Source of the DNA: Mesorhizobium sp. 113-3-3
Lineage (GTDB): Bacteria; Pseudomonadota; Alphaproteobacteria; Rhizobiales; Rhizobiaceae
Assembly (NCBI RefSeq): GCF_016756495.1
Contig: NZ_AP023243.1
Coordinates: 6,700,501 to 6,764,500 of the forward strand
Length of the DNA: 64,000 nt
Direction: 5' to 3'
Shown: positions 1-64,000 of the stretch, piece after piece
Layout of the letters: each line of letters opens with the position of its first letter
How positions within the stretch are numbered: position 1 is the stretch's first letter
Made by a program: the position numbers and the translations under genes
The notes under the pieces: model-generated
Told to the model about the DNA's origin: nothing
The model's database searches: none
The model's input: the letters and a program-made list of their open reading frames with translations, nothing else

Positions 1-1
1 C

Positions 2-283
2 GCATCCGTCGGGCCCGAGACGGAAGGCTTGGTTGTCGCAATCCTCGCCAGCCGCCCACATCCTGAACAAGGCTTTCGGACATGCCTGGGTGTCCTTCGC
101 CTGTTTCGCGATATCACACGCGACCGCGCCGAAGCCGTGTCAGCCCGCGCTGTCGAGATCGGTGGGCTGAACTGCAAGAGCATCGCCTCGCTTATCGCCA
201 ATCACAAGGCCGCAAGGCATTCCACCGAACCGACCGCCATCGTCGATCACGCCAATCTGCGTGGCCCCGATTACTTCCATTGA
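2..283 (+). CDS. istA: IstA transposase, C-terminal part (IS21)
   Basis: This is the last 93 codons of the IS21 DDE transposase IstA; the beginning lies before the window. The reading frame is open from base 2. The tail contains the characteristic RPHPEQGFRTCLGVLRLFR stretch typical of IstA C-termini, followed by a stop at 281-283. istB begins 12 bases later, the usual istAB arrangement. IstA and IstB act together to cut and join the element. It cannot be judged whether the full gene is intact. The N-terminal half of a related IstA is found on the minus strand near 46.7-47.6 kb. Confidence 0.85.
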   Translation, partial: ASVGPETEGLVVAILASRPHPEQGFRTCLGVLRLFRDITRDRAEAVSARAVEIGGLNCKSIASLIANHKAARHSTEPTAIVDHANLRGPDYFH

Positions 284-295
284 GGAGACATACCA

Positions 296-1051
296 ATGCT
301 CATCCATCCGACCATCGACATGCTGCGCGAACTCGGCCTTCATGGCATGGCCACCGCCTTCCAGGAGCTCGACGCACAATCCGAAGCACGCGGCCTCGAG
401 CATGGCGAATGGCTTGCCATGCTGCTCGAGCGCGAGGCTACCATGCGCCGCCAGAAGCGTTTCGAAGCCCGCGCCAGGGCTGCAAAACTTCGCCATGACG
501 CACAGATCGAGGATGCCGACTTTCGTGCCGCACGCGGTCTTGATCGCAATCTGTTCATGGCGCTCGCCGGCTGCGACTGGATCAGAAAGCATCACAGTCT
601 TCTCATCACCGGGCCGGCGGGCGTCGGCAAGAGCTGGCTGGCCTGTGCGCTTGGCCACAAAGCTTGCCGAGAGGATTTCTCCGTCGCCTATCACCGCGTT
701 CCCCGCCTGTTCGCCACGCTTGCCCTCGCGAGAGGCGACGGACGTTATGGCCGGATCCTCAAGCAACTCGCCAAAACCGACCTTCTCATTCTCGATGACT
801 GGGGACCCGAAAAACTCAATGATGACCAGCGGCGTGATGTGCTTGAGATCATTGAAGACCGCTACGAACGCCGATCGACAATCGTCACCAGCCAGCTGCC
901 CCTGGATCGCTGGTACGAGATCATTGCAAACCCAACTCTGGCCGATGCCATCCTGGACCGCCTCGTTCACAACGCCTATCGCATCGATCTCACCGGTGAA
1001 AGCATGCGAAAACAGCGCTCGCCAAGAGCCTCTGAAACAGCGCAAGCTTGA
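296..1051 (+). CDS. istB: IstB, IS21 transposition helper ATPase
   Basis: A 251-residue AAA+ ATPase of the DnaC/IstB family that helps IstA select and capture target DNA. The N-terminal helical IstB domain (about residues 1-90) is followed by a Walker A motif GPAGVGKSW near residue 104, a Walker B LLILDDWG near 160, and the segment TSQLPLDRWYEII typical of the family. Length matches usual IstB proteins (about 250). ATG start with GAGGAG upstream at about 282-287. It appears complete. It follows istA in the same direction. Confidence 0.95.
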   Translation: MLIHPTIDMLRELGLHGMATAFQELDAQSEARGLEHGEWLAMLLEREATMRRQKRFEARARAAKLRHDAQIEDADFRAARGLDRNLFMALAGCDWIRKHHSLLITGPAGVGKSWLACALGHKACREDFSVAYHRVPRLFATLALARGDGRYGRILKQLAKTDLLILDDWGPEKLNDDQRRDVLEIIEDRYERRSTIVTSQLPLDRWYEIIANPTLADAILDRLVHNAYRIDLTGESMRKQRSPRASETAQA

Positions 1052-1106
1052 CCTGAAACGAAACCCAATCCAAACATCAACGAGACCCAGGATCAGTCCG
1101 AAAAAT

Positions 1107-1200
1107 GGCCGGCTTCAAATCGGAACACCGGCCGGAATGAAATCGGAATGACTGGCCGGCTTCAAATCGGAATCGATGGCCGGCTTCGTCGGAATACGCA
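1107..1200 (+). repeat. IS21 subterminal repeats
   Basis: Imperfect short direct repeats built on GGCCGGCTTC-n-TCGGAAT, repeated about every 25 bases up to the element end. The same unit occurs at 47708-47803 at the outer end of the second IS21 copy. These are probably IstA binding sites. Confidence 0.7.
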
Positions 1201-1433
1201 TAAGAACGCCTACTCTGAACATTGCCGGTGCACTGGACGCCTGTACGCCTCCCACCCAAGCGCTCGAATTTCATTCAGCACTGCGTGAGTATGGGATAGA
1301 TTCGGTGGTCGTCGTCTACCCCGAGGAGGGGCATGGCGTACAAAGCTTTCCGGCCATCTTAGATTATGCGGCGCGAGTTGTTGGTTGGTTCGAGGAGCAT
1401 ATGCCATCCTCATCCCCTGCCGCCAAAAGATAA
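1201..1433 (+). pseudogene. Serine peptidase (S9 / alpha-beta hydrolase) C-terminal fragment
   Basis: Only the last ~77 residues of an alpha/beta-hydrolase peptidase of the S9 (acylaminoacyl peptidase-like) type remain. The fragment keeps the strand-loop with the acid residue (IAGALDACTPPTQ) and the catalytic His loop (YPEEGHGV), then a short C-terminal helix and a stop at 1431-1433. The nucleophile Ser region is missing because the IS21 terminus abuts the fragment at base 1200, so the gene was cut by that insertion. It cannot be functional alone. Confidence 0.75.
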
Positions 1434-1505
1434 ATGCCCTTGAGGCAAGGCACGCACAGCGCCATTTGGACGCCGCTGTGCCCCGTTTATGTATGCTTTG
1501 GGCGG

Positions 1506-1865
1506 GTGAAGCGACGCGCCGGCGCGGAGCTTTTGGCATTAGCGCAGCGCGAGCGAATCATCGAAGCTGACGTAGCTATAGTTTCGCCCGAAGCCGTCGG
1601 CCGGCCAATGCTCATGCTGGTGTATATCAATCTCGAACGCGATCGCACAGATATCCTTGATCGTTTCAAGCAAGCCGTTCGACGAACACCCGAGATTACG
1701 TGCGCATATAATGTGACGGGTGAAACCGATTTCGTTCTTGTAATCTCCGTAAGCGGGTATGGTGGAGTACGAGGCGTTGACCCGCCGCTTTTTTTTCGAG
1801 AATGCCGATATAAAGAAATTTAGCACGATGGTCGCTATGGAACGCACCAAGGTGCTGTGCCAATT
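1506..1865 (+). pseudogene. Lrp/AsnC-family regulator, broken
   Basis: The segment is close to the intact AsnC protein encoded at 10945-11409: the stretch IIEADVAIVSPEAVGRP aligns with its counterpart VIQADVSVISPDAVGRP, and the ligand-binding RAM domain continues through RRTPEITCAYNVTGETDFV. The N-terminal helix-turn-helix is gone. Near base 1757 the frame is lost; a second frame continues with MVEYEALTRRFFFENADI and KKFSTMVAMERTK, completing the RAM domain. Loss of the DNA-binding part plus a frameshift makes it dead. It sits upstream of, and opposite to, the M20 gene at 2219-3424, and may once have regulated it. Confidence 0.8.
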
Positions 1866-2218
1866 GGCGAATAGGAGTCATGCCAATCACGCAGTTGTCT
1901 CGGATGCCAGGAGATTGTCTTCCCATTAGGCGGCATCAAATCCGGTTTGCATATTGGTCCAGTAGTGGAAGACCCGAATCAGGCAGCATTGGCGGCTGCT
2001 CGTCAAGGGAGTAGCCATGGCGCTGCCGTTTGCCGACACCGCGGCCATGCAGCTTCACCTCCACGAGATCAGCCGCCATGTGGCGCGAGGCGCACGCCGT
2101 GCTGCAGCTTACAAAAGCCGAGAAGGCACGCGCGAAGTATGAGCGCCAAACCAAGCTCGTTTGAAGTCCTCAACCGATAACGCTGATCAGAAAAAATCGC
2201 CGCTGCCGCCCTAATGTT
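1866..2218. other. Gene-free stretch
   Basis: About 350 bases between the dead AsnC gene and the stop of the M20 gene. Only short frames with no recognisable family are present. No clear promoter, terminator or IS end was seen. Confidence 0.5.
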
Positions 2219-3424
2219 TTATACGATACGTGATGGTTGAGCCACCCTGAAAGTATCTTCGCCCAGTATTTTTTCGACAAGGCTTAACCAGTAGGATGTC
2301 CCGTAAGCAGCCGACTCGTCATTGAAGTCAAACGACGGATGATGAAGTGCAGCGCTGTCTCCGTTACCACAGAACACGAAAGTGCCGGGCCGTACCTGTG
2401 ACATTGTCGCAAAGTCCTCACCCAGGAGGGTCGGAGGGGTCTCCTCGATATTGTTGCCGACGATTTCCTGGGCAGCTGTGAGTGCAACTGCCGTCTGAGC
2501 CGGGCTATTGTAGACACATCCGTGGTCTGGCTCGAATTTCACGTCAATCCTTGCTCCGCTAGCCAGGGCGACGCCGGATGCCACTTCCCGCACCCGATTC
2601 TTGATCAGTTGATGTACATCCGGGGATAAGGTGCGCAAGCTACCACGCAGCTCCACTTTTTCAGCAATGACCCTGTGGGTGCCGCCGCCGTGTATTTCCT
2701 GAAACGTCATATTGGCGGCTTCGAGAGCATTTACATTCTGTGAGGTGATCTGCTGTAGCGAATTGAGAAGCTGAGCCGTCACCATAATGGCATCAATAGC
2801 CAGATGTGCCCTGCCCGGATGACCGCTGCGGCCTTCAATCCGTATTTCGATGCTGTCCGTTGCGGCCATTACAGCACCGGCCCTAATGCCGATCGTGCCA
2901 ATCGGCAGTCCGGGCAATGTATGCATGCCGTAAATCTGCTCGATCTCAAACCGATCCATCAGGCGATCCTCGAGCATCGCGATAGCCCCTGCCCCAATCT
3001 CCTCAGCCGGTTGGAAGATCAACACAACAGTGCCCGCGAAATCTCTGTCTTGCGAGAGGCACTTTGCGGCGCCAAGCAACATAGCAGTATGCCCGTCATG
3101 ACCACAGGCGTGCATTACGCCTTCATGCTTCGACGCGTAGGGCAGGTTGGTCGTTTCGTGGATAGGTAATGCATCCATATCCGCACGCAGACCTATGACC
3201 TTGGTCCTACCGTCGGGTACCGCGTGGTTGCCTCTGATAACAGCCACAACGCCGGTCTTGCCAACTCCGGTTGTCACTTCGTCGCAACCGAACGCGCGTA
3301 GCTGCTCTGCCACGAAAGTCGCGGTGCGGTTCTCCTCAAAGCCGAGTTCCGGATGGGCATGGAGGTCTCGGCGCCACTCCACGATGTCTTTTTGTATGGC
3401 GGCAACTCGGTCGAGAACTGGCAT
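2219..3424 (-). CDS. M20D amidohydrolase (hippurate hydrolase-like)
   Basis: A 401-residue metal-dependent amidohydrolase of peptidase family M20, subfamily D (hippuricase / IAA-amino-acid hydrolase group), which splits N-acyl amino acids. Metal-binding motifs are in place: RADMDALPI near 80-88, HACGHDGH at about 105-112 (with the subfamily Cys107), QPAEE at 137-141, MHT near 167, and a late His in ALHHPSF. A dimerisation (lid) domain lies at about 185-300. ATG start with AGAAGG upstream. The class III aminotransferase 3506-4906 lies upstream on the same strand with an 81-bp gap, so the two are probably co-transcribed. The exact acyl substrate cannot be told. I see no signal peptide, so it is cytoplasmic. 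Confidence 0.88.
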   Translation of the reverse strand: MPVLDRVAAIQKDIVEWRRDLHAHPELGFEENRTATFVAEQLRAFGCDEVTTGVGKTGVVAVIRGNHAVPDGRTKVIGLRADMDALPIHETTNLPYASKHEGVMHACGHDGHTAMLLGAAKCLSQDRDFAGTVVLIFQPAEEIGAGAIAMLEDRLMDRFEIEQIYGMHTLPGLPIGTIGIRAGAVMAATDSIEIRIEGRSGHPGRAHLAIDAIMVTAQLLNSLQQITSQNVNALEAANMTFQEIHGGGTHRVIAEKVELRGSLRTLSPDVHQLIKNRVREVASGVALASGARIDVKFEPDHGCVYNSPAQTAVALTAAQEIVGNNIEETPPTLLGEDFATMSQVRPGTFVFCGNGDSAALHHPSFDFNDESAAYGTSYWLSLVEKILGEDTFRVAQPSRIV

Positions 3425-3505
3425 ATTGGTCTAACCTTCTAATAGCGATCAGCTCATGTTCCCTCGACCGGCTGGAGCGTGCCGACCAAGGGAGATGGCG
3501 GGACC

Positions 3506-4906
3506 TTACAAAGCTTCAAACCTTTCGCGCGCAAGCTCGTCCATGACAGAGCGGGCAGCCATTTCTGCGATCGCGACAATCTCTTCCACTTCGCCCTTCG
3601 TCGCGACCAACGGTGGTGCGAAGCCCAGAATGTCACCGTGAGGCATGGCACGCGCAATCAATCCCCTCTCCCGGGCGGCTTTCGAGATCCGCGCGCCAAT
3701 TTTCAGTGATGGGTCAAACCGCTTGCGGTTGTCACGGTCAGCAACGAACTCGACTGCGCCCATAAGCCCGACGCCTCTAACTTCTCCCACAATCGGAAGC
3801 TGCGCGAACCTTTCCTGCAACTGAGCCTGGAAGAAAGCGCCGACATCGCGGGCGTTGCCGGGCAAGTCTTCCTGCTCGACGATGTCGAGGACTGCATTGG
3901 CCGCGGCCGCGCCGATCGGATGTCCAGAGTAGGTATAACCATGGGAGAATGCTCCGACGCGGTCGGCGCCCTCTTCGAGCACCTTATAGACCTTTTCGCT
4001 GATGATCGCCGCGGAGAGCGGGAAGTAAGCTGAGGTTAAGCCCTTCGCTACCGTGATGAGGTCCGGCTTGATCCCGTAGTGGAGGCACCCGAACATCGAG
4101 CCGGTACGGCCGAACCCGGTAATAACCTCATCGGCGATCAGCAACACATCATGCTTGCTGAGTACCGGCTGAATCGCCTGCCAGTAACCTTCTGGCGGCG
4201 GCGTAATGCCGCCGGTCCCAAGCACTGGCTCAGCAATAAAACCGCCGACGTTGTCGGGTCCGAGCCGTTCGATCAGCTGGTCAAGTTCCTCTGCACGCCG
4301 CGCAGAGAATTCAAGTTCGGTTTCGCCAGGCTGGCCGCCCCAATAGTGATGCGGTACACCCGTATGGACGATTTGAGGCAACGGAAGGTCCATGTGGTCG
4401 TGGTAGAAGCTCATGCCAGTCATCGAGCCGGAAACCACGCTGCAGCCATGGTATCCGCGCTCACGCGATATGATCTTCTTTTTGGTCGGCTTGCCTCGAA
4501 GATTGTTGTAGTACCAGACAAGCTTTGCCTGAGTTTCGTTCGCGTCCGAACCCGACATGCCATAGAAGACCTTGCTCATTTTGCCGGGCGCCATTTTAAC
4601 GAGCCTGTCGGACAGGATCGCAAGCTCGTCAGTGGTATGGGCGGCGTAGGAGTGATAGTACGCGAGACGGTGAGCCTGGCGTGAAATTGCATCCGCCACT
4701 TCCGTTCGGCCATAGCCGACATTGACGCAATAGAGGCCGGCAAACCCGTCGATGAGCTCGTTTCCGTGGGCGTCTTGGATTCTGATCCCCTTGCCGGTCT
4801 CCACGATTGTGGGCTCGCCCAGCTTACCGCTCGCGAAATCCTTGAGCTGTGTAAAAGGATGCAGAACGGCGTTTCTGTCCTTGCGACCAATTTCGAGGAT
4901 ATCCAT
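3506..4906 (-). CDS. Class III PLP-dependent aminotransferase
   Basis: A 466-residue omega-amino acid:pyruvate-type aminotransferase that moves a terminal amino group to a keto acid. Fold-type I features are clear: SGSDANETQAKL near 118-129, the aromatic/His pair RGYHG at 150-154, the PLP-binding Asp in LLIADEVITGFGRTG (D259), and the Schiff-base Lys in TVAKGLTSAYFPLS (K288). Length is normal for the family. ATG start with AAAGGAATT upstream. It precedes the M20D amidohydrolase in the same direction, suggesting hydrolysis of an N-acyl compound followed by transamination. From memory it resembles NGR234 y4uB, not verified. It could act on beta-alanine, GABA, diaminobutyrate or a related amine. 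Confidence 0.88.
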   Translation of the reverse strand: MDILEIGRKDRNAVLHPFTQLKDFASGKLGEPTIVETGKGIRIQDAHGNELIDGFAGLYCVNVGYGRTEVADAISRQAHRLAYYHSYAAHTTDELAILSDRLVKMAPGKMSKVFYGMSGSDANETQAKLVWYYNNLRGKPTKKKIISRERGYHGCSVVSGSMTGMSFYHDHMDLPLPQIVHTGVPHHYWGGQPGETELEFSARRAEELDQLIERLGPDNVGGFIAEPVLGTGGITPPPEGYWQAIQPVLSKHDVLLIADEVITGFGRTGSMFGCLHYGIKPDLITVAKGLTSAYFPLSAAIISEKVYKVLEEGADRVGAFSHGYTYSGHPIGAAAANAVLDIVEQEDLPGNARDVGAFFQAQLQERFAQLPIVGEVRGVGLMGAVEFVADRDNRKRFDPSLKIGARISKAARERGLIARAMPHGDILGFAPPLVATKGEVEEIVAIAEMAARSVMDELARERFEAL

Positions 4907-6101
4907 CTCAATTCCTTTAAATGCTACCGACGATAGACTCCCCGGATCAATTTCTCGGTAGCTATCAAGTTCTTAGAGGCTAAACTGCAGCGGCGAAGGG
5001 CGGTAGAGGTATTCTGTCGGCCTCAAGCATAATTCCTGCAATTTTCGGGGTGTTTACGCATACCAAAGGTCAAAATGTCCGAATTTAGTCTCATACGCGG
5101 CGTGGGGCGCAGCTGCTAGATCAGTGCGGAATTTGGTTTCCGTAGGGCCGAGGCAGCGCGCGACTTCCTGGGCTCTCCCTGATCCCTGACCTCTTGTGCC
5201 TTCAAGAGCTTGTGGTTGCCGCGGCACCGTTCGCATCGCAGCATGGAGGCGCTGACCAGGCTGCATGCGGTCCGGCACGGTCGCCGCTCACACCATAGAA
5301 GCGTTTCTGGGAGCGAGCGTGGGCTTCGCCACCACATGTTGTCGAGCCCGAAAGCTGCTCGGGCTAAGGCCCCTCCGATGGCGCTCCCTAGCTTCTCAAT
5401 GGCCGGAACCGAGGGGCCAGTCCACTCCAACGTGCTCGCCTAGGGGAGCAGTGCCTGGTATCGACCGCGATGTTGTTGTGTTCGCTGAACCCGTTTCTTC
5501 GCGGACTGGCAGCTGATGATCCGGTGAGTTCAGTCGGACGGTGATACCTATCAGAACGTAGGCTAAAACGATGACTCCCATCGCGGTTAGTCCGCTGATG
5601 TATTGCTTTGCAGAAGGTTTGGCCATAATTGGCAGTCCTTTGCGAGTTCAGGAAAGCCCGCTGTCATACAACAAGTTAGCGCGCGCCGATTTTACCCGAC
5701 TACGGCTGATGCACCGGACTCCCGGCCGGAATTGCAATCCTTTGGCACGGCGATAGTGTGGCCGCCTTCCTACTGCTTTGTGTTTCTGGCGGCATGGGCG
5801 TAAAGCATATAGGAGTTTTTTCTCTTCATCGAGCAATTGCAATTTGCTGCCGCGAGGTTGAAGCAGATTACCGCGTCTGTCGGCTGAGCACTGCTTCCAA
5901 GCTATCAGATCCCGCCTATGCGGAGGTATTGCATCTCGAGGTAGTCCTCTAGGCTTGGACCTCGCGAAGAGCATCCTGCCAGCGGAGAGGAACTCTCCGG
6001 TAGGCGCGCCGTCGCGGTTTCCTTTACCACGAGCACTTTACGCTGCAGCCGCCGGTGCGTTTGTGTCAGATTCCTAGACGCCGAACACAAGCTGTGCATG
6101 A
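4907..6101. other. 1.2-kb stretch without a convincing gene
   Basis: Apart from the weak small-membrane-protein frame listed separately, only short overlapping frames are present, with no domain I recognise. It reads like decayed coding DNA between the aminotransferase and the MFS pseudogene. Confidence 0.5.
5396..5626 (-). CDS. Possible small membrane protein or gene fragment
   Basis: A 76-codon frame starting with ATG. Residues about 8-32 form one hydrophobic segment (YISGLTAMGVIVLAYVLIG), followed by a polar, low-complexity tail. A weak AAAGGA lies 8-13 bases before the start. It may be a real small membrane protein or the N-terminus of a lost membrane sensor whose remaining domains are gone. 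No family is recognised and neighbours give no hint. Treat as tentative. Confidence 0.25.
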   Translation of the reverse strand: MAKPSAKQYISGLTAMGVIVLAYVLIGITVRLNSPDHQLPVREETGSANTTTSRSIPGTAPLGEHVGVDWPLGSGH

Positions 6102-7727
6102 TCAGTGGCGTGGAAAATAAGGCGTCGATTGCTCGGGCTTGCGAGTCTGGCCTGTGGAACGCTCGATCAAAAGCGTCTTCTGAGGTGGAAATTCGCCAAT
6201 GTGCAAGTCCAGAAAACGCTTGTCCAATTCCTGATCCGCTGTCGTGAGGCGATGGTTCAGACGAAGGTAGTCTGTCCAGGTCGGCGTGCTAAATGTTTCT
6301 GTCCATTGCACGGGTCTCTGGAGGTTGCGTTGCAGTGTCCAATGCCTTGCGCCGACGCGGGTCTGCACGTGCCGACGCTCGCGCATGAGCTCCAGGAAGG
6401 CCCCGACGTTCTCTTCAGGGATCAAGTATTCTACCTTGACGACGATGGGACCGCTTCTCGGCTTAAGATGATGCGAGATTGCCGGTGCGTCGAATTCATT
6501 CAATGGATCGGGCTCGGGCCGCCGCGTTCGCGTAAAGGAAACAGGACGCCCGATGCAGCGACGAGCAACAGAGCACCTGCGGAACCCTCCAGCCCCAAGG
6601 TGAGGGAATGGTTCTGCGCCACCATACCCCACACCCAGCTGCCGGCGGCCATGCCGCCATCTGCCAAGGCATAGTAGATCGAGATGGTGCGCCCCACGAC
6701 CCAGCGCGGGCTCGCCAGTTGCACACTCACGTCAAGCCCGGACCAGGCAGTGACCCAACCCGCGCCGCCCAAGGCGAGCGCAATTCCGGCCACTGCACTC
6801 GAAGAGGTCAACGCAAGGGAAAGGGAGCACGCCGCGCAGGCGACGCACGACATTCAAGTTCCGTCTCAATAGGCTATTTGAGATGCCGGCTATGACGGCG
6901 CCCGTCCCGAAGCCGGCCATTAGAGTGCCATAGGCGGGCGGTCCGCCTCCAAGCTGATCGCGGACAACCAGGGGCAGCAGCGCGAGTATGGCGACGCTCG
7001 CCAGGCCAAAGAGGGTTCCGCGGGCGATCGCCGCCTTGATCTCCGATGACATGGCCGTGAAGCGGAGCCCGTCATAGATCGCCGTCCTCATCGACTCACG
7101 CGGTAGAGGCGAGGAGCGAACCTTCCACTTGCAGTGCCATACCGTGCCTAGAGGTACCAGGTAGCTAAGTGTGGTTACGGCGAAAGCTGTCAGGAGGCCA
7201 AAAGAGGCAACCACGATGCCGCCGAGTGCCGGGCCAACGGTCCGGACAGCGTTAAAACCTACGGAGAGGAGGGTAACGGCAGCGGGAACCTCGCGTCGGC
7301 TCACCATATCGCCAACCGAGGCTAGCCAGGCGGGATCATTGAGAGCACCGCCGCACGCGATCAAGAAGGTCAAGCCGAGGATCATCCACGGACTGACAAA
7401 GCCCAGCGCCACAGCAGCGGTCAGCATCGCAGAGGCTATTACCATCAGGCAGCGGCCAGCGAACATCACCCGGCGACGGCTGAAATTGTCGGCGATGGCC
7501 CCGGCGAATACGGACAGAACGAAGGCTGGCAACGTCGATGACGCCGTAACCAGCGCTACCATCAAATCGGAAGTCGAGACCGTTGCCATCAGCCAGCTGA
7601 TGGCAACAATCTGCATCAACCAGCCGAGACTAGAAACCTGGGTGGCGAGCCAGATAGAACGAAAGGTTCGATTTTTGAGCGGCGCAAGGGTCGTTGGATC
7701 CGCGTCTCGGCCCGCGAAACTGCTCAT
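6102..7727 (-). pseudogene. MFS exporter (MFS_3/EntS type) with C-terminal ABM-like domain, frameshifted
   Basis: The N-terminal ~270 residues (7727 down to about 6860) are a good MFS exporter: LKNRTFRSIWLATQVSSLGW at the start, loop DNFSRRRVMFAGR after TM2, then further helices. The frame is lost near 6850; helices 8-12 continue in a second frame (LALGGAGWVTAWSGLDVSVQ, then RTISIYYALADGGMAAGS), and near 6520 a third frame carries the cytoplasmic tail (VEYLIPEENVGAFLELM, then ARHWTLQRNLQRPVQW), an antibiotic-monooxygenase-like domain often fused to this MFS group. At least two frameshifts are needed, so the gene is dead or the sequence has errors. If intact it would export a small molecule or siderophore. 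Confidence 0.8.
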
Positions 7728-8619
7728 TCAATCTGCCCTTTGCTCATGTTACATTTGTCACATCGCTCTACAGCGAGGAGTTGCCGCCACTGCATGAAAC
7801 CAGCCCGACAGGAGACCAAGCTCGCTGCCGGGCTGGCACGCCTTGGGAGGTGGCGTAAGTCGGGTCCTTTGCACATAAAGTCCCGGTTGTACCCGGGCAG
7901 CTTCTTGATCCTTGTCCCCCGCAACTACTCGTGCGAAACATCATTTTCGCCCCAACCGAATTTCGGGCGTACCGTCGTGACGGTCCCATTATCAGACCTT
8001 GGATCGCAACCTGCCGCCATCTGCGACGCCTCAAATCCGCTTGCAATACTCAACACAGTGTGGGTTCGACCGCGCGTAGCCGCGCATGACTGTCCGTCCA
8101 CCTGGCTGCGGGGAACGAACCACTCAGCGCCCGCTTGGCGAAGATAGCAGCGTCGAACGAGCAGTTCGCGCGAATCTTCCGGGATAGACGCGGATATTCG
8201 GCGTTCGGTAGCTGTCTACGCAGAAAATCGGCATCTTCTTCGCCAACCTTAAATTAGAGCAGGCGAACACGTTGGTTCAGCCCTCTACTGCGCGAACCTG
8301 ACTAATGTTGTCCCGCTAGGGTGAGCCACGCAAACTCGTATAAGGCGGTGCGGGTCGTACTCGATCCTCAATTCTTCGACGGTACGGCGTGCGGTGGCCG
8401 CGGAACAGATATCGAGGCATCCCTCGCGAAGCGGCCGTCAGGTCTTCACAAGGTGTTCTGGGCGGATTGCCTCGCACGATGTACTCCCGGTTTTCGGCCG
8501 CGATAGCTACGTGTCCGCCATCAGCAGCTGGTCGTCCGGTCGGCGAGGCATGGGGCTCCCGCGCTACCCGCATGCTGATCGCGATGTGTCCACTCACAAG
8601 TGAAGTCAATCTACTGCTG
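7728..8619. other. 0.9-kb stretch without a recognisable gene
   Basis: Only short overlapping frames on both strands with no family that I recognise. It lies between two MFS pseudogenes and is probably decayed DNA. Confidence 0.45.
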
Positions 8620-8977
8620 CTAAAAAACGGAACCGGCGGCCAGCACTTCCGACACGAACTCCACCCAGCGCTGGTTCGTCGAGGTACACATTGCCACGGC
8701 TCCGATGAGAGACCTGCGCCAGTGGTATAAGCCCCATTTCCGGGCGACGCGATCGATCATAGATGGCACAAAAAGAGTGCCGATCAGCGCCATCACTGAA
8801 ATCACTGCATATAGCAACGACACTTGTCGCTCGCTACCCAGCAAGTCGTAAGCCTGGATCGGCATTACTTAGCACCAGCGCGCGTGACATTAGGAAGAGG
8901 GTCGCGAATGTCCGCAGTCCCCCGGTTTGACCCGGTCGATCCAAATTGGCCGTTTCACGCTGCTGGTTGCTGAGCAT
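8620..8977 (-). pseudogene. MFS transporter N-terminal fragment
   Basis: Two frames on the minus strand together give the first ~120 residues of an MFS transporter. The first (ATG at 8977) reads LRTFATLFLMSRALVLSN, a typical TM1. After a frameshift near 8870 the second reads IQAYDLLGSERQVSLLYAVI and then VPSMIDRVARKWG, i.e. TM2 and the cytoplasmic loop 2-3. The rest of the protein is absent. It lies downstream of the M24 gene on the same strand and may be the remains of its partner transporter. Confidence 0.65.
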
Positions 8978-9069
8978 AAAAGCTCTCCCGCAGATCGTGC
9001 TCAGACCAGCGAGAGGTATCCAATTGGATGACGAGATTGCCTCCGCCAAGTGCGGCGGTCGTCGTGATG

Positions 9070-10248
9070 CTATCGAACGTAGAGCTTCCGTTCGTAGTTG
9101 GTGATCATCTCGCAGCCTGTTTCGGTTACGCGCACCGTTTCGCTGGTGCCGACATCCGCGAAGCCGAACGCCTTGACCATCGACGGAATGTGGAAGGTCA
9201 TATTGGCTTGCAACAGCCGGGTCTCTCCGCGCTTGAAGGACAAAATGTGTCCTTCGCCCCAATCCGGTGGATAGTTGATACCTATCGAATATCCGGTACG
9301 CTTGAAGCGACCTTCGTACCCCCCCGCGTTGACCGTGTCAGACCAAATGCTCCAGACCTCGCCGAGCGGACGATCCGGTCGGATGCCATCGATCATGTTT
9401 TCCAGCGCGCGGCGGGAAACATCTTCCATTTTTTCCAGTTCACGGTTTGACGGACTGACTACCGAGGCGCGCATGAGCGCCGCGCTGTAACGCCTCACGG
9501 TTCCGGACAGCTCGAGGAACACCGGATCGCCTTCTCGGAGAACGCGCCCCGACCAAGTGCCGTGCGCATAGCTGGTTCGAACACCCGAAGTCACGAACGG
9601 CGGATAGCCGGGGTATTCACTACCTTTCAGCGTGACTTCTCGCTGGATCTCAGCGGCGATATCATTTTCATTGGCTCCTGCACGGATCTGACCGATGCCA
9701 GCTTTCATGCCAGCCTCCGCGATCCTGGCAGCCTGGCGGATGTACTGCAGCTCGGCGTCTGATTTGACTACACGGATCGCTTCGACGATCATTGATCCGT
9801 CTTCGAACTGAGCGTCTGGAAGTAGCGACTTGAGATTTTCATAATCCGCGATAGTGAAGAACCACGACTTTTTTTCGAACCCGATCCGTGATTTCGCATA
9901 ACCCAGGTCACGGAGCGTCTGTGCAAGTAGTTCGAGCGGGACTTCGTGGTCCATGTAGCTCGCGCTTCTGTCGATCCAGGAAAAGGCCCGGACGTTAACC
10001 TCTTCGATGCCTCGGGTCAGGTGAAGCGGCTCATCGTCAATCGGGATGAGCAGGTATTGCGCCGAAGCGTAGCCCAGCGTGGTGTATCCGCTCAAGTACA
10101 GCATATTTTCGGGGACCGTCACCACGAGCAGGTCAAGGTTTCGGCTCAAAATACCTTCACGAACTGCCTTCAGGCGAGTTTGGTACTCAGTTACCGCGAA
10201 CGCGAGGTCCTTCTCGACCCTAACGCTGTCAATGCCGGAGACTTTCAT
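9070..10248 (-). CDS. M24-family hydrolase (ectoine hydrolase / creatinase-like fold)
   Basis: A 392-residue 'pita-bread' enzyme with an N-terminal creatinase-type domain (about 15-150) and an M24 catalytic domain (about 165-385). The family includes Xaa-Pro peptidase, creatinase and ectoine hydrolase (DoeA/EutD). It shares the ectoine-hydrolase-type C-terminal signature NYPPDWGEGHILSFKRGE with the two paralogues at 33 and 37 kb, but is clearly divergent from them; the classic M24 metal ligands are not all visible, as in creatinase and EutD. ATG start. A copy of the 15-bp operator-like motif lies at 10336-10350. Likely a cytoplasmic C-N hydrolase of a cyclic or amide substrate; the substrate is uncertain. 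Confidence 0.82.
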   Translation of the reverse strand: MKVSGIDSVRVEKDLAFAVTEYQTRLKAVREGILSRNLDLLVVTVPENMLYLSGYTTLGYASAQYLLIPIDDEPLHLTRGIEEVNVRAFSWIDRSASYMDHEVPLELLAQTLRDLGYAKSRIGFEKKSWFFTIADYENLKSLLPDAQFEDGSMIVEAIRVVKSDAELQYIRQAARIAEAGMKAGIGQIRAGANENDIAAEIQREVTLKGSEYPGYPPFVTSGVRTSYAHGTWSGRVLREGDPVFLELSGTVRRYSAALMRASVVSPSNRELEKMEDVSRRALENMIDGIRPDRPLGEVWSIWSDTVNAGGYEGRFKRTGYSIGINYPPDWGEGHILSFKRGETRLLQANMTFHIPSMVKAFGFADVGTSETVRVTETGCEMITNYERKLYVR

Positions 10249-10892
10249 GGGTGCCTTTGTGGATAAATTGTTGAATTCGTAGTCAGAACAGTACCATTGG
10301 CGCCGACGCCGTCTTCAGTAAGATTGCCATATTCTTGCAGAAAAGCTGCGTTTCAGGCTAATTTTACGCATCAATGCTTAAATCTTGCTCCGATATACCG
10401 GGAAAGCATGGGGCGGGTCGCGGGCGGCTGCCTGCTGCTTTCGGGCGGGAAAAGAAAAAAGCTTGCGCAAGGACACCACCATTCCGTGTCAAAAATCGCA
10501 GCTCGTCTCGTGGTGGCCGGTAGCTTTGTCCATTACTTCCCAAGCGCGATTCGCTGAGAAAAACGATGATCAATCTCGTATTCCGCTGGATTAATCCGGC
10601 TGACTGGCCCGAGTTGGCCAACGGGCTAAGTTCTGTAGAGTGGTCGGTGGCTACCAATGCTTCAGGGAGGGGCGAAGCCGCTGAGGTGCGAAATGGGCGC
10701 GGCCCTGCGCTTTTCAGGCTGCACCCTGCTCTCCTTGATAGCAAGAGATCACTGAAGACGGGCGACCTCCACGGCGTATATCGACTATGACCCAACGAAC
10801 AACCACACATCCAATCGCAAGGCATATTCCAAAGAGGCCCGCGGTCGCGAGGAAGCACCGGCGTCACCTCGTTTCGCCGCAAGGCGTTAGGT
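10249..10892. other. Intergenic stretch with operator-like site
   Basis: About 640 bases between the M24 gene and the AsnC terminator hairpin. It contains the motif copy at 10336-10350 and otherwise only frames without family resemblance. Confidence 0.5.
10336..10350. promoter_or_regulatory. Operator-like 15-bp motif, site a
   Basis: TGCAGAAAAGCTGCG, an imperfect inverted repeat (TGCAG/CTGCG) 86 bases upstream of the M24 start codon at 10248. It matches the motif found before seven other positions in this block (see the finding on the shared motif). Confidence 0.5.
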
Positions 10893-10924
10893 AAGGGGAC
10901 CTATTCTCGAGAAAAGGTCCCCTT
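10893..10924. terminator. Strong hairpin downstream of the AsnC gene
   Basis: AAGGGGACCT at 10893-10902 pairs perfectly with AGGTCCCCTT at 10915-10924; the loop itself contains the palindrome TTCTCGAGAA. It starts 20 bases beyond the AsnC stop. The T-tract is weak on both sides, so it may be a bidirectional or Rho-assisted terminator. Confidence 0.6.
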
Positions 10925-10944
10925 TGATAGCTGCTACGGCAACT

Positions 10945-11409
10945 CTAGCCATCTATCGGGATGGCCAGAGAGGTCTTAGTTCGGTCCATGACCACCATCG
11001 TGCTGAAACCTTTCACATCGCTGTTCTCGTAGAAAAACCGACGCGAGAAGGACTCGTACTCTGCTAAGTCGCGGACGGAAACGAGCAACACAAAGTCCGC
11101 GTTTCCAGTGACGAAATAGGCACTGACAATCTCAGGTGTCCTTCGTATCGCCTGCTTGAACCGGTCGATAATATCGTAGCGGTCGCGCTCGAGGTCGATC
11201 GACACCAGCAACATTAGTGGCCGGCCTACAGCATCTGGAGATATCACTGAGACGTCCGCCTGGATCACTCCTTCGTCACGAAGGCGCTTCAAGCGCCTTT
11301 GGCAGGCGGTTGCCGACACCCCTGCAAGACTGCCTAACTCTTCTGTCGTGAGCCGATTATTTTGCTGAACAGCGACGAGGAGTTTACGATCAATCCGGTC
11401 CAGTTCCAC
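10945..11409 (-). CDS. Lrp/AsnC-family transcriptional regulator
   Basis: A 154-residue feast/famine regulator. The N-terminal winged HTH covers residues about 3-60 (DRKLLVAVQQNNRLTTEEL, recognition segment VSATACQRRLKRLRDEGVI), followed by a linker and the RAM ligand-binding domain at about 68-150 (RTPEIVSAYFVTGNADFVLL). Length is typical. The start is GTG at 11409, preceded by a GAGG-type site. Motif copy b lies 29 bases upstream, fitting autoregulation. It sits between the M24 hydrolase and the DMFase-like gene, all on the minus strand. In ectoine degradation clusters the regulator (DoeX/AsnC) has the same role; I infer it senses an intermediate of the pathway. A dead relative is at 1506-1865. 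Confidence 0.93.
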   Translation of the reverse strand: MELDRIDRKLLVAVQQNNRLTTEELGSLAGVSATACQRRLKRLRDEGVIQADVSVISPDAVGRPLMLLVSIDLERDRYDIIDRFKQAIRRTPEIVSAYFVTGNADFVLLVSVRDLAEYESFSRRFFYENSDVKGFSTMVVMDRTKTSLAIPIDG

Positions 11410-11437
11410 CCCGAAACCTCACTTATCACGACTGACA

Positions 11438-11452
11438 CGCAGGTTTACTGCA
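11438..11452. promoter_or_regulatory. Operator-like 15-bp motif, site b
   Basis: CGCAGGTTTACTGCA, half-sites GCAG/CTGC, 29 bases before the GTG of the AsnC gene; fits an autoregulatory site. Confidence 0.55.
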
Positions 11453-11553
11453 TGAGGGGAATTCTTACCGCTCGCTGCCTATTGGCGAAAGCCCAATCTG
11501 GGATGCGCTGCGGATTTCTCCTGAAAAAAACAAAGGTGGCATTTTAGGCACCG

Positions 11554-13800
11554 TCAACCGGAAAGGCATGGCTCTAATTCTATTAGCCGGCGCTCCAACT
11601 CATCGTATCGAGCTAAGGACTCGCGAACCACGTTTTCCAAAAGCCTTGAGATGTCGTTATCGTACTCATTGAATGGGAGACTTCCGCAGAACAGGATCGA
11701 GCCCGTCGAAAAGACAAAATTCCCCAGCTGCTTGGGAACGATGCACAAATCTGCTCGTACTTGGGCCGACTGCCACTCCGCCGTGTGGATTTCCGGCCAG
11801 AACGCCTTCTCCGGTGCGCAGAAATATTCCCCAGGAATACCTTCAGTGGTAGCAAGCACTACCGTCTCGGGAGGCGTACCGAGGCTTGCGTCGACGACAT
11901 CGACCTCAAAACCTGCGGCGCCACCTCCCGAGTACCCGAAGCCACCGAATTCTTTGCTTTGGATGCCTTCGAAAAACCTTGCGAACCGCTCATCGTACGA
12001 TGCCGGGGTCCGGACGAAGTGCGTACCAAGGAAGTCGCCATGCGCCGACATTCCTATTCCGAATATTCTTTGCGGAGGTCTGTCGTTCTTCAACCACAGC
12101 CCACCATTCTGGCCGTCAAATGCGTGGAAATACTCGCCCGGCTCACACTCCCATCCTCTTGCTCCAGCCTCTGCCCGTCGGATTTCAATGGCACCAGGAA
12201 ACAGCTCGTTGGTTGCGATGCGCCAGTAAAAGCCATTACCTCCCAAATATCCGAAGCCTCCACCGCTGGAGATATAACTTTCGATAGCGTCGAGAGTCCT
12301 CTTCGTGTGGTATTCCGGATGCGTAACCGTGAGTACCAGCGAGTAGCCCGCTAACGCGGCCGTCCCTTCATCCTGCAAATCATGGTCCGTGACAATATCA
12401 ACAGAAATGCCCTTGGCGTCGCACCAAGAAATTAGGTGCATATCAGCCGGGAAATGCCGAAGACCAGAGCCATAATGGTCTACATAGGCGAAATATCCGG
12501 GACGCATGTTGAGTTGCGGTCGAAGTATGGAACTGAACATAATACCAGTGCCATCGGCATGCAGATCATAAAGGGACCGACCGTATTGAGGATATTCCGC
12601 TGGATGGTAGGGGTATGATTTCCATTCGTCTCGGCGTTTGACATATTCGGCGCCGAAATTTGAACGAGGGTGATTTGCATAGGCAACGTAGGTGAAAGTC
12701 GAAAAAAGTATGGCAATCCTTGCCCTACAAGACTGCTTGGACGGCCGCACAAAGAATGGAATGATATCCTCGGCACCGCCGCATCTCAGTCGGATGCCGT
12801 AAACACCGCTGGGCAGGTCTGGCGCTGTATCAAAGGTGAAATCTGTGTCCCACTTCGCATCATAGAGATCGGTTTCATGGAAATGGACCGCCGCATACTC
12901 GTCGGGCGCGTGGCGCCAGCACATCTCCGTGCCCGACCAGTGCGAGCCTCGTACGGCTCTAGTGGGCAAGTTGAAAAGTTGTCCATCCAGCCTCAACGGG
13001 CCAGTGTCACGGATTGTCGGCGTCGACATTTCCAGACCAAAGTTCCAACATGCGAGCATCGCATCAGGCATTGGCTGTGTCCCGTCAAGCCTTTGCGGCA
13101 ATTGAGACCCACGAAGGAGAGTAGGTGCTTCAAGCCGACCGTTGAAAAAAAATTCGAACATCGAGCAGTCAGCATCGCGCGGCGTCGCAGCCAGGACCAC
13201 CTTTTCATTTGCGCTTTTCTGATTGTATCCGAAGACTTGGTGTCCGACGATTTGTAATCCGTCAGCTACATTGTACCCGACGACATCCAACGCATGGCCA
13301 TGCACTGCAATGCGCAGTTCGTACCACTGGCCAATTCTTAAGCTGAGTTCCTTGAAACTCACTTGGGCTGGCGTGCGACAGACGAGCTGGGTATCTGTGA
13401 TGGCGATGGAAACAGATATGCCCTCCAAGTCGGCGAAGGAGAACAAGGTCTGCGGAGACGAACGTAGCAGCCGAGGCTGAAACCGGATGGAGAACGTATT
13501 TTCCCTCAGATCTGCGCCTTGCAGAGGGATGACTCCATAAGAACCCAGCTGTATTTGCTTGGAGACCGAAGGATATGCCCCCTCAAAAGGCGAGGCAACC
13601 GGCCTTAGGTCCAAACCGGGTCCCTTTGGGTTAGGGTCTGCTGAGAAAATCCTCACTAGGTCTGCAGCGTAGTCCTGCGTAAAGCTGCTGGAAACTTTGA
13701 CCTCGATGCTTTCACCCGCACGGACCGAGAGGCGGTTGGTATATCCAATCAGACAAGCGGTTTGGATATCCCCCGCGCGAGGTGAAAGCGACGCATTCAT
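11554..13800 (-). CDS. N,N-dimethylformamidase large-subunit-like protein
   Basis: A 748-residue protein resembling the large (beta) subunit of N,N-dimethylformamidase, an iron amidohydrolase that releases dimethylamine from DMF. The N-terminal third has an immunoglobulin/LamG-like beta-sandwich (about residues 90-270); the C-terminal half (about 330-735) carries the family core with motifs such as FSTFTYVAYANHP, YGRSLYDLHADGTG, and VLTVTHPEYHTKRTLDAIES, with a glutamine-amidotransferase-like fold. ATG at 13800 is preferred over the upstream TTG. No small subunit gene is visible nearby. It ends a same-strand run racemase, binding protein, GNAT, this gene, with gaps of 84-154 bp. It is likely to hydrolyse an amide or N-methylated amide, but the substrate is unknown. 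Confidence 0.75.
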   Translation of the reverse strand: MNASLSPRAGDIQTACLIGYTNRLSVRAGESIEVKVSSSFTQDYAADLVRIFSADPNPKGPGLDLRPVASPFEGAYPSVSKQIQLGSYGVIPLQGADLRENTFSIRFQPRLLRSSPQTLFSFADLEGISVSIAITDTQLVCRTPAQVSFKELSLRIGQWYELRIAVHGHALDVVGYNVADGLQIVGHQVFGYNQKSANEKVVLAATPRDADCSMFEFFFNGRLEAPTLLRGSQLPQRLDGTQPMPDAMLACWNFGLEMSTPTIRDTGPLRLDGQLFNLPTRAVRGSHWSGTEMCWRHAPDEYAAVHFHETDLYDAKWDTDFTFDTAPDLPSGVYGIRLRCGGAEDIIPFFVRPSKQSCRARIAILFSTFTYVAYANHPRSNFGAEYVKRRDEWKSYPYHPAEYPQYGRSLYDLHADGTGIMFSSILRPQLNMRPGYFAYVDHYGSGLRHFPADMHLISWCDAKGISVDIVTDHDLQDEGTAALAGYSLVLTVTHPEYHTKRTLDAIESYISSGGGFGYLGGNGFYWRIATNELFPGAIEIRRAEAGARGWECEPGEYFHAFDGQNGGLWLKNDRPPQRIFGIGMSAHGDFLGTHFVRTPASYDERFARFFEGIQSKEFGGFGYSGGGAAGFEVDVVDASLGTPPETVVLATTEGIPGEYFCAPEKAFWPEIHTAEWQSAQVRADLCIVPKQLGNFVFSTGSILFCGSLPFNEYDNDISRLLENVVRESLARYDELERRLIELEPCLSG

Positions 13801-13887
13801 CAAAGGGTACCTGAGCCTTGCTGTGTCAACCGTACGTGTATGACAAGCGTTCTGAGTACGGTGTCTCTTCGTTCTTCAGATGTCACA

Positions 13888-14415
13888 TTACCCAGGAATG
13901 GGTAGAACTTCGTCGGCTCTCCCGCTTTTCCAATCGGACCGCTCAAAGGCCATGATCAGCTCGTCGCGAAGCTTTCCGCGAAAAATAGAGCACCCCCGCG
14001 CCACGCTTTCAAGCTTGAAACCGATCGCCTCGTAACTTCTCCTCGCGTTCAGATTTTCGGGAAAACAACCAAGCCGAAGGCGGTCCACCAAAGATTCGGC
14101 AAATACAGTTTCGATTAGCGCAGACATCATGGCGCGACCGTACCCACCCCCTTGTTTCGTCACGGCGAGCCGCTTAACGAAAATCGAAGTTTCCGCTGCT
14201 CGCCAACCATTCGAGATCGCGAAGCCCACAGGGATGCCGTCAGATTCCGCCAGAAAATATCGATAGTCCGGATCAGCGATGGCGGTCAGATGCTGAGACT
14301 CGTTCCATTGGTCGATAAAATCCCTATACGCTGGGATCTGCTCTGTTCGGATAATGAACGAAATGTCGGTGGGCAAAGCCCGCCTGAGAAAAACGCACGG
14401 TCGCCTGTCCGCCAT
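13888..14415 (-). CDS. GNAT-family N-acetyltransferase
   Basis: About 175 residues with a GNAT fold: the central strand-helix SIFVKRLAVTKQGGGYGRAM contains the acetyl-CoA pyrophosphate loop (Q-G-G-G-Y-G), followed by NLNARRSYEAIGFK, the typical last-strand region. ATG at 14415 is chosen; a TTG three codons upstream is nearer to the GAGGAA site and also possible. It lies between the binding-protein gene and the DMFase-like gene on the same strand, so probably co-transcribed. It may acetylate a pathway amine or a toxic intermediate; the substrate cannot be told. Confidence 0.82.
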   Translation of the reverse strand: MADRRPCVFLRRALPTDISFIIRTEQIPAYRDFIDQWNESQHLTAIADPDYRYFLAESDGIPVGFAISNGWRAAETSIFVKRLAVTKQGGGYGRAMMSALIETVFAESLVDRLRLGCFPENLNARRSYEAIGFKLESVARGCSIFRGKLRDELIMAFERSDWKSGRADEVLPIPG

Positions 14416-14510
14416 AGTACCCAAAGTTCCTCACCAATAGGCATCTGCGGGGTACGCAGGCTGCACCAGACGCAAGTTAGCGCCCGGTGCAACCCGTCCC
14501 TATTGAGCTG

Positions 14511-15593
14511 TTACAACAATGGAGCGATTTCCTGTTCCCACCGCTTTTGCCAAACGGCTTCCTGTTCAGACAGGTAGGCCCAGTCAGGGATGTAAGCATG
14601 AAGATTCATTTCCTCGCTATTGAGCGAGAATGGTTTTAACTCTTCAGAGACCACCGATTTGACGTTGGCGGGCAACCCAGCTCCTGAGATCTGGTTGAAG
14701 GTGGCGTCATTCTCCGGACTGATCGCAAAGTTGGCGAAATCGAAAGCAGCCTTCGTGTTGCCACCCTTAAGCACCGTCCATCCTTCCTGGTAGATGAACG
14801 TTCGGAAACCTGACGCTGTGTCCATCTTGTTCAAATAGTGGAGTTGGAAGTTCCTGGCGAGATCCTTAATGACAAACGCGGCTGCGAAGGCCATACTTGT
14901 TTCGCCGGTGCTTATCGAACTTGTCATGTCCTGATCGGAATTGGCGACGCGGCCGATATTACCGCTACGGGCGAGCTCTTTCACGAAATCCCATGCGGGC
15001 TCCAAGTTTCGTTCGTCGCCGCCTTTGTGAAGGGCCAGCATGACCATCTGAAGGTTTGAGCCGAGCGAGGGCACATTCCAGCAGATTTTGCCCTTCAGCC
15101 GCGGGTCTAGAAGATCTTCGACCTTCGTAATCTCAAAAGGGATGGTGTCCTTGCGGTAAATCCAGAACGTGGACGCAACGGTTCGCGGGATGTTGACGAT
15201 ATTGCCACCCCCGTCCTTCACGAGCAACTTAGGCGGGATGTCGGCGAGGTTGGGAACTTGTTCCAGTGTAACTGGTTCAGCCCATCCTTCTTTCGCGACC
15301 ATCTGCCAAGATGGGTCCCATCCTGAAAGCAGATCGATTCCTGGCTTTGGCCATGTGGATTTGATCTTTGACATAATGACCATGGCGCCGCCCGCGTGAC
15401 GCTGCCAGTTAACGTCCACATGCGTCTGCTTAGCTGCTATCGCTTGGCTGGCATCAAGATAGGTTCCCCCCCACTCTACAGCAGTGATCTTTTCTGCAGC
15501 CAAGGCTCGGCCCAGAGACAGCGGTCCTGCTGTAGACAATACAGCCGCCGATGAAGCCAGTTTGGTGAATTGACGCCGTGTCATTCTATTCAT
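14511..15593 (-). CDS. Periplasmic solute-binding protein, polyamine (PotD-like) type
   Basis: A 360-residue ABC-importer binding protein. It starts with a twin-arginine signal (MTRRQFTKLASSAAVLS and Ala-X-Ala cleavage region ending near ALAAEK at about 35), so is likely exported by Tat to the periplasm. The mature part has the family 1 / PotD-like fold (TAVEWGGTYLDASQA; LSGWDPSWQMV). No permease or ATPase gene adjoins; the only matching importer in the window, a PotBCA-type set lacking a binding protein, is at 30.2-33.0 kb. I infer they form one transporter. Two ATG starts (15593, 15584) are possible; both keep the RR motif. It follows the racemase gene by 154 bp. Confidence 0.88.
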   Translation of the reverse strand: MNRMTRRQFTKLASSAAVLSTAGPLSLGRALAAEKITAVEWGGTYLDASQAIAAKQTHVDVNWQRHAGGAMVIMSKIKSTWPKPGIDLLSGWDPSWQMVAKEGWAEPVTLEQVPNLADIPPKLLVKDGGGNIVNIPRTVASTFWIYRKDTIPFEITKVEDLLDPRLKGKICWNVPSLGSNLQMVMLALHKGGDERNLEPAWDFVKELARSGNIGRVANSDQDMTSSISTGETSMAFAAAFVIKDLARNFQLHYLNKMDTASGFRTFIYQEGWTVLKGGNTKAAFDFANFAISPENDATFNQISGAGLPANVKSVVSEELKPFSLNSEEMNLHAYIPDWAYLSEQEAVWQKRWEQEIAPLL

Positions 15594-15747
15594 TTCAGGT
15601 TCCCTTTTTTATAGTTGATACATATTCGTAAGCGTCGATATGCTCGTCGCTTCAATGTCTTTGGGCGTATTACTGCCTCTCCTCTGCAACGAAGCAAAGT
15701 TTACGCTATCGTGTTTTAGACACGCGATCTGTCCTCCCTGCATCAAT

Positions 15748-16452
15748 TTACTTACCGATTGCCGCTAGCATCATTCTGCAGAGCAAAGTGAGGTCGTATA
15801 CTGGGAGGTTTGTGAGGCGGCGAATAGCCGGAGAAACAGCGGGGAAAACCGCACATTCGAACAAAATAGCCGCAATTTCCGGGTGCTCTTCCCGCAACTT
15901 CATCACACGCTCAGAGACGACTTTCTCCAGACCCACGACGTCAAACGGAGGCGCCGGCATCTTCAGCTCGTCGTGCCAAAACTGGCTACCCTCAATACCG
16001 CCGACAACAACCCTCGCCCGGTCTTGCGGGTCGCTCAAGCCGATCATATCTTCGCTTACGTAGTTTGAGTCGTACGTGAGAACGGCAATCTTCGCCGGCG
16101 CCGGCAGCTGCTTCAATAGCATCGGCAGCAGAAGCATGCTGGACATCGCCACCGGAACTTGGACTGAAGAGGCCACCGCACCTTGCAATCGTATTGTGAA
16201 ACCGCAATTTGAACTGATGGCCACAGCGCCTTGCTCCACCAAGCGTCGCGCCGCTGCGATGTAGGAGGGCTCCAAAGCTGGGTCACCGCGCAAAACGCGC
16301 TCTCCAAAAGAACCTTCAGGCACCTCGGTGATCGTGGGGAAATCGATCGAGGCCGGGTTTTGGATAGAGCCGACTTCGTTTTCCCTGGCGGGATCGCGCG
16401 GTCCCTGGTCAAGCGCCAATACGCCAAGCGAAGGTGTGAGCTTAGATTCCAT
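15748..16452 (-). CDS. Asp/Glu racemase-superfamily protein (EutA/hydantoin racemase-like)
   Basis: A 234-residue cytoplasmic protein of the aspartate/glutamate racemase superfamily. Two Cys are placed as expected for the two-base mechanism: SSNCGF (C83) and LFECAVFP (C200). The start SLGVLALDQGPRDPARE and the segment AKIAVLTYDSN are family-like. Ectoine utilisation clusters of rhizobia carry a relative, EutA; hydantoin racemases and arylmalonate decarboxylase are others, but the latter have one Cys. First gene of a likely transcription unit with the binding protein, GNAT and DMFase-like genes. A perfect palindromic motif copy lies at 16573-16587. Exact reaction unknown. Confidence 0.8.
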   Translation of the reverse strand: MESKLTPSLGVLALDQGPRDPARENEVGSIQNPASIDFPTITEVPEGSFGERVLRGDPALEPSYIAAARRLVEQGAVAISSNCGFTIRLQGAVASSVQVPVAMSSMLLLPMLLKQLPAPAKIAVLTYDSNYVSEDMIGLSDPQDRARVVVGGIEGSQFWHDELKMPAPPFDVVGLEKVVSERVMKLREEHPEIAAILFECAVFPAVSPAIRRLTNLPVYDLTLLCRMMLAAIGK

Positions 16453-16572
16453 TGGTGATTAGATCCTAATCGTCGCAGTCGCCTGCCGCGATGGAGCAGC
16501 GGGGTACTGAGTATTCACGTTGGAACGATAGCAGTGGCAGTTTACGGGCAATAGACAATTTTGACCGCTTTC

Positions 16573-16587
16573 TGCAGGAAACCTGCA
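16573..16587. promoter_or_regulatory. Operator-like 15-bp motif, site c (perfect palindrome)
   Basis: TGCAGGAAACCTGCA, a perfect 6-3-6 inverted repeat about 120 bases upstream of the racemase gene. The best member of the shared motif set. Confidence 0.6.
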
Positions 16588-16715
16588 TTCTCAAGCCAGC
16601 CGTGAGCGTTTTCATGCATCGAAAAGCCTACACGCAGTTTCGGGCATTATGAGCCGGAGGGTCGTCCAGCCCCAGTTGCGATAAGTGCTGAGCAAGACAA
16701 CCTTGCGCGATCCCG

Positions 16716-17264
16716 TCACAACGGCTTTTGGCTAGGAAGTCTCCTGCGGGTTTCGACCAGCGCGTGCCAGATTGATTGTGCAAAGCTGCGTGGTGTCAAA
16801 ACACTGATTCCGCCTGGTCGGCACCATAAAACCACACCGATCCCATGCAGTGGCGTCAATGCGACGCTGTCGACCGGAAAATGCTGCGGCACGAGATTCA
16901 CACTCACAAACTGGTTCAGCAGTTGGGAGGCTATAGAGCTGTCGACCTGTATCGTGTGCCAGGCATGGGATAAATCCTGGACGCAGCCAATATCAGGCGG
17001 AAGGTCGGGTTTGACGTCCGGTGCGAGATCTCCGCCAACCAACCAAAGGCGTTGTGGGTGGACGCGCAGCAGGGATGCGTAGGCACCGCATACGGCCTTT
17101 CCCGGTGTTGGCGAAGTGGAAAGCTTGTACTGGGCCGCCAAAGTCCCAGCCATCTCAACATAACGTTGCGGCCAAGCATGGTATTGGACCACAGTTTGTG
17201 AAGGCTGGTAGGTGACCTCGGAAACTGTCGCCAAGCCCTCTGTTGGGTAAATGCGCTTAGCCAT
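16716..17264 (-). CDS. soxG: Sarcosine oxidase gamma subunit
   Basis: The fourth subunit of heterotetrameric sarcosine oxidase, 182 residues, usual length about 200. It is weakly conserved, but position and the stretch RVHPQRLWLVGG followed by an Asp-Leu-Ser-His-Ala region (VQDLSHAWHTIQVDSS) fit SoxG, a GcvT-related fold. Start ATG at 17264 overlaps the end of soxA by 8 bases, indicating translational coupling. It closes the soxBDAG operon; no regulator or folate gene (glyA, purU) follows within the window. Confidence 0.88.
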   Translation of the reverse strand: MAKRIYPTEGLATVSEVTYQPSQTVVQYHAWPQRYVEMAGTLAAQYKLSTSPTPGKAVCGAYASLLRVHPQRLWLVGGDLAPDVKPDLPPDIGCVQDLSHAWHTIQVDSSIASQLLNQFVSVNLVPQHFPVDSVALTPLHGIGVVLWCRPGGISVLTPRSFAQSIWHALVETRRRLPSQKPL

Positions 17265-20220
17265 GGAGCCGTTTTCCTTCAGGGTCTATGAAGTGAGGCG
17301 AAACGACCTTCACGAGATAACGGACGCCGCGGATCGGATTGTCAGCCAGGAGCGTTCTACCTTCCCATTTGGAGAGGCCGCCATTCAGCATACCAATCCC
17401 GATCCAATGACCGAGAGAGGGACTTTCGATTGCAGAAGTCACCCAACCCAATCCATGGCCGCTGAGGTCCTGCTGCTGGCAGAGGATGGAGCCCACTTCA
17501 AACGTTTCACCATCCGTCACAGGCACCAATCCCACCAATTGAGCCCGGTTATCGTTGCATAGTTCGGGTCTGCGGCGCATGACGGATCCGACAAAGGGCT
17601 TTTTGCCGGATGCCATGCGCCCCAAGCCCAAGTCGTCCAGTGTTGAACGACCGTCCAGTTCGCCACCTACTATATGACCTTTTTCAATTGCCAGTGCGTC
17701 CAGAGTCTCAGTTCCGTACGGGCCTCCACCAAGACCTTTCACGCCAGTAAGCAGCAGGTTCCAGGTATTTTCCCCAAAATCCGCTGGCACGTAGACCTCA
17801 TACCCGAGCTCACCCGAAAAGCTTATCCGAGCAACACGGCAGTCGACACCGTCGATTTTTCCTTCGCGGACCCCCATGAAAGGAAAGGCGTCGTTATCCA
17901 ATTTCATGCCGGTGATTATCGGTTCCAACAATTCGCGCGATCGTGGCCCGGCGATAGATATGGCCGCCCACTGCTCGGTGACCGAAGTTGCGGAGGCTCG
18001 CAGGTCCGGCCATCGCGTCTCCAACAATTCTTCTAACCAAGACAAGACCTTGCCCGCGCAGGCGGTTGTGGTTGTCACAAGGTAGTCGAACTCACCAACG
18101 CGCCAGCAGGTCCCGTCGTCCATTGCCAAGCCGTCGTCGCGCAGCATGACACCATAACGTGCCTTGCCCACCGGCAATGATTTGAAGGCGTTGACATACA
18201 CCCGGTTCAGAAATTCTCCCGCATCCGGGCCTTGGACCGATATTTTGCCGAAAGATGACACGTCGCAGATGCCAACGGACCTTCGGACCATTCGCATCTC
18301 CCGCTGGTAACCCGCCTCAAGGCTTTCGGCGCCTTGTGGAAAGTATTGTGAGCGCAGCCAGAAACCTGACTCTATCATGTTCGCGCCCTGGCTTATCGAC
18401 GCATTGTGCACAGGAGAACGACGCGTGGGATAAAGACGTTGACCTGGGTCAGAACCCGCTAATACACCGATTGAAACCGGCGCAAACGGCGGCCTGAATG
18501 TCGTCGTTCCCACTTCACTGATCTGCCGCCCCCGCATTTTTGCGATTAGGGCTAAGGCATTGACGGCAGACGTTCGTCCTTGGTCTGTTCCCATACCCAG
18601 TGTCGTATAGCGCTTCAGCAGCTCCGGAGCGTCGTAACCCTCCGATGTGCTTAGGATAATGTCGCCCAGCGTTACGTCATTTTGGACGTCGACAAATGCT
18701 TTCCCTTTAATCGAATTCAACACATGATGGCGAATGGGGTTATCCCATCCGCCTGCTGGCGGGAAACCTGGCTTTACGATCGTTTTGCCTAGCGCAATCG
18801 CCGCCTCCGCTCCGCCAGCGCACCCAGAATCGCGGCATTCGTCATTTCCCCATACACCAGAAGCCGCGCCGACGCACCGGATAGGCTCTCGGGTCTCGCC
18901 GGGCAGAAAAGCAGCAAGCTCATCGCTCCACACGGGCCGGACGCCTCGCTGGCTAAGCAGATGTTGGGTAGGCGACCATCCGCCGGACATCCCGATAGCA
19001 TCACAGCGAATGATCTCTGCATGGCCTCCGTTGGGGTCACCTATCTGTAACCCTGTGACGCCATTACGGCCTTTAGCCCTCAGCGGTACACGTCCAAAAC
19101 GGACCTCGACGTCCGCGGCCAAGGCCGCATCGACCATGGAGCCGGACGCTTTCTCGCGAGCATCAACGAGGATCGTGACAATGCCCGCCTTGGCCAGATC
19201 GCGCGCTGCAATGTATGCGCTGTCATTATTCGTGACGATGACGGCGCTTTTGCCCGCAGCCACTGCCCACCGATTTGCATAGCTTCGCATCGACGAGGCC
19301 AGCATGACGCCGGGCCGGTCGTTGTTGCCGAAGATGAGGGGACGCTCGATGGCACCGGCTGCCACGACGACTCGCTTGGCCCGAATGGTCCACAGCCGTT
19401 CCCTGGCGGTATTGTCCAATTCTCCGGGGGAACGCTGCAGACGTTCAACTAAGCCGACGACCCCATGGTCATAAATACCAAAAGCAGTCGTACGCGTGAG
19501 GATACGAATATTTGGGGACGCTCGCAGATATCGTTCTCTTGACGCCAGCCAAGCCGACGCAGTCACATCTTCAATCGGGACGGTCTCCTGCAAGAGGTTT
19601 CCGCCCAGTTGAAAGTCGCGCTCCACCAATATCACATTGAGTCCGGCCCCAGACGCGACGCGTGCCGCTTCAAGACCCGCAGGACCAGCTCCGACAACGA
19701 GAAGGTCGCAAAAGCCTTCAACATTTTCATATCTGTCCGGATCAGGTTCGCGAGAGGCGCGTCCCAACCCGGCGGCCCTGCGAATGAAACGCTCGTAAAA
19801 CATCCAGCTTCGCGACGTTTTGCCGGGGCCCATAAAGGTCTTATAATAAAATCCCGCGCCGAGAAACCGCGTGAACAGCTGGTTGAGGACGCCGATGTCG
19901 AAGCGAAGCGAGGGCCAGCAATGCTGGCTGTAGGCTTCCAAGCCTTGGCAAAGCTCCTCCGTGGTCGCGAGAGTGTTCGGGGTAGCGCTTGCCCCCCTTC
20001 CTACAGTCAGCAGCGCAGACGTTTCCTCAAGGCCTGCACTCATGATTCCACGTGGCCGATGATACTTGAAGCTACGGCCTACCAAGCACTCACCGTTTGC
20101 CAACAGAGCCGACGCCAATGTGTCACCCGTATAACCCTGGAGGCGGCGCCCATTGAACGAGAATTCGACCGGGCGATCCCGATCCAGCGCACCCCCAACT
20201 TCAAAGCGGAAGGCGGTCAT
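17257..20220 (-). CDS. soxA: Sarcosine oxidase alpha subunit
   Basis: A 987-residue subunit of heterotetrameric sarcosine oxidase, which turns sarcosine, oxygen and tetrahydrofolate into glycine, H2O2 and 5,10-methylene-THF. Order: N-terminal 2Fe-2S-like domain without iron (about 10-95; FSFNGRRLQGYTGDTLASAL), Rossmann NAD-binding region (DLLVVGAGPAGLEAARVAS near 172-190), further pyridine-nucleotide fold, and C-terminal GcvT-like folate domain (about 600-985; GVCDVSSFGK-like IcDVSSFGKI and GELGYEVYVP). The start is ATG at 20220, overlapping the soxD stop (ATGA); the frame is open further upstream but inside soxD. Length is typical. The FAD/FMN partner is soxB. Confidence 0.95.
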   Translation of the reverse strand: MTAFRFEVGGALDRDRPVEFSFNGRRLQGYTGDTLASALLANGECLVGRSFKYHRPRGIMSAGLEETSALLTVGRGASATPNTLATTEELCQGLEAYSQHCWPSLRFDIGVLNQLFTRFLGAGFYYKTFMGPGKTSRSWMFYERFIRRAAGLGRASREPDPDRYENVEGFCDLLVVGAGPAGLEAARVASGAGLNVILVERDFQLGGNLLQETVPIEDVTASAWLASRERYLRASPNIRILTRTTAFGIYDHGVVGLVERLQRSPGELDNTARERLWTIRAKRVVVAAGAIERPLIFGNNDRPGVMLASSMRSYANRWAVAAGKSAVIVTNNDSAYIAARDLAKAGIVTILVDAREKASGSMVDAALAADVEVRFGRVPLRAKGRNGVTGLQIGDPNGGHAEIIRCDAIGMSGGWSPTQHLLSQRGVRPVWSDELAAFLPGETREPIRCVGAASGVWGNDECRDSGCAGGAEAAIALGKTIVKPGFPPAGGWDNPIRHHVLNSIKGKAFVDVQNDVTLGDIILSTSEGYDAPELLKRYTTLGMGTDQGRTSAVNALALIAKMRGRQISEVGTTTFRPPFAPVSIGVLAGSDPGQRLYPTRRSPVHNASISQGANMIESGFWLRSQYFPQGAESLEAGYQREMRMVRRSVGICDVSSFGKISVQGPDAGEFLNRVYVNAFKSLPVGKARYGVMLRDDGLAMDDGTCWRVGEFDYLVTTTTACAGKVLSWLEELLETRWPDLRASATSVTEQWAAISIAGPRSRELLEPIITGMKLDNDAFPFMGVREGKIDGVDCRVARISFSGELGYEVYVPADFGENTWNLLLTGVKGLGGGPYGTETLDALAIEKGHIVGGELDGRSTLDDLGLGRMASGKKPFVGSVMRRRPELCNDNRAQLVGLVPVTDGETFEVGSILCQQQDLSGHGLGWVTSAIESPSLGHWIGIGMLNGGLSKWEGRTLLADNPIRGVRYLVKVVSPHFIDPEGKRLHG

Positions 20221-20489
20221 TTCACGAGCTCCGAAATGGTGAGGCGCGCCGGCTCGACCTGGGAAATGGAGTGGGTCAAGGTATCGCGTTCGAGGACCAG
20301 CCAAATCCGGCAGCCACCAGAGTGATGCCACTTTTCGCGAAGCACACCTTTGGGATTTGACCTTATATAGACCGCGTCATTCCACTCCTCGAGTGACGCA
20401 TCAAGTTCGGGAAACGTCACGCTAGCGTCGCCACCATACGTGAATTCACTGTGGTCGCGTTCGCCACAGAAAGGACAGCTGATGCGCAT
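20217..20489 (-). CDS. soxD: Sarcosine oxidase delta subunit
   Basis: A 90-residue zinc-binding subunit. It opens with MRISCPFCGERDHSEFTYGG; Cys5, Cys8 and later His/Cys (REKWHHSGGCRIW) form the zinc site described for SoxD. Start and stop overlap both neighbours: TAATG with soxB and ATGA with soxA, so the operon is tightly coupled. Length matches the family (about 90-100). Confidence 0.95.
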   Translation of the reverse strand: MRISCPFCGERDHSEFTYGGDASVTFPELDASLEEWNDAVYIRSNPKGVLREKWHHSGGCRIWLVLERDTLTHSISQVEPARLTISELVK

Positions 20490-21745
20490 TAGTGAAGCCT
20501 TGGAATGGGGCCGGTGCCGGCCTCGTCGATAGTTGCGCCTCGCGCGAATCTATCGAGTGAAAATGGTGCTGACAGGCGATCATTCTCACCTCGAGCAATT
20601 AGGTGAGAAAAACACCAGCCTGACGCCGGCGTTGCCTTGAATCCGCTATAACCCCATCCACCGCTAAGATAGAGACCTTCGAGCGGTGTCTTTGAAATGA
20701 TGGGCGAGCCATCCATGGTCATATCATTGATGCCACCCCAGTGCCGCACCAGACGGACCCTGCCTAGGCACGGCATTAGTGAAACCGCTAGAGAAGCTAC
20801 GTCACGAACAGCCGGCAAATTGCCCCGTTGAGCGTATGAGTTGTACATGTCGAGATCGCCGCCGAATACCATCCCACCCTTATCTGATTGGCTGATGTAG
20901 AATTGACCGTGTGACACGAAGTCGATCACGTGGTCGAGAAGTGGCTTCAATGGTTCAGACACAAAGGCTTGCAGGAGATGGCTCTCTATAGGAAGCCGCA
21001 GACCGGCCATTTCGCCAAGCTGCGAGGTATGACCCGCCACCGCCATTGCCGTTTTCTTGGACAGGACGCGACCCCTGGTTGTTTCCACACCGGTAATGCG
21101 GCCGCCATCTCGGAGGAAACCGGTAACCTCACAGTTCTGAATTATGTCGACTCCGAGCTGTGATGCAGCGCGGGCGTATCCCCAGACGACCGCATCATGG
21201 CGGGCAGTCCCCCCGCTCGGTTGAAGCAACCCTCCCCAGATCGGAAAGCGTGCTGTCGGCCGATAATCCAGGTGCGGTACTAATTTCTGCATTGCCGCGC
21301 GGTCTAGCAAACGCGCATCAATGCCGTGGCGAAGCATTATGTTGCTACGCCTCACTGCCCCATCCACGTCCTCTGATGAATTCAGCAGAAGGATCTGCCC
21401 GCGCGGACTAAACATGACGTTGAAGTTCAGTTCGCTCGAAAGCGTATCCCAGAGCTTTTGAGAATGCCCATAAAACTCGGTCGAACCCGCCAGCAGGTAA
21501 TTTGCCAGAATGATAGTTGTGTTCCGACCGGCATTGCCGGACCCGATGTGAGATTTTTCGAGAACTGCAACGTTACGAATACCGAATTCCTTGGCCAGGT
21601 AGTAGGCGGTGGCAAGTCCATGTCCGCCGCCGCCCACTATCACCACGTCATATTGCGACTTTGGTTCAGGATTGCGCCAAGCGCGGGACCATGGCCGACC
21701 CGAGACAGCGTGCCTTAATGATTCAAACGCAGAATAGTTTGTCAT
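20489..21745 (-). CDS. soxB: Sarcosine oxidase beta subunit
   Basis: A 418-residue FAD/FMN flavoprotein of the DAO family that performs the oxidation step of the sarcosine oxidase complex. Dinucleotide-binding motif VVIVGGGGHGLATAYYLAKE is at about 34-53; the C-terminal FAD-binding signature is SGGWGYSGFKATPASG. The segment HIGSGNAGRNTTIILANYL matches SoxB. ATG start at 21745. First gene of soxBDAG, divergent from the aminotransferase at 22194 with a shared 450-bp intergenic region that contains motif copy d. Its presence means a pathway intermediate is probably sarcosine or another N-methyl amino acid. Confidence 0.95.
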   Translation of the reverse strand: MTNYSAFESLRHAVSGRPWSRAWRNPEPKSQYDVVIVGGGGHGLATAYYLAKEFGIRNVAVLEKSHIGSGNAGRNTTIILANYLLAGSTEFYGHSQKLWDTLSSELNFNVMFSPRGQILLLNSSEDVDGAVRRSNIMLRHGIDARLLDRAAMQKLVPHLDYRPTARFPIWGGLLQPSGGTARHDAVVWGYARAASQLGVDIIQNCEVTGFLRDGGRITGVETTRGRVLSKKTAMAVAGHTSQLGEMAGLRLPIESHLLQAFVSEPLKPLLDHVIDFVSHGQFYISQSDKGGMVFGGDLDMYNSYAQRGNLPAVRDVASLAVSLMPCLGRVRLVRHWGGINDMTMDGSPIISKTPLEGLYLSGGWGYSGFKATPASGWCFSHLIARGENDRLSAPFSLDRFARGATIDEAGTGPIPRLH

Positions 21746-22193
21746 ACAGCCTCAACTTGCCGCGAGCCAGCAGGCCACATACCAGGCGCACAATTGCGAT
21801 GTTGTTGTCCCTGCCATCCTAACAAGGCTCAGGACGTAAAACTCGGGATTTCACCGTCCATAATGTTGAAGTCCGGCATATTTCGAGCGCTCTGCGCATG
21901 AAAGCCGCGAAGCCAAAGATTTTTCGGGTTCTTTTGCACCGAAACGGTTATGTTGGGCGGGGGCGGAGAGGACGGCGAGCTTACAACACAACTTGGTGGC
22001 GCCTAGCTGCGTCTGTGAACACCGCCGGGCGATGATTACAAAAGATCAGCAGCGTCCCTTCGCTACATTGGCCTGCGGCGCAGAAATTATGCGGCTCGCC
22101 GGCTCTCAAAGCTGCAAGACGGACGGGTGGGACGTGTAACCTGCTGGGGCCGCCCACGATGGCGTCTGGTTTGCTCAACTTTGGATTACGATC
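21746..22193. promoter_or_regulatory. Divergent intergenic region between soxB and the class V aminotransferase
   Basis: A 448-bp region from which both transcription units must start. It contains motif copy d at 22079-22093. No convincing sigma70 boxes could be named with confidence. Confidence 0.45.
22079..22093. promoter_or_regulatory. Operator-like 15-bp motif, site d
   Basis: CGCAGAAATTATGCG, half-sites CGCA/TGCG, 100 bases upstream of the class V aminotransferase start and about 335 bases from soxB. Confidence 0.45.
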
Positions 22194-23411
22194 TTGAATC
22201 AAACAGTTGCGACTGAAAGCCCCCCCCCGTTTCTTGACGCCATCCGCAAAGATTTCCCGGCGACCAGTGAGTTTATCTACATGGATGTTGCGAACCAGGG
22301 CCTCATATCGCTAGCAGTCCGTGATTCCATCAATGAGCACCTTAACAACAGGCTCGTCGGCATCAATGACGAACTGCACCAGTTGGCTAAGGTAGAGGAG
22401 ACCCGCGAGCTTTTCGCCCGCTTTATCGGCGCTCAGACAAATGAGATCGCCCTGACGAAAAACGCTTCGGAGGGGATTAACATCATTGCCAATGCATTCG
22501 CTTGGAAAGAGGGCGACAACATAATTCTCTGCCCGAAACTCGAACACGCCAACAACATTCTCCCATGGCTGCAATTAAAGGCTCGTCAGGGGGTTGAAGT
22601 CCGGACGATCGAGCCACTCAACGGGCAGATTGACGTCGAAGCTTTGGGTAAAGCCATCGACAGCCGAACCCGCGTTGTTACGATCGCCACGGTGACGATG
22701 GTGCCCGGCTTCCGGACCGAGGTCTCGGCAATTGCCAGGCTTTGCAACCAAAAGGGGGTCTTCCTCCTAGCAGACGCCACGCAATCAGTAGGCATTCTTG
22801 CCACTGATGTGCGCGATCTGGGCATCGATGGGCTGGCTGTCTCGACAGTCAAGGGCCTTATGGGTCTTTACGGATCCGGCTTTTTGTATTGCCGGCGGCA
22901 ATGGGCCGACCGGCTTCTGCCGGCCTATCTTGCGAGATTCAGCGTAGATCTCGGCGAGGCTTTGGAATCTGCTCCGGTATCCGACACGTTTACTCTCCGC
23001 CCTGGCGCAACCCGCTTTGACATCGGGCACTATAACTTCCCGGGTCTAATCGCGGTAACAGCATCCATCCGGCAGCTGAGTGCCGTCGGAATGGAAAGGA
23101 TCGAGCGCCACGTAACCGGTCTGGCGGCCCGTCTCGCAACCGGTCTTCATGGTCTGGGCATGCCTGTATGCGGGGGACTGCTTCGACCAGGCTCCAGCAG
23201 TATTGTGGCGGTAGGCGACATGTCACTGCTCGGCGGTCAATCATCACACCAGTTAGATGTGGCATCGTTGCGGGATCATCTGGCGCAGCACAAGATCATC
23301 GCATCCGCCCGCCGTGGGATGCTGCGGTTTTCACTTCATCTCTACAATACGGCCGATGAGGTCGATCAAGTTATTGACATAGCTAAGGGCTGGTTGACCC
23401 GCCCCGCCTGA
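22194..23411 (+). CDS. Class V PLP-dependent aminotransferase / desulfurase-like enzyme
   Basis: A 405-residue fold-type I PLP enzyme of the class V / cysteine-desulfurase-like superfamily (which includes IscS-like, isopenicillin-N-epimerase-like and kynureninase-like proteins). Features: FIYMDVANQGLIS near 27-39, TKNASEGINIIANAF near 82-96, PLP-Asp in FLLADATQSVGI, and Schiff-base Lys in AVSTVKGLMGLYGSGF (about residue 222). The predicted start is TTG at 22194, weak in ribosome binding site; the first ATG in frame (22281) would remove residues near the cofactor pocket. A 28-bp gap separates it from the M20 gene downstream, so they form an operon. Its reaction is unknown; an epimerase, lyase or aminotransferase is possible. 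Confidence 0.8.
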   Translation: MNQTVATESPPPFLDAIRKDFPATSEFIYMDVANQGLISLAVRDSINEHLNNRLVGINDELHQLAKVEETRELFARFIGAQTNEIALTKNASEGINIIANAFAWKEGDNIILCPKLEHANNILPWLQLKARQGVEVRTIEPLNGQIDVEALGKAIDSRTRVVTIATVTMVPGFRTEVSAIARLCNQKGVFLLADATQSVGILATDVRDLGIDGLAVSTVKGLMGLYGSGFLYCRRQWADRLLPAYLARFSVDLGEALESAPVSDTFTLRPGATRFDIGHYNFPGLIAVTASIRQLSAVGMERIERHVTGLAARLATGLHGLGMPVCGGLLRPGSSSIVAVGDMSLLGGQSSHQLDVASLRDHLAQHKIIASARRGMLRFSLHLYNTADEVDQVIDIAKGWLTRPA

Positions 23412-23439
23412 TCGCATTCTACCCCAAAAGAGGTCCATC

Positions 23440-24579
23440 ATGCCTTCGCCCGATCCACAGCTGGTATCGCTCCTACAGGACTTGACGCGCATTGAGAGCG
23501 TCAACCCCTCTCTGTCCAAGACCGGGAGCGGTGAACGGGCTATGGCTCTTTACCTGCAGAAATATTGCGAGGAACGCGGGTTAGCTTGTGAGCTTCAGGA
23601 AGTGAAGGACGGGCGCCCGAATTTGGTGGCTTGGGTGCCTGGAACGGATCCCGACCGGCGCATCCTGTTCATTGCCCACACGGATACCGTGCCGGTTGAG
23701 AAATGGGAGGATAATCCGTTTTCGGGAGATATCCGAGACGGGCTTCTCCACGGCCGGGGCAGCTGTGATACCAAAGGCTCCCTCGCAGCAATGCTAAGGG
23801 CACTGTGCACGCTTGGAGCACGAAAACCGAAAGCCACGGTAGTCCTGGTGGCCAGTATTGACGAGGAATACCGCAAAATCGGCGCTCGCGCCGTAGCAGA
23901 TTCCGGTGTTGCCTACGAAGCCGCCGTCGTCGGCGAGCCAACAAGCTTGGAATTGGTAGTAGCCCACAAAGGGTCAGTCCGCTGGCAGGTCGAAGTCGAA
24001 GGTATACCGGTTCATTCTTCGAGACCGCACCTGGGCGTCAACGCGATCACCGGGATGGCTCGGATCATATTAGCGCTCGAAGAGCTGAACAGGAACCTAA
24101 GCTTACGCGAAAATGCGCTCGTCGGCCCCCCTGCCCTGACCGTAAGCCTGATTGAAGGTGGGATAGAACTGACAACCGTTCCCCCGGCCTGCCGGATCTG
24201 GATCGACCGTCGACTAACTCCTGGAGAGTCTCCACAGGGAGCCATTCAAGAGGTCGAGGATATTCTCAAACACTTCCGTGAAAGCGAATACAAGATTATC
24301 GCCCGCTCACTCCTTCCGGCGCTGGAAGACCCCGCTCCCTTAAGTGCCGAAGGTAGCCGAATTGCGGAGGTGGCCTCCCTAATCTGCAAAGATGTGGCAG
24401 GAACTGGCAGGTTTACGGGTGCGCCTTGGGGAACGGATGCTAGCCAACTCGCTGGGGTATCCTGTGTAGTGATTGGCCCCGGTAGCATGGCTCAAGCCCA
24501 TACCAGCAACGAGTATATTACCTTGGATCAGCTGGATTATGCTGTCCAAATCTACCAACGCATAATGCTGGAATATTGA
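23440..24579 (+). CDS. M20 family deacylase (ArgE/DapE-like)
   Basis: A 379-residue zinc amidohydrolase related to acetylornithine deacetylase and succinyl-DAP desuccinylase. Metal and catalytic residues are in place: FIAHTDTVP (H80, D82), GRGSCDTKGS (D110), IDEEYRKIGA (E142/E143), VVGEPTSLE (E166) and a late His in SMAQAHTSNEY. The lid domain spans about 175-285. ATG start with AAGAGG upstream. Operon with the class V enzyme. In ectoine degradation the acetyl-diaminobutyrate deacetylase (DoeB/EutE) belongs to a different family (AstE/AspA), not found here; I infer this M20 enzyme could do an equivalent deacylation. Confidence 0.88.
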   Translation: MPSPDPQLVSLLQDLTRIESVNPSLSKTGSGERAMALYLQKYCEERGLACELQEVKDGRPNLVAWVPGTDPDRRILFIAHTDTVPVEKWEDNPFSGDIRDGLLHGRGSCDTKGSLAAMLRALCTLGARKPKATVVLVASIDEEYRKIGARAVADSGVAYEAAVVGEPTSLELVVAHKGSVRWQVEVEGIPVHSSRPHLGVNAITGMARIILALEELNRNLSLRENALVGPPALTVSLIEGGIELTTVPPACRIWIDRRLTPGESPQGAIQEVEDILKHFRESEYKIIARSLLPALEDPAPLSAEGSRIAEVASLICKDVAGTGRFTGAPWGTDASQLAGVSCVVIGPGSMAQAHTSNEYITLDQLDYAVQIYQRIMLEY

Positions 24580-24666
24580 GCTTCTGCCGGCAAAGGCGAC
24601 CCATCGGTGGTTTTTTTGCGCAAGATCCCAATTTTCGCACGATGCTAAATAGTACAAGCCGATTTT

Positions 24667-24681
24667 TGCAGAATTTCGGCG
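24667..24681. promoter_or_regulatory. Operator-like 15-bp motif, site e
   Basis: TGCAGAATTTCGGCG, one base off the motif in the right half-site; within a longer inverted repeat TTTTGC-N11-GCAAAA. It lies about 140 bases upstream of the EctB-like gene. Confidence 0.45.
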
Positions 24682-24819
24682 CAAAAGACCGCAATTCAGC
24701 GACGAACGGTGAGGCGGCCTTGTTACGTTCAGCCAAGGGCAGCGCCTGACGTTTAGCGCCAGCGCCCTGTGTTCCCGGCCTTCCTTGTCTTGGGCCGGCC
24801 GTCAAAACAAGGATTCGCT

Positions 24820-26118
24820 ATGAACAAGCCACTCACTCCCATCAATGACACGAGCCTGGAGCTATTTGATCGGCTCGAATCTGAAGTCCGCAGCTATGTC
24901 CGCTCCTTTCCGGTTTTATTCGACCACGCGTCCAACACAAAGCTGGTGGGCGCAGACGGTCGTGAGTTCATCGATTTCTTCGGTGGGGCGGGCGCTCTCA
25001 ATTATGGGCATAACAATCCCGCTTTCAAACAGGCTCTGCTGGACTACATCGAGCGCGACGGCATCGTCCACAGTCTGGATCTCGCCACGACGGCGAAAAG
25101 GGCTTTCATGGAGGCCTTTGAGAAGCATATTCTCCTGCCGCGTGGGCTTAACTACAAGCTGCAGTTCCCGGGACCCACCGGCACGAATGCCGTTGAAGCA
25201 GCCCTGAAGCTCGCTCGCCTCGCGACAGGTAGATCAAACGTTGTGGCTTTCACCAACGGGTTTCACGGCGTCAGTGTCGGCGCCCTTGCGGCGACCGGCT
25301 ACAAGGAGTTCCGCACGGCGGCCGGTATCTCACTCGCGAACGTCACGATGCTGCCGTACGATGGGTACCTCGGCGAAGGAATCGACACCCTAGATTATTT
25401 CGAAAACCTTCTCCTTGATCCGAACAGCGGCTTAGACAAGCCCGCTGCTGTCATTCTGGAAGCAGTTCAGGGCGAAGGTGGCATTAACATCGCCAGCACG
25501 CCTTGGCTGAAGCGGCTGCGCGAACTGACAACCCAGCATGGCATCTTGCTCATCTGCGATGAAATTCAGGCCGGTATAGGCCGCACGGGCAAGTTCTTCG
25601 CCTTTGAGACCTCCGGGATCATCCCCGACATTGTAACTCTGTCAAAGTCGCTGTCGGCTTATGGCACACCAATGTCTCTTATCCTGATGAAGCCGGAGGT
25701 CGACGTGTGGGCCCCAGCGGCACACACCGGCACGTTCCGGGGCAACAATCTGGCCTTCATCACCGCGCGCAGGGCAATTGAAGTTTACTGGTCAGACAAC
25801 AAGTTTGAAAAGCAAATTGCCGAGAAATCAGCCGTATTGGCTGAATCTCTCAAAGCGATCGCCGAAGAATTTTCGGCCCTCGGACTCACCGTCCGCGGTC
25901 GTGGACTGATGTTTGGTCTTGTTTGCCAAAAACATCGCCACTTCGCATCCGCAGTGTCGAAGGAAGCTCTAAGCCGTGGCTTGGTGATTGAAACGGCGGG
26001 ATCGTACGGAGAAGTGGTAAAGTTCATGACAGCGCTCACGATCACTGAAGAAGATCTCCGCCGCGGCCTTTCGGTCATTCGCGATAGTGTCGAAACCGTG
26101 AGCAAAACCCTCAACTAG
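24820..26118 (+). CDS. EctB-like diaminobutyrate aminotransferase (class III)
   Basis: A 432-residue class III aminotransferase closest in look to EctB (L-2,4-diaminobutyrate:2-oxoglutarate/glutamate aminotransferase). EctB-type signatures: GGAGALNYGHNNP near 55-67, LQFPGPTGTNAVEAALKLAR near 114-133, LLICDEIQAGIGRTG (D247) and VTLSKSLSAYG (Schiff-base K276). ATG at 24820 preceded by AAGGA is better than the upstream in-frame start. No ectA, ectC or ectD adjoins, so a biosynthetic ectoine role is unlikely; in a catabolic block it would interconvert diaminobutyrate and aspartate semialdehyde. The aldehyde dehydrogenase 160 bp downstream fits the next step. A second relative is at 62845-64000. 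Confidence 0.88.
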   Translation: MNKPLTPINDTSLELFDRLESEVRSYVRSFPVLFDHASNTKLVGADGREFIDFFGGAGALNYGHNNPAFKQALLDYIERDGIVHSLDLATTAKRAFMEAFEKHILLPRGLNYKLQFPGPTGTNAVEAALKLARLATGRSNVVAFTNGFHGVSVGALAATGYKEFRTAAGISLANVTMLPYDGYLGEGIDTLDYFENLLLDPNSGLDKPAAVILEAVQGEGGINIASTPWLKRLRELTTQHGILLICDEIQAGIGRTGKFFAFETSGIIPDIVTLSKSLSAYGTPMSLILMKPEVDVWAPAAHTGTFRGNNLAFITARRAIEVYWSDNKFEKQIAEKSAVLAESLKAIAEEFSALGLTVRGRGLMFGLVCQKHRHFASAVSKEALSRGLVIETAGSYGEVVKFMTALTITEEDLRRGLSVIRDSVETVSKTLN

Positions 26119-26278
26119 GTCTTGCGTGAGGAAAACCCGTCATTTGGGTGCAAAAACGCGTTGGGGGCACGGTATGGCGTGCTCCCAATCGCAATCCCGC
26201 CGGACCTGACGGCCAACCATTAATGCGCATCGGCGACTGCCGAGACAATCCAAACATACAACGAAGGGATCGGGATAC

Positions 26279-27739
26279 ATGGCCGGCAGCGAGGTTCTTA
26301 AGAACTACATCGATGGAGAATGGCGAGACTCCTCCACCGGAGGCCGCATCGAGGTCGACGACCCCTCCACTGGGGAAGTTTTTGCAGTCGTTGCCGATGC
26401 AGGCCGTGACGAGGTCGAACTCGCCGTGAAAGCGGCCCAGCGTGTGTTCCGCGAACGGATTCTGATCGATATGCACCCCTATGATCGGGGAAGGATGCTT
26501 TTCCGCATCGCTGAACAGATTGAAAGCCGAAGTGCACAACTGGCGGAAATGCTCTGCGACGATACGGGGAAGGCCCTGAACGTAGCCGTATCGGAAGTCC
26601 AGACCACTGTAAGATATCTTCGCTATTACGGCGGCCTGGCGGACAAGCATGAAGGCCGGTCGATCCCGCGTGGCGCTAATCTTGTCGATTACACAATTCC
26701 CAGCCCGTTTGGGGTTTCAGGCCATATTGTTCCGTGGAACTTTCCACTGGAACTGACCGCAAGGTCCCTTGCCTGCGCCTTGGCTACGGGCAACTCGGTG
26801 GTCGTGAAATCGCCGGAACTTGCCCCCCTCTCGGGTGTCGCCATGGCTGTGGCCTGTGAGGCTGCGGGTGTGCCGGCCGGGGCGGTAAATGTTCTGAGCG
26901 GCTATGGGCACACTGCGGGCCAGTCATTGATCGATCATCCAGAAGTTCGGCACCTGGTCTTTACAGGTTCGATGGCCACTGGACAGAGGGTCTTGCGCGC
27001 TGCAGCAGAGCGTATCGTACCATGCATCATGGAGCTGGGCGGCAAATCAGCGGCGATTGTCCACGCCGATGCTGACCTCAATGCAGTATTGGCATCCATC
27101 CGGATCGGCACCTTCATGAACGCTGGACAGAATTGCAACGGCCTTACCCGACTATTGGTTGATCGCTCCATTGCCCAGGAACTCATCGAAAGGCTCAAGG
27201 ATCGCGTTGAATCCTTGTCGGTCGGCCGAGGCCGCGACGATTGCGACATCACACCGCTGATCTCACGGAAACAACAGACTAGTGTTGCGCGAGCCTGCCA
27301 GACTGCCCAGCAACAGGGTGCTCGCACGGTTACCGGCGGAGCTGCCCTGTCGGACCGCAGCGGGTATTACGTGGGAGCCACAGTGTTCGCCGACGTCCGA
27401 CCTGAAAGCGACCTCTTCCAAAAGGAGACCTTCGGTCCTGTGCTGGCGATCACAACTTTCGACGGTGCCGAAGAGGCAGTTAATTTGTCCAACGGGACTG
27501 ACCAGGGACTGGCAGCAGGCGTTTTCACCCGAGATTTAGACAAGGCTCTCTGGACTGCAGAGCGGCTGTGGGCAGGGCACGTCTACGTTAATGGCTGGTA
27601 CGTAAGCGGTGTGGAAACGCCCTTTGGCGGGATCAACAAATCAGGCTACGGCCGGGAAAAGGGCGTGGAAGCACTCGACGGTTACGTGCAGACCCGGAAT
27701 GTGGGGATACAGGTTTCGAACCCCAATATCGTCGCCTGA
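26279..27739 (+). CDS. NAD(P)-dependent aldehyde dehydrogenase
   Basis: A 486-residue ALDH-superfamily enzyme that oxidises an aldehyde to the acid. Catalytic residues: N153 in VPWNFPLE, K177 in VVVKSPELAP, E252 in MELGGKSA, and the nucleophile C286 in NAGQNCNGLTR; the Rossmann FTGSMATGQRV segment precedes. ATG start. It follows the EctB-like gene in the same direction with a 160-bp gap. In ectoine breakdown DoeC performs aspartate semialdehyde to aspartate; this enzyme could take that role, or oxidise a betaine-type aldehyde. From memory NGR234 y4uC is similar; not verified. Confidence 0.9.
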   Translation: MAGSEVLKNYIDGEWRDSSTGGRIEVDDPSTGEVFAVVADAGRDEVELAVKAAQRVFRERILIDMHPYDRGRMLFRIAEQIESRSAQLAEMLCDDTGKALNVAVSEVQTTVRYLRYYGGLADKHEGRSIPRGANLVDYTIPSPFGVSGHIVPWNFPLELTARSLACALATGNSVVVKSPELAPLSGVAMAVACEAAGVPAGAVNVLSGYGHTAGQSLIDHPEVRHLVFTGSMATGQRVLRAAAERIVPCIMELGGKSAAIVHADADLNAVLASIRIGTFMNAGQNCNGLTRLLVDRSIAQELIERLKDRVESLSVGRGRDDCDITPLISRKQQTSVARACQTAQQQGARTVTGGAALSDRSGYYVGATVFADVRPESDLFQKETFGPVLAITTFDGAEEAVNLSNGTDQGLAAGVFTRDLDKALWTAERLWAGHVYVNGWYVSGVETPFGGINKSGYGREKGVEALDGYVQTRNVGIQVSNPNIVA

Positions 27740-27904
27740 GTTATCACCGGTATGAGAGGGCAGCGATCCCAGGAGCCAAATCCTCGGTCCGCTGCCCCCA
27801 ATTTAGCCGTCTTGAGCTCAACGTCCAACGGGTTATCGGGTGGTCAGAAGATCGCCGTCCAATGTTGACGCCCCTTATGTAATGCGCGGCGGTCAGCGTT
27901 CGCT

Positions 27905-28260
27905 CGGGTGGAGCTGAGGCTGAGCCGATCTGGACCGAGGACCCGTCGTTGCCTGCGCGGCGTCAAGCTCGTCGTCTCCGATGCGCACGAAAGCCTCAAG
28001 GCCGCCGCCACCAAGCTGCTGTCGGCGACATGGACTGCCAGCAAGAGCGGCCGCAGGGTCGTCTCAGCCTTCATCGCCACCGCTCCGCCCAGGAGACGCG
28101 CGAGGCCGCGTCCGTACAATGGCGCGCCGTCGCCGACCAGCTCCGGCCGAAGGTGCCGAAGCTGGCGACAATCGGACGACGCCATGCCCGACGTGCTGGC
28201 CTATATGACCTTCCCGAAGGAAGATTGCGCTAAGCTTCACTCGACGAATCCGAACCGACC
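27905..28260 (+). pseudogene. IS256-family (mutator type) transposase remnant
   Basis: Frames on the plus strand give pieces of an IS256 transposase: LRGVKLVVSDAHESLKAAAT (the region round the second catalytic Asp), KSGRRVVSAFIAT, in another frame ETREAASVQWRAVADQLRP, then PDVLAYMTFPKE and KLHSTNP. Both ends are missing and at least two frameshifts are present. Dead fragment lying between the aldehyde dehydrogenase and the ruined ATPase gene. Confidence 0.75.
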
Positions 28261-28374
28261 ACCGCGATGGGAACCTCCATGCAAATTTTGCAGGGCCGTT
28301 AGATGCGGAGAGTATATACCGTTCCTTTGCCGGCACCAGCTGGTCACGTTTTCGCATGTGTGTGAGAGGTTCGC

Positions 28375-28500
28375 CCTCGACCCAGATTCACACCGCCAGG
28401 GTTTCCAAAGTCATCAACGTGCGCAGGACGGTAGTCTTGTCTGAGCCGGAGGGACCGATAACCGAGACCTTCTCGCCGCGCACCATTTAGGCGTCCTGCT
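28375..28500 (-). pseudogene. ABC importer ATPase (EhuA-like) remnant
   Basis: Only about 40 codons of an amino-acid-type ABC ATPase remain: MVRGEKVSVIGPSGSDKTTV then LRTLMTLETL. This is the Walker A region; the motif GPSGSGKT has become GPSGSDKT, and a stop comes just after MTLETLAV. A stop also precedes the Met. In ehu operons the ATPase (EhuA) is the expected neighbour of EhuB, which here is the next gene upstream (28585-29472). So this is the trace of a lost ectoine-type importer. Confidence 0.75.
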
Positions 28501-28584
28501 TGGAGATAACCCCGGCGAGGCCGACAATCAGACGCAGCAACCTGCCCGGGACAAACTGAACAGTCCCGCCTTTAGCGCCTTAGT

Positions 28585-29472
28585 CTACGATTTGCACAGA
28601 TCCGCTGTTTTTGTGCCATCTGGCAGATTGATTTTGGTGTAGCCGTACTTGCTGACCGCGTTCATCATCTGTTCCGTGCCCATATAGGCTTTCAGCGCGG
28701 CATTGAAAGCGTCCACGTCAGCCTGCTGGCTGGGGAGCAACGCCAGACCCGGATAGGCCCGACCGCCCGGTGCTTCGAAAGGTTCGGCGAGCTCGAGTGC
28801 AGGATCCATGTCGACTGACTCCTTGAGCGTAAAGTAGGAGCCGCTACCGGCTGAAGCGCGGCCCGACTTGACGGCCTGGACGACCTCGGGATTGCCGGCT
28901 ACCTGCATCGTCCTGTCATCGGGTATGCCAGCATCTATCGCCTGCTTAACGAAGACTGATCCCGTGGCTATGACCAAGGTCAGACCCTTGTCGAGAATGT
29001 CCTTATAGGAGTGCAAGCCCTCAGGATTGCCCTTTGGCACCACCAGTGCATCAGAGAAGGTCCCGAGTGGTTCGGTGAACAGAACGTTGCGGCATCGCTC
29101 CGGGGTGATGTACATGCCGCCCGTAATCACATCAAAACGTCCGGCTTGGAGACCAGGAACGAGGGAGCCCCACTCAGTGAGGATGGGCTCCACCTTGGCC
29201 GTACCGAGCTTTTTCAGAACATCGATCGTAATGGCGTTCATAAAGCCGAGCGGCTCACCATTCTTCCCCGGGTACGCCCAAGGCAACTCGTTGGAAAATC
29301 CTATCCTGACCGGCTCGCCTTTCTTGATCTTTTCCAAAAGCGACTGCGCAGACGCCGGAAAAGCGTTTGCGACGACAGCCGCAGCCGCAATACCGGCCGC
29401 GACAAGAGTTTTGAAAAAGATGCCAGCAGCCGAGCGGGGCGACGATGTTCGCGAGCATTTTGCAGATTCCAT
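28585..29472 (-). CDS. ehuB: Periplasmic binding protein, family 3 (EhuB-like)
   Basis: A 295-residue polar-amino-acid type binding protein resembling EhuB, the ectoine/hydroxyectoine receptor. A signal peptide (hydrophobic core about residues 22-40, cleavage near PASAQS) exports it to the periplasm. Mature start EPVRIGFSNELPWAYPG, then the signature region LQAGRFDVITGGMYITPERC. ATG with an excellent AGGAGG 7 bases upstream. The permease genes (ehuC, ehuD) are not found and the ATPase gene next to it is a wreck, so the protein is orphaned unless it works with another importer. Motif copies f and g lie upstream. Confidence in substrate is moderate. Confidence 0.82.
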   Translation of the reverse strand: MESAKCSRTSSPRSAAGIFFKTLVAAGIAAAAVVANAFPASAQSLLEKIKKGEPVRIGFSNELPWAYPGKNGEPLGFMNAITIDVLKKLGTAKVEPILTEWGSLVPGLQAGRFDVITGGMYITPERCRNVLFTEPLGTFSDALVVPKGNPEGLHSYKDILDKGLTLVIATGSVFVKQAIDAGIPDDRTMQVAGNPEVVQAVKSGRASAGSGSYFTLKESVDMDPALELAEPFEAPGGRAYPGLALLPSQQADVDAFNAALKAYMGTEQMMNAVSKYGYTKINLPDGTKTADLCKS

Positions 29473-29650
29473 TAATACCTCCTATTGAGTGAGCCATGAA
29501 CCAAAGCGGTTTAGCCTCAACACCGATGGTATGGGCCGTTCACCGTTCCCCTCATTGCGGCGCCTACACTGGGCAGGGACGAGCATCTGTGTGCCGGGGA
29601 CCAGGATGCCACCCCTATCGGTCCTTTAGCAGCGAACCTCAACGTTCAAA

Positions 29651-29665
29651 CGCATGTTTCCTGCG
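29651..29665. promoter_or_regulatory. Operator-like 15-bp motif, site f
   Basis: CGCATGTTTCCTGCG, half-sites CGCA/TGCG, about 180 bases upstream of the EhuB-like gene. A separate palindrome TTTCCGG-N7-CCGGAAA follows at 29669-29695. Confidence 0.45.
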
Positions 29666-29860
29666 TACTTTCCGGCAAATGGCCGGAAATCCGATTTTGC
29701 GGAATTCCTCTCGTCTGGGTGAGGGAAATTAAGGTCATTGCATTTGACAGGCGAGATGTCAGGACCGGTCATCGTGTCCGAGGCCTGCCGTGTTGCTGCG
29801 GGGGAAATTTCATTAGAAGCTTGCCGATCGCCAGCTTTCGCAGGCATTTTTCCCGAAATT

Positions 29861-29875
29861 CGCCGCAAACCTGCA
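29861..29875. promoter_or_regulatory. Operator-like 15-bp motif, site g
   Basis: CGCCGCAAACCTGCA in the divergent region between the EhuB-like gene and the importer operon at 30253. The right half-site is perfect, the left has one change. Confidence 0.35.
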
Positions 29876-30252
29876 TGGATGTGCAAATTACGAGCTTTTT
29901 CCTTAGTCGCTCCCTGTTACCATCTCTAGAATTAGCGAGCCATTCCGAAATGCGGGCCCAGGCTTCATCGGCCGGCACGTACCAACTTCAATCTGAAAGG
30001 TAGAAGGGCTAGGCTTACGTAAAAAAATACCGTCGTTTGCTGCGAATGGGGCAGCAAGCAACCTTACGTCATTGTCATAAAAACAAACGGGAACCAAAAA
30101 TGATCAACGCCGCATTCTTTTTTTGGCGAAGGCCGCAGGCTACCTGCTTACTGGCCGCCGGTGACGGGACAGACACAGCCGCGATGCCGTAAGCAAGGTT
30201 GCCGTAAGCATAGCGTCTACGCGCAGTCTTTTTCACAAGCTGATTGAGTCCT

Positions 30253-31101
30253 ATGAAAGCCGACAAAAACCAAGGTATATTGCTTCTGCCAGCAGGGGCC
30301 CTGTTCATCTTCCTACTCGCGCTGCCCCTGGTTCTGGCAGGTGTCGAAAGCTTTCGTGAATTTACGCCTGGCCGCATCGGTTCGGTGGGTGGTGCGCCGT
30401 TGACACTTGCGAGCTATGCCGAGCTTTTGCATCCGGTTTACATCCAATATTTTGCGTTGACGTATGCACTCTCCTTTATTTCCTCCATTGTCGCCATTCT
30501 CGTCGCGTTTCCCATTGCCTACTACATAAGCCGCCGCAGCACGCCGACAGTCAGAAAAGGCGTAATCTTCATCACTGTGGGCCTGCTGTTCCTCAGTCAT
30601 CTCGTTCGAATCTATGCGATTGAGCTGACGTTCGGATCGACCGGAATGTTCGCGCCACTTCTCACCGCCTTGGGAATTAGCATGAATAGCCGCGAGTACA
30701 TCTACTTTATGATTGTAGCCGGTCTGCTGCAGTACTCCATACCTATGTCAATGCTCATCCTGATCGGTACCATTCAGAATCTCAATCCGCGTCTACTGGA
30801 GGCATCTCAGTCCCTAGGCACTTCCGCCTTTCGATCCCATGTCAACATCACAATACCTTTATGCGTTCGAGGCATTGTGTCTGTATTTCTAGTGTCTATG
30901 ACTATGGGTATAAGCGCGTTTGCAATACCCTGGATACTCGGTCGCGGTCGCGTCCTATTCGTTTCAAACCTTATATACAGCCGATTCAATGAGGTTGCGA
31001 ATTTCCCGAGCGGCGCAGCAATCTCCGTGATTATGATTATACTTTGCGTGGTTATGATCTACATTGTCTCACGTGTCGCAACACTAGCAGATCGGTCGTA
31101 A
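30253..31101 (+). CDS. ABC importer permease, PotB-like
   Basis: An inner-membrane permease of about 282 residues with six predicted helices, of the spermidine/putrescine (PotB) type. First helix ILLLPAGALFIFLLALPLVL; the EAA loop that docks the ATPase reads LEASQSLGTSAFRSH. The start is ATG at 30253; a TTG three codons earlier is possible. It is followed 4 bases later by the second permease and then the ATPase. No binding protein gene is in this operon; the PotD-like protein at 14511-15593 is the likely partner. The substrate could be any small cationic or zwitterionic molecule. Confidence 0.9.
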   Translation: MKADKNQGILLLPAGALFIFLLALPLVLAGVESFREFTPGRIGSVGGAPLTLASYAELLHPVYIQYFALTYALSFISSIVAILVAFPIAYYISRRSTPTVRKGVIFITVGLLFLSHLVRIYAIELTFGSTGMFAPLLTALGISMNSREYIYFMIVAGLLQYSIPMSMLILIGTIQNLNPRLLEASQSLGTSAFRSHVNITIPLCVRGIVSVFLVSMTMGISAFAIPWILGRGRVLFVSNLIYSRFNEVANFPSGAAISVIMIILCVVMIYIVSRVATLADRS

Positions 31102-31105
31102 TCCC

Positions 31106-31933
31106 ATGTCACGGAAACAACTGGCTGATCGTTTGATGACGCTGGTGGTTGGACTAATTTTCCTCCTCACCGCGGTTTTCCTGATACTTCCCGTAGTGAC
31201 GACGGTTCTAATGGCCTTCGACTCTCGTGATTATCTGGGTCCGTTTCCTCCTCAAGGCCTCTCGCTCCAGTGGTTCGACAAGCTATGGGATGAACAATAC
31301 CTCTGGGCCGGGTTCTACACCAGCTTGATCGTGGCCTCGGCTGCGACGCTGATTTCTGCAATCGTCGGGACTCTTGCCGCCGTCGCAATGAGTAGGATGA
31401 CCGGTGCAGCCCGGGACGTCTTGTCGTCCCTGTTCCTGTCGCCGCTCATCGTTCCCGGCGTGATTATCGGTTTCGCATTGCTGATGCTGTTTTCAGCACT
31501 TGGTATCGGTTCCCCCCTCATCCGACTGATCGCAGGCCACCTTGTAATCACCATTCCCTACAGCATTCGGATGGCGTTAATAGGCCTCCTCGGTGTCAAG
31601 AGCTCGTTGCGCGAAGCCGCGTTGAGCTTGGGAGCCAATGAAATTCAGGCATTTCTTACGATTAACTTTCCATTGGCCAAAAGCAGCATTGCAGCCGGAG
31701 CGGTGTTTGCGTTCGCTTTCTCCTTGGATGATCTCGCGATCAGCTTGTTTCTCAGCGATTTCAATACCTTCACCCTACCCGTCGCACTCGTTGGGCTTTT
31801 GCGGTCGAGTTTTGATCTTACCATTGCTGCGGCTGCAGTGGGTTTGATGGGCGTAACTCTCATTTTGCTGCTGGTTCTCGACCGGACCGTCGGTCTCGAC
31901 CGTGTTGTCGGCCTCAGCGTTGATAAGGCGTAA
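31106..31933 (+). CDS. ABC importer permease, PotC-like
   Basis: A 275-residue membrane permease, second half of the heterodimeric channel. Hydrophobic segments include VVGLIFLLTAVFLILPVV near the N-terminus; the EAA loop reads LREAALSLGANEIQAF around residue 175-190, and SLDDLAISLFL is a PotC-type signature. ATG start four bases after the upstream stop; the ATPase starts five bases after this stop. The tight spacing shows a single operon. Confidence 0.92.
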   Translation: MSRKQLADRLMTLVVGLIFLLTAVFLILPVVTTVLMAFDSRDYLGPFPPQGLSLQWFDKLWDEQYLWAGFYTSLIVASAATLISAIVGTLAAVAMSRMTGAARDVLSSLFLSPLIVPGVIIGFALLMLFSALGIGSPLIRLIAGHLVITIPYSIRMALIGLLGVKSSLREAALSLGANEIQAFLTINFPLAKSSIAAGAVFAFAFSLDDLAISLFLSDFNTFTLPVALVGLLRSSFDLTIAAAAVGLMGVTLILLLVLDRTVGLDRVVGLSVDKA

Positions 31934-31937
31934 ATTC

Positions 31938-33011
31938 ATGAATGTTCTTGAGCTGAAGCGGGTATCCAAGTCATACGGGAGTTTTCTGGCGGTCGATGAT
32001 GTATCCCTCACTATCGAAAAGGGGGCGATACTATCGCTTCTCGGCCCCAGTGGCTGTGGAAAAACCACGACCTTGCGCATGATTGCTGGCTTTACAGCCC
32101 CTAATTCAGGCTCAGTCATCATCAACGGGTCTGATGTCGGTCATCTGAAGCCTTACGATCGCAACGTGGGTCTGGTTTTCCAGGACTACGCACTTTTCCC
32201 TCATATGACCGTGTTCCAGAACGTTGCCTATGGGATGAAGTACAGGGGGATCGCTGCCTCCGAGATTCCTGCTCGTGTTGCCAGAATGCTCGGGCTCGTA
32301 AGGCTCGGGAGCATGGAAGGGCGATATCCTCGCGAGTTGAGTGGAGGTCAACAGCAACGCGTCGCGCTGGCACGTGCCTTAGCCACTGATCCCCAGGTCG
32401 TACTACTAGATGAGCCATTGTCCGCCCTGGATGCCAAGCTGCGTTTGGAACTTCGCCTCGAATTGAAGGAAATTCTGAGGTCGGTGGAGGCAACTACAAT
32501 CGTGGTGACCCACGATCAGGAAGAAGCGCTCAGTCTGGGAGACGAGGTCGTTGTCATGCGGGATGGACGAATTGCACAACGCGGATCCCCCACGGCGATT
32601 TACAACGACCCTGCGGATCGATTTGTCGCTGAGTTCGTCGGCAGATCAAATTGGTTTAACGCAAGCAACTGGCGCGACGCAGCTAATGGCTTTGTTAATT
32701 ACGAAAGCGTCGCGGGCATCTCGATATGCGGCCAAGCCAAGCCAAACACATCCGGCAAGGTTGACCTTTGCATCAGGCCTGAAAACATCGACGTACTGGC
32801 CGCCGGAGAGCCGGCGACTATGGACGAAAACACCATGCCCGGTACCGTGGTCGACGTCGCTCCGTTGGGCGCCGATGTCCATATCGTCATCGATATTGAC
32901 CACGGCCCAAGAGTCCTCGCCATTCAAAAGAGCGGCAGCCAACGGACAAGTTTCGGAGTAGGCCAATCCGTTAGGATCGGTTTCTCACCAGCCGATGTGC
33001 TGGTTTTCTGA
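31938..33011 (+). CDS. ABC importer ATPase, PotA-like
   Basis: A 357-residue ATP-hydrolysing subunit. Walker A GPSGCGKTTTLRMIAG near 36-51, Q-loop VFQDYALFPHM, signature LSGGQQQRVALARAL near 136, Walker B VVLLDEPLSALD, switch His in VVTHDQEEAL, and a C-terminal TOBE domain (about 275-357). ATG at 31938 begins just after the permease stop; an in-frame ATG at 31902 would overlap the permease. Drives the PotBC-type channel; motifs are all intact so the importer should be active. Confidence 0.93.
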   Translation: MNVLELKRVSKSYGSFLAVDDVSLTIEKGAILSLLGPSGCGKTTTLRMIAGFTAPNSGSVIINGSDVGHLKPYDRNVGLVFQDYALFPHMTVFQNVAYGMKYRGIAASEIPARVARMLGLVRLGSMEGRYPRELSGGQQQRVALARALATDPQVVLLDEPLSALDAKLRLELRLELKEILRSVEATTIVVTHDQEEALSLGDEVVVMRDGRIAQRGSPTAIYNDPADRFVAEFVGRSNWFNASNWRDAANGFVNYESVAGISICGQAKPNTSGKVDLCIRPENIDVLAAGEPATMDENTMPGTVVDVAPLGADVHIVIDIDHGPRVLAIQKSGSQRTSFGVGQSVRIGFSPADVLVF

Positions 33012-33064
33012 ACAGAGGCTGGATCTTGCGCCGGGCGAACTCCAGCCTGCCAGAAAGACTAAAA

Positions 33065-33079
33065 TGCGGTTTTCCTGCG
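33065..33079. promoter_or_regulatory. Operator-like 15-bp motif, site h
   Basis: TGCGGTTTTCCTGCG, inside the longer inverted repeat AAATGCG-N9-CGCATTT (33062-33084), about 105 bases upstream of the DoeA-like gene. A weaker second copy, TGCGGGATTTTTGCC, is at 33094-33108, 29 bases on. Confidence 0.55.
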
Positions 33080-33182
33080 CATTTGATTGAATCTGCGGGA
33101 TTTTTGCCCGGAGTGCTTTGCTAAAATCAGCGAGGGATCCCGCATACGCGGGCTTCCGGCCGGAAGCACGGGAGCAATGTGA

Positions 33183-34364
33183 ATGCCTGCACAACAACTG
33201 AGTTTTGAGCTAAGTGAGTACCAGAGCCGGTTAGCGAAGACCCGTTCTGCAATGCAGAAACGGGGAATTGATACACTTCTGGTCAGCGAGCCGGCAAATA
33301 TGGCTTGGTTGACCGGTTATGATGCTTGGTCCTTCTACAACCACCAAATCGTCGTTGTCCCGTCCGAAGGTGACCCCATCTGGTGGGGCCGGTGTTCCGA
33401 TGAGAATGGTGCTAACCGGACTGTGTTCTTTTCGGAACAGAATGTGGTCAGCTACGTGGACGAATTCAACCAGACCCCTGACAGGCATCCGATGGAAGAT
33501 CTGTGCAGGGTTCTGGGTGAGCGAAAACTCGACCGCGGGGCGATCGGCGTCGAAAAAGACAACTATTATTTCTCGGCTCTTGCCTTCGAGGTACTCCAAG
33601 CTCGGCTGCCGAACGCGAAGTTCGTTGATGCGACGGTCTTGGTAAACTGGCAGAGGGCTGTGAAAAGCCCCAGGGAATTGGACTACATGCGCCACGCGGG
33701 ACGGATCGTTACCCGCATGCACGAACGAATACTGGATAAAATGGAACCTGGCTTGCGAAAGTGTGACCTGGTTGCGGACATCTATGATGCCGCGATTCGG
33801 GGCACTCCGGAAGCGGGAGGCGACTACCCGTCCATCGTTCCGATAACTCCATCTGGCGCCGATCTCTCCTCGTGCCATTTTACGTGGGATGAAAGGCCGC
33901 TGCTCAACAACGAGGTCACCTATTTCGAGATTGCCGGCGTGCACAAGCGTTACCACGTCCCGACATGCCGGACGTATTGCCTTGGCGAAGTACCTCAACA
34001 TTTCATCGAAGCGGAGAAGGCCACGCTAGAAGGAATGGAGGCCGGTCTGCAGGTTGCAAAGCCAGGGGCGACCTGTGAGGATTGGTCCGAGGCGTTCTTC
34101 AAGGTTCTTAATAAGCATGGCCTGCACAAAACCACCCGCGCAGGCTACCCGGTTGGTCTGTCATATCCGCCGGACTGGGGCGAGCACACCATGAGCCTGC
34201 GGCCAGGTGACAAGACTGTTCTTGAACCGGGCATGGCATTCCATTTCATGACCGGATTCTGGTATGGCGACTGGGGATTTGAGATCACGGAAACCGTTCT
34301 CATAACTCCCGAGGGCAACGAATGCCTAGCCTCGGTGCCGAGAAAGCTTTTCGTGAAGCCTTAA
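33183..34364 (+). CDS. doeA: Ectoine hydrolase-like M24 enzyme (DoeA/EutD type), copy 1
   Basis: A 393-residue M24-fold hydrolase resembling ectoine hydrolase DoeA/EutD, which opens the ectoine ring to N-acetyl-diaminobutyrate. N-terminal creatinase-like domain (about 10-160; LLVSEPANMAWLTGYDAWSF), catalytic domain (about 170-390) ending with LSYPPDWGEHTMSLRPGDKT and FHFMTGFWYGDWGFEITETV. Length equals DoeA (about 390-400). ATG with GGGAG upstream. Motif copy h precedes it. Its sister at 36551-37732 has the same length and is very similar throughout. A terminator hairpin follows at 34384. The ring substrate could be ectoine or a related cyclic compound. Confidence 0.87.
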   Translation: MPAQQLSFELSEYQSRLAKTRSAMQKRGIDTLLVSEPANMAWLTGYDAWSFYNHQIVVVPSEGDPIWWGRCSDENGANRTVFFSEQNVVSYVDEFNQTPDRHPMEDLCRVLGERKLDRGAIGVEKDNYYFSALAFEVLQARLPNAKFVDATVLVNWQRAVKSPRELDYMRHAGRIVTRMHERILDKMEPGLRKCDLVADIYDAAIRGTPEAGGDYPSIVPITPSGADLSSCHFTWDERPLLNNEVTYFEIAGVHKRYHVPTCRTYCLGEVPQHFIEAEKATLEGMEAGLQVAKPGATCEDWSEAFFKVLNKHGLHKTTRAGYPVGLSYPPDWGEHTMSLRPGDKTVLEPGMAFHFMTGFWYGDWGFEITETVLITPEGNECLASVPRKLFVKP

Positions 34365-34383
34365 ATCTGTTCACACGAAACAA

Positions 34384-34420
34384 CAAAGCCTTCCGCTGCA
34401 CGTGGGAGGCTTTGTGTTTT
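34384..34420 (+). terminator. Rho-independent terminator after doeA copy 1
   Basis: CAAAGCCTTCC (34384-34394) pairs with GGGAGGCTTTG (34404-34414), with one mismatch-type pair, followed by TGTTTT. It begins 20 bases after the stop codon. Confidence 0.85.
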
Positions 34421-34690
34421 GAGCGGCGTTTTCGTCAACTCCGGGTGACTGTCAGAAATAAATTTCGGATGGGAAAGCCGAAGTGAGCGGCCTCGACCAC
34501 GGCGAACGGCTTGCGCCGTGGGCACCCTCGCACTTCGCTGCGCCGGCCGAGGCTCTAATCGCCACTGAATCAAGGTTCAGTGGCAGGTCAACTGCTCGCA
34601 AAATGAGGCGGCAAATCTCGCCAGTGCATTGCCCTCCGGCAAGATGGGGTGCTCGTGACGCTCACGGTTGATTCGCCCCTGCAAACCTAT
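34421..34690. other. Intergenic stretch, nothing recognised
   Basis: 270 bases downstream of the terminator up to the stop of the convergent amidase gene. Contains short inverted repeats (GCCACTGAATC...GGTTCAGTGGC at about 34560-34582), perhaps an IS end or second terminator, but no gene. Confidence 0.4.
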
Positions 34691-36097
34691 TCAGAGTTGC
34701 GGGCGCTTGTTGGCCCATGGCCTTAGCGTTTCGAAGGCTGCAGAGGCCTGTAAGACACCAAGATCATCGAAGCGCTTGCCAACGATCTGGAGACCGACAG
34801 GAAGCTCACTCTGGGTAAATCCGCATGGCACGCTTGCGGCCGGGTTCCAGGACATGTTGAACGGATAGCTGAACTCCGCCCACATAATCCAGTCCCATGG
34901 ATGCGTAGGCCAGTGATCTGGCATCAGCTTCTCGGCGGGAAAGGCGGCGACCGAAACCGATGGCGTCAGCAGGAAGTCCCAGTCCTGGAACCACCGATGT
35001 ATCTTCTCAACGTAGCGCATCTTCCGCTCACGCATTTCTTGATATTGCGAGATGGAGACATCCTTGGACTGCTTGATACAGGCGACTAGTCCGGGGTCCA
35101 TATCGGCCTCCCATTGCGGAAGGTACCGGGCGAGGCCAGTTTGATGAGCAGACCAGAAGAAACGGATCAGCTCCGGCCCATCCTTCGCCCAAGGAGTGGC
35201 TACTTCCTCGACGATTGCGCCAAGCTCTTCAAAACGCGCGGCGGCGGCCTTCACGAGCGACGCGACTTCAGGATCGACGCGGGCGACGCCTAAATTCGGG
35301 CTGTAGGCAATCCGCCTGCCATTTACGCCGTCGTGCAGTCGCGCGAGATAGTTGGCAGGTCCCGCCTCAAGCGTCGTATGGTCCAGGAAGTGCGGACCGG
35401 CTATCACCTGAAGCATGAGAGCGCTGTCTGCAACGGTGCGCGTTATCGGTCCGACATGGGCACTGAAATCATCGACGCCGAGTGGAGAGTAGGGCACACG
35501 CCCGAAGCTGGGTTTTAGTCCAAACACCCCACAGAAGTGTGCAGGCATGCGGATTGAGCCCGCTCCGTCACCGCCTTGGTGCAACGGCCCGAAACCTGCC
35601 GCCGCCGCAGCGCCAGCGCCAGCCGAGGAGGCGCCGGCATTGTACCCGAGCTTCCAAGGGTTGCTCGTAATCCCGGTGAGCGGACTACGCGAAACGCCCG
35701 TCCAGCCGAACTCTGGTACTGTGGTCTTGCCGAGAATGATCGCACCCTCGTCCCGCAGGCGCGACACCACCTGTGTATCCTCGGCCGGCTGATGGCCGGC
35801 GAAGATCTTGCTGCCGTGCTGTGTCGGCATGTCCTTGGTGATGGAGTGATCTTTGATCGTGGCAGGCACACCGTGTAGCAGGCCGATCCTCGCGCCACTC
35901 GTCAAGGCGGCTTCAGCCTTTTTCGCGTCGTCCATTGCGCGATCTGCATCAAGATAGGCGAAGGCGTTCACCTTAGGCTCCAGCTCAGCGATACGAGCTA
36001 GCAAGGCGCTCATGTACTCTACCGGAGAAATCTTCCTGGTACGGATCAACTGGGCCAATTCGGCCGCTGGCATAAAGCCGATGCTCTTAGAGTCCAT
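34691..36097 (-). CDS. Amidase-signature family hydrolase
   Basis: A 468-residue amidase of the AS family (GatA/6-aminohexanoate-cyclic-dimer hydrolase relatives), hydrolysing a carboxamide to acid and ammonia or amine. The Ser-cisSer-Lys triad region is seen: catalytic Lys in GVPATIKDHSITK near 83, Gly/Ser-rich NAGASSAGAGAAAAAGFG, and QGGDGAGSIRMPA with the nucleophile Ser. The Gly/Ser box differs from the common GGSSGG form (GASSAGAG), which may affect specificity. ATG start. It stands on the minus strand between the two DoeA-like genes, so it may act on the same compound; that link is inference. Confidence 0.9.
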   Translation of the reverse strand: MDSKSIGFMPAAELAQLIRTRKISPVEYMSALLARIAELEPKVNAFAYLDADRAMDDAKKAEAALTSGARIGLLHGVPATIKDHSITKDMPTQHGSKIFAGHQPAEDTQVVSRLRDEGAIILGKTTVPEFGWTGVSRSPLTGITSNPWKLGYNAGASSAGAGAAAAAGFGPLHQGGDGAGSIRMPAHFCGVFGLKPSFGRVPYSPLGVDDFSAHVGPITRTVADSALMLQVIAGPHFLDHTTLEAGPANYLARLHDGVNGRRIAYSPNLGVARVDPEVASLVKAAAARFEELGAIVEEVATPWAKDGPELIRFFWSAHQTGLARYLPQWEADMDPGLVACIKQSKDVSISQYQEMRERKMRYVEKIHRWFQDWDFLLTPSVSVAAFPAEKLMPDHWPTHPWDWIMWAEFSYPFNMSWNPAASVPCGFTQSELPVGLQIVGKRFDDLGVLQASAAFETLRPWANKRPQL

Positions 36098-36550
36098 GCA
36101 TTCAGTCCTTTGCTTTGCTTGTTACTTAGAAGCGCGGTTCGCCGTGTCCGCCATGTTCACAAAGCACAAGCCTTCGCGCCTTTGGTATGGTCGCCTTCAA
36201 ATGCGCCGTTGGCCTGCGATCACCCCATAGCTGCGCCCGCAATCTGGTTGGGTCCTCAAAGCGCCTCTTCACATCCCGAAACTTGCAAACGATACACATG
36301 CACCTCTTCCTCAGTTCTTCCCAAGCTTCCTCCACAATTGCGCAATAGGTCCTCATGCGTGAGGAAGTGCCGAGGCTCCGGGTGCACTATCATCAACTGT
36401 TCCAAGTATATGACGATTTGAGGCGGCAAAGTCTTCGTCTTCTGTGTCGAGCTTCCAAAGATAATCTCTTTGGATTGGGTCGCCGGTGCGTCTAATCGTG
36501 ACCGCTCCGAATGACGGCTCGTAAAAACCAGAAGGGTGCGTTTGGAGACG
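36098..36550. other. 450-bp stretch without a recognised gene
   Basis: Frames on the minus strand (e.g. a piece reading VEEAWEELRKRCMCIVCKF) look like decayed coding DNA but match no family I know. Confidence 0.4.
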
Positions 36551-37732
36551 CTATACCTTAACGAAGAGCTTCCGAGGTACTTTCGATAGGCACTCATTAC
36601 CATTGGGGGTGATGAGAACGGTTTCAGTGATTTCGAAACCAAAGTTGTCGTGCCAGAAACCAGTCATGAAGTGAAAGATCATGCCTGGCTTGAGTACTGT
36701 CCGGTCCCCTCGCCGCAAACTCATCGTGTGTTCACCCCAATCTGGAGGGTAAGATAGACCGACTGGATAACCGGCTCGTGTAATTTTATCCACGCCATGC
36801 TTCTCAAGGACATTGAAGAATGCCACCGCCCAGTCCTCGCAAGTTGCACCTGGCTTGGCCGCCTCGAGACCTGCGTCCATTCCCTCTAGAGTGACCTTCT
36901 CTGCATCCAAGAAATGCTGTGGCACTTCGCCAAGGCAATACGTCCGACAGAGCGGAACATGATAGCGCTTGTAGACACCAGCCACTTCAAAATAGATTCC
37001 TTCGTTGTTGCGAAGAGGTTGATCGTCCCACGTGAAATGACACGCCGACAGATTGGTGCCCGATGGAAGCATCGGCACGATGGACGGGTAATCACCTCCA
37101 AAGTCGCGCGTCCCGCGAATCGCAGCATCGTAAATGTCGGCAACAAGGTCGCATTTGCGCATACCAGGTTCAATCTTCTCCAAGATGCGCTCATGCATCA
37201 GGGTCACGATCTGTCCCGCACTACGCACGTACTCTAGTTCGCGGGGGCTCTTGATTGCTCGCAGCCAATTAACAAGCACCGTTGCATCAGCGAATTTGGC
37301 GTTGGGCATACGCGAAACCAACGTCTCAAATGCCGTTGCAGATAAATAGTAGTTATCCTTCTCGACACCGATAACGCCCTTGTCCAGCTTGCGATCGGCA
37401 AGAACTTTGCAAAGATCTTCCATCGGATGACAAACGGGAGTTTGAACGTATTTATCGGCATAGCTGAGGACATTGTCATCCGAAAAATAGACCGTGCGCC
37501 TAGCGCCGAATTCATCCGAACAACGAACCCATACGATTGGATCGCCCTCCGGGGGAACGATGACCGCCTGGTGATTGTAAAAAGACCAGCCATCATACCC
37601 GGTCAGCCAAGCCATATTCGCAGGCTCGCTAAGGATAAGAATATCAATACCGCGCCTTTGCATTTCCGACCGAGTTTTACCAAGTCGCGTCCGATATTCT
37701 TCCAAACTGAAATTCAATATTTTGTCGGCCAC
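36551..37732 (-). CDS. doeA: Ectoine hydrolase-like M24 enzyme (DoeA/EutD type), copy 2
   Basis: 393 residues, same length as copy 1 and very similar in both domains: LILSEPANMAWLTGYDGWSF, the central KCDLVADIYDAAIRGT and the end LSYPPDWGEHTMSLRRGDRT are shared with few changes. Differences concentrate in loops (e.g. GTRDFGGDYPSIVPMLPSG versus GTPEAGGDYPSIVPITPSG), so the two may differ in substrate. The start codon is GTG at 37732 with GGGAG upstream. It precedes the amidase on the same strand with 453 bp between. I see no copy of the 15-bp motif upstream, unlike copy 1. Confidence 0.87.
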   Translation of the reverse strand: MADKILNFSLEEYRTRLGKTRSEMQRRGIDILILSEPANMAWLTGYDGWSFYNHQAVIVPPEGDPIVWVRCSDEFGARRTVYFSDDNVLSYADKYVQTPVCHPMEDLCKVLADRKLDKGVIGVEKDNYYLSATAFETLVSRMPNAKFADATVLVNWLRAIKSPRELEYVRSAGQIVTLMHERILEKIEPGMRKCDLVADIYDAAIRGTRDFGGDYPSIVPMLPSGTNLSACHFTWDDQPLRNNEGIYFEVAGVYKRYHVPLCRTYCLGEVPQHFLDAEKVTLEGMDAGLEAAKPGATCEDWAVAFFNVLEKHGVDKITRAGYPVGLSYPPDWGEHTMSLRRGDRTVLKPGMIFHFMTGFWHDNFGFEITETVLITPNGNECLSKVPRKLFVKV

Positions 37733-37795
37733 TTTTTAACTCCCCTATGAGACGCCCAGGGATGTCGATGCGGATCTTATAGAGTAAGGTGAGTG

Positions 37796-38545
37796 TCAGT
37801 GATGCTGTCCATCATCAGATGAGTCAGCTGCGGCCAAGTGACCCTCGCCAAACCCGAAAGATCCCGAAGTACGAAGCGTCTTCAACAATTCGTCTCGCGT
37901 CAACCAAACGAGCCATTCATCATCGTTTATCCCCTGCGCCGGTAAGTGCAGAATAGATCCGTGCGGCTCTCGATGCACATAGCCATAGCGATCGACTATG
38001 CCTTTTTCGATGTTCCAGCCCGCAACCAGCGCGTAAATGAAGTCTGGCGACCATTTGGCCCATGCCAATCCGAATGCAATGCGACCTATAAAGGTAGCGA
38101 GCCCGCGGCCTCTAAAGTCCTCGCGCAACCAAATGTCCCCATGATAAGCAACCAGCCCAGTGATGCTGGGAGCGCTCGGCGCGTGGCAGCGAGACGAGGA
38201 ACCGGGCACGGCTTTGAGCTTCGGATCCGCGAAACAGGCTCTGAGCGATCTAAGGTGCTCAGCAAGGTTTGTGTTGTATAGATGATCAAAACGCATTGCC
38301 TGGACATGCGCTACTCTTCCTTCCGGATCCCGTCCGATGATCCAAAACGCCTTTCCAGGTGGAAGAAAAGAACAGTCGGGGCGGAAGTTTGGATAGGTCG
38401 GCGCCTTCCCGGGGAGCCTGTCGGTAATCCCCACATACTGCTCAAAATCGTCGCCCATTGTAATATGAAGGCCGGACCTGCGCCCCAGCTCCTCTGCTGC
38501 ACAGATATACTTCGAAATGTGTAGCGTCGTCACGTCGCCTTGCAT
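37796..38545 (-). CDS. GNAT-like acetyltransferase
   Basis: About 249 residues. The C-terminal half has a GNAT-type core: DIWLREDFRGRGLATFIGRI carries the acetyl-CoA loop (R-G-R-G-L-A), followed by a long helix and IEKGIVDRYGYVHREP. The N-terminal part (ITMGDDFEQYVGITDRLPGK) is not recognised. The start ATG at 38545 is preceded by AAGAGG; the frame stays open further upstream, but that part reads as a recombinase remnant. It follows doeA copy 2 on the same strand at 63 bp upstream, so may be co-transcribed with it. Substrate unknown. Confidence 0.65.
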   Translation of the reverse strand: MQGDVTTLHISKYICAAEELGRRSGLHITMGDDFEQYVGITDRLPGKAPTYPNFRPDCSFLPPGKAFWIIGRDPEGRVAHVQAMRFDHLYNTNLAEHLRSLRACFADPKLKAVPGSSSRCHAPSAPSITGLVAYHGDIWLREDFRGRGLATFIGRIAFGLAWAKWSPDFIYALVAGWNIEKGIVDRYGYVHREPHGSILHLPAQGINDDEWLVWLTRDELLKTLRTSGSFGFGEGHLAAADSSDDGQHH

Positions 38546-38559
38546 GCCGAGGCACCTCT

Positions 38560-38840
38560 TAATACGCTGGACCCATCCAGCTTCTAGGGTGTTCGGGCAA
38601 GCATCGATACTGCGCCATCTGGTAGTTGACGACCTCCGCTCGTGACCATAAGTGGCGCCCTGGCAGCCAATCAGACGCGGCAGTTGATGTCGTCGAGGAG
38701 CGCATGTCCCGACCGTCACCGCACGTAGGTTGAGCGAGAGCAGCAGCAGGATCGCACGGTCGCGGACGCCCCGCGGCGTCGTGATATCGCACCATGCAAT
38801 CACCTGTCGGGTGAGGAAGCCCGCCTGGTAGGCTAAAATA
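38560..38840 (-). pseudogene. Tyrosine recombinase (XerC/D-like) fragment, catalytic part
   Basis: Minus-strand frames give GVRDRAILLLLSLNLRAVTV, the helix before the first catalytic Arg of phage-type integrases, then in another frame DWLPGRHLWSRAEVVNYQMA, the following beta-hairpin. N- and C-termini are missing and the frame is broken. Possibly the other half of the recombinase whose N-terminus lies at 39073. Confidence 0.6.
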
Positions 38841-39072
38841 CTGTAACAGGAGGAAGGAATCGCTCGAGCCGCTGCTCAGTATTATCCTGCGCTCCACATG
38901 ATTTCGGTGGTACTAACCCGCTACGCGATCGCGCAGCGCAAGGAGGGTGTGTGTCGACAGCGTGGTCTTGATCGAGTCTTCTGTCGCGCTGGTCATGTGT
39001 CCAACCAAGCTCCGAGCGCGTCAGCATGGAGTGGCTACTTGCAGCCCATTCCATCCGACAAAGGAGCTTGTC

Positions 39073-39290
39073 GTGACCCAACTTCGCCAGCGCATTAGCG
39101 AGGACATGGAGGTGCGCAACTTCGCGCTCAACACCCAGCTGTTTTATCTGCAACAGGTGTCGCTATTCGCCCGCTGTTTAGCAAGTCGCCGGACTTGCTC
39201 GGGCGCGAGGACATTCGGACCTATACGGTCTATCGACCAACGAGAAGAAGCTGGCGCCCGACTCGATCCACAATAAGACCGTATGTCCGC
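39073..39290 (+). pseudogene. Tyrosine recombinase N-terminal fragment
   Basis: Starts with GTG after AAGGAG: VTQLRQRISEDMEVRNFALN then TQLFYLQQVSLFARC, the SAM-like DNA-binding domain of integrases. After about 35 codons the frame shifts to SKSPDLLGREDIRTYTVY, then is cut near 39285 where the IS110 element begins. Confidence 0.7.
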
Positions 39291-39378
39291 CTCTGCCGGT
39301 GAGGTGGCTCGCCCTACACTGCGCGTCCGAGGGTTGCTCGGGCGGTCCGAGCCGATCCTCATCACAGGAGGACGAGCC

Positions 39379-40488
39379 GTGGCAGATTATAGGGAAGCAT
39401 TTGTCGGAATTGATGTCGCGAAGCTGAGGAACGCCATCGCAATTGCGGATTCCGGCCGGGAGGGAGAAGTTCGCTTCTTTGGCGAGGTCGACGCCTCGGA
39501 TGAGAGCATGCGCCGAGTTATCCAGCGGATCGCCACCAAGTTCAACCGGGTGTATTTCTGTTACGAGGCCGGCCCGACCGGCTATGGTCTCTATCGGCTG
39601 ATCCGTTCGCTCGGCCATGAATGCATGGTGGTCGCCCCGTCGCTAATCCCGAGGAAGCCTGGCGATCGGGTGAAGACGAACCGCCGGGATGCTCTTGCGT
39701 TGGCTCGACTGCTGCGCGCCGGCGAACTGACGGCAGTGTGGGTCCCAGATGAAGGTCACGAAGCGATGCGGGATCTAGTCCGCGCCCGGGCGGCGGCGGT
39801 CGAGACGCTTCGCGTCCACCGGCAGCATGTGAGCGCCTTCATGCTCAAGCACGGACGGATTTATCCTCGCAGGAAAGGCTGGTCGATGCGCTATCTGCGC
39901 TGGCTGCAGGAACAACCGTTCGATCACCCGGCGCATCAGATCGCGCTTCAGGAAATGGTTGAAGCAGTCCGCGTCTCGAAAGAGCGGGTCGAGCGACTTG
40001 AGGATGTGATCGAGGAGTTCGTTCCAACCTGGTCACTGGCGCCGATCGTGCGGGCTCTGCAGACGCTGCGCGGCGTAGAGCTGATCGTCGCCGTAACGTT
40101 CGCCACCGAGGTTGGCGACGTGCAGCGGTTCGAGAGCCCGCGCCAGCTCATGGGTTATCTTGGCCTCGTTCCCGGCGAACGATCGACCGGCGAGACCGTC
40201 AGACGGGGCGGCATCACCAAGGCAGGGAACGGTCGCGTTCGCCATATGCTGGTCGAGAGCGCATGGACCTACAGGCATCCGCCGAGGGTCGGTGCGAAGA
40301 AGCTGTACCGTCTGGAGCAGGCACCACCGAAGGTGCGGGAGATCGCCTGGAAGGCGCAGACGCGGCTGACCGCCCGCTATCGAATGTTGAGTGGACGGGG
40401 CAAGAGGACAACGGTGGTCTGCACCGCGATCGCCCGCGAACTGGTCGGCTTCATGTGGGCCGTTGCCCGGGAGGCGCAAGCAATCTGA
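39379..40488 (+). CDS. IS110-family transposase (DEDD recombinase)
   Basis: A 369-residue IS110 transposase. N-terminal RuvC-like DEDD domain: FVGIDVAKLR (first Asp), CYEAGPTGYGLYRLI (Glu) and VKTNRRDALALARLLRAG (the two Asp); C-terminal Transposase_20 domain with LQTLRGVELIVAVTFATEVG, MGYLGLVPGERSTG and GGITKAGNGRVRHML. The GTG at 39379 after AGGAGGA is the start; the frame is open upstream to 39283. It appears intact. Non-coding flanks on both sides (from about 39285, and to about 40580 or beyond) should hold the element ends and its guide RNA. A dead relative in inverted orientation is at about 41776-42470. Confidence 0.92.
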   Translation: MADYREAFVGIDVAKLRNAIAIADSGREGEVRFFGEVDASDESMRRVIQRIATKFNRVYFCYEAGPTGYGLYRLIRSLGHECMVVAPSLIPRKPGDRVKTNRRDALALARLLRAGELTAVWVPDEGHEAMRDLVRARAAAVETLRVHRQHVSAFMLKHGRIYPRRKGWSMRYLRWLQEQPFDHPAHQIALQEMVEAVRVSKERVERLEDVIEEFVPTWSLAPIVRALQTLRGVELIVAVTFATEVGDVQRFESPRQLMGYLGLVPGERSTGETVRRGGITKAGNGRVRHMLVESAWTYRHPPRVGAKKLYRLEQAPPKVREIAWKAQTRLTARYRMLSGRGKRTTVVCTAIARELVGFMWAVAREAQAI

Positions 40489-40517
40489 TCTGGTCGCCGC
40501 AGCGACATACATCATTC

Positions 40518-40570
40518 GCGCATGGGCGGAGGCGGGACCACGGCAGGGGAATGCCCGTCAGACGCTTTGT
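40518..40570 (+). repeat. Conserved IS110 3' segment, copy 1
   Basis: GCGCATGGGCGGAGGCGGGA...GACGCTTTGT, 53 bases, recurs almost unchanged (2-base indel) in inverted orientation at 41776-41826. Both copies lie just downstream of the IS110 coding end. Confidence 0.7.
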
Positions 40571-40852
40571 GGCCGGCAATGGCCGACGCCCGCAGTAAGA
40601 TAGGAACAGCCCCGGACGCACAATCGGGAATGCGGAAGCCAACCCGCGCATCAGAGCTTGATCACCGACGTCCTTCAGTTCCGCCTCCACCCATGCGCGA
40701 TCAGCAGAATGAGCAACCGTTCCTCGGATCGGTCGACCTCCTGTGTTCCAAACCTTGACAGCGGACATCAGAGCGGTGTTTCGGGACCACCTTTCGGGAG
40801 TGGTCGCGATCAGTGAGGTTGCCGGTTCTGCATTGGGATCGGAGATCGGCTT

Positions 40853-41370
40853 GTGTCTGGACTTGACCTTACGTTTGACCCGGAGCGGCAGCTTCGGCGT
40901 TTCGAGGTGATCAACGGTGCTGGCGGTCGGCGGCAGTGGTCGATGGATGACAAAGCGCGGATCATCGCGGAGACTGGAGCCGAATGCGATCATTTCCGAG
41001 GTCGCCCGCCCGTTAGGTCTCAGGCCGCAGCAGGTCTTCGCCTGGCGCCGCGAAGCGCGCAAACAGGTTGCTTCGGTGCAGCAAGATTCTCCTGCCTTCG
41101 TGCCGGCGGTTGTGGCGGCGCCGGAACCTGTAGCCAGGCATCCATCGAAGCAGCGGAAACGGCAAGCCACCCGAGACAGAGCGTCTGGAGCGCGCCAGGA
41201 AGTGCCGGACGAACCGCGGCGCGTTGCCACCCCATCTGCCGCGGGTGGAAATGATCATCGACATTGAGGACCATGCCTGCCCATGCTGCCGCAATGGCCT
41301 GCATCGGATCGGCGAGGACGTGAGCGAGCGGCTCGACATCGTTCCGGCGCAGCTGCGTGGCCCAAGCAAG
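40853..41370 (+). pseudogene. IS66 remnant: TnpA piece and start of TnpC
   Basis: A first frame reads ERQLRRFEVINGAGGRRQWS (TnpA start), a second continues AIISEVARPLGLRPQQVFAW (the HTH), and from 41230 a TnpC piece reads LPRVEMIIDIEDHACPCCRN and GLHRIGEDVSERLDIVPAQ. TnpB and most of TnpC are missing. Several frameshifts; dead. Confidence 0.75.
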
Positions 41371-41655
41371 CGTCGAGAGGCTGAGCGGCACGCCTTCGGG
41401 GGCATGGCGTTCAGCCTGGCGGCTGAGCGGCTGATGCTGGCCGAACTTCTCGAACAAGATCATCGCCAGCAAGCCGGGACCGGCCCAGCCTCGCGGGGTG
41501 GCTTGGAACGGCGCCGGAGCCTGGCTGATCGCCTCGCAGGCGGCGGCAGGTGAGCTTCTCCCGCACGTGCTGGATCACCTTCCATTGCCGCGGCACCACC
41601 TCCAGCGTCTCGGTGATATCCTTACCCCAGCTTGCGCAGCCGATTGACCGCCGCC
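41370..41655 (-). pseudogene. IS66 TnpC remnant, opposite strand
   Basis: Minus-strand frames read AVNRLRKLGKDITETLEVVP, RQWKVIQHVREKLTCR, then LAMILFEKFGQHQPLSRQAE and RHAPEGVPLSLSTLA, the zinc-ribbon and following part of an IS66 transposase different from the plus-strand remnant. The two face each other and meet near 41370. Confidence 0.75.
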
Positions 41656-41775
41656 TCTGACCATGCAGCGCCCGCTGCAGCTTCCGGATCGTCAGATGCT
41701 GATATGCTATCGGTGGCAACCATGCTCTGGAGTGCATCATAAAACGCCTCCGCTGACTCGCCTGAAATGACGCAA

Positions 41776-42470
41776 ACAAAGCGTCTGACGGGCATTCCTG
41801 CCGTGGTCCCGCCTCCGCCCATGCGCAGGGTATACATTGACGCGCCGCGCCGATCAGGTGAAGCGTGCCTTCCCTGGGGAGCGACGGCCCACACGAGGCC
41901 GACCAGTTCGCGGACGATCGCCGTGTAGACGACGGTTGTCCGTTGTGCCCCGGGCGCTCAGCATGCGGTAGCGGGCCGTGAGGTGGACCTGACCCTTCCA
42001 TGCGATCTCACGGACGTTCGGTGGTGCCTGCGTGCCTGCTCCAACCGGTACAGCTTCGCCTTACCGATCCGAGGCTGATGTCAATAGGTCAATAGGTCCG
42101 GGCGCTCTCGACAAGTATGTGGCGAACGCGGCCATTGCCCGCCTTGGTAATGCCGCCACGCCTGATTATTGTCTCTCCAGTCGACCGCTCGCCGGAAACG
42201 AGGCCGAGGCAGCCATGAGCTGGCGAGGGCTTTCAAAACGGCTCACTTCGACGACCTCGGCAGCGCGGTCACGGCGACGATCAGATTGACCCCACGCAAT
42301 GTCTGGAGCGCTCGCACGATCGGGCGCCAGCGACTGTTGGGGATCTTCATTGCGAACCCAGACCACCGTCAGTTCGCCGGTGCACCGCAGCCTTGCCAAT
42401 GAAAGCATCCCGGCGGTTCGTCTTCACCCGATCCGTCAACAAGTCGGCTCTGACTGGATCGGCCCCCATC
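41776..42470 (-). pseudogene. IS110-family remnant, inverted relative of 39.4 kb copy
   Basis: Pieces of the same transposase as at 39379-40488: LSLARLRCTGELTVVWV, RFESPRQLMA and, near the end, VRELVGLVWAVAPQG, scattered in different frames. The 3' conserved segment (41776-41826) matches copy 1. Heavily degraded. Confidence 0.7.
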
Positions 42471-42503
42471 AAAAAGCTCGAAAGTTGGGGCAACAAAGGC
42501 GGA

Positions 42504-43241
42504 CTACAGCGTCGTTCGGCTGTAAACTGAGATATGACGTTTCGACCCCGCAGTGAAAGCGCCTCTCATCCAATCCCCCCAACGCTCAGCCAGCACCAGC
42601 CCTACGCATTCCGCCATTGTATCGACCTCCTGATGATAGACGTAACGAACGCGTTCTGGAAAACGTCTGACCGACGTACCGGAGAACCAGAGGACGCTTA
42701 GAAACAAGTTCTGGTTTACTGCATCGTGGATTTCCGTATTGACGAAGGTATTTTCGTTATCGACAAGCGCAGTAGTAATTTTCTGGCCGTTGACGAATCC
42801 CTCCAGGTCTGGCACACGCACCTCTAGCACCAAAACTCCGCGCTCATTTAGCACCTCGGCCGCACATCGCAGCCAAGCTATTTGCTCATCGCGGCTTAAG
42901 AGCCACATGAACGTGTCATAGACACAATAGACAAGATCGTAGCGTCGCTCTGAACTAAATTCGGCAATGTTCCCCTTCGAGGCCTTGACCATATCCGTCC
43001 GCATGGCGAGCAGTTTTAACATTTTTTCCGAGTTATCTATACCTTGGACCTTGACGCCGCGTTCACTCAACGGAATCGCCACACGCCCGTTGCCGATGCC
43101 AAGTTCAAGAGCACTCCCGCCGCGGGAATAGCGCTCAAGAAAGGTGGCGGTGGCAGCAGCCTCAGATACTCTGCCTAACTTTTCCGTATATTCTTGATAT
43201 ATTTGAGCAAATTCATCGTAGTATGCAACGTCATTTGCCAT
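42504..43241 (-). CDS. Class I SAM-dependent methyltransferase
   Basis: A 245-residue methyltransferase. SAM-binding motif I ALELGIGNGRVAIPLSERG at about 44-62, motif II acidic residue in VQGIDNSEKML, and motif IV-like YDLVYCVYDTFMW. ATG start with GGAAGG upstream. It lies between an IS110 remnant and the DUF2267 gene, which is on the same strand 96 bp upstream. Could methylate a small molecule; N-methylation would be interesting in view of the sarcosine oxidase, but that is guesswork. Confidence 0.85.
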   Translation of the reverse strand: MANDVAYYDEFAQIYQEYTEKLGRVSEAAATATFLERYSRGGSALELGIGNGRVAIPLSERGVKVQGIDNSEKMLKLLAMRTDMVKASKGNIAEFSSERRYDLVYCVYDTFMWLLSRDEQIAWLRCAAEVLNERGVLVLEVRVPDLEGFVNGQKITTALVDNENTFVNTEIHDAVNQNLFLSVLWFSGTSVRRFPERVRYVYHQEVDTMAECVGLVLAERWGDWMRGAFTAGSKRHISVYSRTTL

Positions 43242-43337
43242 TTTTAATGTTCCTTCCGGCGTCGAGGTACATACCCGTTGCCCGGTCGAAAGGCCCCCAG
43301 CTTTGGTTATGCATTCTCGCGGGGTAGGACCTCTTTC

Positions 43338-43763
43338 TTAGATTGGCCAAAGGTCACGCAGCATTGCTGGAGTGGCAGCCTTTGCATCGTCAATCTTTGC
43401 TGCAGTCATACGGTCCGCAAATTGGGCTAGTATCGAGCGGGCAACCTCTTCCGGATCTAGTGCAGGGTCACTGTGGTCGCCAACGTGGATCCGGTCTAGA
43501 AATGAGTTCCGGCTTCTAATTATAGTTCGTCGGGCGGGATGCCAGCCCTCGTAATAAAAGCCGCGGAGTAAGGCTGGCAGCTGCGCGCCCAGGGAAACGG
43601 CCTGGTCGCGATCCACGCAATCGCGCAAGGCGTGCAGGGTCGCAATCAGGACTTGGTACACCTGCTCGCGATCATGCCAGCGAAGTCTCCACGCTAGATC
43701 GCTGATCCAATTATGGGCTCCTTGCAATGCGTTGTTGAGATCACGGCTCACGCACATGAGCAT
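43338..43763 (-). CDS. DUF2267 protein
   Basis: A 141-residue protein of the DUF2267 family, function unknown. Typical helical signatures: VYQVLIATLHALRDCVDRDQ, SLGAQLPALLRGFYYEGWHP and DPEEVARSILAQF. ATG start with AGGAG just before. Followed by the methyltransferase on the same strand. In rhizobia such genes often stand near stress-response genes; nothing of that kind is seen here. Complete. Confidence 0.85.
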   Translation of the reverse strand: MLMCVSRDLNNALQGAHNWISDLAWRLRWHDREQVYQVLIATLHALRDCVDRDQAVSLGAQLPALLRGFYYEGWHPARRTIIRSRNSFLDRIHVGDHSDPALDPEEVARSILAQFADRMTAAKIDDAKAATPAMLRDLWPI

Positions 43764-43803
43764 TCTCCTGTTCTCAAAGGTCTGTAAGGACCAACCTGAC
43801 GCA

Positions 43804-43858
43804 TTGCCTCAAGGAAAATGTTACCGCGCGGGTTCGTTGCCTCACCTAAAATGTTACC
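43804..43858. repeat. Left end tandem repeats of the ISNCY-like element
   Basis: Two 22-bp copies with start-to-start spacing of 33 bp; they differ only in the central three bases (AGG versus CCT). Confidence 0.8.
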
Positions 43859-43905
43859 CGTGAAGGCGCATGTCGCCATGGTGCCTTCACTACCAGGGAG
43901 GCAAC

Positions 43906-45804
43906 ATGAAGACGAAGATGACACATGCCATGCGTATGGAACTGGCCAATGCGGTCAGGGATCGCTATGCGGCCGCAACGACCAAGGACAAGCGCCGGAT
44001 ATTGGAGGAGTTCATTGCGGCGACGGGGTATCACGAAAAGTCCGCAATCCGTGTCCTGAACAGCCACCCGGAGGCGAAGCACCGTCAGACCCGCCAACGC
44101 CCGTCGCTCTATGATGAGGCCGCTCGGGGCACGTTGATTGTGCTGTGGGAAGCTTCCGATCGAGTCTGCGGCAAGCGCCTCAAGGCACTGCTGCCCATTC
44201 TATTGCCGGCGCTGGAACGCAATGGACATTTGAAGCTCGAGGAGGAGATACGCCACAAGATCCTGTCGATGAGCGCCGCCACGATCGACCGCTTGCTCCA
44301 GATGCCAAGGCGCACCATGCGTACGAAAAAACCGCCAAGGGTTATGCCAGAGCCCCGGCGGCGCATCAAAATGCGCACCTTTGCTGACTGGAACGAGCCG
44401 CTTCCCGGCAGCATGGAAATGGACCTGGTCGCTCATTGCGGAGAGGCCAACCGCGGTAGCTACGTTCACAGCCTGGTTCTGACCGACATCGCGAGCGGAT
44501 GGACGGAGGCCGCGCCCATCGTGGTCCGAGAAGGTACCCTCGTGGTCGAGACACTCGACCGGATCCGCACGGGCTTGCCCTTTGCCCTGAGAGCGCTGGA
44601 TGTGGATAATGGCAGCGAGTTCGTCAACAACAGGCTGATCGAATATTGCCTCGGTCACGGCATCGAACTCACTCGCTCGCGGCCTTACCGTAAGAATGAC
44701 CAAGCGTGGATAGAGCAGAAAAATGGTGCCGTGGTACGGAAGCTCATGGGGTATCGGCGCTTCGAGGGCTTGGCGGCGGCCAGAGCGATCACGCGCCTCT
44801 ACGCGGCATCCCGGCTGTTCGTGAACTTCTTCCAGCCCTCGTTCAAGCTGGCTGCCAAACAGCGTGACGGTGCGAAGGTGGCTAAGCGCTATCATCCACC
44901 GCAGTCTCCCTGCGAGCGTCTCCTGCAGGCGGAGGCTATCCCGATGGCCGCCAAGAACAAGCTGCGCGAGATCGCCGGCGACCTCGATCCGCTGAAGCTG
45001 CTGGAGGAGATGCGAGCTGTCCAGGCTTATTTGGCGGCGCTGGCTGACGGCGAAACACCGCCACCGGCGACATCGGAACCGCCCAACCTGGCCGCGTTCG
45101 TAGCCAGCCTATCGAGCGCCTGGCATGCGGGCGAAATCCGGCCGACCTTCTCCATCGAAGCCAAACCGCGTTACCTGCGAAGTCTACAAAAGCTCTCGAC
45201 ACAAACCCTTATTGCGAGTCCCTCGCCGACGCTCAAACCGGTGATCCCACCCACTCCTCCCGCGACGATGCAGGAGAAGCCGAAGCCGGTCTACGCCGAG
45301 CCTGGCCAAGCCCGCGTCCAGGCGCTCCGCATGGTGTGGCCGATCGTTTGTCGCCGATTGGAGGAATTCCCCAACATCAACGCCACGCAGCTCTTCGAGG
45401 AGCTGTGCGTCCAGTTTCCAGGTCGATTTACCCGCAAGCAGTACAAAACACTCGTTCGACGGGTCAATCTCTGGCGCCAAGCGGCTCGCGCCCGCGGTGT
45501 TGTCGTTGGGCCAAAGACTTATCGTCGGCTCAACGACAAACCGCGCGGCCGACGTCCCGACATCTTTAAGGACCATTGGGAAGAGATGGCACGATGCCTT
45601 GAAGAGCGTCCGGATCAGACCGCACTTGAACTTCTCGTCGAGTTCCAGGTCCGTTATCCCGGACGATACAGCTTGCACCAGCTTCACACGTTGCAGAAGC
45701 GAGTAAGGGCGTGGCGACAACAAGCCGTGCAGCGGCTCATCGGCGAGGTCAGCAGCCTAGCGCCGTATGTCGCTTCAGATTCCGCACGTCTGGCGAGCGG
45801 GTAA
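43906..45804 (+). CDS. DDE integrase-type transposase of the ISNCY-like element
   Basis: A 632-residue transposase. N-terminal DNA-binding region (about 1-130: YAAATTKDKRRILEEFIAAT, CGKRLKALLPILLPALE), then an rve integrase core with the triad PGSMEMDLVAHCGE, LRALDVDNGSEFVNN and KNDQAWIEQKNGAVVRKLMG. The C-terminal 200 residues hold two similar blocks (VWPIVCRRLEEFPNINATQL and HWEEMARCLEERPDQTALEL), likely helical repeats that bind DNA. ATG at 43906 is preceded by AGGGAGG; the open frame extends 12 codons further. Family name is from memory of similar 'ISNCY' proteins and is uncertain. Confidence 0.85.
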   Translation: MKTKMTHAMRMELANAVRDRYAAATTKDKRRILEEFIAATGYHEKSAIRVLNSHPEAKHRQTRQRPSLYDEAARGTLIVLWEASDRVCGKRLKALLPILLPALERNGHLKLEEEIRHKILSMSAATIDRLLQMPRRTMRTKKPPRVMPEPRRRIKMRTFADWNEPLPGSMEMDLVAHCGEANRGSYVHSLVLTDIASGWTEAAPIVVREGTLVVETLDRIRTGLPFALRALDVDNGSEFVNNRLIEYCLGHGIELTRSRPYRKNDQAWIEQKNGAVVRKLMGYRRFEGLAAARAITRLYAASRLFVNFFQPSFKLAAKQRDGAKVAKRYHPPQSPCERLLQAEAIPMAAKNKLREIAGDLDPLKLLEEMRAVQAYLAALADGETPPPATSEPPNLAAFVASLSSAWHAGEIRPTFSIEAKPRYLRSLQKLSTQTLIASPSPTLKPVIPPTPPATMQEKPKPVYAEPGQARVQALRMVWPIVCRRLEEFPNINATQLFEELCVQFPGRFTRKQYKTLVRRVNLWRQAARARGVVVGPKTYRRLNDKPRGRRPDIFKDHWEEMARCLEERPDQTALELLVEFQVRYPGRYSLHQLHTLQKRVRAWRQQAVQRLIGEVSSLAPYVASDSARLASG

Positions 45805-45846
45805 CATTCTTGGTGAGGCAGCCGGTAACAAAATTAGATGAGGCAA
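45800..45846. repeat. Right end tandem repeats of the ISNCY-like element
   Basis: Two inverted copies of the left-end unit, start-to-start 24 bp; the spacing differs from the left end. Confidence 0.75.
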
Positions 45847-45896
45847 CACGACACCAACCTGCTCTCCCTTGAGTTAGAGCCTGACTCGAAACTCGG

Positions 45897-46730
45897 TTAG
45901 GCACGACGCGGAGCTGCCCTGCGGCGAAGCATGAGGCGGATCGACGCGATGAAGATCCACGCCTCGGCGCTGGCGATGGTCGCCTCGAAGTCCTTGGCGA
46001 GCCGGCGACAACGTCCCAGCCAGGCGAAAGTTCGCTCGACGACCCATCGTCGCGGCAGCACCTCAAAGCCTTTGGCCGTGTCGGAGCGCTTGATGATTTC
46101 GATGGTCCACGTGCCCAGATCGGCCAGAGCCTGCGTCAGTTTTTCTCCGGCATAACCGCCGTCGGCGAATAGATGGCGCAACCACGGGTAAAGCTGTCGA
46201 ATGGAGGCGATGACGCAGACTGCCCCATCCCTGTCCTGGATATCGGCCGTATGCACCGTCAGCCCGACCAGGTGCCCCTCGGTGTCGGTGATGATATGGC
46301 GCTTGCGGCCTTTGATCTTCTTGCCGGCGTCGTAGCCACGCAGACCGGCAACGTCCGTGGCCTTTGCCGATTGGCTGTCGATGACGCCGGCGCTCGGGCT
46401 CGCCTCGCGACCGAGGGCGAGGCGTGCCGCGGCCACCAGGTGGAAGTTGATGGTCCTCCACAGCCCATTGTCTCGCCAGGCATAGAAATAGCGTTGAACC
46501 GTCGAAACCGGCGGGAAGCGGTCCGGCAATGCCCGCCACTGGCAGCCCGTCCAGGCGATATAGAGGAGCGCGTCCACGACTGCCCGCAGCTCGGTCGTCC
46601 GCGGTCGTCCTGTCGCCTTCGCTCCAGGCATGAACGGCTCGATCAACGCCCATTCCCTGTCCGTCAACGCGTTTGCATCCCGCTGCCCCGCGCGGCAATA
46701 TTGCCGGCGGGTGGCCTCCGTCCAACCCAT
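45897..46730 (-). CDS. IS5-family transposase
   Basis: About 277 residues of IS5-type DDE transposase in one reading frame: N-terminal DUF4096-like domain (LTDREWALIEPFMPGAKATG, AWTGCQWRALPDRFPP), then GVIDSQSAKATDV (first Asp), YPWLRHLFADGGYAGEK (second Asp) and RRWVVERTFAWLGRCRRL (Glu). ATG at 46730 fits usual IS5 starts; the frame runs open to 46829 inside istA. The element has entered the istA gene, whose coding stops at about 46742. It could still be active; the exact terminal repeats were not resolved. Confidence 0.88.
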   Translation of the reverse strand: MGWTEATRRQYCRAGQRDANALTDREWALIEPFMPGAKATGRPRTTELRAVVDALLYIAWTGCQWRALPDRFPPVSTVQRYFYAWRDNGLWRTINFHLVAAARLALGREASPSAGVIDSQSAKATDVAGLRGYDAGKKIKGRKRHIITDTEGHLVGLTVHTADIQDRDGAVCVIASIRQLYPWLRHLFADGGYAGEKLTQALADLGTWTIEIIKRSDTAKGFEVLPRRWVVERTFAWLGRCRRLAKDFEATIASAEAWIFIASIRLMLRRRAAPRRA

Positions 46731-46741
46731 GTCGTGATCCT

Positions 46742-47650
46742 GCTGATGCGATCGAGTGCCTGGCGAATGGCGGCATTGGCCTCGGCCAGCGAGAAGAAGG
46801 TCTGGTTGCGCAGCCGCCCCAGAATGCATGACTGGGCGAAACGCACGCCGTTCTCGACTTTCGATTTGTCCTTCGGCCGTCGCGGCCGTGCCGGAAGAAC
46901 GCCGACGCCATAATGGGATGCCATCATGCCGTAGCTGCGATTGATCTCGGGATCGTAGAAGCTGGCGCGGCTGACACCCGACTTCAGATTGTCGGGGACG
47001 ATCAGTCGGGGAACGCCATCAAAAAAACGAAACATCCTGACGTGCGAACCAATCCAATCAGGTAGTGTCTGGGTCCAGGTTGCTTCGGCATAGGTGAAGC
47101 TGGACGCTCCCAAGACCGCCACAAAGATCTCCGCCTCACGGAGCTCGCCGGTGTCTCGATCAACGATCGGGATCTTCTTGCCGGAATAGTCGACGAAGAC
47201 CTTGTCGCCGGCGGCGTGTTCCTGGCGCATCGTCGGCGAAAGCCGCTGTTCGAAGCTGCGAAAGAGCTCGCAGAACCGGCTGTAGCCATATCCGTCGGGA
47301 TGACTTCCTCGATACTCTTCCCACAAGATGAGGAGCGTGACGCCCGGCTTCTTGAGCTCGACGGCAAGATCGGCCCAGTTCGGCTCTGCGCGCCGCCGCG
47401 TGCCCTGTTTGACGCCATTGCGAGCGAAGAGTTTGTTCTCAAGCGCGTCATCGGTCAGCTCGCCTGGCAGGGGCCAGCTCAACCCGATTGCCGCTGCGCG
47501 CCGCAGATTATCCTGCACCGTACTGCGTGCTATTCCCAGCACGACCGCAATCTCGCGGGAGCTGGTCCCGCTTCCGGCAAGCCGAAGCATTTGTCTCAAC
47601 TGTCTCATGGTCAGCCTTCTCTTTGCCGGCATCAAAATGTCCTCGTTCAT
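46742..47650 (-). pseudogene. istA: IstA transposase, N-terminal part, cut by IS5 (IS21 copy 2)
   Basis: About 300 residues of IstA: HTH (SREIAVVLGIARSTVQDNLR), integrase core with GDKVFVDYSGKKI (Asp), PRLIVPDNLKSGVSR (Asp) and PKDKSKVENGVRFAQ (Glu), ending at SLAEANAAIRQALDRI where the IS5 element begins. The rest of istA and istB are not found beyond the IS5 element, so the right part of this IS21 was lost. Not functional. Confidence 0.88.
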
Positions 47651-47707
47651 CGCGAGGTAATTGATGCCAAAGTTGCTGACCCAGGAGGTAATCTTCAGTG
47701 CCGAAAA

Positions 47708-47803
47708 CCGGCCGGTCTTTGGTTGGAATGGTGGCCGGCTTCATACCGGAATGGTGGCCGGTGTTTGATCGGAATGGCGGCCGGCTTCACGTCGGAATCC
47801 GCA
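47708..47803 (-). repeat. IS21 copy 2 terminal and subterminal repeats
   Basis: Repeats of the unit seen at 1107-1200, ending GGAATCCGCA at 47803, which marks the element's outer end. Directly followed by a truncated IS110 transposase. Confidence 0.75.
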
Positions 47804-48543
47804 CGCTGGCGCAGATCATGCGCACTGGCTGGTATCGGCAGGTGCATGTCAAGAGCAGGCAGTGCCGGCTGTGGCGTTCGCTGCTGGTTGCCCGCCGCAC
47901 GGTGCTGAACGAGATGCGTTCGATCGAGAACGTAGTGCGGGCGATCCTGCGCGAGGCCGGCGTCAAGCTGGGCCTGCCGTCGCGCAGCGCGTTTGCCGGC
48001 CGCGTGCGTGAATTGACGGGCGCTGACGCCGAGGTGATGGCGATGGTCGAGCCGCTGCTAGCAATCCTCGGTGTCATGTTGAGAGAGTTCGCCCGCCTGA
48101 CGAAGCAGGTTCTCGACATCGTCCGCAATGAAGAAGTCTGCCGGCGGCTGAAGAGCGCGCCGGGCGTCGGGCCGATCACCGCGCTCGCCTTCCGCGCCAC
48201 GATCGACCGGCCTGAGCGGTTCGGCTCGTCGCAGGCGGTGGGGGCGCATCTGGGACTGACGCCGGCACGCTACCAGTCCGGCGAAACCGACATCCAGGGA
48301 AAGGTCAGCCGATGCGGCGACGAACTTGCACGCACCGCGCTTTATGAGGCGGCCCACACACTGCTGGTGCGATCGAAGAAGTGGTCGAGCCTCAGAGCAT
48401 GGGGCATGAACATCGCCAGGCGGCGCGGCATGGCACGAGCCCGGGTCGCGGTCGCCCGCAAACTGGCCGTCATTCTGCATCGCATGTGGGCCGACGCGAC
48501 CGAGTTCCGCTTTGGAAAGGAGCCTGTTCACCTGGCCGCGTGA
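47804..48543 (+). pseudogene. IS110-family transposase, 5' truncated by IS21
   Basis: The C-terminal two thirds of an IS110 transposase unlike the one at 39.4 kb: coiled-coil part RTVLNEMRSIENVVRAILRE, then Transposase_20 (LKSAPGVGPITALAFRATID, VGAHLGLTPARYQSGETD, KVSRCGDELARTALYEAAHT). The first ~100 residues with the RuvC-like catalytic centre are missing, cut exactly where IS21 ends. Dead unless complemented. Confidence 0.85.
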
Positions 48544-48974
48544 ACTGAGACAGATCGAGGAGCAAGCAACACGAACAAAGCCTTCGCCCGAAAGGGCGAT
48601 GCCCGGATCGTTCCCTGGGGACGATGGGCGAGGCGATCTCGTTGAGAGTCCCGAACCTGCCGGCCCAAGCGCGGCAAGGTCGTGAAACGGATTGAGACGC
48701 CTTCGCTCTCCTGACCCCATCATGCGGCGGCCCAAGCGCTGACCGCGAAGAGAAGCGAGTGACCCACGGAACGGTCCAGAAAAAAGTGCAGGAGCATCTT
48801 GACCAAAACGACCCCAATCAGAGAGGCTCTTAGATGACTCATGGAACCAGCGCTGCAACCAATAACGAAAACGCTGCATTCGTCCTTTCCGGCTTAAAGG
48901 CGCTTTGAAGAAATGATCCCGCTGGTGTGCCGTCATTGCCTCGTACGGGAGTTTGCTGGCATAACGCCGAATAC
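48544..48974. other. IS110 3' flank and gene-free stretch
   Basis: 430 bases after the truncated IS110 gene and before the oxygenase stop. The first ~300 probably belong to the IS110 element's 3' non-coding end. No gene recognised. Confidence 0.45.
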
Positions 48975-49907
48975 CTACTGCAACTCCCGCGCGCGTCCGG
49001 CACCATTGCCCTTTTCCCATATGGACTCGTAGTTGCGCAGCATCATTTCTGCGACACTGAACGTGTTCTTGCCTTGGTGCGAAGTCAGGCGAACGTCAGT
49101 ATCGGGGTAGATAAAGAAGGGAAGAGAAATGCGTTCGGCCGGACCACGGTGTACGACCTGATGCGGCGTACTCTTGAACCGGTCATCGCTCAAAGCCTGA
49201 AGCATGTCGCCCAGATTGACCACAAGACTGTCAGGGAGGCTCGGCGCCGGTATCCAACGCCCGCCGAACCATACCTGCAAAGAGCGCGTTGGGAGTTCCT
49301 CCTGCAGCAGCAACGTGAAGAAGCCGTTGTCTGTATGCTTGGCGGCCGCGCCGCCAGTAGACGGATACCGGATCACGCGTTGCAGCACCGTCGGCGGGCT
49401 GAAATGGCGTCGAAACCAGTCCTTTTCCATACCGAGTAGGTCGGCCAGCGCCATCCCGAGCTGCGGCACAACCCCGTCGAGCACGGTAGCCTGCAAAGTA
49501 AGTAGGCTTCGAGCGAAACCAGGAGCCAACTCGTCATCCGGAAGGCGGGTGCGCCCGGCAAACGGACGCCGGTCGCCTTCACTGTCGATTCCGAGGTCGA
49601 ACATTTCCTTTGGATCTGGGCCGAACTCAGGATGTAACATTTCGCCGTGTAACGGACTATACCCTCGGGCGGTAGCGGGGTACACATCTTGAAAGGCGTG
49701 ACCGTAACGTTCCTTGGTAGCCTGTGGTAATGCGAAGAACCGGCGGGAGGCGTCGATGGCCTGCGCAATCTGTTCTTTCGGAATCCCGTGCTCGATAAGG
49801 TAGAAGAACCCGTACTCCTCGCAGGCCAAAAGTAACCGGCGTTGCTCCTCGTGTCGCGTTTCATCAGAGGCCAGCTTCGCCAGTGATATTTGCGGTAGCG
49901 TGGTCAT
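48975..49907 (-). CDS. Isopenicillin N synthase-like 2-oxoglutarate/Fe(II) oxygenase
   Basis: A 310-residue non-haem iron oxygenase of the IPNS/2OG-Fe(II) family. N-terminal DIOX_N domain (about 5-110; LLLACEEYGFFYLIEHGIPK), then the double-stranded beta-helix with iron ligands H191 and D193 (AAAKHTDNGFFTLL) and H249 (KSTPHQVVHR), and the 2OG-binding R259-x-S261 (AERISLPFFIYPD). ATG at 49907 with GGAGAAGAG upstream. Single gene flanked by IS110 and IS3 elements. Relatives include plant-type hormone oxidases, ethylene-forming enzyme and beta-lactam synthases; the substrate is unknown. Confidence 0.9.
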   Translation of the reverse strand: MTTLPQISLAKLASDETRHEEQRRLLLACEEYGFFYLIEHGIPKEQIAQAIDASRRFFALPQATKERYGHAFQDVYPATARGYSPLHGEMLHPEFGPDPKEMFDLGIDSEGDRRPFAGRTRLPDDELAPGFARSLLTLQATVLDGVVPQLGMALADLLGMEKDWFRRHFSPPTVLQRVIRYPSTGGAAAKHTDNGFFTLLLQEELPTRSLQVWFGGRWIPAPSLPDSLVVNLGDMLQALSDDRFKSTPHQVVHRGPAERISLPFFIYPDTDVRLTSHQGKNTFSVAEMMLRNYESIWEKGNGAGRARELQ

Positions 49908-50443
49908 AATCTCTTCTCCCGTTCTTGCTTTGCCTTGATAGGGCTGCTGGAAAATTTGGTAATGTGCATTGTCTTCCCGACCTATCTGTTGTGGTCTTGA
50001 CCGCTTGCTGGCGAGGGCACCGCCTTGAGCATGACCGAACCAGCTCGAGCACCCAATCTGGCCGGGCATGCCTAGGCGTGACCGCGGCAGGCCGTGATGT
50101 AATAATTGTCCATGGATCCCGCAGCGGCGGCTTTCACCAGTTTGCAAACCTCACATTCGGACTTTTTCGCAACTGGCCCATTGGTGAGAATGCCTGAATC
50201 ACTTTCAAATTCCTCACCAACACGTATAATATCCTCTAGCCCAGTGGACAATATATGATGTATTAATTATATGCGAACTATTGTTATGTAGCATACGACG
50301 CTGTTTAATGTTGTTCGCCGAAATCTTTTGACGCATCTGCCTTAAGGCGACCCGGAGCTCGGTCAAAATGTCACCTGAGAGTGCGACCTGAACGTCACAG
50401 CAGTATGGCTGCGATTTTTCCTTTTTTGGTTGGGCAGGGGAAT
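49908..50443. other. Intergenic stretch, AT-rich toward the IS3 element
   Basis: 530 bases upstream of the oxygenase gene. No gene recognised. The part around 50210-50320 is clearly richer in A/T than its surroundings (TATGATGTATTAATTATATG) and may hold the promoter of an unrelated or lost gene. Confidence 0.4.
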
Positions 50444-50505
50444 TGACCTGAGACCCTGAACTTCCTCCAGATTTGGGTAGAGTGCGTCGATCACGGAGAC
50501 GGACG

Positions 50506-50772
50506 ATGCGACCATCACGGTTTACGGAAGAGCAGATCATCGGGATGCTGAAGGAGCAGGAGGCCGGCGCGAAGACGGCTGATGTCTGCCGCAAGCATGG
50601 CATCTCGGCAGCGACCTTCTACAAGTTCAAGGCCAAGTTCGGCGGGATGGAGGTGTCCGACGCCCGTCGCCTGAAGGCTCTGGAAGATGAGAACGCCCGG
50701 CTGAAGAAGCTCTTGGCCGAGCAGATGCTCGACAACGCGATCCTGAAGGATGTTGCCGCAAAAAAATGGTGA
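50506..50772 (+). CDS. IS3-family OrfA (HTH protein)
   Basis: An 88-residue OrfA with an HTH_Tnp_1 domain ([40 protein letters not shown]) and a leucine-zipper tail ([20 protein letters not shown]). ATG at 50506. Its end overlaps the start of orfB by 7 bases in a different frame, next to an A-rich run AAAAAAATGG where a -1 frameshift would give the OrfAB fusion used for transposition. Confidence 0.93.
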
Positions 50773-51605
50773 CGCCCGATGCGAAGCGGAAGGCGGTGGC
50801 TCATGCCTGCGAGGCGTATGGGGTGAGCCAGCGTCGGGCGTGCCAAGCCCTGAGGATCGATCGTGCGACGGTGCGCTACACCAGCATCCGTCCGGACGAC
50901 GCTCCGTTGCGCGAGGCGATGAAGGCCGTGGCGGCAGAGCGCCGGCGGTTCGGTTACCGCAGGATCCACGTCATGCTGGACCGGCAGGGGATCGTGATGA
51001 ACCAGAAGAAGCTGCGGCGCCTCTACCGGGAGGAGAAACTGCAGGTGCGCCGGCGCGGCGGCCGCAAGCGAGCGCTGGGCACACGCAGACCGATGCTCGT
51101 TCCGGATCGCGCCAACGCCCGCTGGAGCCTGGACTTCGTCTCCGACACCTTCACCGACGGCCGTCGCTTCCGGGTGCTCGCTGTGGTCGACGACTATACG
51201 CGGGAGTGTCTGGCGCTGATCGCCGACACCTCGCTGTCGGGCCTGCGCGTCGTGCGCGAGCTCGACACCATCATCCACTGGCGCGGGCGGCCCGCCATGA
51301 TCGTTTCGGACAACGGCACGGAGCTGACCTCCATGGCGGTCCTGCGCTGGTGCCAGCAGACCGGCGTCGAATGGCACTATATCGCGCCGGGCAAGCCCAC
51401 GCAGAATGCCTTCGTCGAGAGCTTCAACGGGCGCCTCAGGGACGAGTGCCTCAACGACACGCTGTTCTCGACGCTGTCCAACGCCCGCAACGCCATGACC
51501 TCATGGAAGGAGGATTACAACCACCACAGACCACACTCGGCCCTCGGCAACATGCCGCCGGCTGAGTTCGCAATGAAATCCACGCTGGGAAAACAGGCCG
51601 CATGA
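50766..51605 (+). CDS. IS3-family OrfB (DDE transposase)
   Basis: A 279-residue DDE transposase, IS407 type: HTH_21 region ([20 protein letters not shown]), then rve core with [13 protein letters not shown] (Asp), [14 protein letters not shown] (Asp) and [14 protein letters not shown] (Glu), ending with the [16 protein letters not shown] tail. All catalytic residues are intact. The start ATG at 50766 lies within the A-rich slippage zone of orfA. Confidence 0.95.
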
Positions 51606-51667
51606 GGCCTGAAACGAAACCAGGACTCTCCCTCAAGCCGGAGGAGATTAGGGTCTCAGGTCAGAAT

Positions 51668-51963
51668 CGAGGCGCGGAAGCAATAGCGGCTCTCGGGCTA
51701 GGACAGTCGTGTAAGCTATCGATGTCCATCCGCCTGCCCGTGGAGTCCCCAGCGTGATAAGAAACTACGGTCATGCCCTTCAGCCGCAGCGCGTCAGTGA
51801 GGGTGGTGGCTTCCCGCGGATATACCCTCCTCCAATGCTTTCATACCCACAATCAAAGATCGTCGCTCAATGACCTTCAAATCTTCAGCTCATCAAAGTG
51901 GATGATGGACTACAGTCCCAAACCGTCGTCCCATCACAATGCATCCGTCGATCGCAAGCGGCT
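51668..51963. other. Intergenic stretch, nothing recognised
   Basis: About 300 bases between the IS3 element and the GMC gene stop. No gene or clear site. Confidence 0.45.
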
Positions 51964-53649
51964 CTAACCTCTCCGGTTTTCTTCTAAAACCACATCAGCC
52001 ATCTTTTCAGCCACCATGATCGTTGGAATATTTGTGTTGGCTCGGGGGCAGAATGGCATCACCGATGCGTCGGCAACCCTCAAACCGAAAACGCCACGAA
52101 CGCGGCCGGACGGATCAGTCACGGCTGCCGGGTCAGAGGCCGCCCCCATCCTGCAGCTTGATGTCGGATGCCAATTGCCGGTCACGTTCTGACGGACAAA
52201 CCGATCCAGTTGCCCCTCGTCATCAATCAGTTCTGAAATGGTATGTCCATCGGTTATCAAGTGTCTGATGAGGCCACGGCGCAGCCGTGGCGAGCAGTCC
52301 ATGAGCAGCGCCAACACCGATGTAAGCGCGTAATTAATGCAATTGACCTTGCTAACCTGCTTGGCTCGTGCGTTCCAAGCTGATGGGAAGGGGTTGAGTG
52401 CCACGGCCGACAGTGAATCTTGCTTCAGCAGGCGGGCGATAAAACGGAATCCCTGCTTCAATCGCGCGGCGTCCCGTTCGTCGCTCAACCAGTTGAAATC
52501 GATGTCCGGTGCAACTGCGTGTGAGCGATCCTTCAGGACGATAGTTCCTGTCGAATAGGTGCGGTTGACCCAAAAATAGAGGGAGCCCAGGCGCTTGCCA
52601 AGCGGGTGCCAGGCCGACCTGGCAACCGCCGATATTGCCATATCTGTGGAAGGGCACCCGGTGTAGCCAGACGAGTAACGAGCATGCATCTGGATGTGGC
52701 CACTCACATTGGGTGCCATGCGATCGCTTAGTTTCAAGTACGACGAAACGGCGATCCCTGGGTGTTCCTGAAGGCTGCGGCCGACACCCTTCAACTCTGT
52801 AACCACTGGAATTCCGAGCTTTGCCAGTTGCTCGGCCGGGCCGATCCCGGAGCGCATTAATATAGCGGGAGAATGGATGGCTCCGGCGCAGAGGATCACA
52901 ACCGAAGCGCTATATGACTGCCGACCGCAGCTGTTCTCCGTTTCGACGCCCTTTATGGCGCGTCCCGAAAAGATGAGCCGCACAACCGTCGTCTCCGACA
53001 AGATTGTCAAATTGGGCCGTGAGCGGACACTCTCGGACAAGTAGGCCATCGCAGCAGAAACCCGCTGACCGTTGCGGTTGGTCAAGGGAACAACCGAGTA
53101 TCCGTCACCAAATTCACCATTGAAGTCTGGCCTGAAATGAATACCCTCATTCTCATACGCTTTGGATACCGCTCGGATAAAGCCGGACCAGTCTGATTGC
53201 CGCACACGTGTTATAGGTAGTGGGCCAGTCTTGCCGTGGAATTCGCCCTCGAAATCAAGATCGCATTCGAGGCGGCGAAAGTAGGGTAGAACCTCCTCCC
53301 AACTCCAGCCCGCTGCACCGCTCGAAGCCCAGTCGTTGTAGTCTTCGGGACCACCGCGGTTAGCCACCTGAGCATTGATGCTGGAGCCGCCGCCCATCAC
53401 CCTCGCCTGCTCGTAATGAATTGTCTTGCGGCCATCCCGGACCGTGGTCGCGTCGAGTGAAGGCCATTGATAATCAGGATTGAAGTAAGCACGTGTTGGA
53501 TTGCCTTCCAGGATGTCATCAGGGACGGCATTCGGGGGCGTATCAGGCCCCGCTTCGATGAGCAGTACGCGATCTCCATCGGCGGAGAGCCTGCTCGCCA
53601 TGACGGATCCAGAGGAACCGCCACCGATCACGATATAATCGAAAACCAA
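51964..53649 (-). CDS. GMC-family flavoprotein oxidoreductase (choline dehydrogenase-like)
   Basis: A 561-residue FAD enzyme of the glucose-methanol-choline family. Rossmann motif DYIVIGGGSSGSVMASRL at about 4-21, GMC signature 1 around YEQARVMGGGSSINAQVANR, and C-terminal active-site region NVTGNWHPTSSCRMG with the conserved His, followed by VADASVMPFCPRANTNIPT. TTG start at 53649 with a strong GGGAGG five bases upstream. The standard CDH has about 550 residues. No betB, betI or choline transporter adjoins, so substrate may be another alcohol. Stands alone between IS elements. Confidence 0.9.
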   Translation of the reverse strand: MVFDYIVIGGGSSGSVMASRLSADGDRVLLIEAGPDTPPNAVPDDILEGNPTRAYFNPDYQWPSLDATTVRDGRKTIHYEQARVMGGGSSINAQVANRGGPEDYNDWASSGAAGWSWEEVLPYFRRLECDLDFEGEFHGKTGPLPITRVRQSDWSGFIRAVSKAYENEGIHFRPDFNGEFGDGYSVVPLTNRNGQRVSAAMAYLSESVRSRPNLTILSETTVVRLIFSGRAIKGVETENSCGRQSYSASVVILCAGAIHSPAILMRSGIGPAEQLAKLGIPVVTELKGVGRSLQEHPGIAVSSYLKLSDRMAPNVSGHIQMHARYSSGYTGCPSTDMAISAVARSAWHPLGKRLGSLYFWVNRTYSTGTIVLKDRSHAVAPDIDFNWLSDERDAARLKQGFRFIARLLKQDSLSAVALNPFPSAWNARAKQVSKVNCINYALTSVLALLMDCSPRLRRGLIRHLITDGHTISELIDDEGQLDRFVRQNVTGNWHPTSSCRMGAASDPAAVTDPSGRVRGVFGLRVADASVMPFCPRANTNIPTIMVAEKMADVVLEENRRG

Positions 53650-54168
53650 ACAAGCCTCCCAACATCCCCATGATGCTCAGACGAGGATAAACGGGCCCTA
53701 TTAGGCACCCACAGCAGAGGATCACTCGTCAGGCAGAAAAATACCTGATGGTGCCGCGGGAAATCCATACTACACCCTAGTAGTTGGTGACAGACCGAGA
53801 ATCAGCTAGGGTGGACAGCGGGATGAATGCCGAGATGGCCGTGTGATGGGCGAGTCACGTAGGGACTCCTTTCTGAGATGGTAATTTGCATTAAACTCCT
53901 CAGATAGGGAAATTGCCGAAGGGCTGAGGCGAGCCCTCAACGCCGACGCACATCAAGAACGCAGCGGTTTCGCAACTGTTGTCTACGAGGCAGCGATTTC
54001 GTCAAGTTTAGCCGCTACTTCCAGCTCGCGGCGACACGTTGCGCCACCCTTGGCGAGGCCGTGTGCGCCCCGCCTTCACGGCGTGACGCTCGGACAGGCG
54101 ACGATCCCGGAGCGGATCTCCTATGTTCCGTGCGCGTGCTGTCCCTCATGCTAAAAGTCTCTCCCGCC
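53650..54168. other. 520-bp stretch upstream of the GMC gene, no gene
   Basis: Holds the promoter of the GMC gene presumably; no boxes can be named with confidence. The rest looks like decayed sequence. Confidence 0.4.
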
Positions 54169-54354
54169 TATAAGGTCGACCGTGAACTATCCGCAAGCCG
54201 TTGATGTGGCATGTTGATTGAGGCGGAGAGCGGCTTTGGAATTGCAAGATTAGCGGTTTATGGGCGCTGTTTTCCTGCAATTCGTTTTGCGATTCCCTTG
54301 TGCTGCGGAGCGTGATTCACTCGGTTCGGCGGCGGCGAATCGAGGGGACGGCGA

Positions 54355-54636
54355 ATGTCCAGGCCACGCGAGAAGCGCGAGACGGGAAAGCAGGATCTGT
54401 TCCGCTCCAGGCTCGATCAGATCATCAACATGAAGCACGAGCTGGTGCGGCTGGCGCAGGCGATCGACTGGCCGGTGCTGGAGGAGCGTTTTGGCGCCGT
54501 CTATTCGGACGGACCGGGCATGCCGCCACTGCCGACCCGGCTGATGGCGGGGCTGGCCATCCTCAAGCACACTTTCAACCTGTCAGATGAGGTGCTGTGC
54601 GCCCGCTGGGTGGAGAACCCCTACTTCCAGTATCTG
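54355..54636 (+). pseudogene. IS5-like transposase, first part (interrupted)
   Basis: 94 codons from ATG 54355: LFRSRLDQIINMKHELVRLA, PTRLMAGLAILKHTFNLSDE and RWVENPYFQYL, the DUF772 N-terminal domain of IS5-type transposases. The frame is interrupted by IS66 after codon CTG at 54634-54636. Removing IS66 and one copy of the 8-bp duplication joins it in frame to the part beginning at 57353. Confidence 0.88.
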
Positions 54637-54734
54637 GTATGCGACGTCTCCGCCCCATTGATTTTCTTGTTGCAACGGTCAGGTGGAGCGCTTGCAGCTG
54701 GTCCTATGAGCACGTTGGGGAATCCCGGACGTGC

Positions 54735-56387
54735 TCATTGTGATGCGCTGATCCGTTGCGCATAGGCCCAGGGCATGAGGGCGTCGATGTCTTTGGCGAG
54801 GTGGCCATTTGCGAGGCTGATGAAGAGATCGCGCAGGTAGGCGTATGGTTCAACGCGGTTCATCTTGCATGTGCCGATCAGGCTGGCGAAACGGGCCCAA
54901 TTACGGCCGCCTTCATCATGGCCGGCAAAGAGAGCGTTGCGGCGGTTCATGGCCGGACTTCTGATCGCGTTTTCGACGAGATTGGAGTCGATGTCGACGC
55001 GGCCGTCGTTCAGGAACAGCCGGAAGCCGACCTGGCGTTTCAGCATATAGGCCATGGCCTCGCCGAGGTCGGACTTGCGCGATACGCGCGCGGCCTGAAC
55101 TGTCAGCCAGGTGAAGAACTCGTCCACCAGGGGGCGGGACAGGTGCTGGCGGACAGCCCGGCGATGATCGGGGTCACAACCTCGGATGCTGTCCTCGATC
55201 TTGTAGAGGGCGGCGATGCGCAACAACGCCTCGTCGACGATGGGCAAACCCTTCTTCGGCTGGGACTTGATCAGTTTTCTGCGGCCATGCGCCCAGCAGA
55301 AGGCCAGCCTCAACGGATCGCCGCCCGTGCGTTTTGGCGTTGCGAGGTGGGAGTAGCCGCCATAGGCATCGACCTGGATCGTGCCGTTGAAGCCGTCGAG
55401 GATACCTGCGGCATATTCACCTTTACGCCCAGGCCGATAATGGAACACCACGCCCGGCGGCGCAGATCCGTTCCAGCCGCGGTCGTCGCGCAGAATAGCC
55501 CAGAGATAGCCAGTTTTCGTCTTGCCGCGCCCGGGATCCAACACCGGAGCCGTGGTCTCGTCGACATATAGTCGTGAGCTACCCTGTTTCAGGATCATGG
55601 CCATGTGGTCTACCACCGGCGCGATCACGGCGCCCGTCCGACCCAGCCAGTCGGCCAGGACCGTGCGGTCGATCGGCACTCCGTGTCGGGCCATGACCGC
55701 GGCCTGCCGGTTCAGCGGCATGTGTTCGGAATGCTTGGACACGGCGATCTGCGCCAAGAGGGCTTCGGTCGGCCAGCTACCTTCCAGCAAATGCGCCGGC
55801 GCCCTGGCCTGAACCACTCCCGTGCGCCCCTTGGGGCAAGCATATTTCGGGCGGATCGCGACGATCACCTGATAGCGCGCCGGGATATGATCGAGCCGCT
55901 CCGTCCGGTCTTCGCCAATCCGGACCATGTTGCCGCAACCACAGGGGCAGGCAATGCTATCAGGCTCGATCACCTGTTCGACGCGCGGCAGGCTCTGGGG
56001 CAGAGCACGCGCCTTGCGTTGCCTGCGTGAAGCAGTCTTTTCGCAATTGGCTGTGCTGGCCGCGATCTTTTCCTCGACGAAGGCGATCTGGGCCTGTGTT
56101 TCGGCAATTGCCGTCTCCAGGTCCTCCAGCGCCAGTTCCATCTGCGTCGGATCGAGCTTTTCCGATTTCGGCCCGAACTTCGTGCGGCGGTAGTCCTGAA
56201 CCTGGCTCTCCAGCTTCTCGATCAGTTCCTTCAACTCGGTGATGAAGGCGTCCTTTTCAGCCACCACCGCCTGCTCATGCTGACGGGCCGCACGCTCGAC
56301 CGACAGCTCGAACTGTACGGCCGCAAAGGCGTTCACCACCTCTGCAGGCAGGTCCGGGAACTGGCTGAGATCAATGGGCGCAGACAT
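54735..56387 (-). CDS. IS66 TnpC transposase
   Basis: A 550-residue DDE transposase. Coiled-coil N-terminus (about 30-90), zinc-ribbon region (SIACPCGCGNMVRIGEDRTE), DDE_Tnp_IS66 core with SRLYVDETTAPVLDPGRGKT (Asp), GTIQVDAYGGYSHLA (Asp) and SNLVENAIRSPAMNRRN (Glu region), and the IS66 C-terminal domain. ATG at 56387 (MSAPIDLSQF) is preferred to one five codons upstream. Appears intact. Confidence 0.93.
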   Translation of the reverse strand: MSAPIDLSQFPDLPAEVVNAFAAVQFELSVERAARQHEQAVVAEKDAFITELKELIEKLESQVQDYRRTKFGPKSEKLDPTQMELALEDLETAIAETQAQIAFVEEKIAASTANCEKTASRRQRKARALPQSLPRVEQVIEPDSIACPCGCGNMVRIGEDRTERLDHIPARYQVIVAIRPKYACPKGRTGVVQARAPAHLLEGSWPTEALLAQIAVSKHSEHMPLNRQAAVMARHGVPIDRTVLADWLGRTGAVIAPVVDHMAMILKQGSSRLYVDETTAPVLDPGRGKTKTGYLWAILRDDRGWNGSAPPGVVFHYRPGRKGEYAAGILDGFNGTIQVDAYGGYSHLATPKRTGGDPLRLAFCWAHGRRKLIKSQPKKGLPIVDEALLRIAALYKIEDSIRGCDPDHRRAVRQHLSRPLVDEFFTWLTVQAARVSRKSDLGEAMAYMLKRQVGFRLFLNDGRVDIDSNLVENAIRSPAMNRRNALFAGHDEGGRNWARFASLIGTCKMNRVEPYAYLRDLFISLANGHLAKDIDALMPWAYAQRISASQ

Positions 56388-56451
56388 GCGCCTTCGTAGC
56401 AAATCGAAGCAAAAAAGCCCAATAAAACAACGCCAAAACCGAACGGGTGAG

Positions 56452-56805
56452 TCACCCTGCCGCAGCGGGCGGCGCTACCCGCTGCGCTACCACGCGTCGC
56501 CAGTCGAGACCTTCGAACAAAGCTTCATACTGCCCCCGCGACAGCCGCATCGTCCCATCCTGCACTTTGGGCCAGGCAAAGCTGCCCTGTTCCAGGATTT
56601 TGTAGGTCAGCACCATTCCGGTGCCATCCCACACCAGGATTTTTACACGATTCCCGCGCTTCGACCGGAAGATCACGGTGACCCCGGAATGCGGATCAAG
56701 CTTCAACTCGGTCTGCACCATCAATGCCAGCGCCTGATGGCCACAGCGGAAGTCCACCGGCCGCGTCGCGATCAGGATCGGCAATCGTTGGCCCGCGACG
56801 ATCAT
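56452..56805 (-). CDS. tnpB: IS66 Orf2 (TnpB)
   Basis: A 117-residue IS66 accessory protein: ILIATRPVDFRCGHQALALM, PHSGVTVIFRSKRGNRVKIL and WDGTGMVLTYKILEQGSFAW are family hallmarks. Starts with ATG overlapping the tnpA stop (4 bp), so coupled to it. Needed for transposition in IS66 elements. Confidence 0.95.
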   Translation of the reverse strand: MIVAGQRLPILIATRPVDFRCGHQALALMVQTELKLDPHSGVTVIFRSKRGNRVKILVWDGTGMVLTYKILEQGSFAWPKVQDGTMRLSRGQYEALFEGLDWRRVVAQRVAPPAAAG

Positions 56806-57254
56806 GCCGTCCCGCGCATCGCACGCACCAAGGCCGCAACCCGGTCAACCGGCACATCGCCGGGAACCCTCACCACGAGGTCTGCGCCTATTTCCACGGT
56901 CATGATCCCCAAAGTGATCTCGACCGGCTCCGGAACCGGCAAAGCATCGGCAGCCTCCTTCGGCTCCGTCGTAATCGCCAGGGGCACGAAGGCAGGCTCG
57001 AATGGGCCGCTATTCTCGCAAGGCACCGGCATCAGTTCCGCAGGCAGCGCCAAAAGACCCTGACGCGCCTGCCGTCGCCAGTCCGAAAGCTGATGCGCAA
57101 TGAGATCATGACGACGCGCAACATCAACAACCCGCGCACCGCGTTGAAGGCTCTCCGCGACAATCCGCGCCTTCAGATCATTAGGCCATCGTCGGTTTCC
57201 ACGACGAGGCTCGACAACTTCGCATCGCCCAACAAATCCCTCGCCATCCGCCAT
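56802..57254 (-). CDS. tnpA: IS66 Orf1 (TnpA)
   Basis: A 150-residue IS66 accessory protein with an HTH: PNDLKARIVAESLQRGARVV, DVARRHDLIAHQLSDWRRQA. C-terminal part is less conserved (VEIGADLVVRVPGDVPVDRV). First gene of tnpABC; overlaps tnpB by 4 bp. Complete. Confidence 0.92.
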   Translation of the reverse strand: MADGEGFVGRCEVVEPRRGNRRWPNDLKARIVAESLQRGARVVDVARRHDLIAHQLSDWRRQARQGLLALPAELMPVPCENSGPFEPAFVPLAITTEPKEAADALPVPEPVEITLGIMTVEIGADLVVRVPGDVPVDRVAALVRAMRGTA

Positions 57255-57352
57255 GCCAAATCTCCAGCTCCTGCCGAAAACCTTCTGGCAGAAACCTCAA
57301 TGTTCAGAAACAAGCGAAATCAATGGGGTGTGGGCGGCGCATACAGTATCTG

Positions 57353-58417
57353 TGCGGCGAGGAGTTCTTCTGCCACGCGCTGCCCTTCGACCGTTCGTCG
57401 ATGACGCGCTGGCGGGACCGGATGGGCGAGGAGCGGATCGTGGCGCTCTTGCAGGAAAGCCTCAGCATCGCGGTCAAGGCCGGGGCGATGAAGCCGTCCG
57501 ACACGCGCCAGGTGATCGTCGACACCACCGTGCAGCCGAAGAACGTGATGTTCCCGACCGACGCCAAGCTCATCCACCGGGCGCGTGAGCGGCTGGTGCG
57601 GCTGGCCAGGAAGACGGGGCTCAATTTGCGCCAGACCTATGTGCGGGTCGGCAAGCTGGCGCTGATCAAGCACCAGCGCTATGCCCACGCCAAGCAGTTC
57701 AAGCGGGCCAACAAGGCGCTGCGCAGGCTCAAGACCTATCTCGGCCGGACCATTCGCGACATCTCCCGCCAGGTCGCCGGCGATGCGGAACTGGACGCGC
57801 TTTTCAAATGGCCGCTCTATCAGGCCGCCACCGTTCTCGAACAGCGTCAGCGCCAGCGCGGTCGCAAAATCTACAGCCTGCACGCGCACGAGGTGGAATG
57901 CATCGGCAAGGGCAAGGCGCATATGCCCTACGAGTTCGGAGTGAAGGTGTCGGTGGCCACCACGCTGAAGCGCTCCGAGGGCGGCCAGTTCGCCCTGCAT
58001 GCAAAAGCACTGCCCGGCAATCCCTATGACGGCCACACGCTTCAAAGCGTCATCCCCGACATGGAAAAGACCATCGGCAACGAGATCGGCCGCATCCTCG
58101 CCGACGCCGGCTATCGCGGCCACAACGCACCGCAGAGCCACAAGTTCAGGGTCTTCACCAGCGGTCAGAAACGCCGCGTCACCCCAGCCATCAAGCGCCA
58201 GATGCGCCGCCGCTCCGCGATCGAGCCCGTGATCGGCCACATCAAGGCCGAGCACCGTATGGGCCGCAACTACCTCGCCGGCCAGCAGGGCGACGCCGTC
58301 AACGCCATCCTGGCCGCCGCAGGCTACAACTTCTCCCTCCTGCTCAGGTGGCTGAAGGGTTTTTTGTCGCTCTTGATCGCTCTGCTTCAACTCCGGCCCA
58401 AGCCGGTCACCGCCTAG
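57353..58417 (+). pseudogene. IS5-like transposase, second part (interrupted)
   Basis: 354 codons continuing the protein begun at 54355: CGEEFFCHALPFDRSSMTRW, RQVIVDTTVQPKNVMFPTDA (first Asp), EFGVKVSVATTL, RILADAGYRGHN (second Asp) and RSAIEPVIGHIKAEHRMGR (Glu). Joined with the first part this gives a full 448-residue transposase, so the coding sequence was intact before IS66 entered. Confidence 0.88.
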
Positions 58418-58561
58418 AACCCGGATTGTTCACGGGCGACTATAAGTGGACGCGTCCACTACCAGATGCCGTAGTATCGCTTTCCCGCAACCTCTAGAAG
58501 CCATGGTGTGTTCAGCGCACTGAAGGATGCATCGATATGCAAAGCAACGTTACAACCCTAG

Positions 58562-60071
58562 TACTACTGTGTCATAAAACTATGTTGGCAGCATGGACAT
58601 CGTGGCAGACGCCGCGCCAAGGCGTGGGCGAGTCTAACCCTGACGGTGGCGATTGAATTGCTGACGTGGCGTTCGGGACGGAGCGGCGGCGCCGCGGGGT
58701 CGATAATCTTCGGGTAGCGCAGGTGCCTTGAGGAGCGGCGCTGAGCGTGGGGCTGAGGGGGGAATCAGACTCCGTTCGGAGACTAGGAATCCGTAAGCGG
58801 CGATCGCGAGCGTGGCGTGGTGATGGAAGCCGCGCCAACCTCGGCCCTCATAATGGCCAAGGCCGATCTCCTGCTTGAGTTCCTGATAATCCCGTTCGAT
58901 CCGCCATCTCAGCTTGGCCTGGTCGACGAGGCCGGCGAGTTCGGTATCTTCCGGCAAGGTCGAGAGCCAATACTTGGTCGGCTCGACCTCGCCCTGCGGC
59001 CACTCGATCAGGAACCATTCCTCAGCTCGTGGCGCGGAGCGCCAGTAGTCGCGATGGGCTGGGCGGACGCGGACGGCGGCAAAGCGCGAGGCGAGCGGCG
59101 CCTTGGAGCCCTCGCGCCAGGTGACGCGGCACCAGGCGCCCTCGGGCAGCGCTTGCGCCAGGTCCTTGGCCGAAACGGGCGCGTGGTCGGCCTGGCGTCG
59201 GACGAGCGAAGGTGGGCGGCCGCGGCCGCTCCATGGCTTGGGCGGCAGCGGTTGCGTGTCCGGCGGCCACAGACGGATCGAGGACTGGACACCGACGACA
59301 TAGGTCAAGCCCATCTCCGTCAGCCCGGTGCGCAAGGAGCTGTCGTTGCCATAACCGGCATCGGCCAGCACCACGCCCGGCGAGACGCCGGCCGCCAGCG
59401 CCGCCCGGATCTGCGCGAGTGCGATTTCGGGCTTGGTGCGGAAGATGACATCCTCCGGCACACCTGCCTTGGCGCGCCGGTCAGGGTCGTTGGCCCAGCC
59501 TTCCGGCAGATAGAGCTGATAGGCGACCGGCAGGCTCGCCTGTTCGGTGGCAACCGACAGACTGACCGCGACCTGGCAGTTGTCCTGCTTGCCGATCTGG
59601 CCGCAGTACTGCCGCGCCACACCCACCGAATGCTTGCCTTTCTTGGGAAAGCCGGTGTCGTCGACGATCCAGGCGCGGATCGGCCCCTGACCCTCAAGTG
59701 CCGGCAGAACCTGCGCCCGCACGACGCCAAGCACGGCATCATCCGACCAGTCCGCTTTCGCCACGAAGTGATGCAGAGACTGGTGCGCCGCCTGAACACG
59801 CCCAGGCTCCACCCGTGCCGCCATCGGCTCGACGCTCTTGCGCTCGCCTGGCAAAAGCAGCCCGGTGCAATAGGCCTTCAGCGGCGCCACCCGGTCAGCA
59901 TGACCCAATGCCGAGGCGAGCGTCTCGACATAGGCCGCAAAACGCGATTCACTCGTTTCGATTCCGTCTCGGAGATTCATCGCTCCCTCCATTTGAAGCT
60001 TGAATCGCCATTCTCGCAATCAATCGTTAACGAAGTTTATGACACAGTAGTAGTTTTATGACACAGTAGTA
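58562..60071 (-). mobile_element. IS701-family element
   Basis: 1510 bp. Ends TACTACTGTGTCATAAA at 58562-58578 and its inverse at the right end, flanked on both sides by CTAG (58558-58561 and 60072-60075), the usual target of this family. The right end carries the terminal sequence twice in tandem (60037-60053 and 60055-60071 region). Confidence 0.85.
58634..59980 (-). CDS. IS701-family transposase
   Basis: About 448 residues of an IS701-type DDE transposase: LHHFVAKADWSDDAVLGVVR, IRAWIVDDTGFPKKGKHSVG (first Asp region), SPGVVLADAGYGNDSSLRTG (second Asp) and KLRWRIERDYQELKQEIGLG (Glu), then EGRGWRGFHHHATLAIAAYG. Start at ATG 59980 after GGAGGGA; in-frame starts upstream exist. Intact. Long open frames on the opposite strand are shadows. 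Confidence 0.92.
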   Translation of the reverse strand: MNLRDGIETSESRFAAYVETLASALGHADRVAPLKAYCTGLLLPGERKSVEPMAARVEPGRVQAAHQSLHHFVAKADWSDDAVLGVVRAQVLPALEGQGPIRAWIVDDTGFPKKGKHSVGVARQYCGQIGKQDNCQVAVSLSVATEQASLPVAYQLYLPEGWANDPDRRAKAGVPEDVIFRTKPEIALAQIRAALAAGVSPGVVLADAGYGNDSSLRTGLTEMGLTYVVGVQSSIRLWPPDTQPLPPKPWSGRGRPPSLVRRQADHAPVSAKDLAQALPEGAWCRVTWREGSKAPLASRFAAVRVRPAHRDYWRSAPRAEEWFLIEWPQGEVEPTKYWLSTLPEDTELAGLVDQAKLRWRIERDYQELKQEIGLGHYEGRGWRGFHHHATLAIAAYGFLVSERSLIPPSAPRSAPLLKAPALPEDYRPRGAAAPSRTPRQQFNRHRQG

Positions 60072-60079
60072 CTAGCAGG

Positions 60080-60535
60080 CTGTTGAAAAAGGCTCGCGAC
60101 AGTCTCAGGTTCGTGATTCACTCTGACCGCGAAGATGTGGGAGTGAATCGTGGCAGTGACGGACGGACGGGCGAACTGTTCAGCTACGTGGACTTGAGGC
60201 TCGGGTTCGGCGCGATCATCTGTTGCGCCGTATTCGGGCAATTGTGAACGAGACGCTTTCGGCGCTGGAGCGGGAGTTTGCCGCGCTATCCTCGCCGATG
60301 GGCGGCCATCGTCCCGCCAGAGACGCTGCTATAGGCGTTCTATTCGATCCGCTCGGCGCGGCTGTTGATGGAGCGGCTGGAATACGACCTCTTGTTCCGC
60401 TAGTCTAGTTCGTCGGGATCGCCGTCGACGATGCGGCCTGGGATCATTGGATGTGCTCCAACAACCGCGACCGGCTGCTGGAGGGTGACATCGCTACAAA
60501 GTTCCTGAGCGCAGTGCTGGCGCAGCCCAAACCGG
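60080..60535 (+). pseudogene. IS5-family transposase remnant
   Basis: Begins with GGCTGTTGAAAAAGGC, a typical IS end, then pieces in two or three frames: ELFSYVDLEARVR-like start, RRIRAIVNETLSALEREFAA, LMERLEYDLLFR, then WDHWMCSNNRDRLLEGDIAT and KFLSAVLAQP. The N-terminal ~130 residues of a transposase with several frameshifts; the rest is gone. Different from the interrupted IS5-like element to its left. Confidence 0.75.
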
Positions 60536-60549
60536 GAACTGAGGTTTGA

Positions 60550-60801
60550 TTTTATAATGCAAGTGGAAAGGCCAAGAAGACCTCGGACGCGACATACTCG
60601 GACTGCGGGCCCGCCAGTTCGAGCGACGAGGAAAAAGTGGGAAGGATTGCCCGCGAGATGTTCGTCCTCCCGTCGGATTGGCGGGCGGACCAGGAGCCAA
60701 GCCCATCTTACAACTGGGTCGAACCGACTTTCGAGAAATCCTATTCACAATTATCAAGATCTAATATGTTTCACCATTTTTTGAAATTGTGTAATAAATG
60801 A
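60550..60801 (+). other. Open frame without start, possible gene tail
   Basis: 84 codons open to a TGA at 60799-60801, with varied amino acid use (IAREMFVLPSDWRADQEPSP, NWVEPTFEKSYSQLSRSN). No good start codon; it could be the C-terminus of a protein whose front was replaced by the IS remnant. Not recognised. The overlapping frame from ATG 60557 is Arg-rich and less credible. Confidence 0.2.
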
Positions 60802-60950
60802 ATAGTAATTTCACGTTCAGATAACTCTCCTAAGGGCAACTCCGTGCTAAAGCTTTAACACCGACCTGCCAAGGACGCCGCGCCGAGCCTTAGCCGCAGC
60901 TTTGTGCGCCGTTCTGAATATTCGGTGCAAACGGTTGCGGAGAAGAAACT

Positions 60951-61187
60951 ATGGATCACCCCCCGATCGAAGAAGTTCCCGTGCTTTCCGCAAGGGAGAT
61001 AGAGTGCATACTTTGGTCAGCTAGAGGGAAATCGTCGTGGGAGATAGGACGAATACTTGGCAGGTCGGAAAACACCGTGAATTTTCATATAAAAAACGTA
61101 ATGCGCAAGTTGGACACGGGCAGCAGAACGGTCGCTGTTATCAAGGCGGTAAGCCTCGGGATTATCGAACTGGAGGAAGCCCTCTGA
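60951..61187 (+). CDS. LuxR-type HTH-only protein
   Basis: A 78-residue protein made of just the LuxR/TraR DNA-binding domain: LSAREIECILWSARGKSSWE, IGRILGRSENTVNFHIKNVM, RKLDTGSRTVAVIKAVSLG. The acyl-homoserine-lactone-binding half (about 170 residues) usual in this family is absent, and no trace of it is seen in the 170 bases upstream. ATG after GGAGAAGAA, so the short form may be expressed as such. Either a true small regulator or the tail of a truncated quorum-sensing regulator. It lies about 1.7 kb from the oxygenase/EctB-like operon. Confidence 0.8.
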   Translation: MDHPPIEEVPVLSAREIECILWSARGKSSWEIGRILGRSENTVNFHIKNVMRKLDTGSRTVAVIKAVSLGIIELEEAL

Positions 61188-61195
61188 ACTGTCCT

Positions 61196-61320
61196 CCGGC
61201 GAGAACTTAACGAAGGCGCTTGCGCCATTAATTCCGTTGTGGTTGCCGGGGCCTCATAGTTGAGCCATGAATGCGGCCTCGCAGTGTTGAACAATACAAC
61301 GAAACAACGCCGAGAGGACG
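61196..61320 (-). pseudogene. Transposase C-terminal scrap
   Basis: Minus-strand frame reads LFNTARPHSWLNYEAPATTT, the N-x-x-R-P-H-S tail of IS3/IS481-type integrases. Nothing else of the gene is found. Confidence 0.5.
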
Positions 61321-62012
61321 TGGGGAACGCGAGTTTTTGGTCATGGCATCCTCGGGCTGGGTTTGTGTTCACATTCGCGAGGTGATCGAGACAGCCGCGG
61401 GAGGTTTTCCGCTGCAGGCGCGGTCTGAACGGCATGGCGCAACTGCCCTCAGTACGTTGGCGTCTTGGTGACGCTGCTACAGGACGCAACGGCCAAATAC
61501 GATTCGGGCACAGCATCAGAGCTTACCACGCGTATCGGGGAGAGGTCTATGCCGCGCCAGCCCACGCCATATCAGTTCGATCTCAAACTGCACGATGCGA
61601 AGACCGCGCAGATGTCGCCATCGCAGGCGCTGCCCGAAGAGACGCGCCTGATGCGGACAAAGCTACCGGTGCGCCTGAACCTCGACCACGTTGGCGGAAG
61701 GCGATCCTTTATGCGCGCATCGGCGTCCGCAATCGTGAGCGGCCGCCCCCCCCCGTTCAACGGTGGGGGCGCGCCCTGATCGACGAGAAGATTCCGGCCC
61801 AACCAACTGGAGCGCCCTGCAGTATGCAATGCGCCGTCACCTAGTGGCGCTCGGCTGGTTTTGCATCGAGACGGTCTATGTCGATCTCGCCGCTCTGCTC
61901 CAGGCGGAATCGCGCGAGCGCTTTGCCCGCAACTGTCGCAGTTGGCAACAGCTCATCGAGATGTGCCGTCGATACCATGCTGATCGACGGGTCTACGCTG
62001 CGACATCCAACT
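61321..62012. other. 690-bp stretch without a recognised gene
   Basis: Frames such as the plus-strand one from 61465 (ERSMPRQPTPYQFDLKLHDA) and one ending at 62104 could be pieces of old genes but match no family I recognise. A G/C run (GGCCGCCCCCCCCCG near 61740) is notable. Confidence 0.4.
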
Positions 62013-62855
62013 TTAAGTCCACCAGAGAACAAGATCTGGTCGCGCAAATCCGAAAAAGCTGTTCAGCAGTACGCGACGCGTTCCGTTGCCTGATTGACCG
62101 GTAACCCCATGAACGAAACCGCCGTCAAGTAGCGCGATATCCCCGGCCTTGAGCTGGATTTCGCGACTAGGCACGGCCTCGAGATAAGCTGCGGAGTAGG
62201 GATATCCCGTGGTCTCCACACCCTGCGACTTTCGATCTGCGACTGTCGGCTTGTGACTCCATAGCCTCAAGTTTCCACCTTCCTCAGGCATGCTGGGATA
62301 AAAGTTGAGTGCTGCGACGGTGTTGTGCGCCACCGCAGAAAGCTCGTAATCGTTCCCAGCGCGTAAAACTTGAGCGACATCGTCGTGGGGATCCAAGGAA
62401 AATGTGCCGCTTCCGGTCCAACTGAGAGCCCGACAAACGTTAGCCCGACCGTGTTCTGAACGGGCCAGCCGCAATTCAATACCTTGTTTGTGAAGCTCGC
62501 GCTTCAATGCGTCGAATACGGCTCGGACCGGGTCAACTAAATTGCCAAAAAGGGCGTCAACGTGCGGCCGCGCATTTTCCGCCTCCTTGAAATAGGTGGC
62601 CGCATCCTTCCTGTAGTGGGATGCACCGACATATTGCCCCGGCACGCCATCTTTGCGCTCGTTGAGACCGGGACTGCCAAAAAACTTCGTAGTGATGTCC
62701 TCGGCTACTTCGGCGCTGAAAGCTTGCTTAATGTGCAGAGCCGTGATCTCACCTTTCAGAACTGAGATGATCTCCGCAGTGCTGATCGAGCCGGTTCGTT
62801 CTTTGATTATAAGAGGCGAGATGGCCGGCGTCTGAGCTACTTGGTTAGTCGCCAT
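62013..62855 (-). CDS. 2-oxoglutarate/Fe(II)-dependent oxygenase
   Basis: A 280-residue non-haem iron oxygenase, probably an amino acid or small-molecule hydroxylase. The facial triad is visible: H157 and D159 in SLDPHDDVAQVL and H249 in LLDGGFVHGVTGQ, with R260/R261 (GNGTRRVLLNSFFG) as likely 2-oxoglutarate ligand. ATG at 62855 is preceded by AGGAG and overlaps the end of the EctB-like gene by 11 bases, so translation is coupled. It is not EctD-like in sequence as far as I can see. I infer it hydroxylates the product or substrate of the aminotransferase, perhaps diaminobutyrate or a derivative. Confidence 0.85.
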   Translation of the reverse strand: MATNQVAQTPAISPLIIKERTGSISTAEIISVLKGEITALHIKQAFSAEVAEDITTKFFGSPGLNERKDGVPGQYVGASHYRKDAATYFKEAENARPHVDALFGNLVDPVRAVFDALKRELHKQGIELRLARSEHGRANVCRALSWTGSGTFSLDPHDDVAQVLRAGNDYELSAVAHNTVAALNFYPSMPEEGGNLRLWSHKPTVADRKSQGVETTGYPYSAAYLEAVPSREIQLKAGDIALLDGGFVHGVTGQSGNGTRRVLLNSFFGFARPDLVLWWT

Positions 62856-64000
62856 TTGTTTTCTCCTGTAGTGCCTGATCGAGGATGGCAATGCCGTGAT
62901 CAAGTTCGTCATCTGAGATTGTTATCGGCGGAAGGACTTTGATGACGTCGCGATTTGGCCCGGAGGATTCGATCAGCAGGCCGTTTTCGAACGCGACATC
63001 GTGCACACGGCCAACAACGGCCTGTGACCGGCACTTAAGGCCGGCCATCAGACCACGGCCGCGCTTTTGTTCGATGCACTTGGGGAATTTCGCAACGAGG
63101 CGATCAAGGTGTTCTTGCAGTTTGATGGCCGTCCCCTCGACGGCCGTAGTGAACTGCCTATCGGACCACATTGTGCACATGGCCGCGGAAGTCACGAAGG
63201 CGAGATTATTGCCTCTAAAGGTCCCGCTATGTTCTCCCGGTTTCCATATGTCCATGTCGGGGCGAATCAGAACTATGGACAACGGATTGCCTGAACCGCT
63301 TAGCGATTTTGAAAGACACACGATGTCGGGCTCGATTTTCGCGAACTCGAACGAGAAGAAATCGCCCGTTCGTCCCGAACCTGCCTGAATGTCATCGACG
63401 ATGAAAACAACGTCGTGCTTACGGCAAATGCGCTGAATTTCTGCGAGCCAAGGTGCGGATGCGGTGTTCATGCCGCCTTCTGCCTGGATGGGCTCCAGGA
63501 TGATTGCGGCCGGCTTTTCTATCCCGCTGCCTGGGTCGCCCAACACGTGATCAATGTAACTCGCGGAATCGAAAGTTTGGTTCGGATAGTTCTCGTAAGG
63601 GACACGGATCACATCGTGGCGAGCAACGCCGCCAAGCTGTCTGGTTGACGCTGAACCCGACACCGCCAAGGAGCCGAGCGACATGCCATGGTACGAATTT
63701 GTGAAGGCCATGACACTCGAGCGGCCGGTATATTTTCGCGCCAGCGCCAACGCCGCTTCGTTAGCGTTTGTCCCGGTCGGCCCAGGAAACTGTATCTTGT
63801 AAGAAAGGCCTCGCGGCTTCAGGATCGACTCGACAAACACTTCGATGAAATCACGCTTTGCAGCTGTATACATATCAAGCGACAAGACGATATTTTGATC
63901 GGCGAGATATTGAATTGCCGGCGCAATGATATCCGGGTTGTTATGGCCGTAATTGAGCGCGCCGGACCCAACAAGGAAATCAATATAAGGTTTTCCGGAC
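62845..64000 (-). CDS. EctB-like class III aminotransferase (5' end beyond the window)
   Basis: 385 codons visible, open to the window edge; about 45 N-terminal residues are missing. EctB-type features: VGSGALNYGHNNPDI, IQFPGPTGTNANEAALALAR, VFIVDDIQAGSGRTG (PLP Asp, here VDD instead of CDE) and VCLSKSLSGSG (Schiff-base Lys). It is clearly related to the protein at 24820-26118 but diverged. It precedes and overlaps the 2OG oxygenase gene. Most likely makes 2,4-diaminobutyrate from aspartate semialdehyde or the reverse. Whether ectA or ectC lies further upstream cannot be seen. Confidence 0.88.
   Translation of the reverse strand, partial: SGKPYIDFLVGSGALNYGHNNPDIIAPAIQYLADQNIVLSLDMYTAAKRDFIEVFVESILKPRGLSYKIQFPGPTGTNANEAALALARKYTGRSSVMAFTNSYHGMSLGSLAVSGSASTRQLGGVARHDVIRVPYENYPNQTFDSASYIDHVLGDPGSGIEKPAAIILEPIQAEGGMNTASAPWLAEIQRICRKHDVVFIVDDIQAGSGRTGDFFSFEFAKIEPDIVCLSKSLSGSGNPLSIVLIRPDMDIWKPGEHSGTFRGNNLAFVTSAAMCTMWSDRQFTTAVEGTAIKLQEHLDRLVAKFPKCIEQKRGRGLMAGLKCRSQAVVGRVHDVAFENGLLIESSGPNRDVIKVLPPITISDDELDHGIAILDQALQEKTNGD

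Follow-up and report, generated by a model that had tools for sequence, protein, structure and literature searches.

A conserved 15-bp inverted repeat as the predicted operator of an Lrp/AsnC regulon for ectoine-like catabolic genes in Mesorhizobium sp. 113-3-3

Eight related 15-mers scattered among ectoine-like catabolic genes of Mesorhizobium sp. 113-3-3 are, very probably, operators of a neighbouring Lrp/AsnC-family protein or of its subfamily, and the genes concerned would form one autoregulated regulon. The sites lie in a 64,000-nucleotide stretch of contig NZ_AP023243.1 (the window), for which the original prediction had proposed a single AsnC regulon over these scattered genes. The proposal is supported by an excess of sites in intergenic DNA and by their conservation before asnC genes. 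The candidate regulator is encoded as follows:

10945..11409, minus strand, asnC, Lrp/AsnC-family regulator, 154 aa (Pfam PF13404, PF13412, PF01037)

This protein has the domains of an Lrp/AsnC regulator, an AsnC-type HTH and an AsnC ligand-binding domain, both above the Pfam cut-offs, and its PDB relatives include E. coli Lrp (2gqq). The catabolic gene set lies 145 kb from nodA.

The motif was derived from other genomes. The 82 sequences upstream of related asnC genes were reduced by similarity to 61 non-redundant regions, none of them from the Mesorhizobium sp. 113-3-3 genome, and locus L044, near-identical to the window, was excluded. A motif finder recovered de novo the palindrome cGCAGaAaTtCTGCg with a log-likelihood of 251, compared with 49–53 in eight shuffled runs (60 random starts per real run and 40 per shuffled run). 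Sequence statistics establish the motif itself, an imperfect 15-bp inverted repeat with an AT-rich centre, as well as its conservation, its placement ahead of the catabolic genes and its spacing in relatives. Inverted repeats of 13–17 bp with an AT centre and a spacing of two or three turns are given for the Lrp/AsnC family in passages of PMC2995911.

The eight 15-mers are present letter for letter, each once in the window, and rank 1, 3, 4, 5, 7, 9, 12 and 20 among all window matches to the independent matrix. Together with additional sites, they are:

5026..5040, additional predicted operator, about 120 bp upstream of a class III aminotransferase gene (3506–4906, minus strand), score 15.9
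8189..8203, additional predicted operator, first of a 30-bp pair with 8219, score 12.0
8219..8233, additional predicted operator, second of the pair with 8189, score 15.7
10336..10350, predicted operator, 87 bp upstream of the DoeA-like M24 hydrolase gene, score 15.8
11438..11452, predicted operator, 28 bp from the asnC start codon, score 16.7
16573..16587, predicted operator, 120 bp upstream of the Asp/Glu racemase-family gene, score 18.3, the best of the window
22079..22093, predicted operator between soxB (minus strand) and the class V aminotransferase gene (plus strand), 100 bp before the latter, score 17.4
24667..24681, predicted operator, 87 bp upstream of the EctB-like DABA transaminase gene, score 17.2
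29651..29665, predicted operator, 178 bp upstream of the EhuB-like binding protein gene, score 14.8
29861..29875, weak candidate operator, 368 bp upstream of the importer genes (30244–33011, plus strand), score 11.6, rank 20
33065..33079, candidate operator, 103 bp upstream of doeA, score 13.2, rank 12

The strong members of the original set stand; 29861 is weak and may still be a chance palindrome, 33065 is intermediate, and 5026 and the 8189/8219 pair had been overlooked. The placement of all eight outside genes holds for real genes, 29861 being within a 94-codon ORF that is taken as spurious. Another match close to 29861, at 30134, scores 12.0. The target of 8219 is uncertain, the nearest minus-strand gene being an MFS gene (6732–7727) about 490 bp away. 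One or two further sites lie to the left of the window (6681023 and 6685358).

An intergenic-versus-coding scan, set beforehand, separated these sites from background. At scores of at least 13, the region from 5 to 34 kb contains nine intergenic sites against 0.31 expected and no coding matches against 1.06 expected, where the expectations were drawn from 740 kb (37 stretches) of the same 7.73 Mb contig. The nine are seven of the eight original 15-mers plus 5026 and 8219. Elsewhere in the window the counts are close to expectation (one intergenic match against 0.54 and two coding matches against 1.09), yet an in-gene match at 63431 scores 18.0, the second highest in the whole window, and is taken as chance. 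The strict consensus YGCAGNWWWNCTGCR, which fits three of the eight 15-mers, has seven matches in 7.73 Mb, four of them within 36 kb, compared with one for the reversed control pattern; the matches elsewhere (703438, 4625485 and 6328299) all fall inside predicted ORFs, the ORF around 703438 having only 104 codons. When one mismatch is allowed, the genome contains 181 matches versus 108 for the control, so weak single sites elsewhere in the genome mean little. In seven Mesorhizobium relatives with an asnC ortholog (G008 and G022, near-identical to G030, were set aside), strict matches total 27 and control matches 38; what stands out is their position, not their number.

The sites are kept in related clusters, as the regulon proposal demanded, above all before asnC itself. 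With a matrix built from the seven non-asnC sites of the window, a site scoring at least 10 within 150 bp was found for 38 of 61 related asnC genes, compared with 2.1 in shuffles; among the remaining ORF starts of these loci, 46 of 650 reach this score. The distance from site to start codon is 2–48 bp in 36 of these 38 genes. In Bradyrhizobium relatives, 6 of 21 asnC upstream regions reach 10 with the same matrix. Outside Bradyrhizobium, those of L045, L048, L064, L070, L071 and L115 score 7.1 or less, and L124, G014 and G021 have no site of at least 11 within 350 bp of asnC; a strict match near the G014 gene was rejected as an upstream site because it falls inside an ORF. Since, outside Bradyrhizobium, the majority of the examined relatives have this motif before asnC, it is very probably bound by the nearby AsnC protein.

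The assignment to the 10945–11409 protein in particular, also part of the original prediction, is favoured by the site before its own gene and weakened by a paralog that could share the sites. This second AsnC of the same subfamily, encoded at 6649940–6650389 about 61 kb away, is 72% identical to the window asnC product and has a similar recognition region. The sites might belong to it, alone or jointly, with the paralogs sharing one operator set; such an arrangement overlaps the main reading and is unlikely, though by some way the strongest alternative. G030 also has two asnC paralogs, each with a site upstream. However, no operator was found before the second AsnC gene (best score 1.7), whereas the window asnC has one and is surrounded by the sites. 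Six other AsnC-family genes tested in the same genome have no upstream site above 8.5.

The predicted targets of the regulator are listed below.

9070..10248, minus strand, DoeA-like M24 hydrolase (PF00557; NF038259, E 1.5e-99, below its cut-off)
15748..16452, minus strand, racemase-family protein (PRK07475, below its cut-off)
22194..23411, plus strand, class V aminotransferase, followed by an M20 deacylase gene (23440–24579)
24769..26118, plus strand, diaminobutyrate-2-oxoglutarate transaminase, EctB (TIGR02407, 608 bits, above cut-off)
28585..29472, minus strand, EhuB-type solute-binding protein (TIGR02995, 221 bits, above cut-off)
33183..34364, plus strand, ectoine hydrolase DoeA (TIGR02993, 632 bits, above cut-off)

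An aldehyde dehydrogenase gene (26279–27739) comes after the EctB gene. Homologs of the catabolic genes, with at least 48% identity over at least half the length, were scored in 20 regions or loci, part of those fetched. In the related clusters, homologs of operon-first genes carry sites far more often than homologs of second genes. An upstream site of at least 12 was found for all nine class V aminotransferase homologs, among which the G017, G020 and G034 genes are mutually related and share their site with the divergently oriented asnC. The EctB-like transaminase has such a site in three of four homologs (the fourth scores 11.7), and six of eight usable EhuB-like upstream regions score 12.0 or more, the G034 entry, an artefact of gene truncation at the edge of the region, having been left out. 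Sites were found for none of ten homologs of the second gene M20argE, for one of seven of the internal M20amh and for two of ten of the class III aminotransferase. Homologs of the DoeA-like M24 hydrolase (DoeA2) have the site at 87 bp (L045), 84 bp (L125) and 94 bp (L059), and one of two G030 homologs of the racemase-family gene has it at 105 bp. The DoeA-like genes of G017, G020 and G034, which are 39–40% identical, have a strong site at the start or upstream, and many of the same genes are preceded by a site in the plasmid clusters of Sinorhizobium sp. CCBAU 05631 and R. jaguaris. An alignment of the sequences preceding the genes of four target families, made to place the site before or over the promoter, showed strongly diverged flanks.

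The gene content raises two further explanations. The regulator might be DoeX, the AsnC usual in ectoine clusters, with the motif as its operator: the window asnC sits among doe/eut/ehu genes, with adjoining members of the doeA, ectB and ehuB families over cut-off, as DoeX does, and H. elongata fragment F3, to which DoeX binds, has as its best 15-mer a poor palindrome of the same general kind (4.9, shuffle P 0.06). This is improbable. DoeX identity was rejected on the 27% identity of the window asnC product to the presumed ectoine AsnC of S. meliloti 1021 (from an unannotated record), compared with 54–77% within its own subfamily outside M. erdmanii; moreover, the S. meliloti 1021 cluster (33 kb) contains no strong intergenic site, its five matches of at least 12 (best 12.6) all being inside predicted ORFs, and the F3 score of 4.9 does not support a shared operator either. 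Still harder to accept is that the sites serve some unrelated protein governing ectoine-type catabolism, for instance EnuR/EutR of the MocR type, although the gene content is like that of ectoine clusters described as under EnuR control in passages of PMC5924519 and PMC5320631. The EnuR consensus ATTGTn6ACAAT was rejected for want of an exact match in the window, its sole single-mismatch match is inside a gene, no MocR gene appears among those annotated, incompletely, in L124 or L125, and the motif tracks asnC itself across genera.

Paired sites add a further feature of Lrp/AsnC operators, repetition at intervals of two or three helical turns, over the pooled loci of relatives. There, 64 of 178 distinct site pairs are 30 or 31 bp apart, with about 0.6 pairs per other distance, and outside asnC promoters this spacing accounts for 26 of 117 pairs. 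In the own genome, a strong partner at 30 bp was found for only 1 of the 12 sites examined, the pair in the window being 8189/8219; on this count, pairing characterizes the subfamily to a greater degree than the window cluster. That the strong sites are palindromes arisen by chance, or copies of an element repeated between genes, is the least probable explanation, although the genome-wide abundance of one-mismatch matches might point to it, given the excess of strong sites under an independently trained matrix, the unrepeated flanks of paired sites (mean identity 23%) and the conserved distance to the start codon for DoeA2.

For binding by the 10945–11409 protein, its oligomer, its effector and the direction of regulation, we infer the following scheme. 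An AsnC dimer would read two YGCAG half-sites across the A/T centre. Where a promoter has two or three sites 30–31 bp apart, dimers would sit on one helix face, and the DNA is probably wrapped by an Lrp-like AsnC oligomer. The protein would also bind its own promoter; autorepression is probable because, among the relatives with such a site, it mostly lies so close to the start codon. Other bound promoters would be those of a dispersed gene set for EhuB-type uptake, DoeA-type M24 hydrolases, M20 deacylases, the EctB-type DABA transaminase, the aldehyde dehydrogenase, the class V aminotransferase and the racemase-family protein. AsnC most likely activates catabolism when the substrate or an intermediate, a DABA-type amino acid, is present. 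More tentatively, an AsnC subfamily of rhizobial symbiosis islands and plasmids, wrapping DNA at operators phased by 30/31 bp, might have replaced EnuR/DoeX as master of an ectoine-like, DABA-forming gene set with which nodule bacteria use a plant- or nodule-derived cyclic amino acid; this is possible but doubtful.

The analysis provides a precise predicted operator and a target list for a widespread Lrp/AsnC subfamily, and allows catabolic genes dispersed near the nodulation genes to be tested as a single regulon. A further lesson is that finding an AsnC gene within an ectoine-like cluster need not mean DoeX. Searches by topic, not by motif letters, found no earlier report of the cGCAGaAaTtCTGCg operator and no study of this AsnC subfamily in the portions of the open-access literature covered, RegPrecise and most subscription journals being outside their scope.

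With E. coli Lrp and other Lrp/AsnC proteins, the present system has in common the two-domain protein, the short inverted repeat with an AT centre and the site before its own gene, autoregulation being a habit of the family. The Lrp consensus, YAGHAWATTWTDCTR, has CAG-like bases in another register than the YGCAG half-sites of the 15-mer here. Sites on one helix face at about three turns are a further shared feature, as described in parts of PMC2995911 and PMC10201364. The canonical ectoine clusters of H. elongata, R. pomeroyi and S. meliloti likewise have an AsnC gene among ectoine-type catabolic and uptake genes, but no EnuR partner is seen for the window asnC; according to passages of PMC3187862, the DNA bound by DoeX is a 46-nt fragment from the region before doeA, and the cue sensed by the ectoine AsnC is called unclear in a passage of PMC5924519. 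EnuR/EutR (MocR), which governs ectoine-type gene sets in Rhizobiales, as parts of PMC5320631 describe, differs in protein family and in its operator (PMC8739950, in part). PutR of Alphaproteobacteria is also an Lrp/AsnC protein that adjoins an amino-acid catabolic gene and activates it with the substrate; in the portion of PMC6168545 covered, it has one main target gene and no motif or binding site is mentioned, whereas about nine promoters with a predicted operator are present here.

The eight 15-mers of the original prediction (window positions 10336, 11438, 16573, 22079, 24667, 29651, 29861 and 33065), which had been read as operators of a single AsnC regulon, were all confirmed, each in one copy within the window. 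A symmetrised matrix built from these 15-mers scores them high, which is circular, and independent evidence for the motif was therefore sought. The strict consensus YGCAGNWWWNCTGCR, which fits three of the eight sites, occurs 7 times in the genome (7.73 Mb, three contigs, with the window at contig positions 6700501-6764500) versus once for a reversed control pattern. Four of the seven matches fall inside 36 kb, namely 10336, 11438 and 16573 in the window and contig position 6681023, which lies 19.5 kb to its left and played no part in making the consensus. With one mismatch allowed the counts are 181 versus 108, so that the pattern by itself is not diagnostic.

The motif was derived independently from the upstream regions (150 bp) of asnC genes in other genomes. 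Loci were the best 80 of 496 AsnC relatives from named genomes, plus three more from plasmids; 61 of 82 regions were kept after similar sequences had been removed, and the near-identical gene of M. erdmanii USDA 3471, the closest named relative (AsnC 99% identical), was omitted. Palindromic expectation-maximisation on the 61 regions returned cGCAGaAaTtCTGCg, of width 15 and used by 89% of the sequences, with a log-likelihood of 251 versus 49-53 in eight shuffled sets. This is the predicted motif, recovered without any sequence of the window's genome.

A scan with the independent matrix (score at least 13), calibrated on 37 stretches of 20 kb (740 kb in total) from elsewhere in the contig, bore out the expected intergenic enrichment. 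Between 5 and 34 kb of the window, 9 intergenic matches were found versus 0.31 expected (Poisson 5e-11), and no coding match versus 1.06 expected. In the remainder of the window, 1 match is intergenic (0.54 expected) and 2 are coding (1.09 expected); for the 60 kb to the left of the window the counts are 3 (0.87) and 1 (1.94), respectively. Background rates are alike in coding and intergenic DNA (4.8 and 4.4 per 100 kb), and the excess is therefore particular to the 5-34 kb cluster. The eight sites, by position, rank 7, 5, 1, 3, 4, 9, 20 and 12; the second-ranked match in the window, at 63431 (score 18.0), is coding and is taken as chance. The further predicted sites and the genes concerned are the following (window positions unless marked as contig).

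5026, predicted site upstream of a class III aminotransferase gene, score 15.9
8189/8219, predicted pair spaced 30 bp, scores 12.0/15.7
9070-10248, minus strand, DoeA-like M24 hydrolase (DoeA2)
10945-11409, minus strand, asnC, 154-aa Lrp/AsnC regulator
33183-34364, DoeA-type M24 hydrolase
36551-37732, DoeA-type M24 hydrolase
contig 6681023, predicted site preceding an amino-acid-type ABC importer
contig 6685358, predicted site preceding an S15 peptidase gene and then an amidase gene

Two of the three DoeA-type hydrolases of this one cluster exceed the DoeA cut-off; profile families above curated cut-offs include doeA (twice), ectB, ehuB, soxA and soxB.

The asnC promoter itself was examined with a matrix for which 11438 was left out and the remaining seven 15-mers were used. 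Scores of at least 10 were found in 38 of 61 asnC upstream regions, versus 2.1 in shuffles and 46 of 650 other ORF starts in the same loci; the proportion was 32/40 outside Bradyrhizobium and 6/21 within it. Upstream distances from the start codon are 2-48 bp for 36 of the 38 sites, and 71 and 108 bp for the remaining two. Several loci have this site as their top match over the entire stretch (up to 20 kb), including those of Bosea (L107), Rhizobium (L111), Agrobacterium (L083, L101), Pseudochelatococcus (L092) and a Pseudomonas (L082). Outside Bradyrhizobium, six loci (L045, L048, L064, L070, L071, L115) score at most 7.1, and the 350 bp upstream of asnC in Sinorhizobium sp. CCBAU 05631 (L124) and two genomes (G014, G021) hold no site of at least 11.

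The sites are also conserved at predicted target genes, with the first genes of operons mostly carrying one. Upstream regions (350 bp) of homologs from 20 regions or loci, including related genomes that are not all independent, were scored with the independent matrix, for which 2.85% of background windows reach 12. This score was reached by 9/9 class V aminotransferase genes (in G017, G020 and G034 the site is the divergent asnC site, common to both genes), 3/3 DoeA2, 3/4 EctB, 1/2 racemase and 13/18 asnC genes, and by 6/8 EhuB genes, one given as 12.0 and one within the end of the preceding ORF (G030), after removal of one further row as an edge artefact. Among second, internal or other genes the counts were 0/10 for M20argE, 1/7 for M20amh and 0/2 for MFS, and single ABC, ALDH and DoeA1b genes had no site. 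Class III aminotransferase genes reached it in 2/10 cases; in many relatives this gene lies downstream of an aldehyde dehydrogenase gene. The distance between the DoeA2 site and the start is 87 bp in the window, 87 bp in L045 and 84 bp in R. jaguaris (L125), despite diverged flanks. On the CCBAU 05631 plasmid, sites precede the class V aminotransferase, GMC oxidoreductase, UPF0262, ectB, arylmalonate decarboxylase and both ehuB genes, and none precedes the Glu/Leu dehydrogenase and amidohydrolase genes. R. jaguaris has sites upstream of the DoeA2, class V aminotransferase, racemase and both ehuB genes and in the UPF0262/asnC gap, with none before the class III aminotransferase, GNAT and Glu/Leu dehydrogenase genes.

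In seven Mesorhizobium genomes with an asnC ortholog at E <= 1e-50 (G030 representing G008 and G022), strict matches number 27, and 12 of them are no more than 30 kb from the ortholog, versus about 0.3 expected. The reversed control gave 38 matches in these genomes, so that only the placement of strict matches, not their total, is elevated. The more distant G040 and G059 have 0/5 and 0/9 near the ortholog, and ten genomes without an ortholog at this cut-off hold 23 combined. One strict match, TGCAGTATTCCTGCG (either strand), occurs once in each of the ten searched Mesorhizobium genomes without asnC at E <= 1e-50 (G001, G003-G005, G009, G011, G016, G029, G031, G033); of the nine genomes that have it, five also contain this match (G008, G020, G021, G030, G034).

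Paired sites show a preferred spacing. The pooled loci, some of which had contributed their main asnC site to the training of the matrix, yield 178 distinct pairs (scores at least 12 and at least 7, 16-199 bp apart). The spacing is 30 or 31 bp in 64 of these pairs and 61 or 62 bp in 12, with a mean of 0.57 for other distances; outside asnC promoters, 26/117 are at 30/31 bp. Mean flank identity of paired sites is 23%, so that the pairs are not tandem duplications. The own-genome background, at somewhat different thresholds, gave 0/24 pairs at 29-33 bp, and the only strong pair within the window is 8189/8219. Lrp-type proteins are described as binding sites spaced by two or three helical turns (PMC2995911, PMC10201364).

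nodA (G000:C1:6565749) lies 145 kb from the window asnC. A search of 15 genomes or records found it in 11, among them the three plasmids of L124-L126, but not in S. meliloti pSymB, Phyllobacterium sophorae, Bosea and Pseudochelatococcus. Because of this proximity, and because plasmids and genomes that bear nodA also encode close AsnC relatives, a symbiosis-linked catabolic trait is suggested. On pNGR234a (L126), which carries nodA, a related AsnC lies beside ehuBCDA, eutB, eutC and an M24 gene, and predicted sites precede asnC and an M20 gene.

The window AsnC contains an AsnC helix-turn-helix and a ligand-binding domain. A second AsnC-family protein (contig 6649940-6650389), 72% identical to it, could share the predicted sites; its own upstream region scores 1.7, and those of the six other AsnC-family genes tested in this genome, itself included, score at most 8.5. 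A third gene of the subfamily, at window 1536-1854, is a remnant that lacks most of the helix-turn-helix; its two pieces overlap and cover residues 41-119 (57% identical) and 113-146 (59%). Most likely, the window AsnC works as an Lrp-type oligomer that would repress its own gene and, when an intermediate is present, activate the catabolic promoters, the activation being inferred by analogy.

The EnuR operator has no exact match in the window. In S. meliloti 1021, whose record is unannotated and whose ectoine asnC was presumed from position and published gene order, the AsnC ORF adjoining the doeA-ehu region is 27% identical to the window AsnC, and all five matches of at least 12 in the 33-kb stretch lie inside predicted ORFs. 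The DoeX-bound H. elongata fragment, with its sequence taken from PMC3187862, has a motif score of 4.9 (shuffle P 0.06). The window AsnC probably differs from the canonical ectoine AsnC/DoeX.
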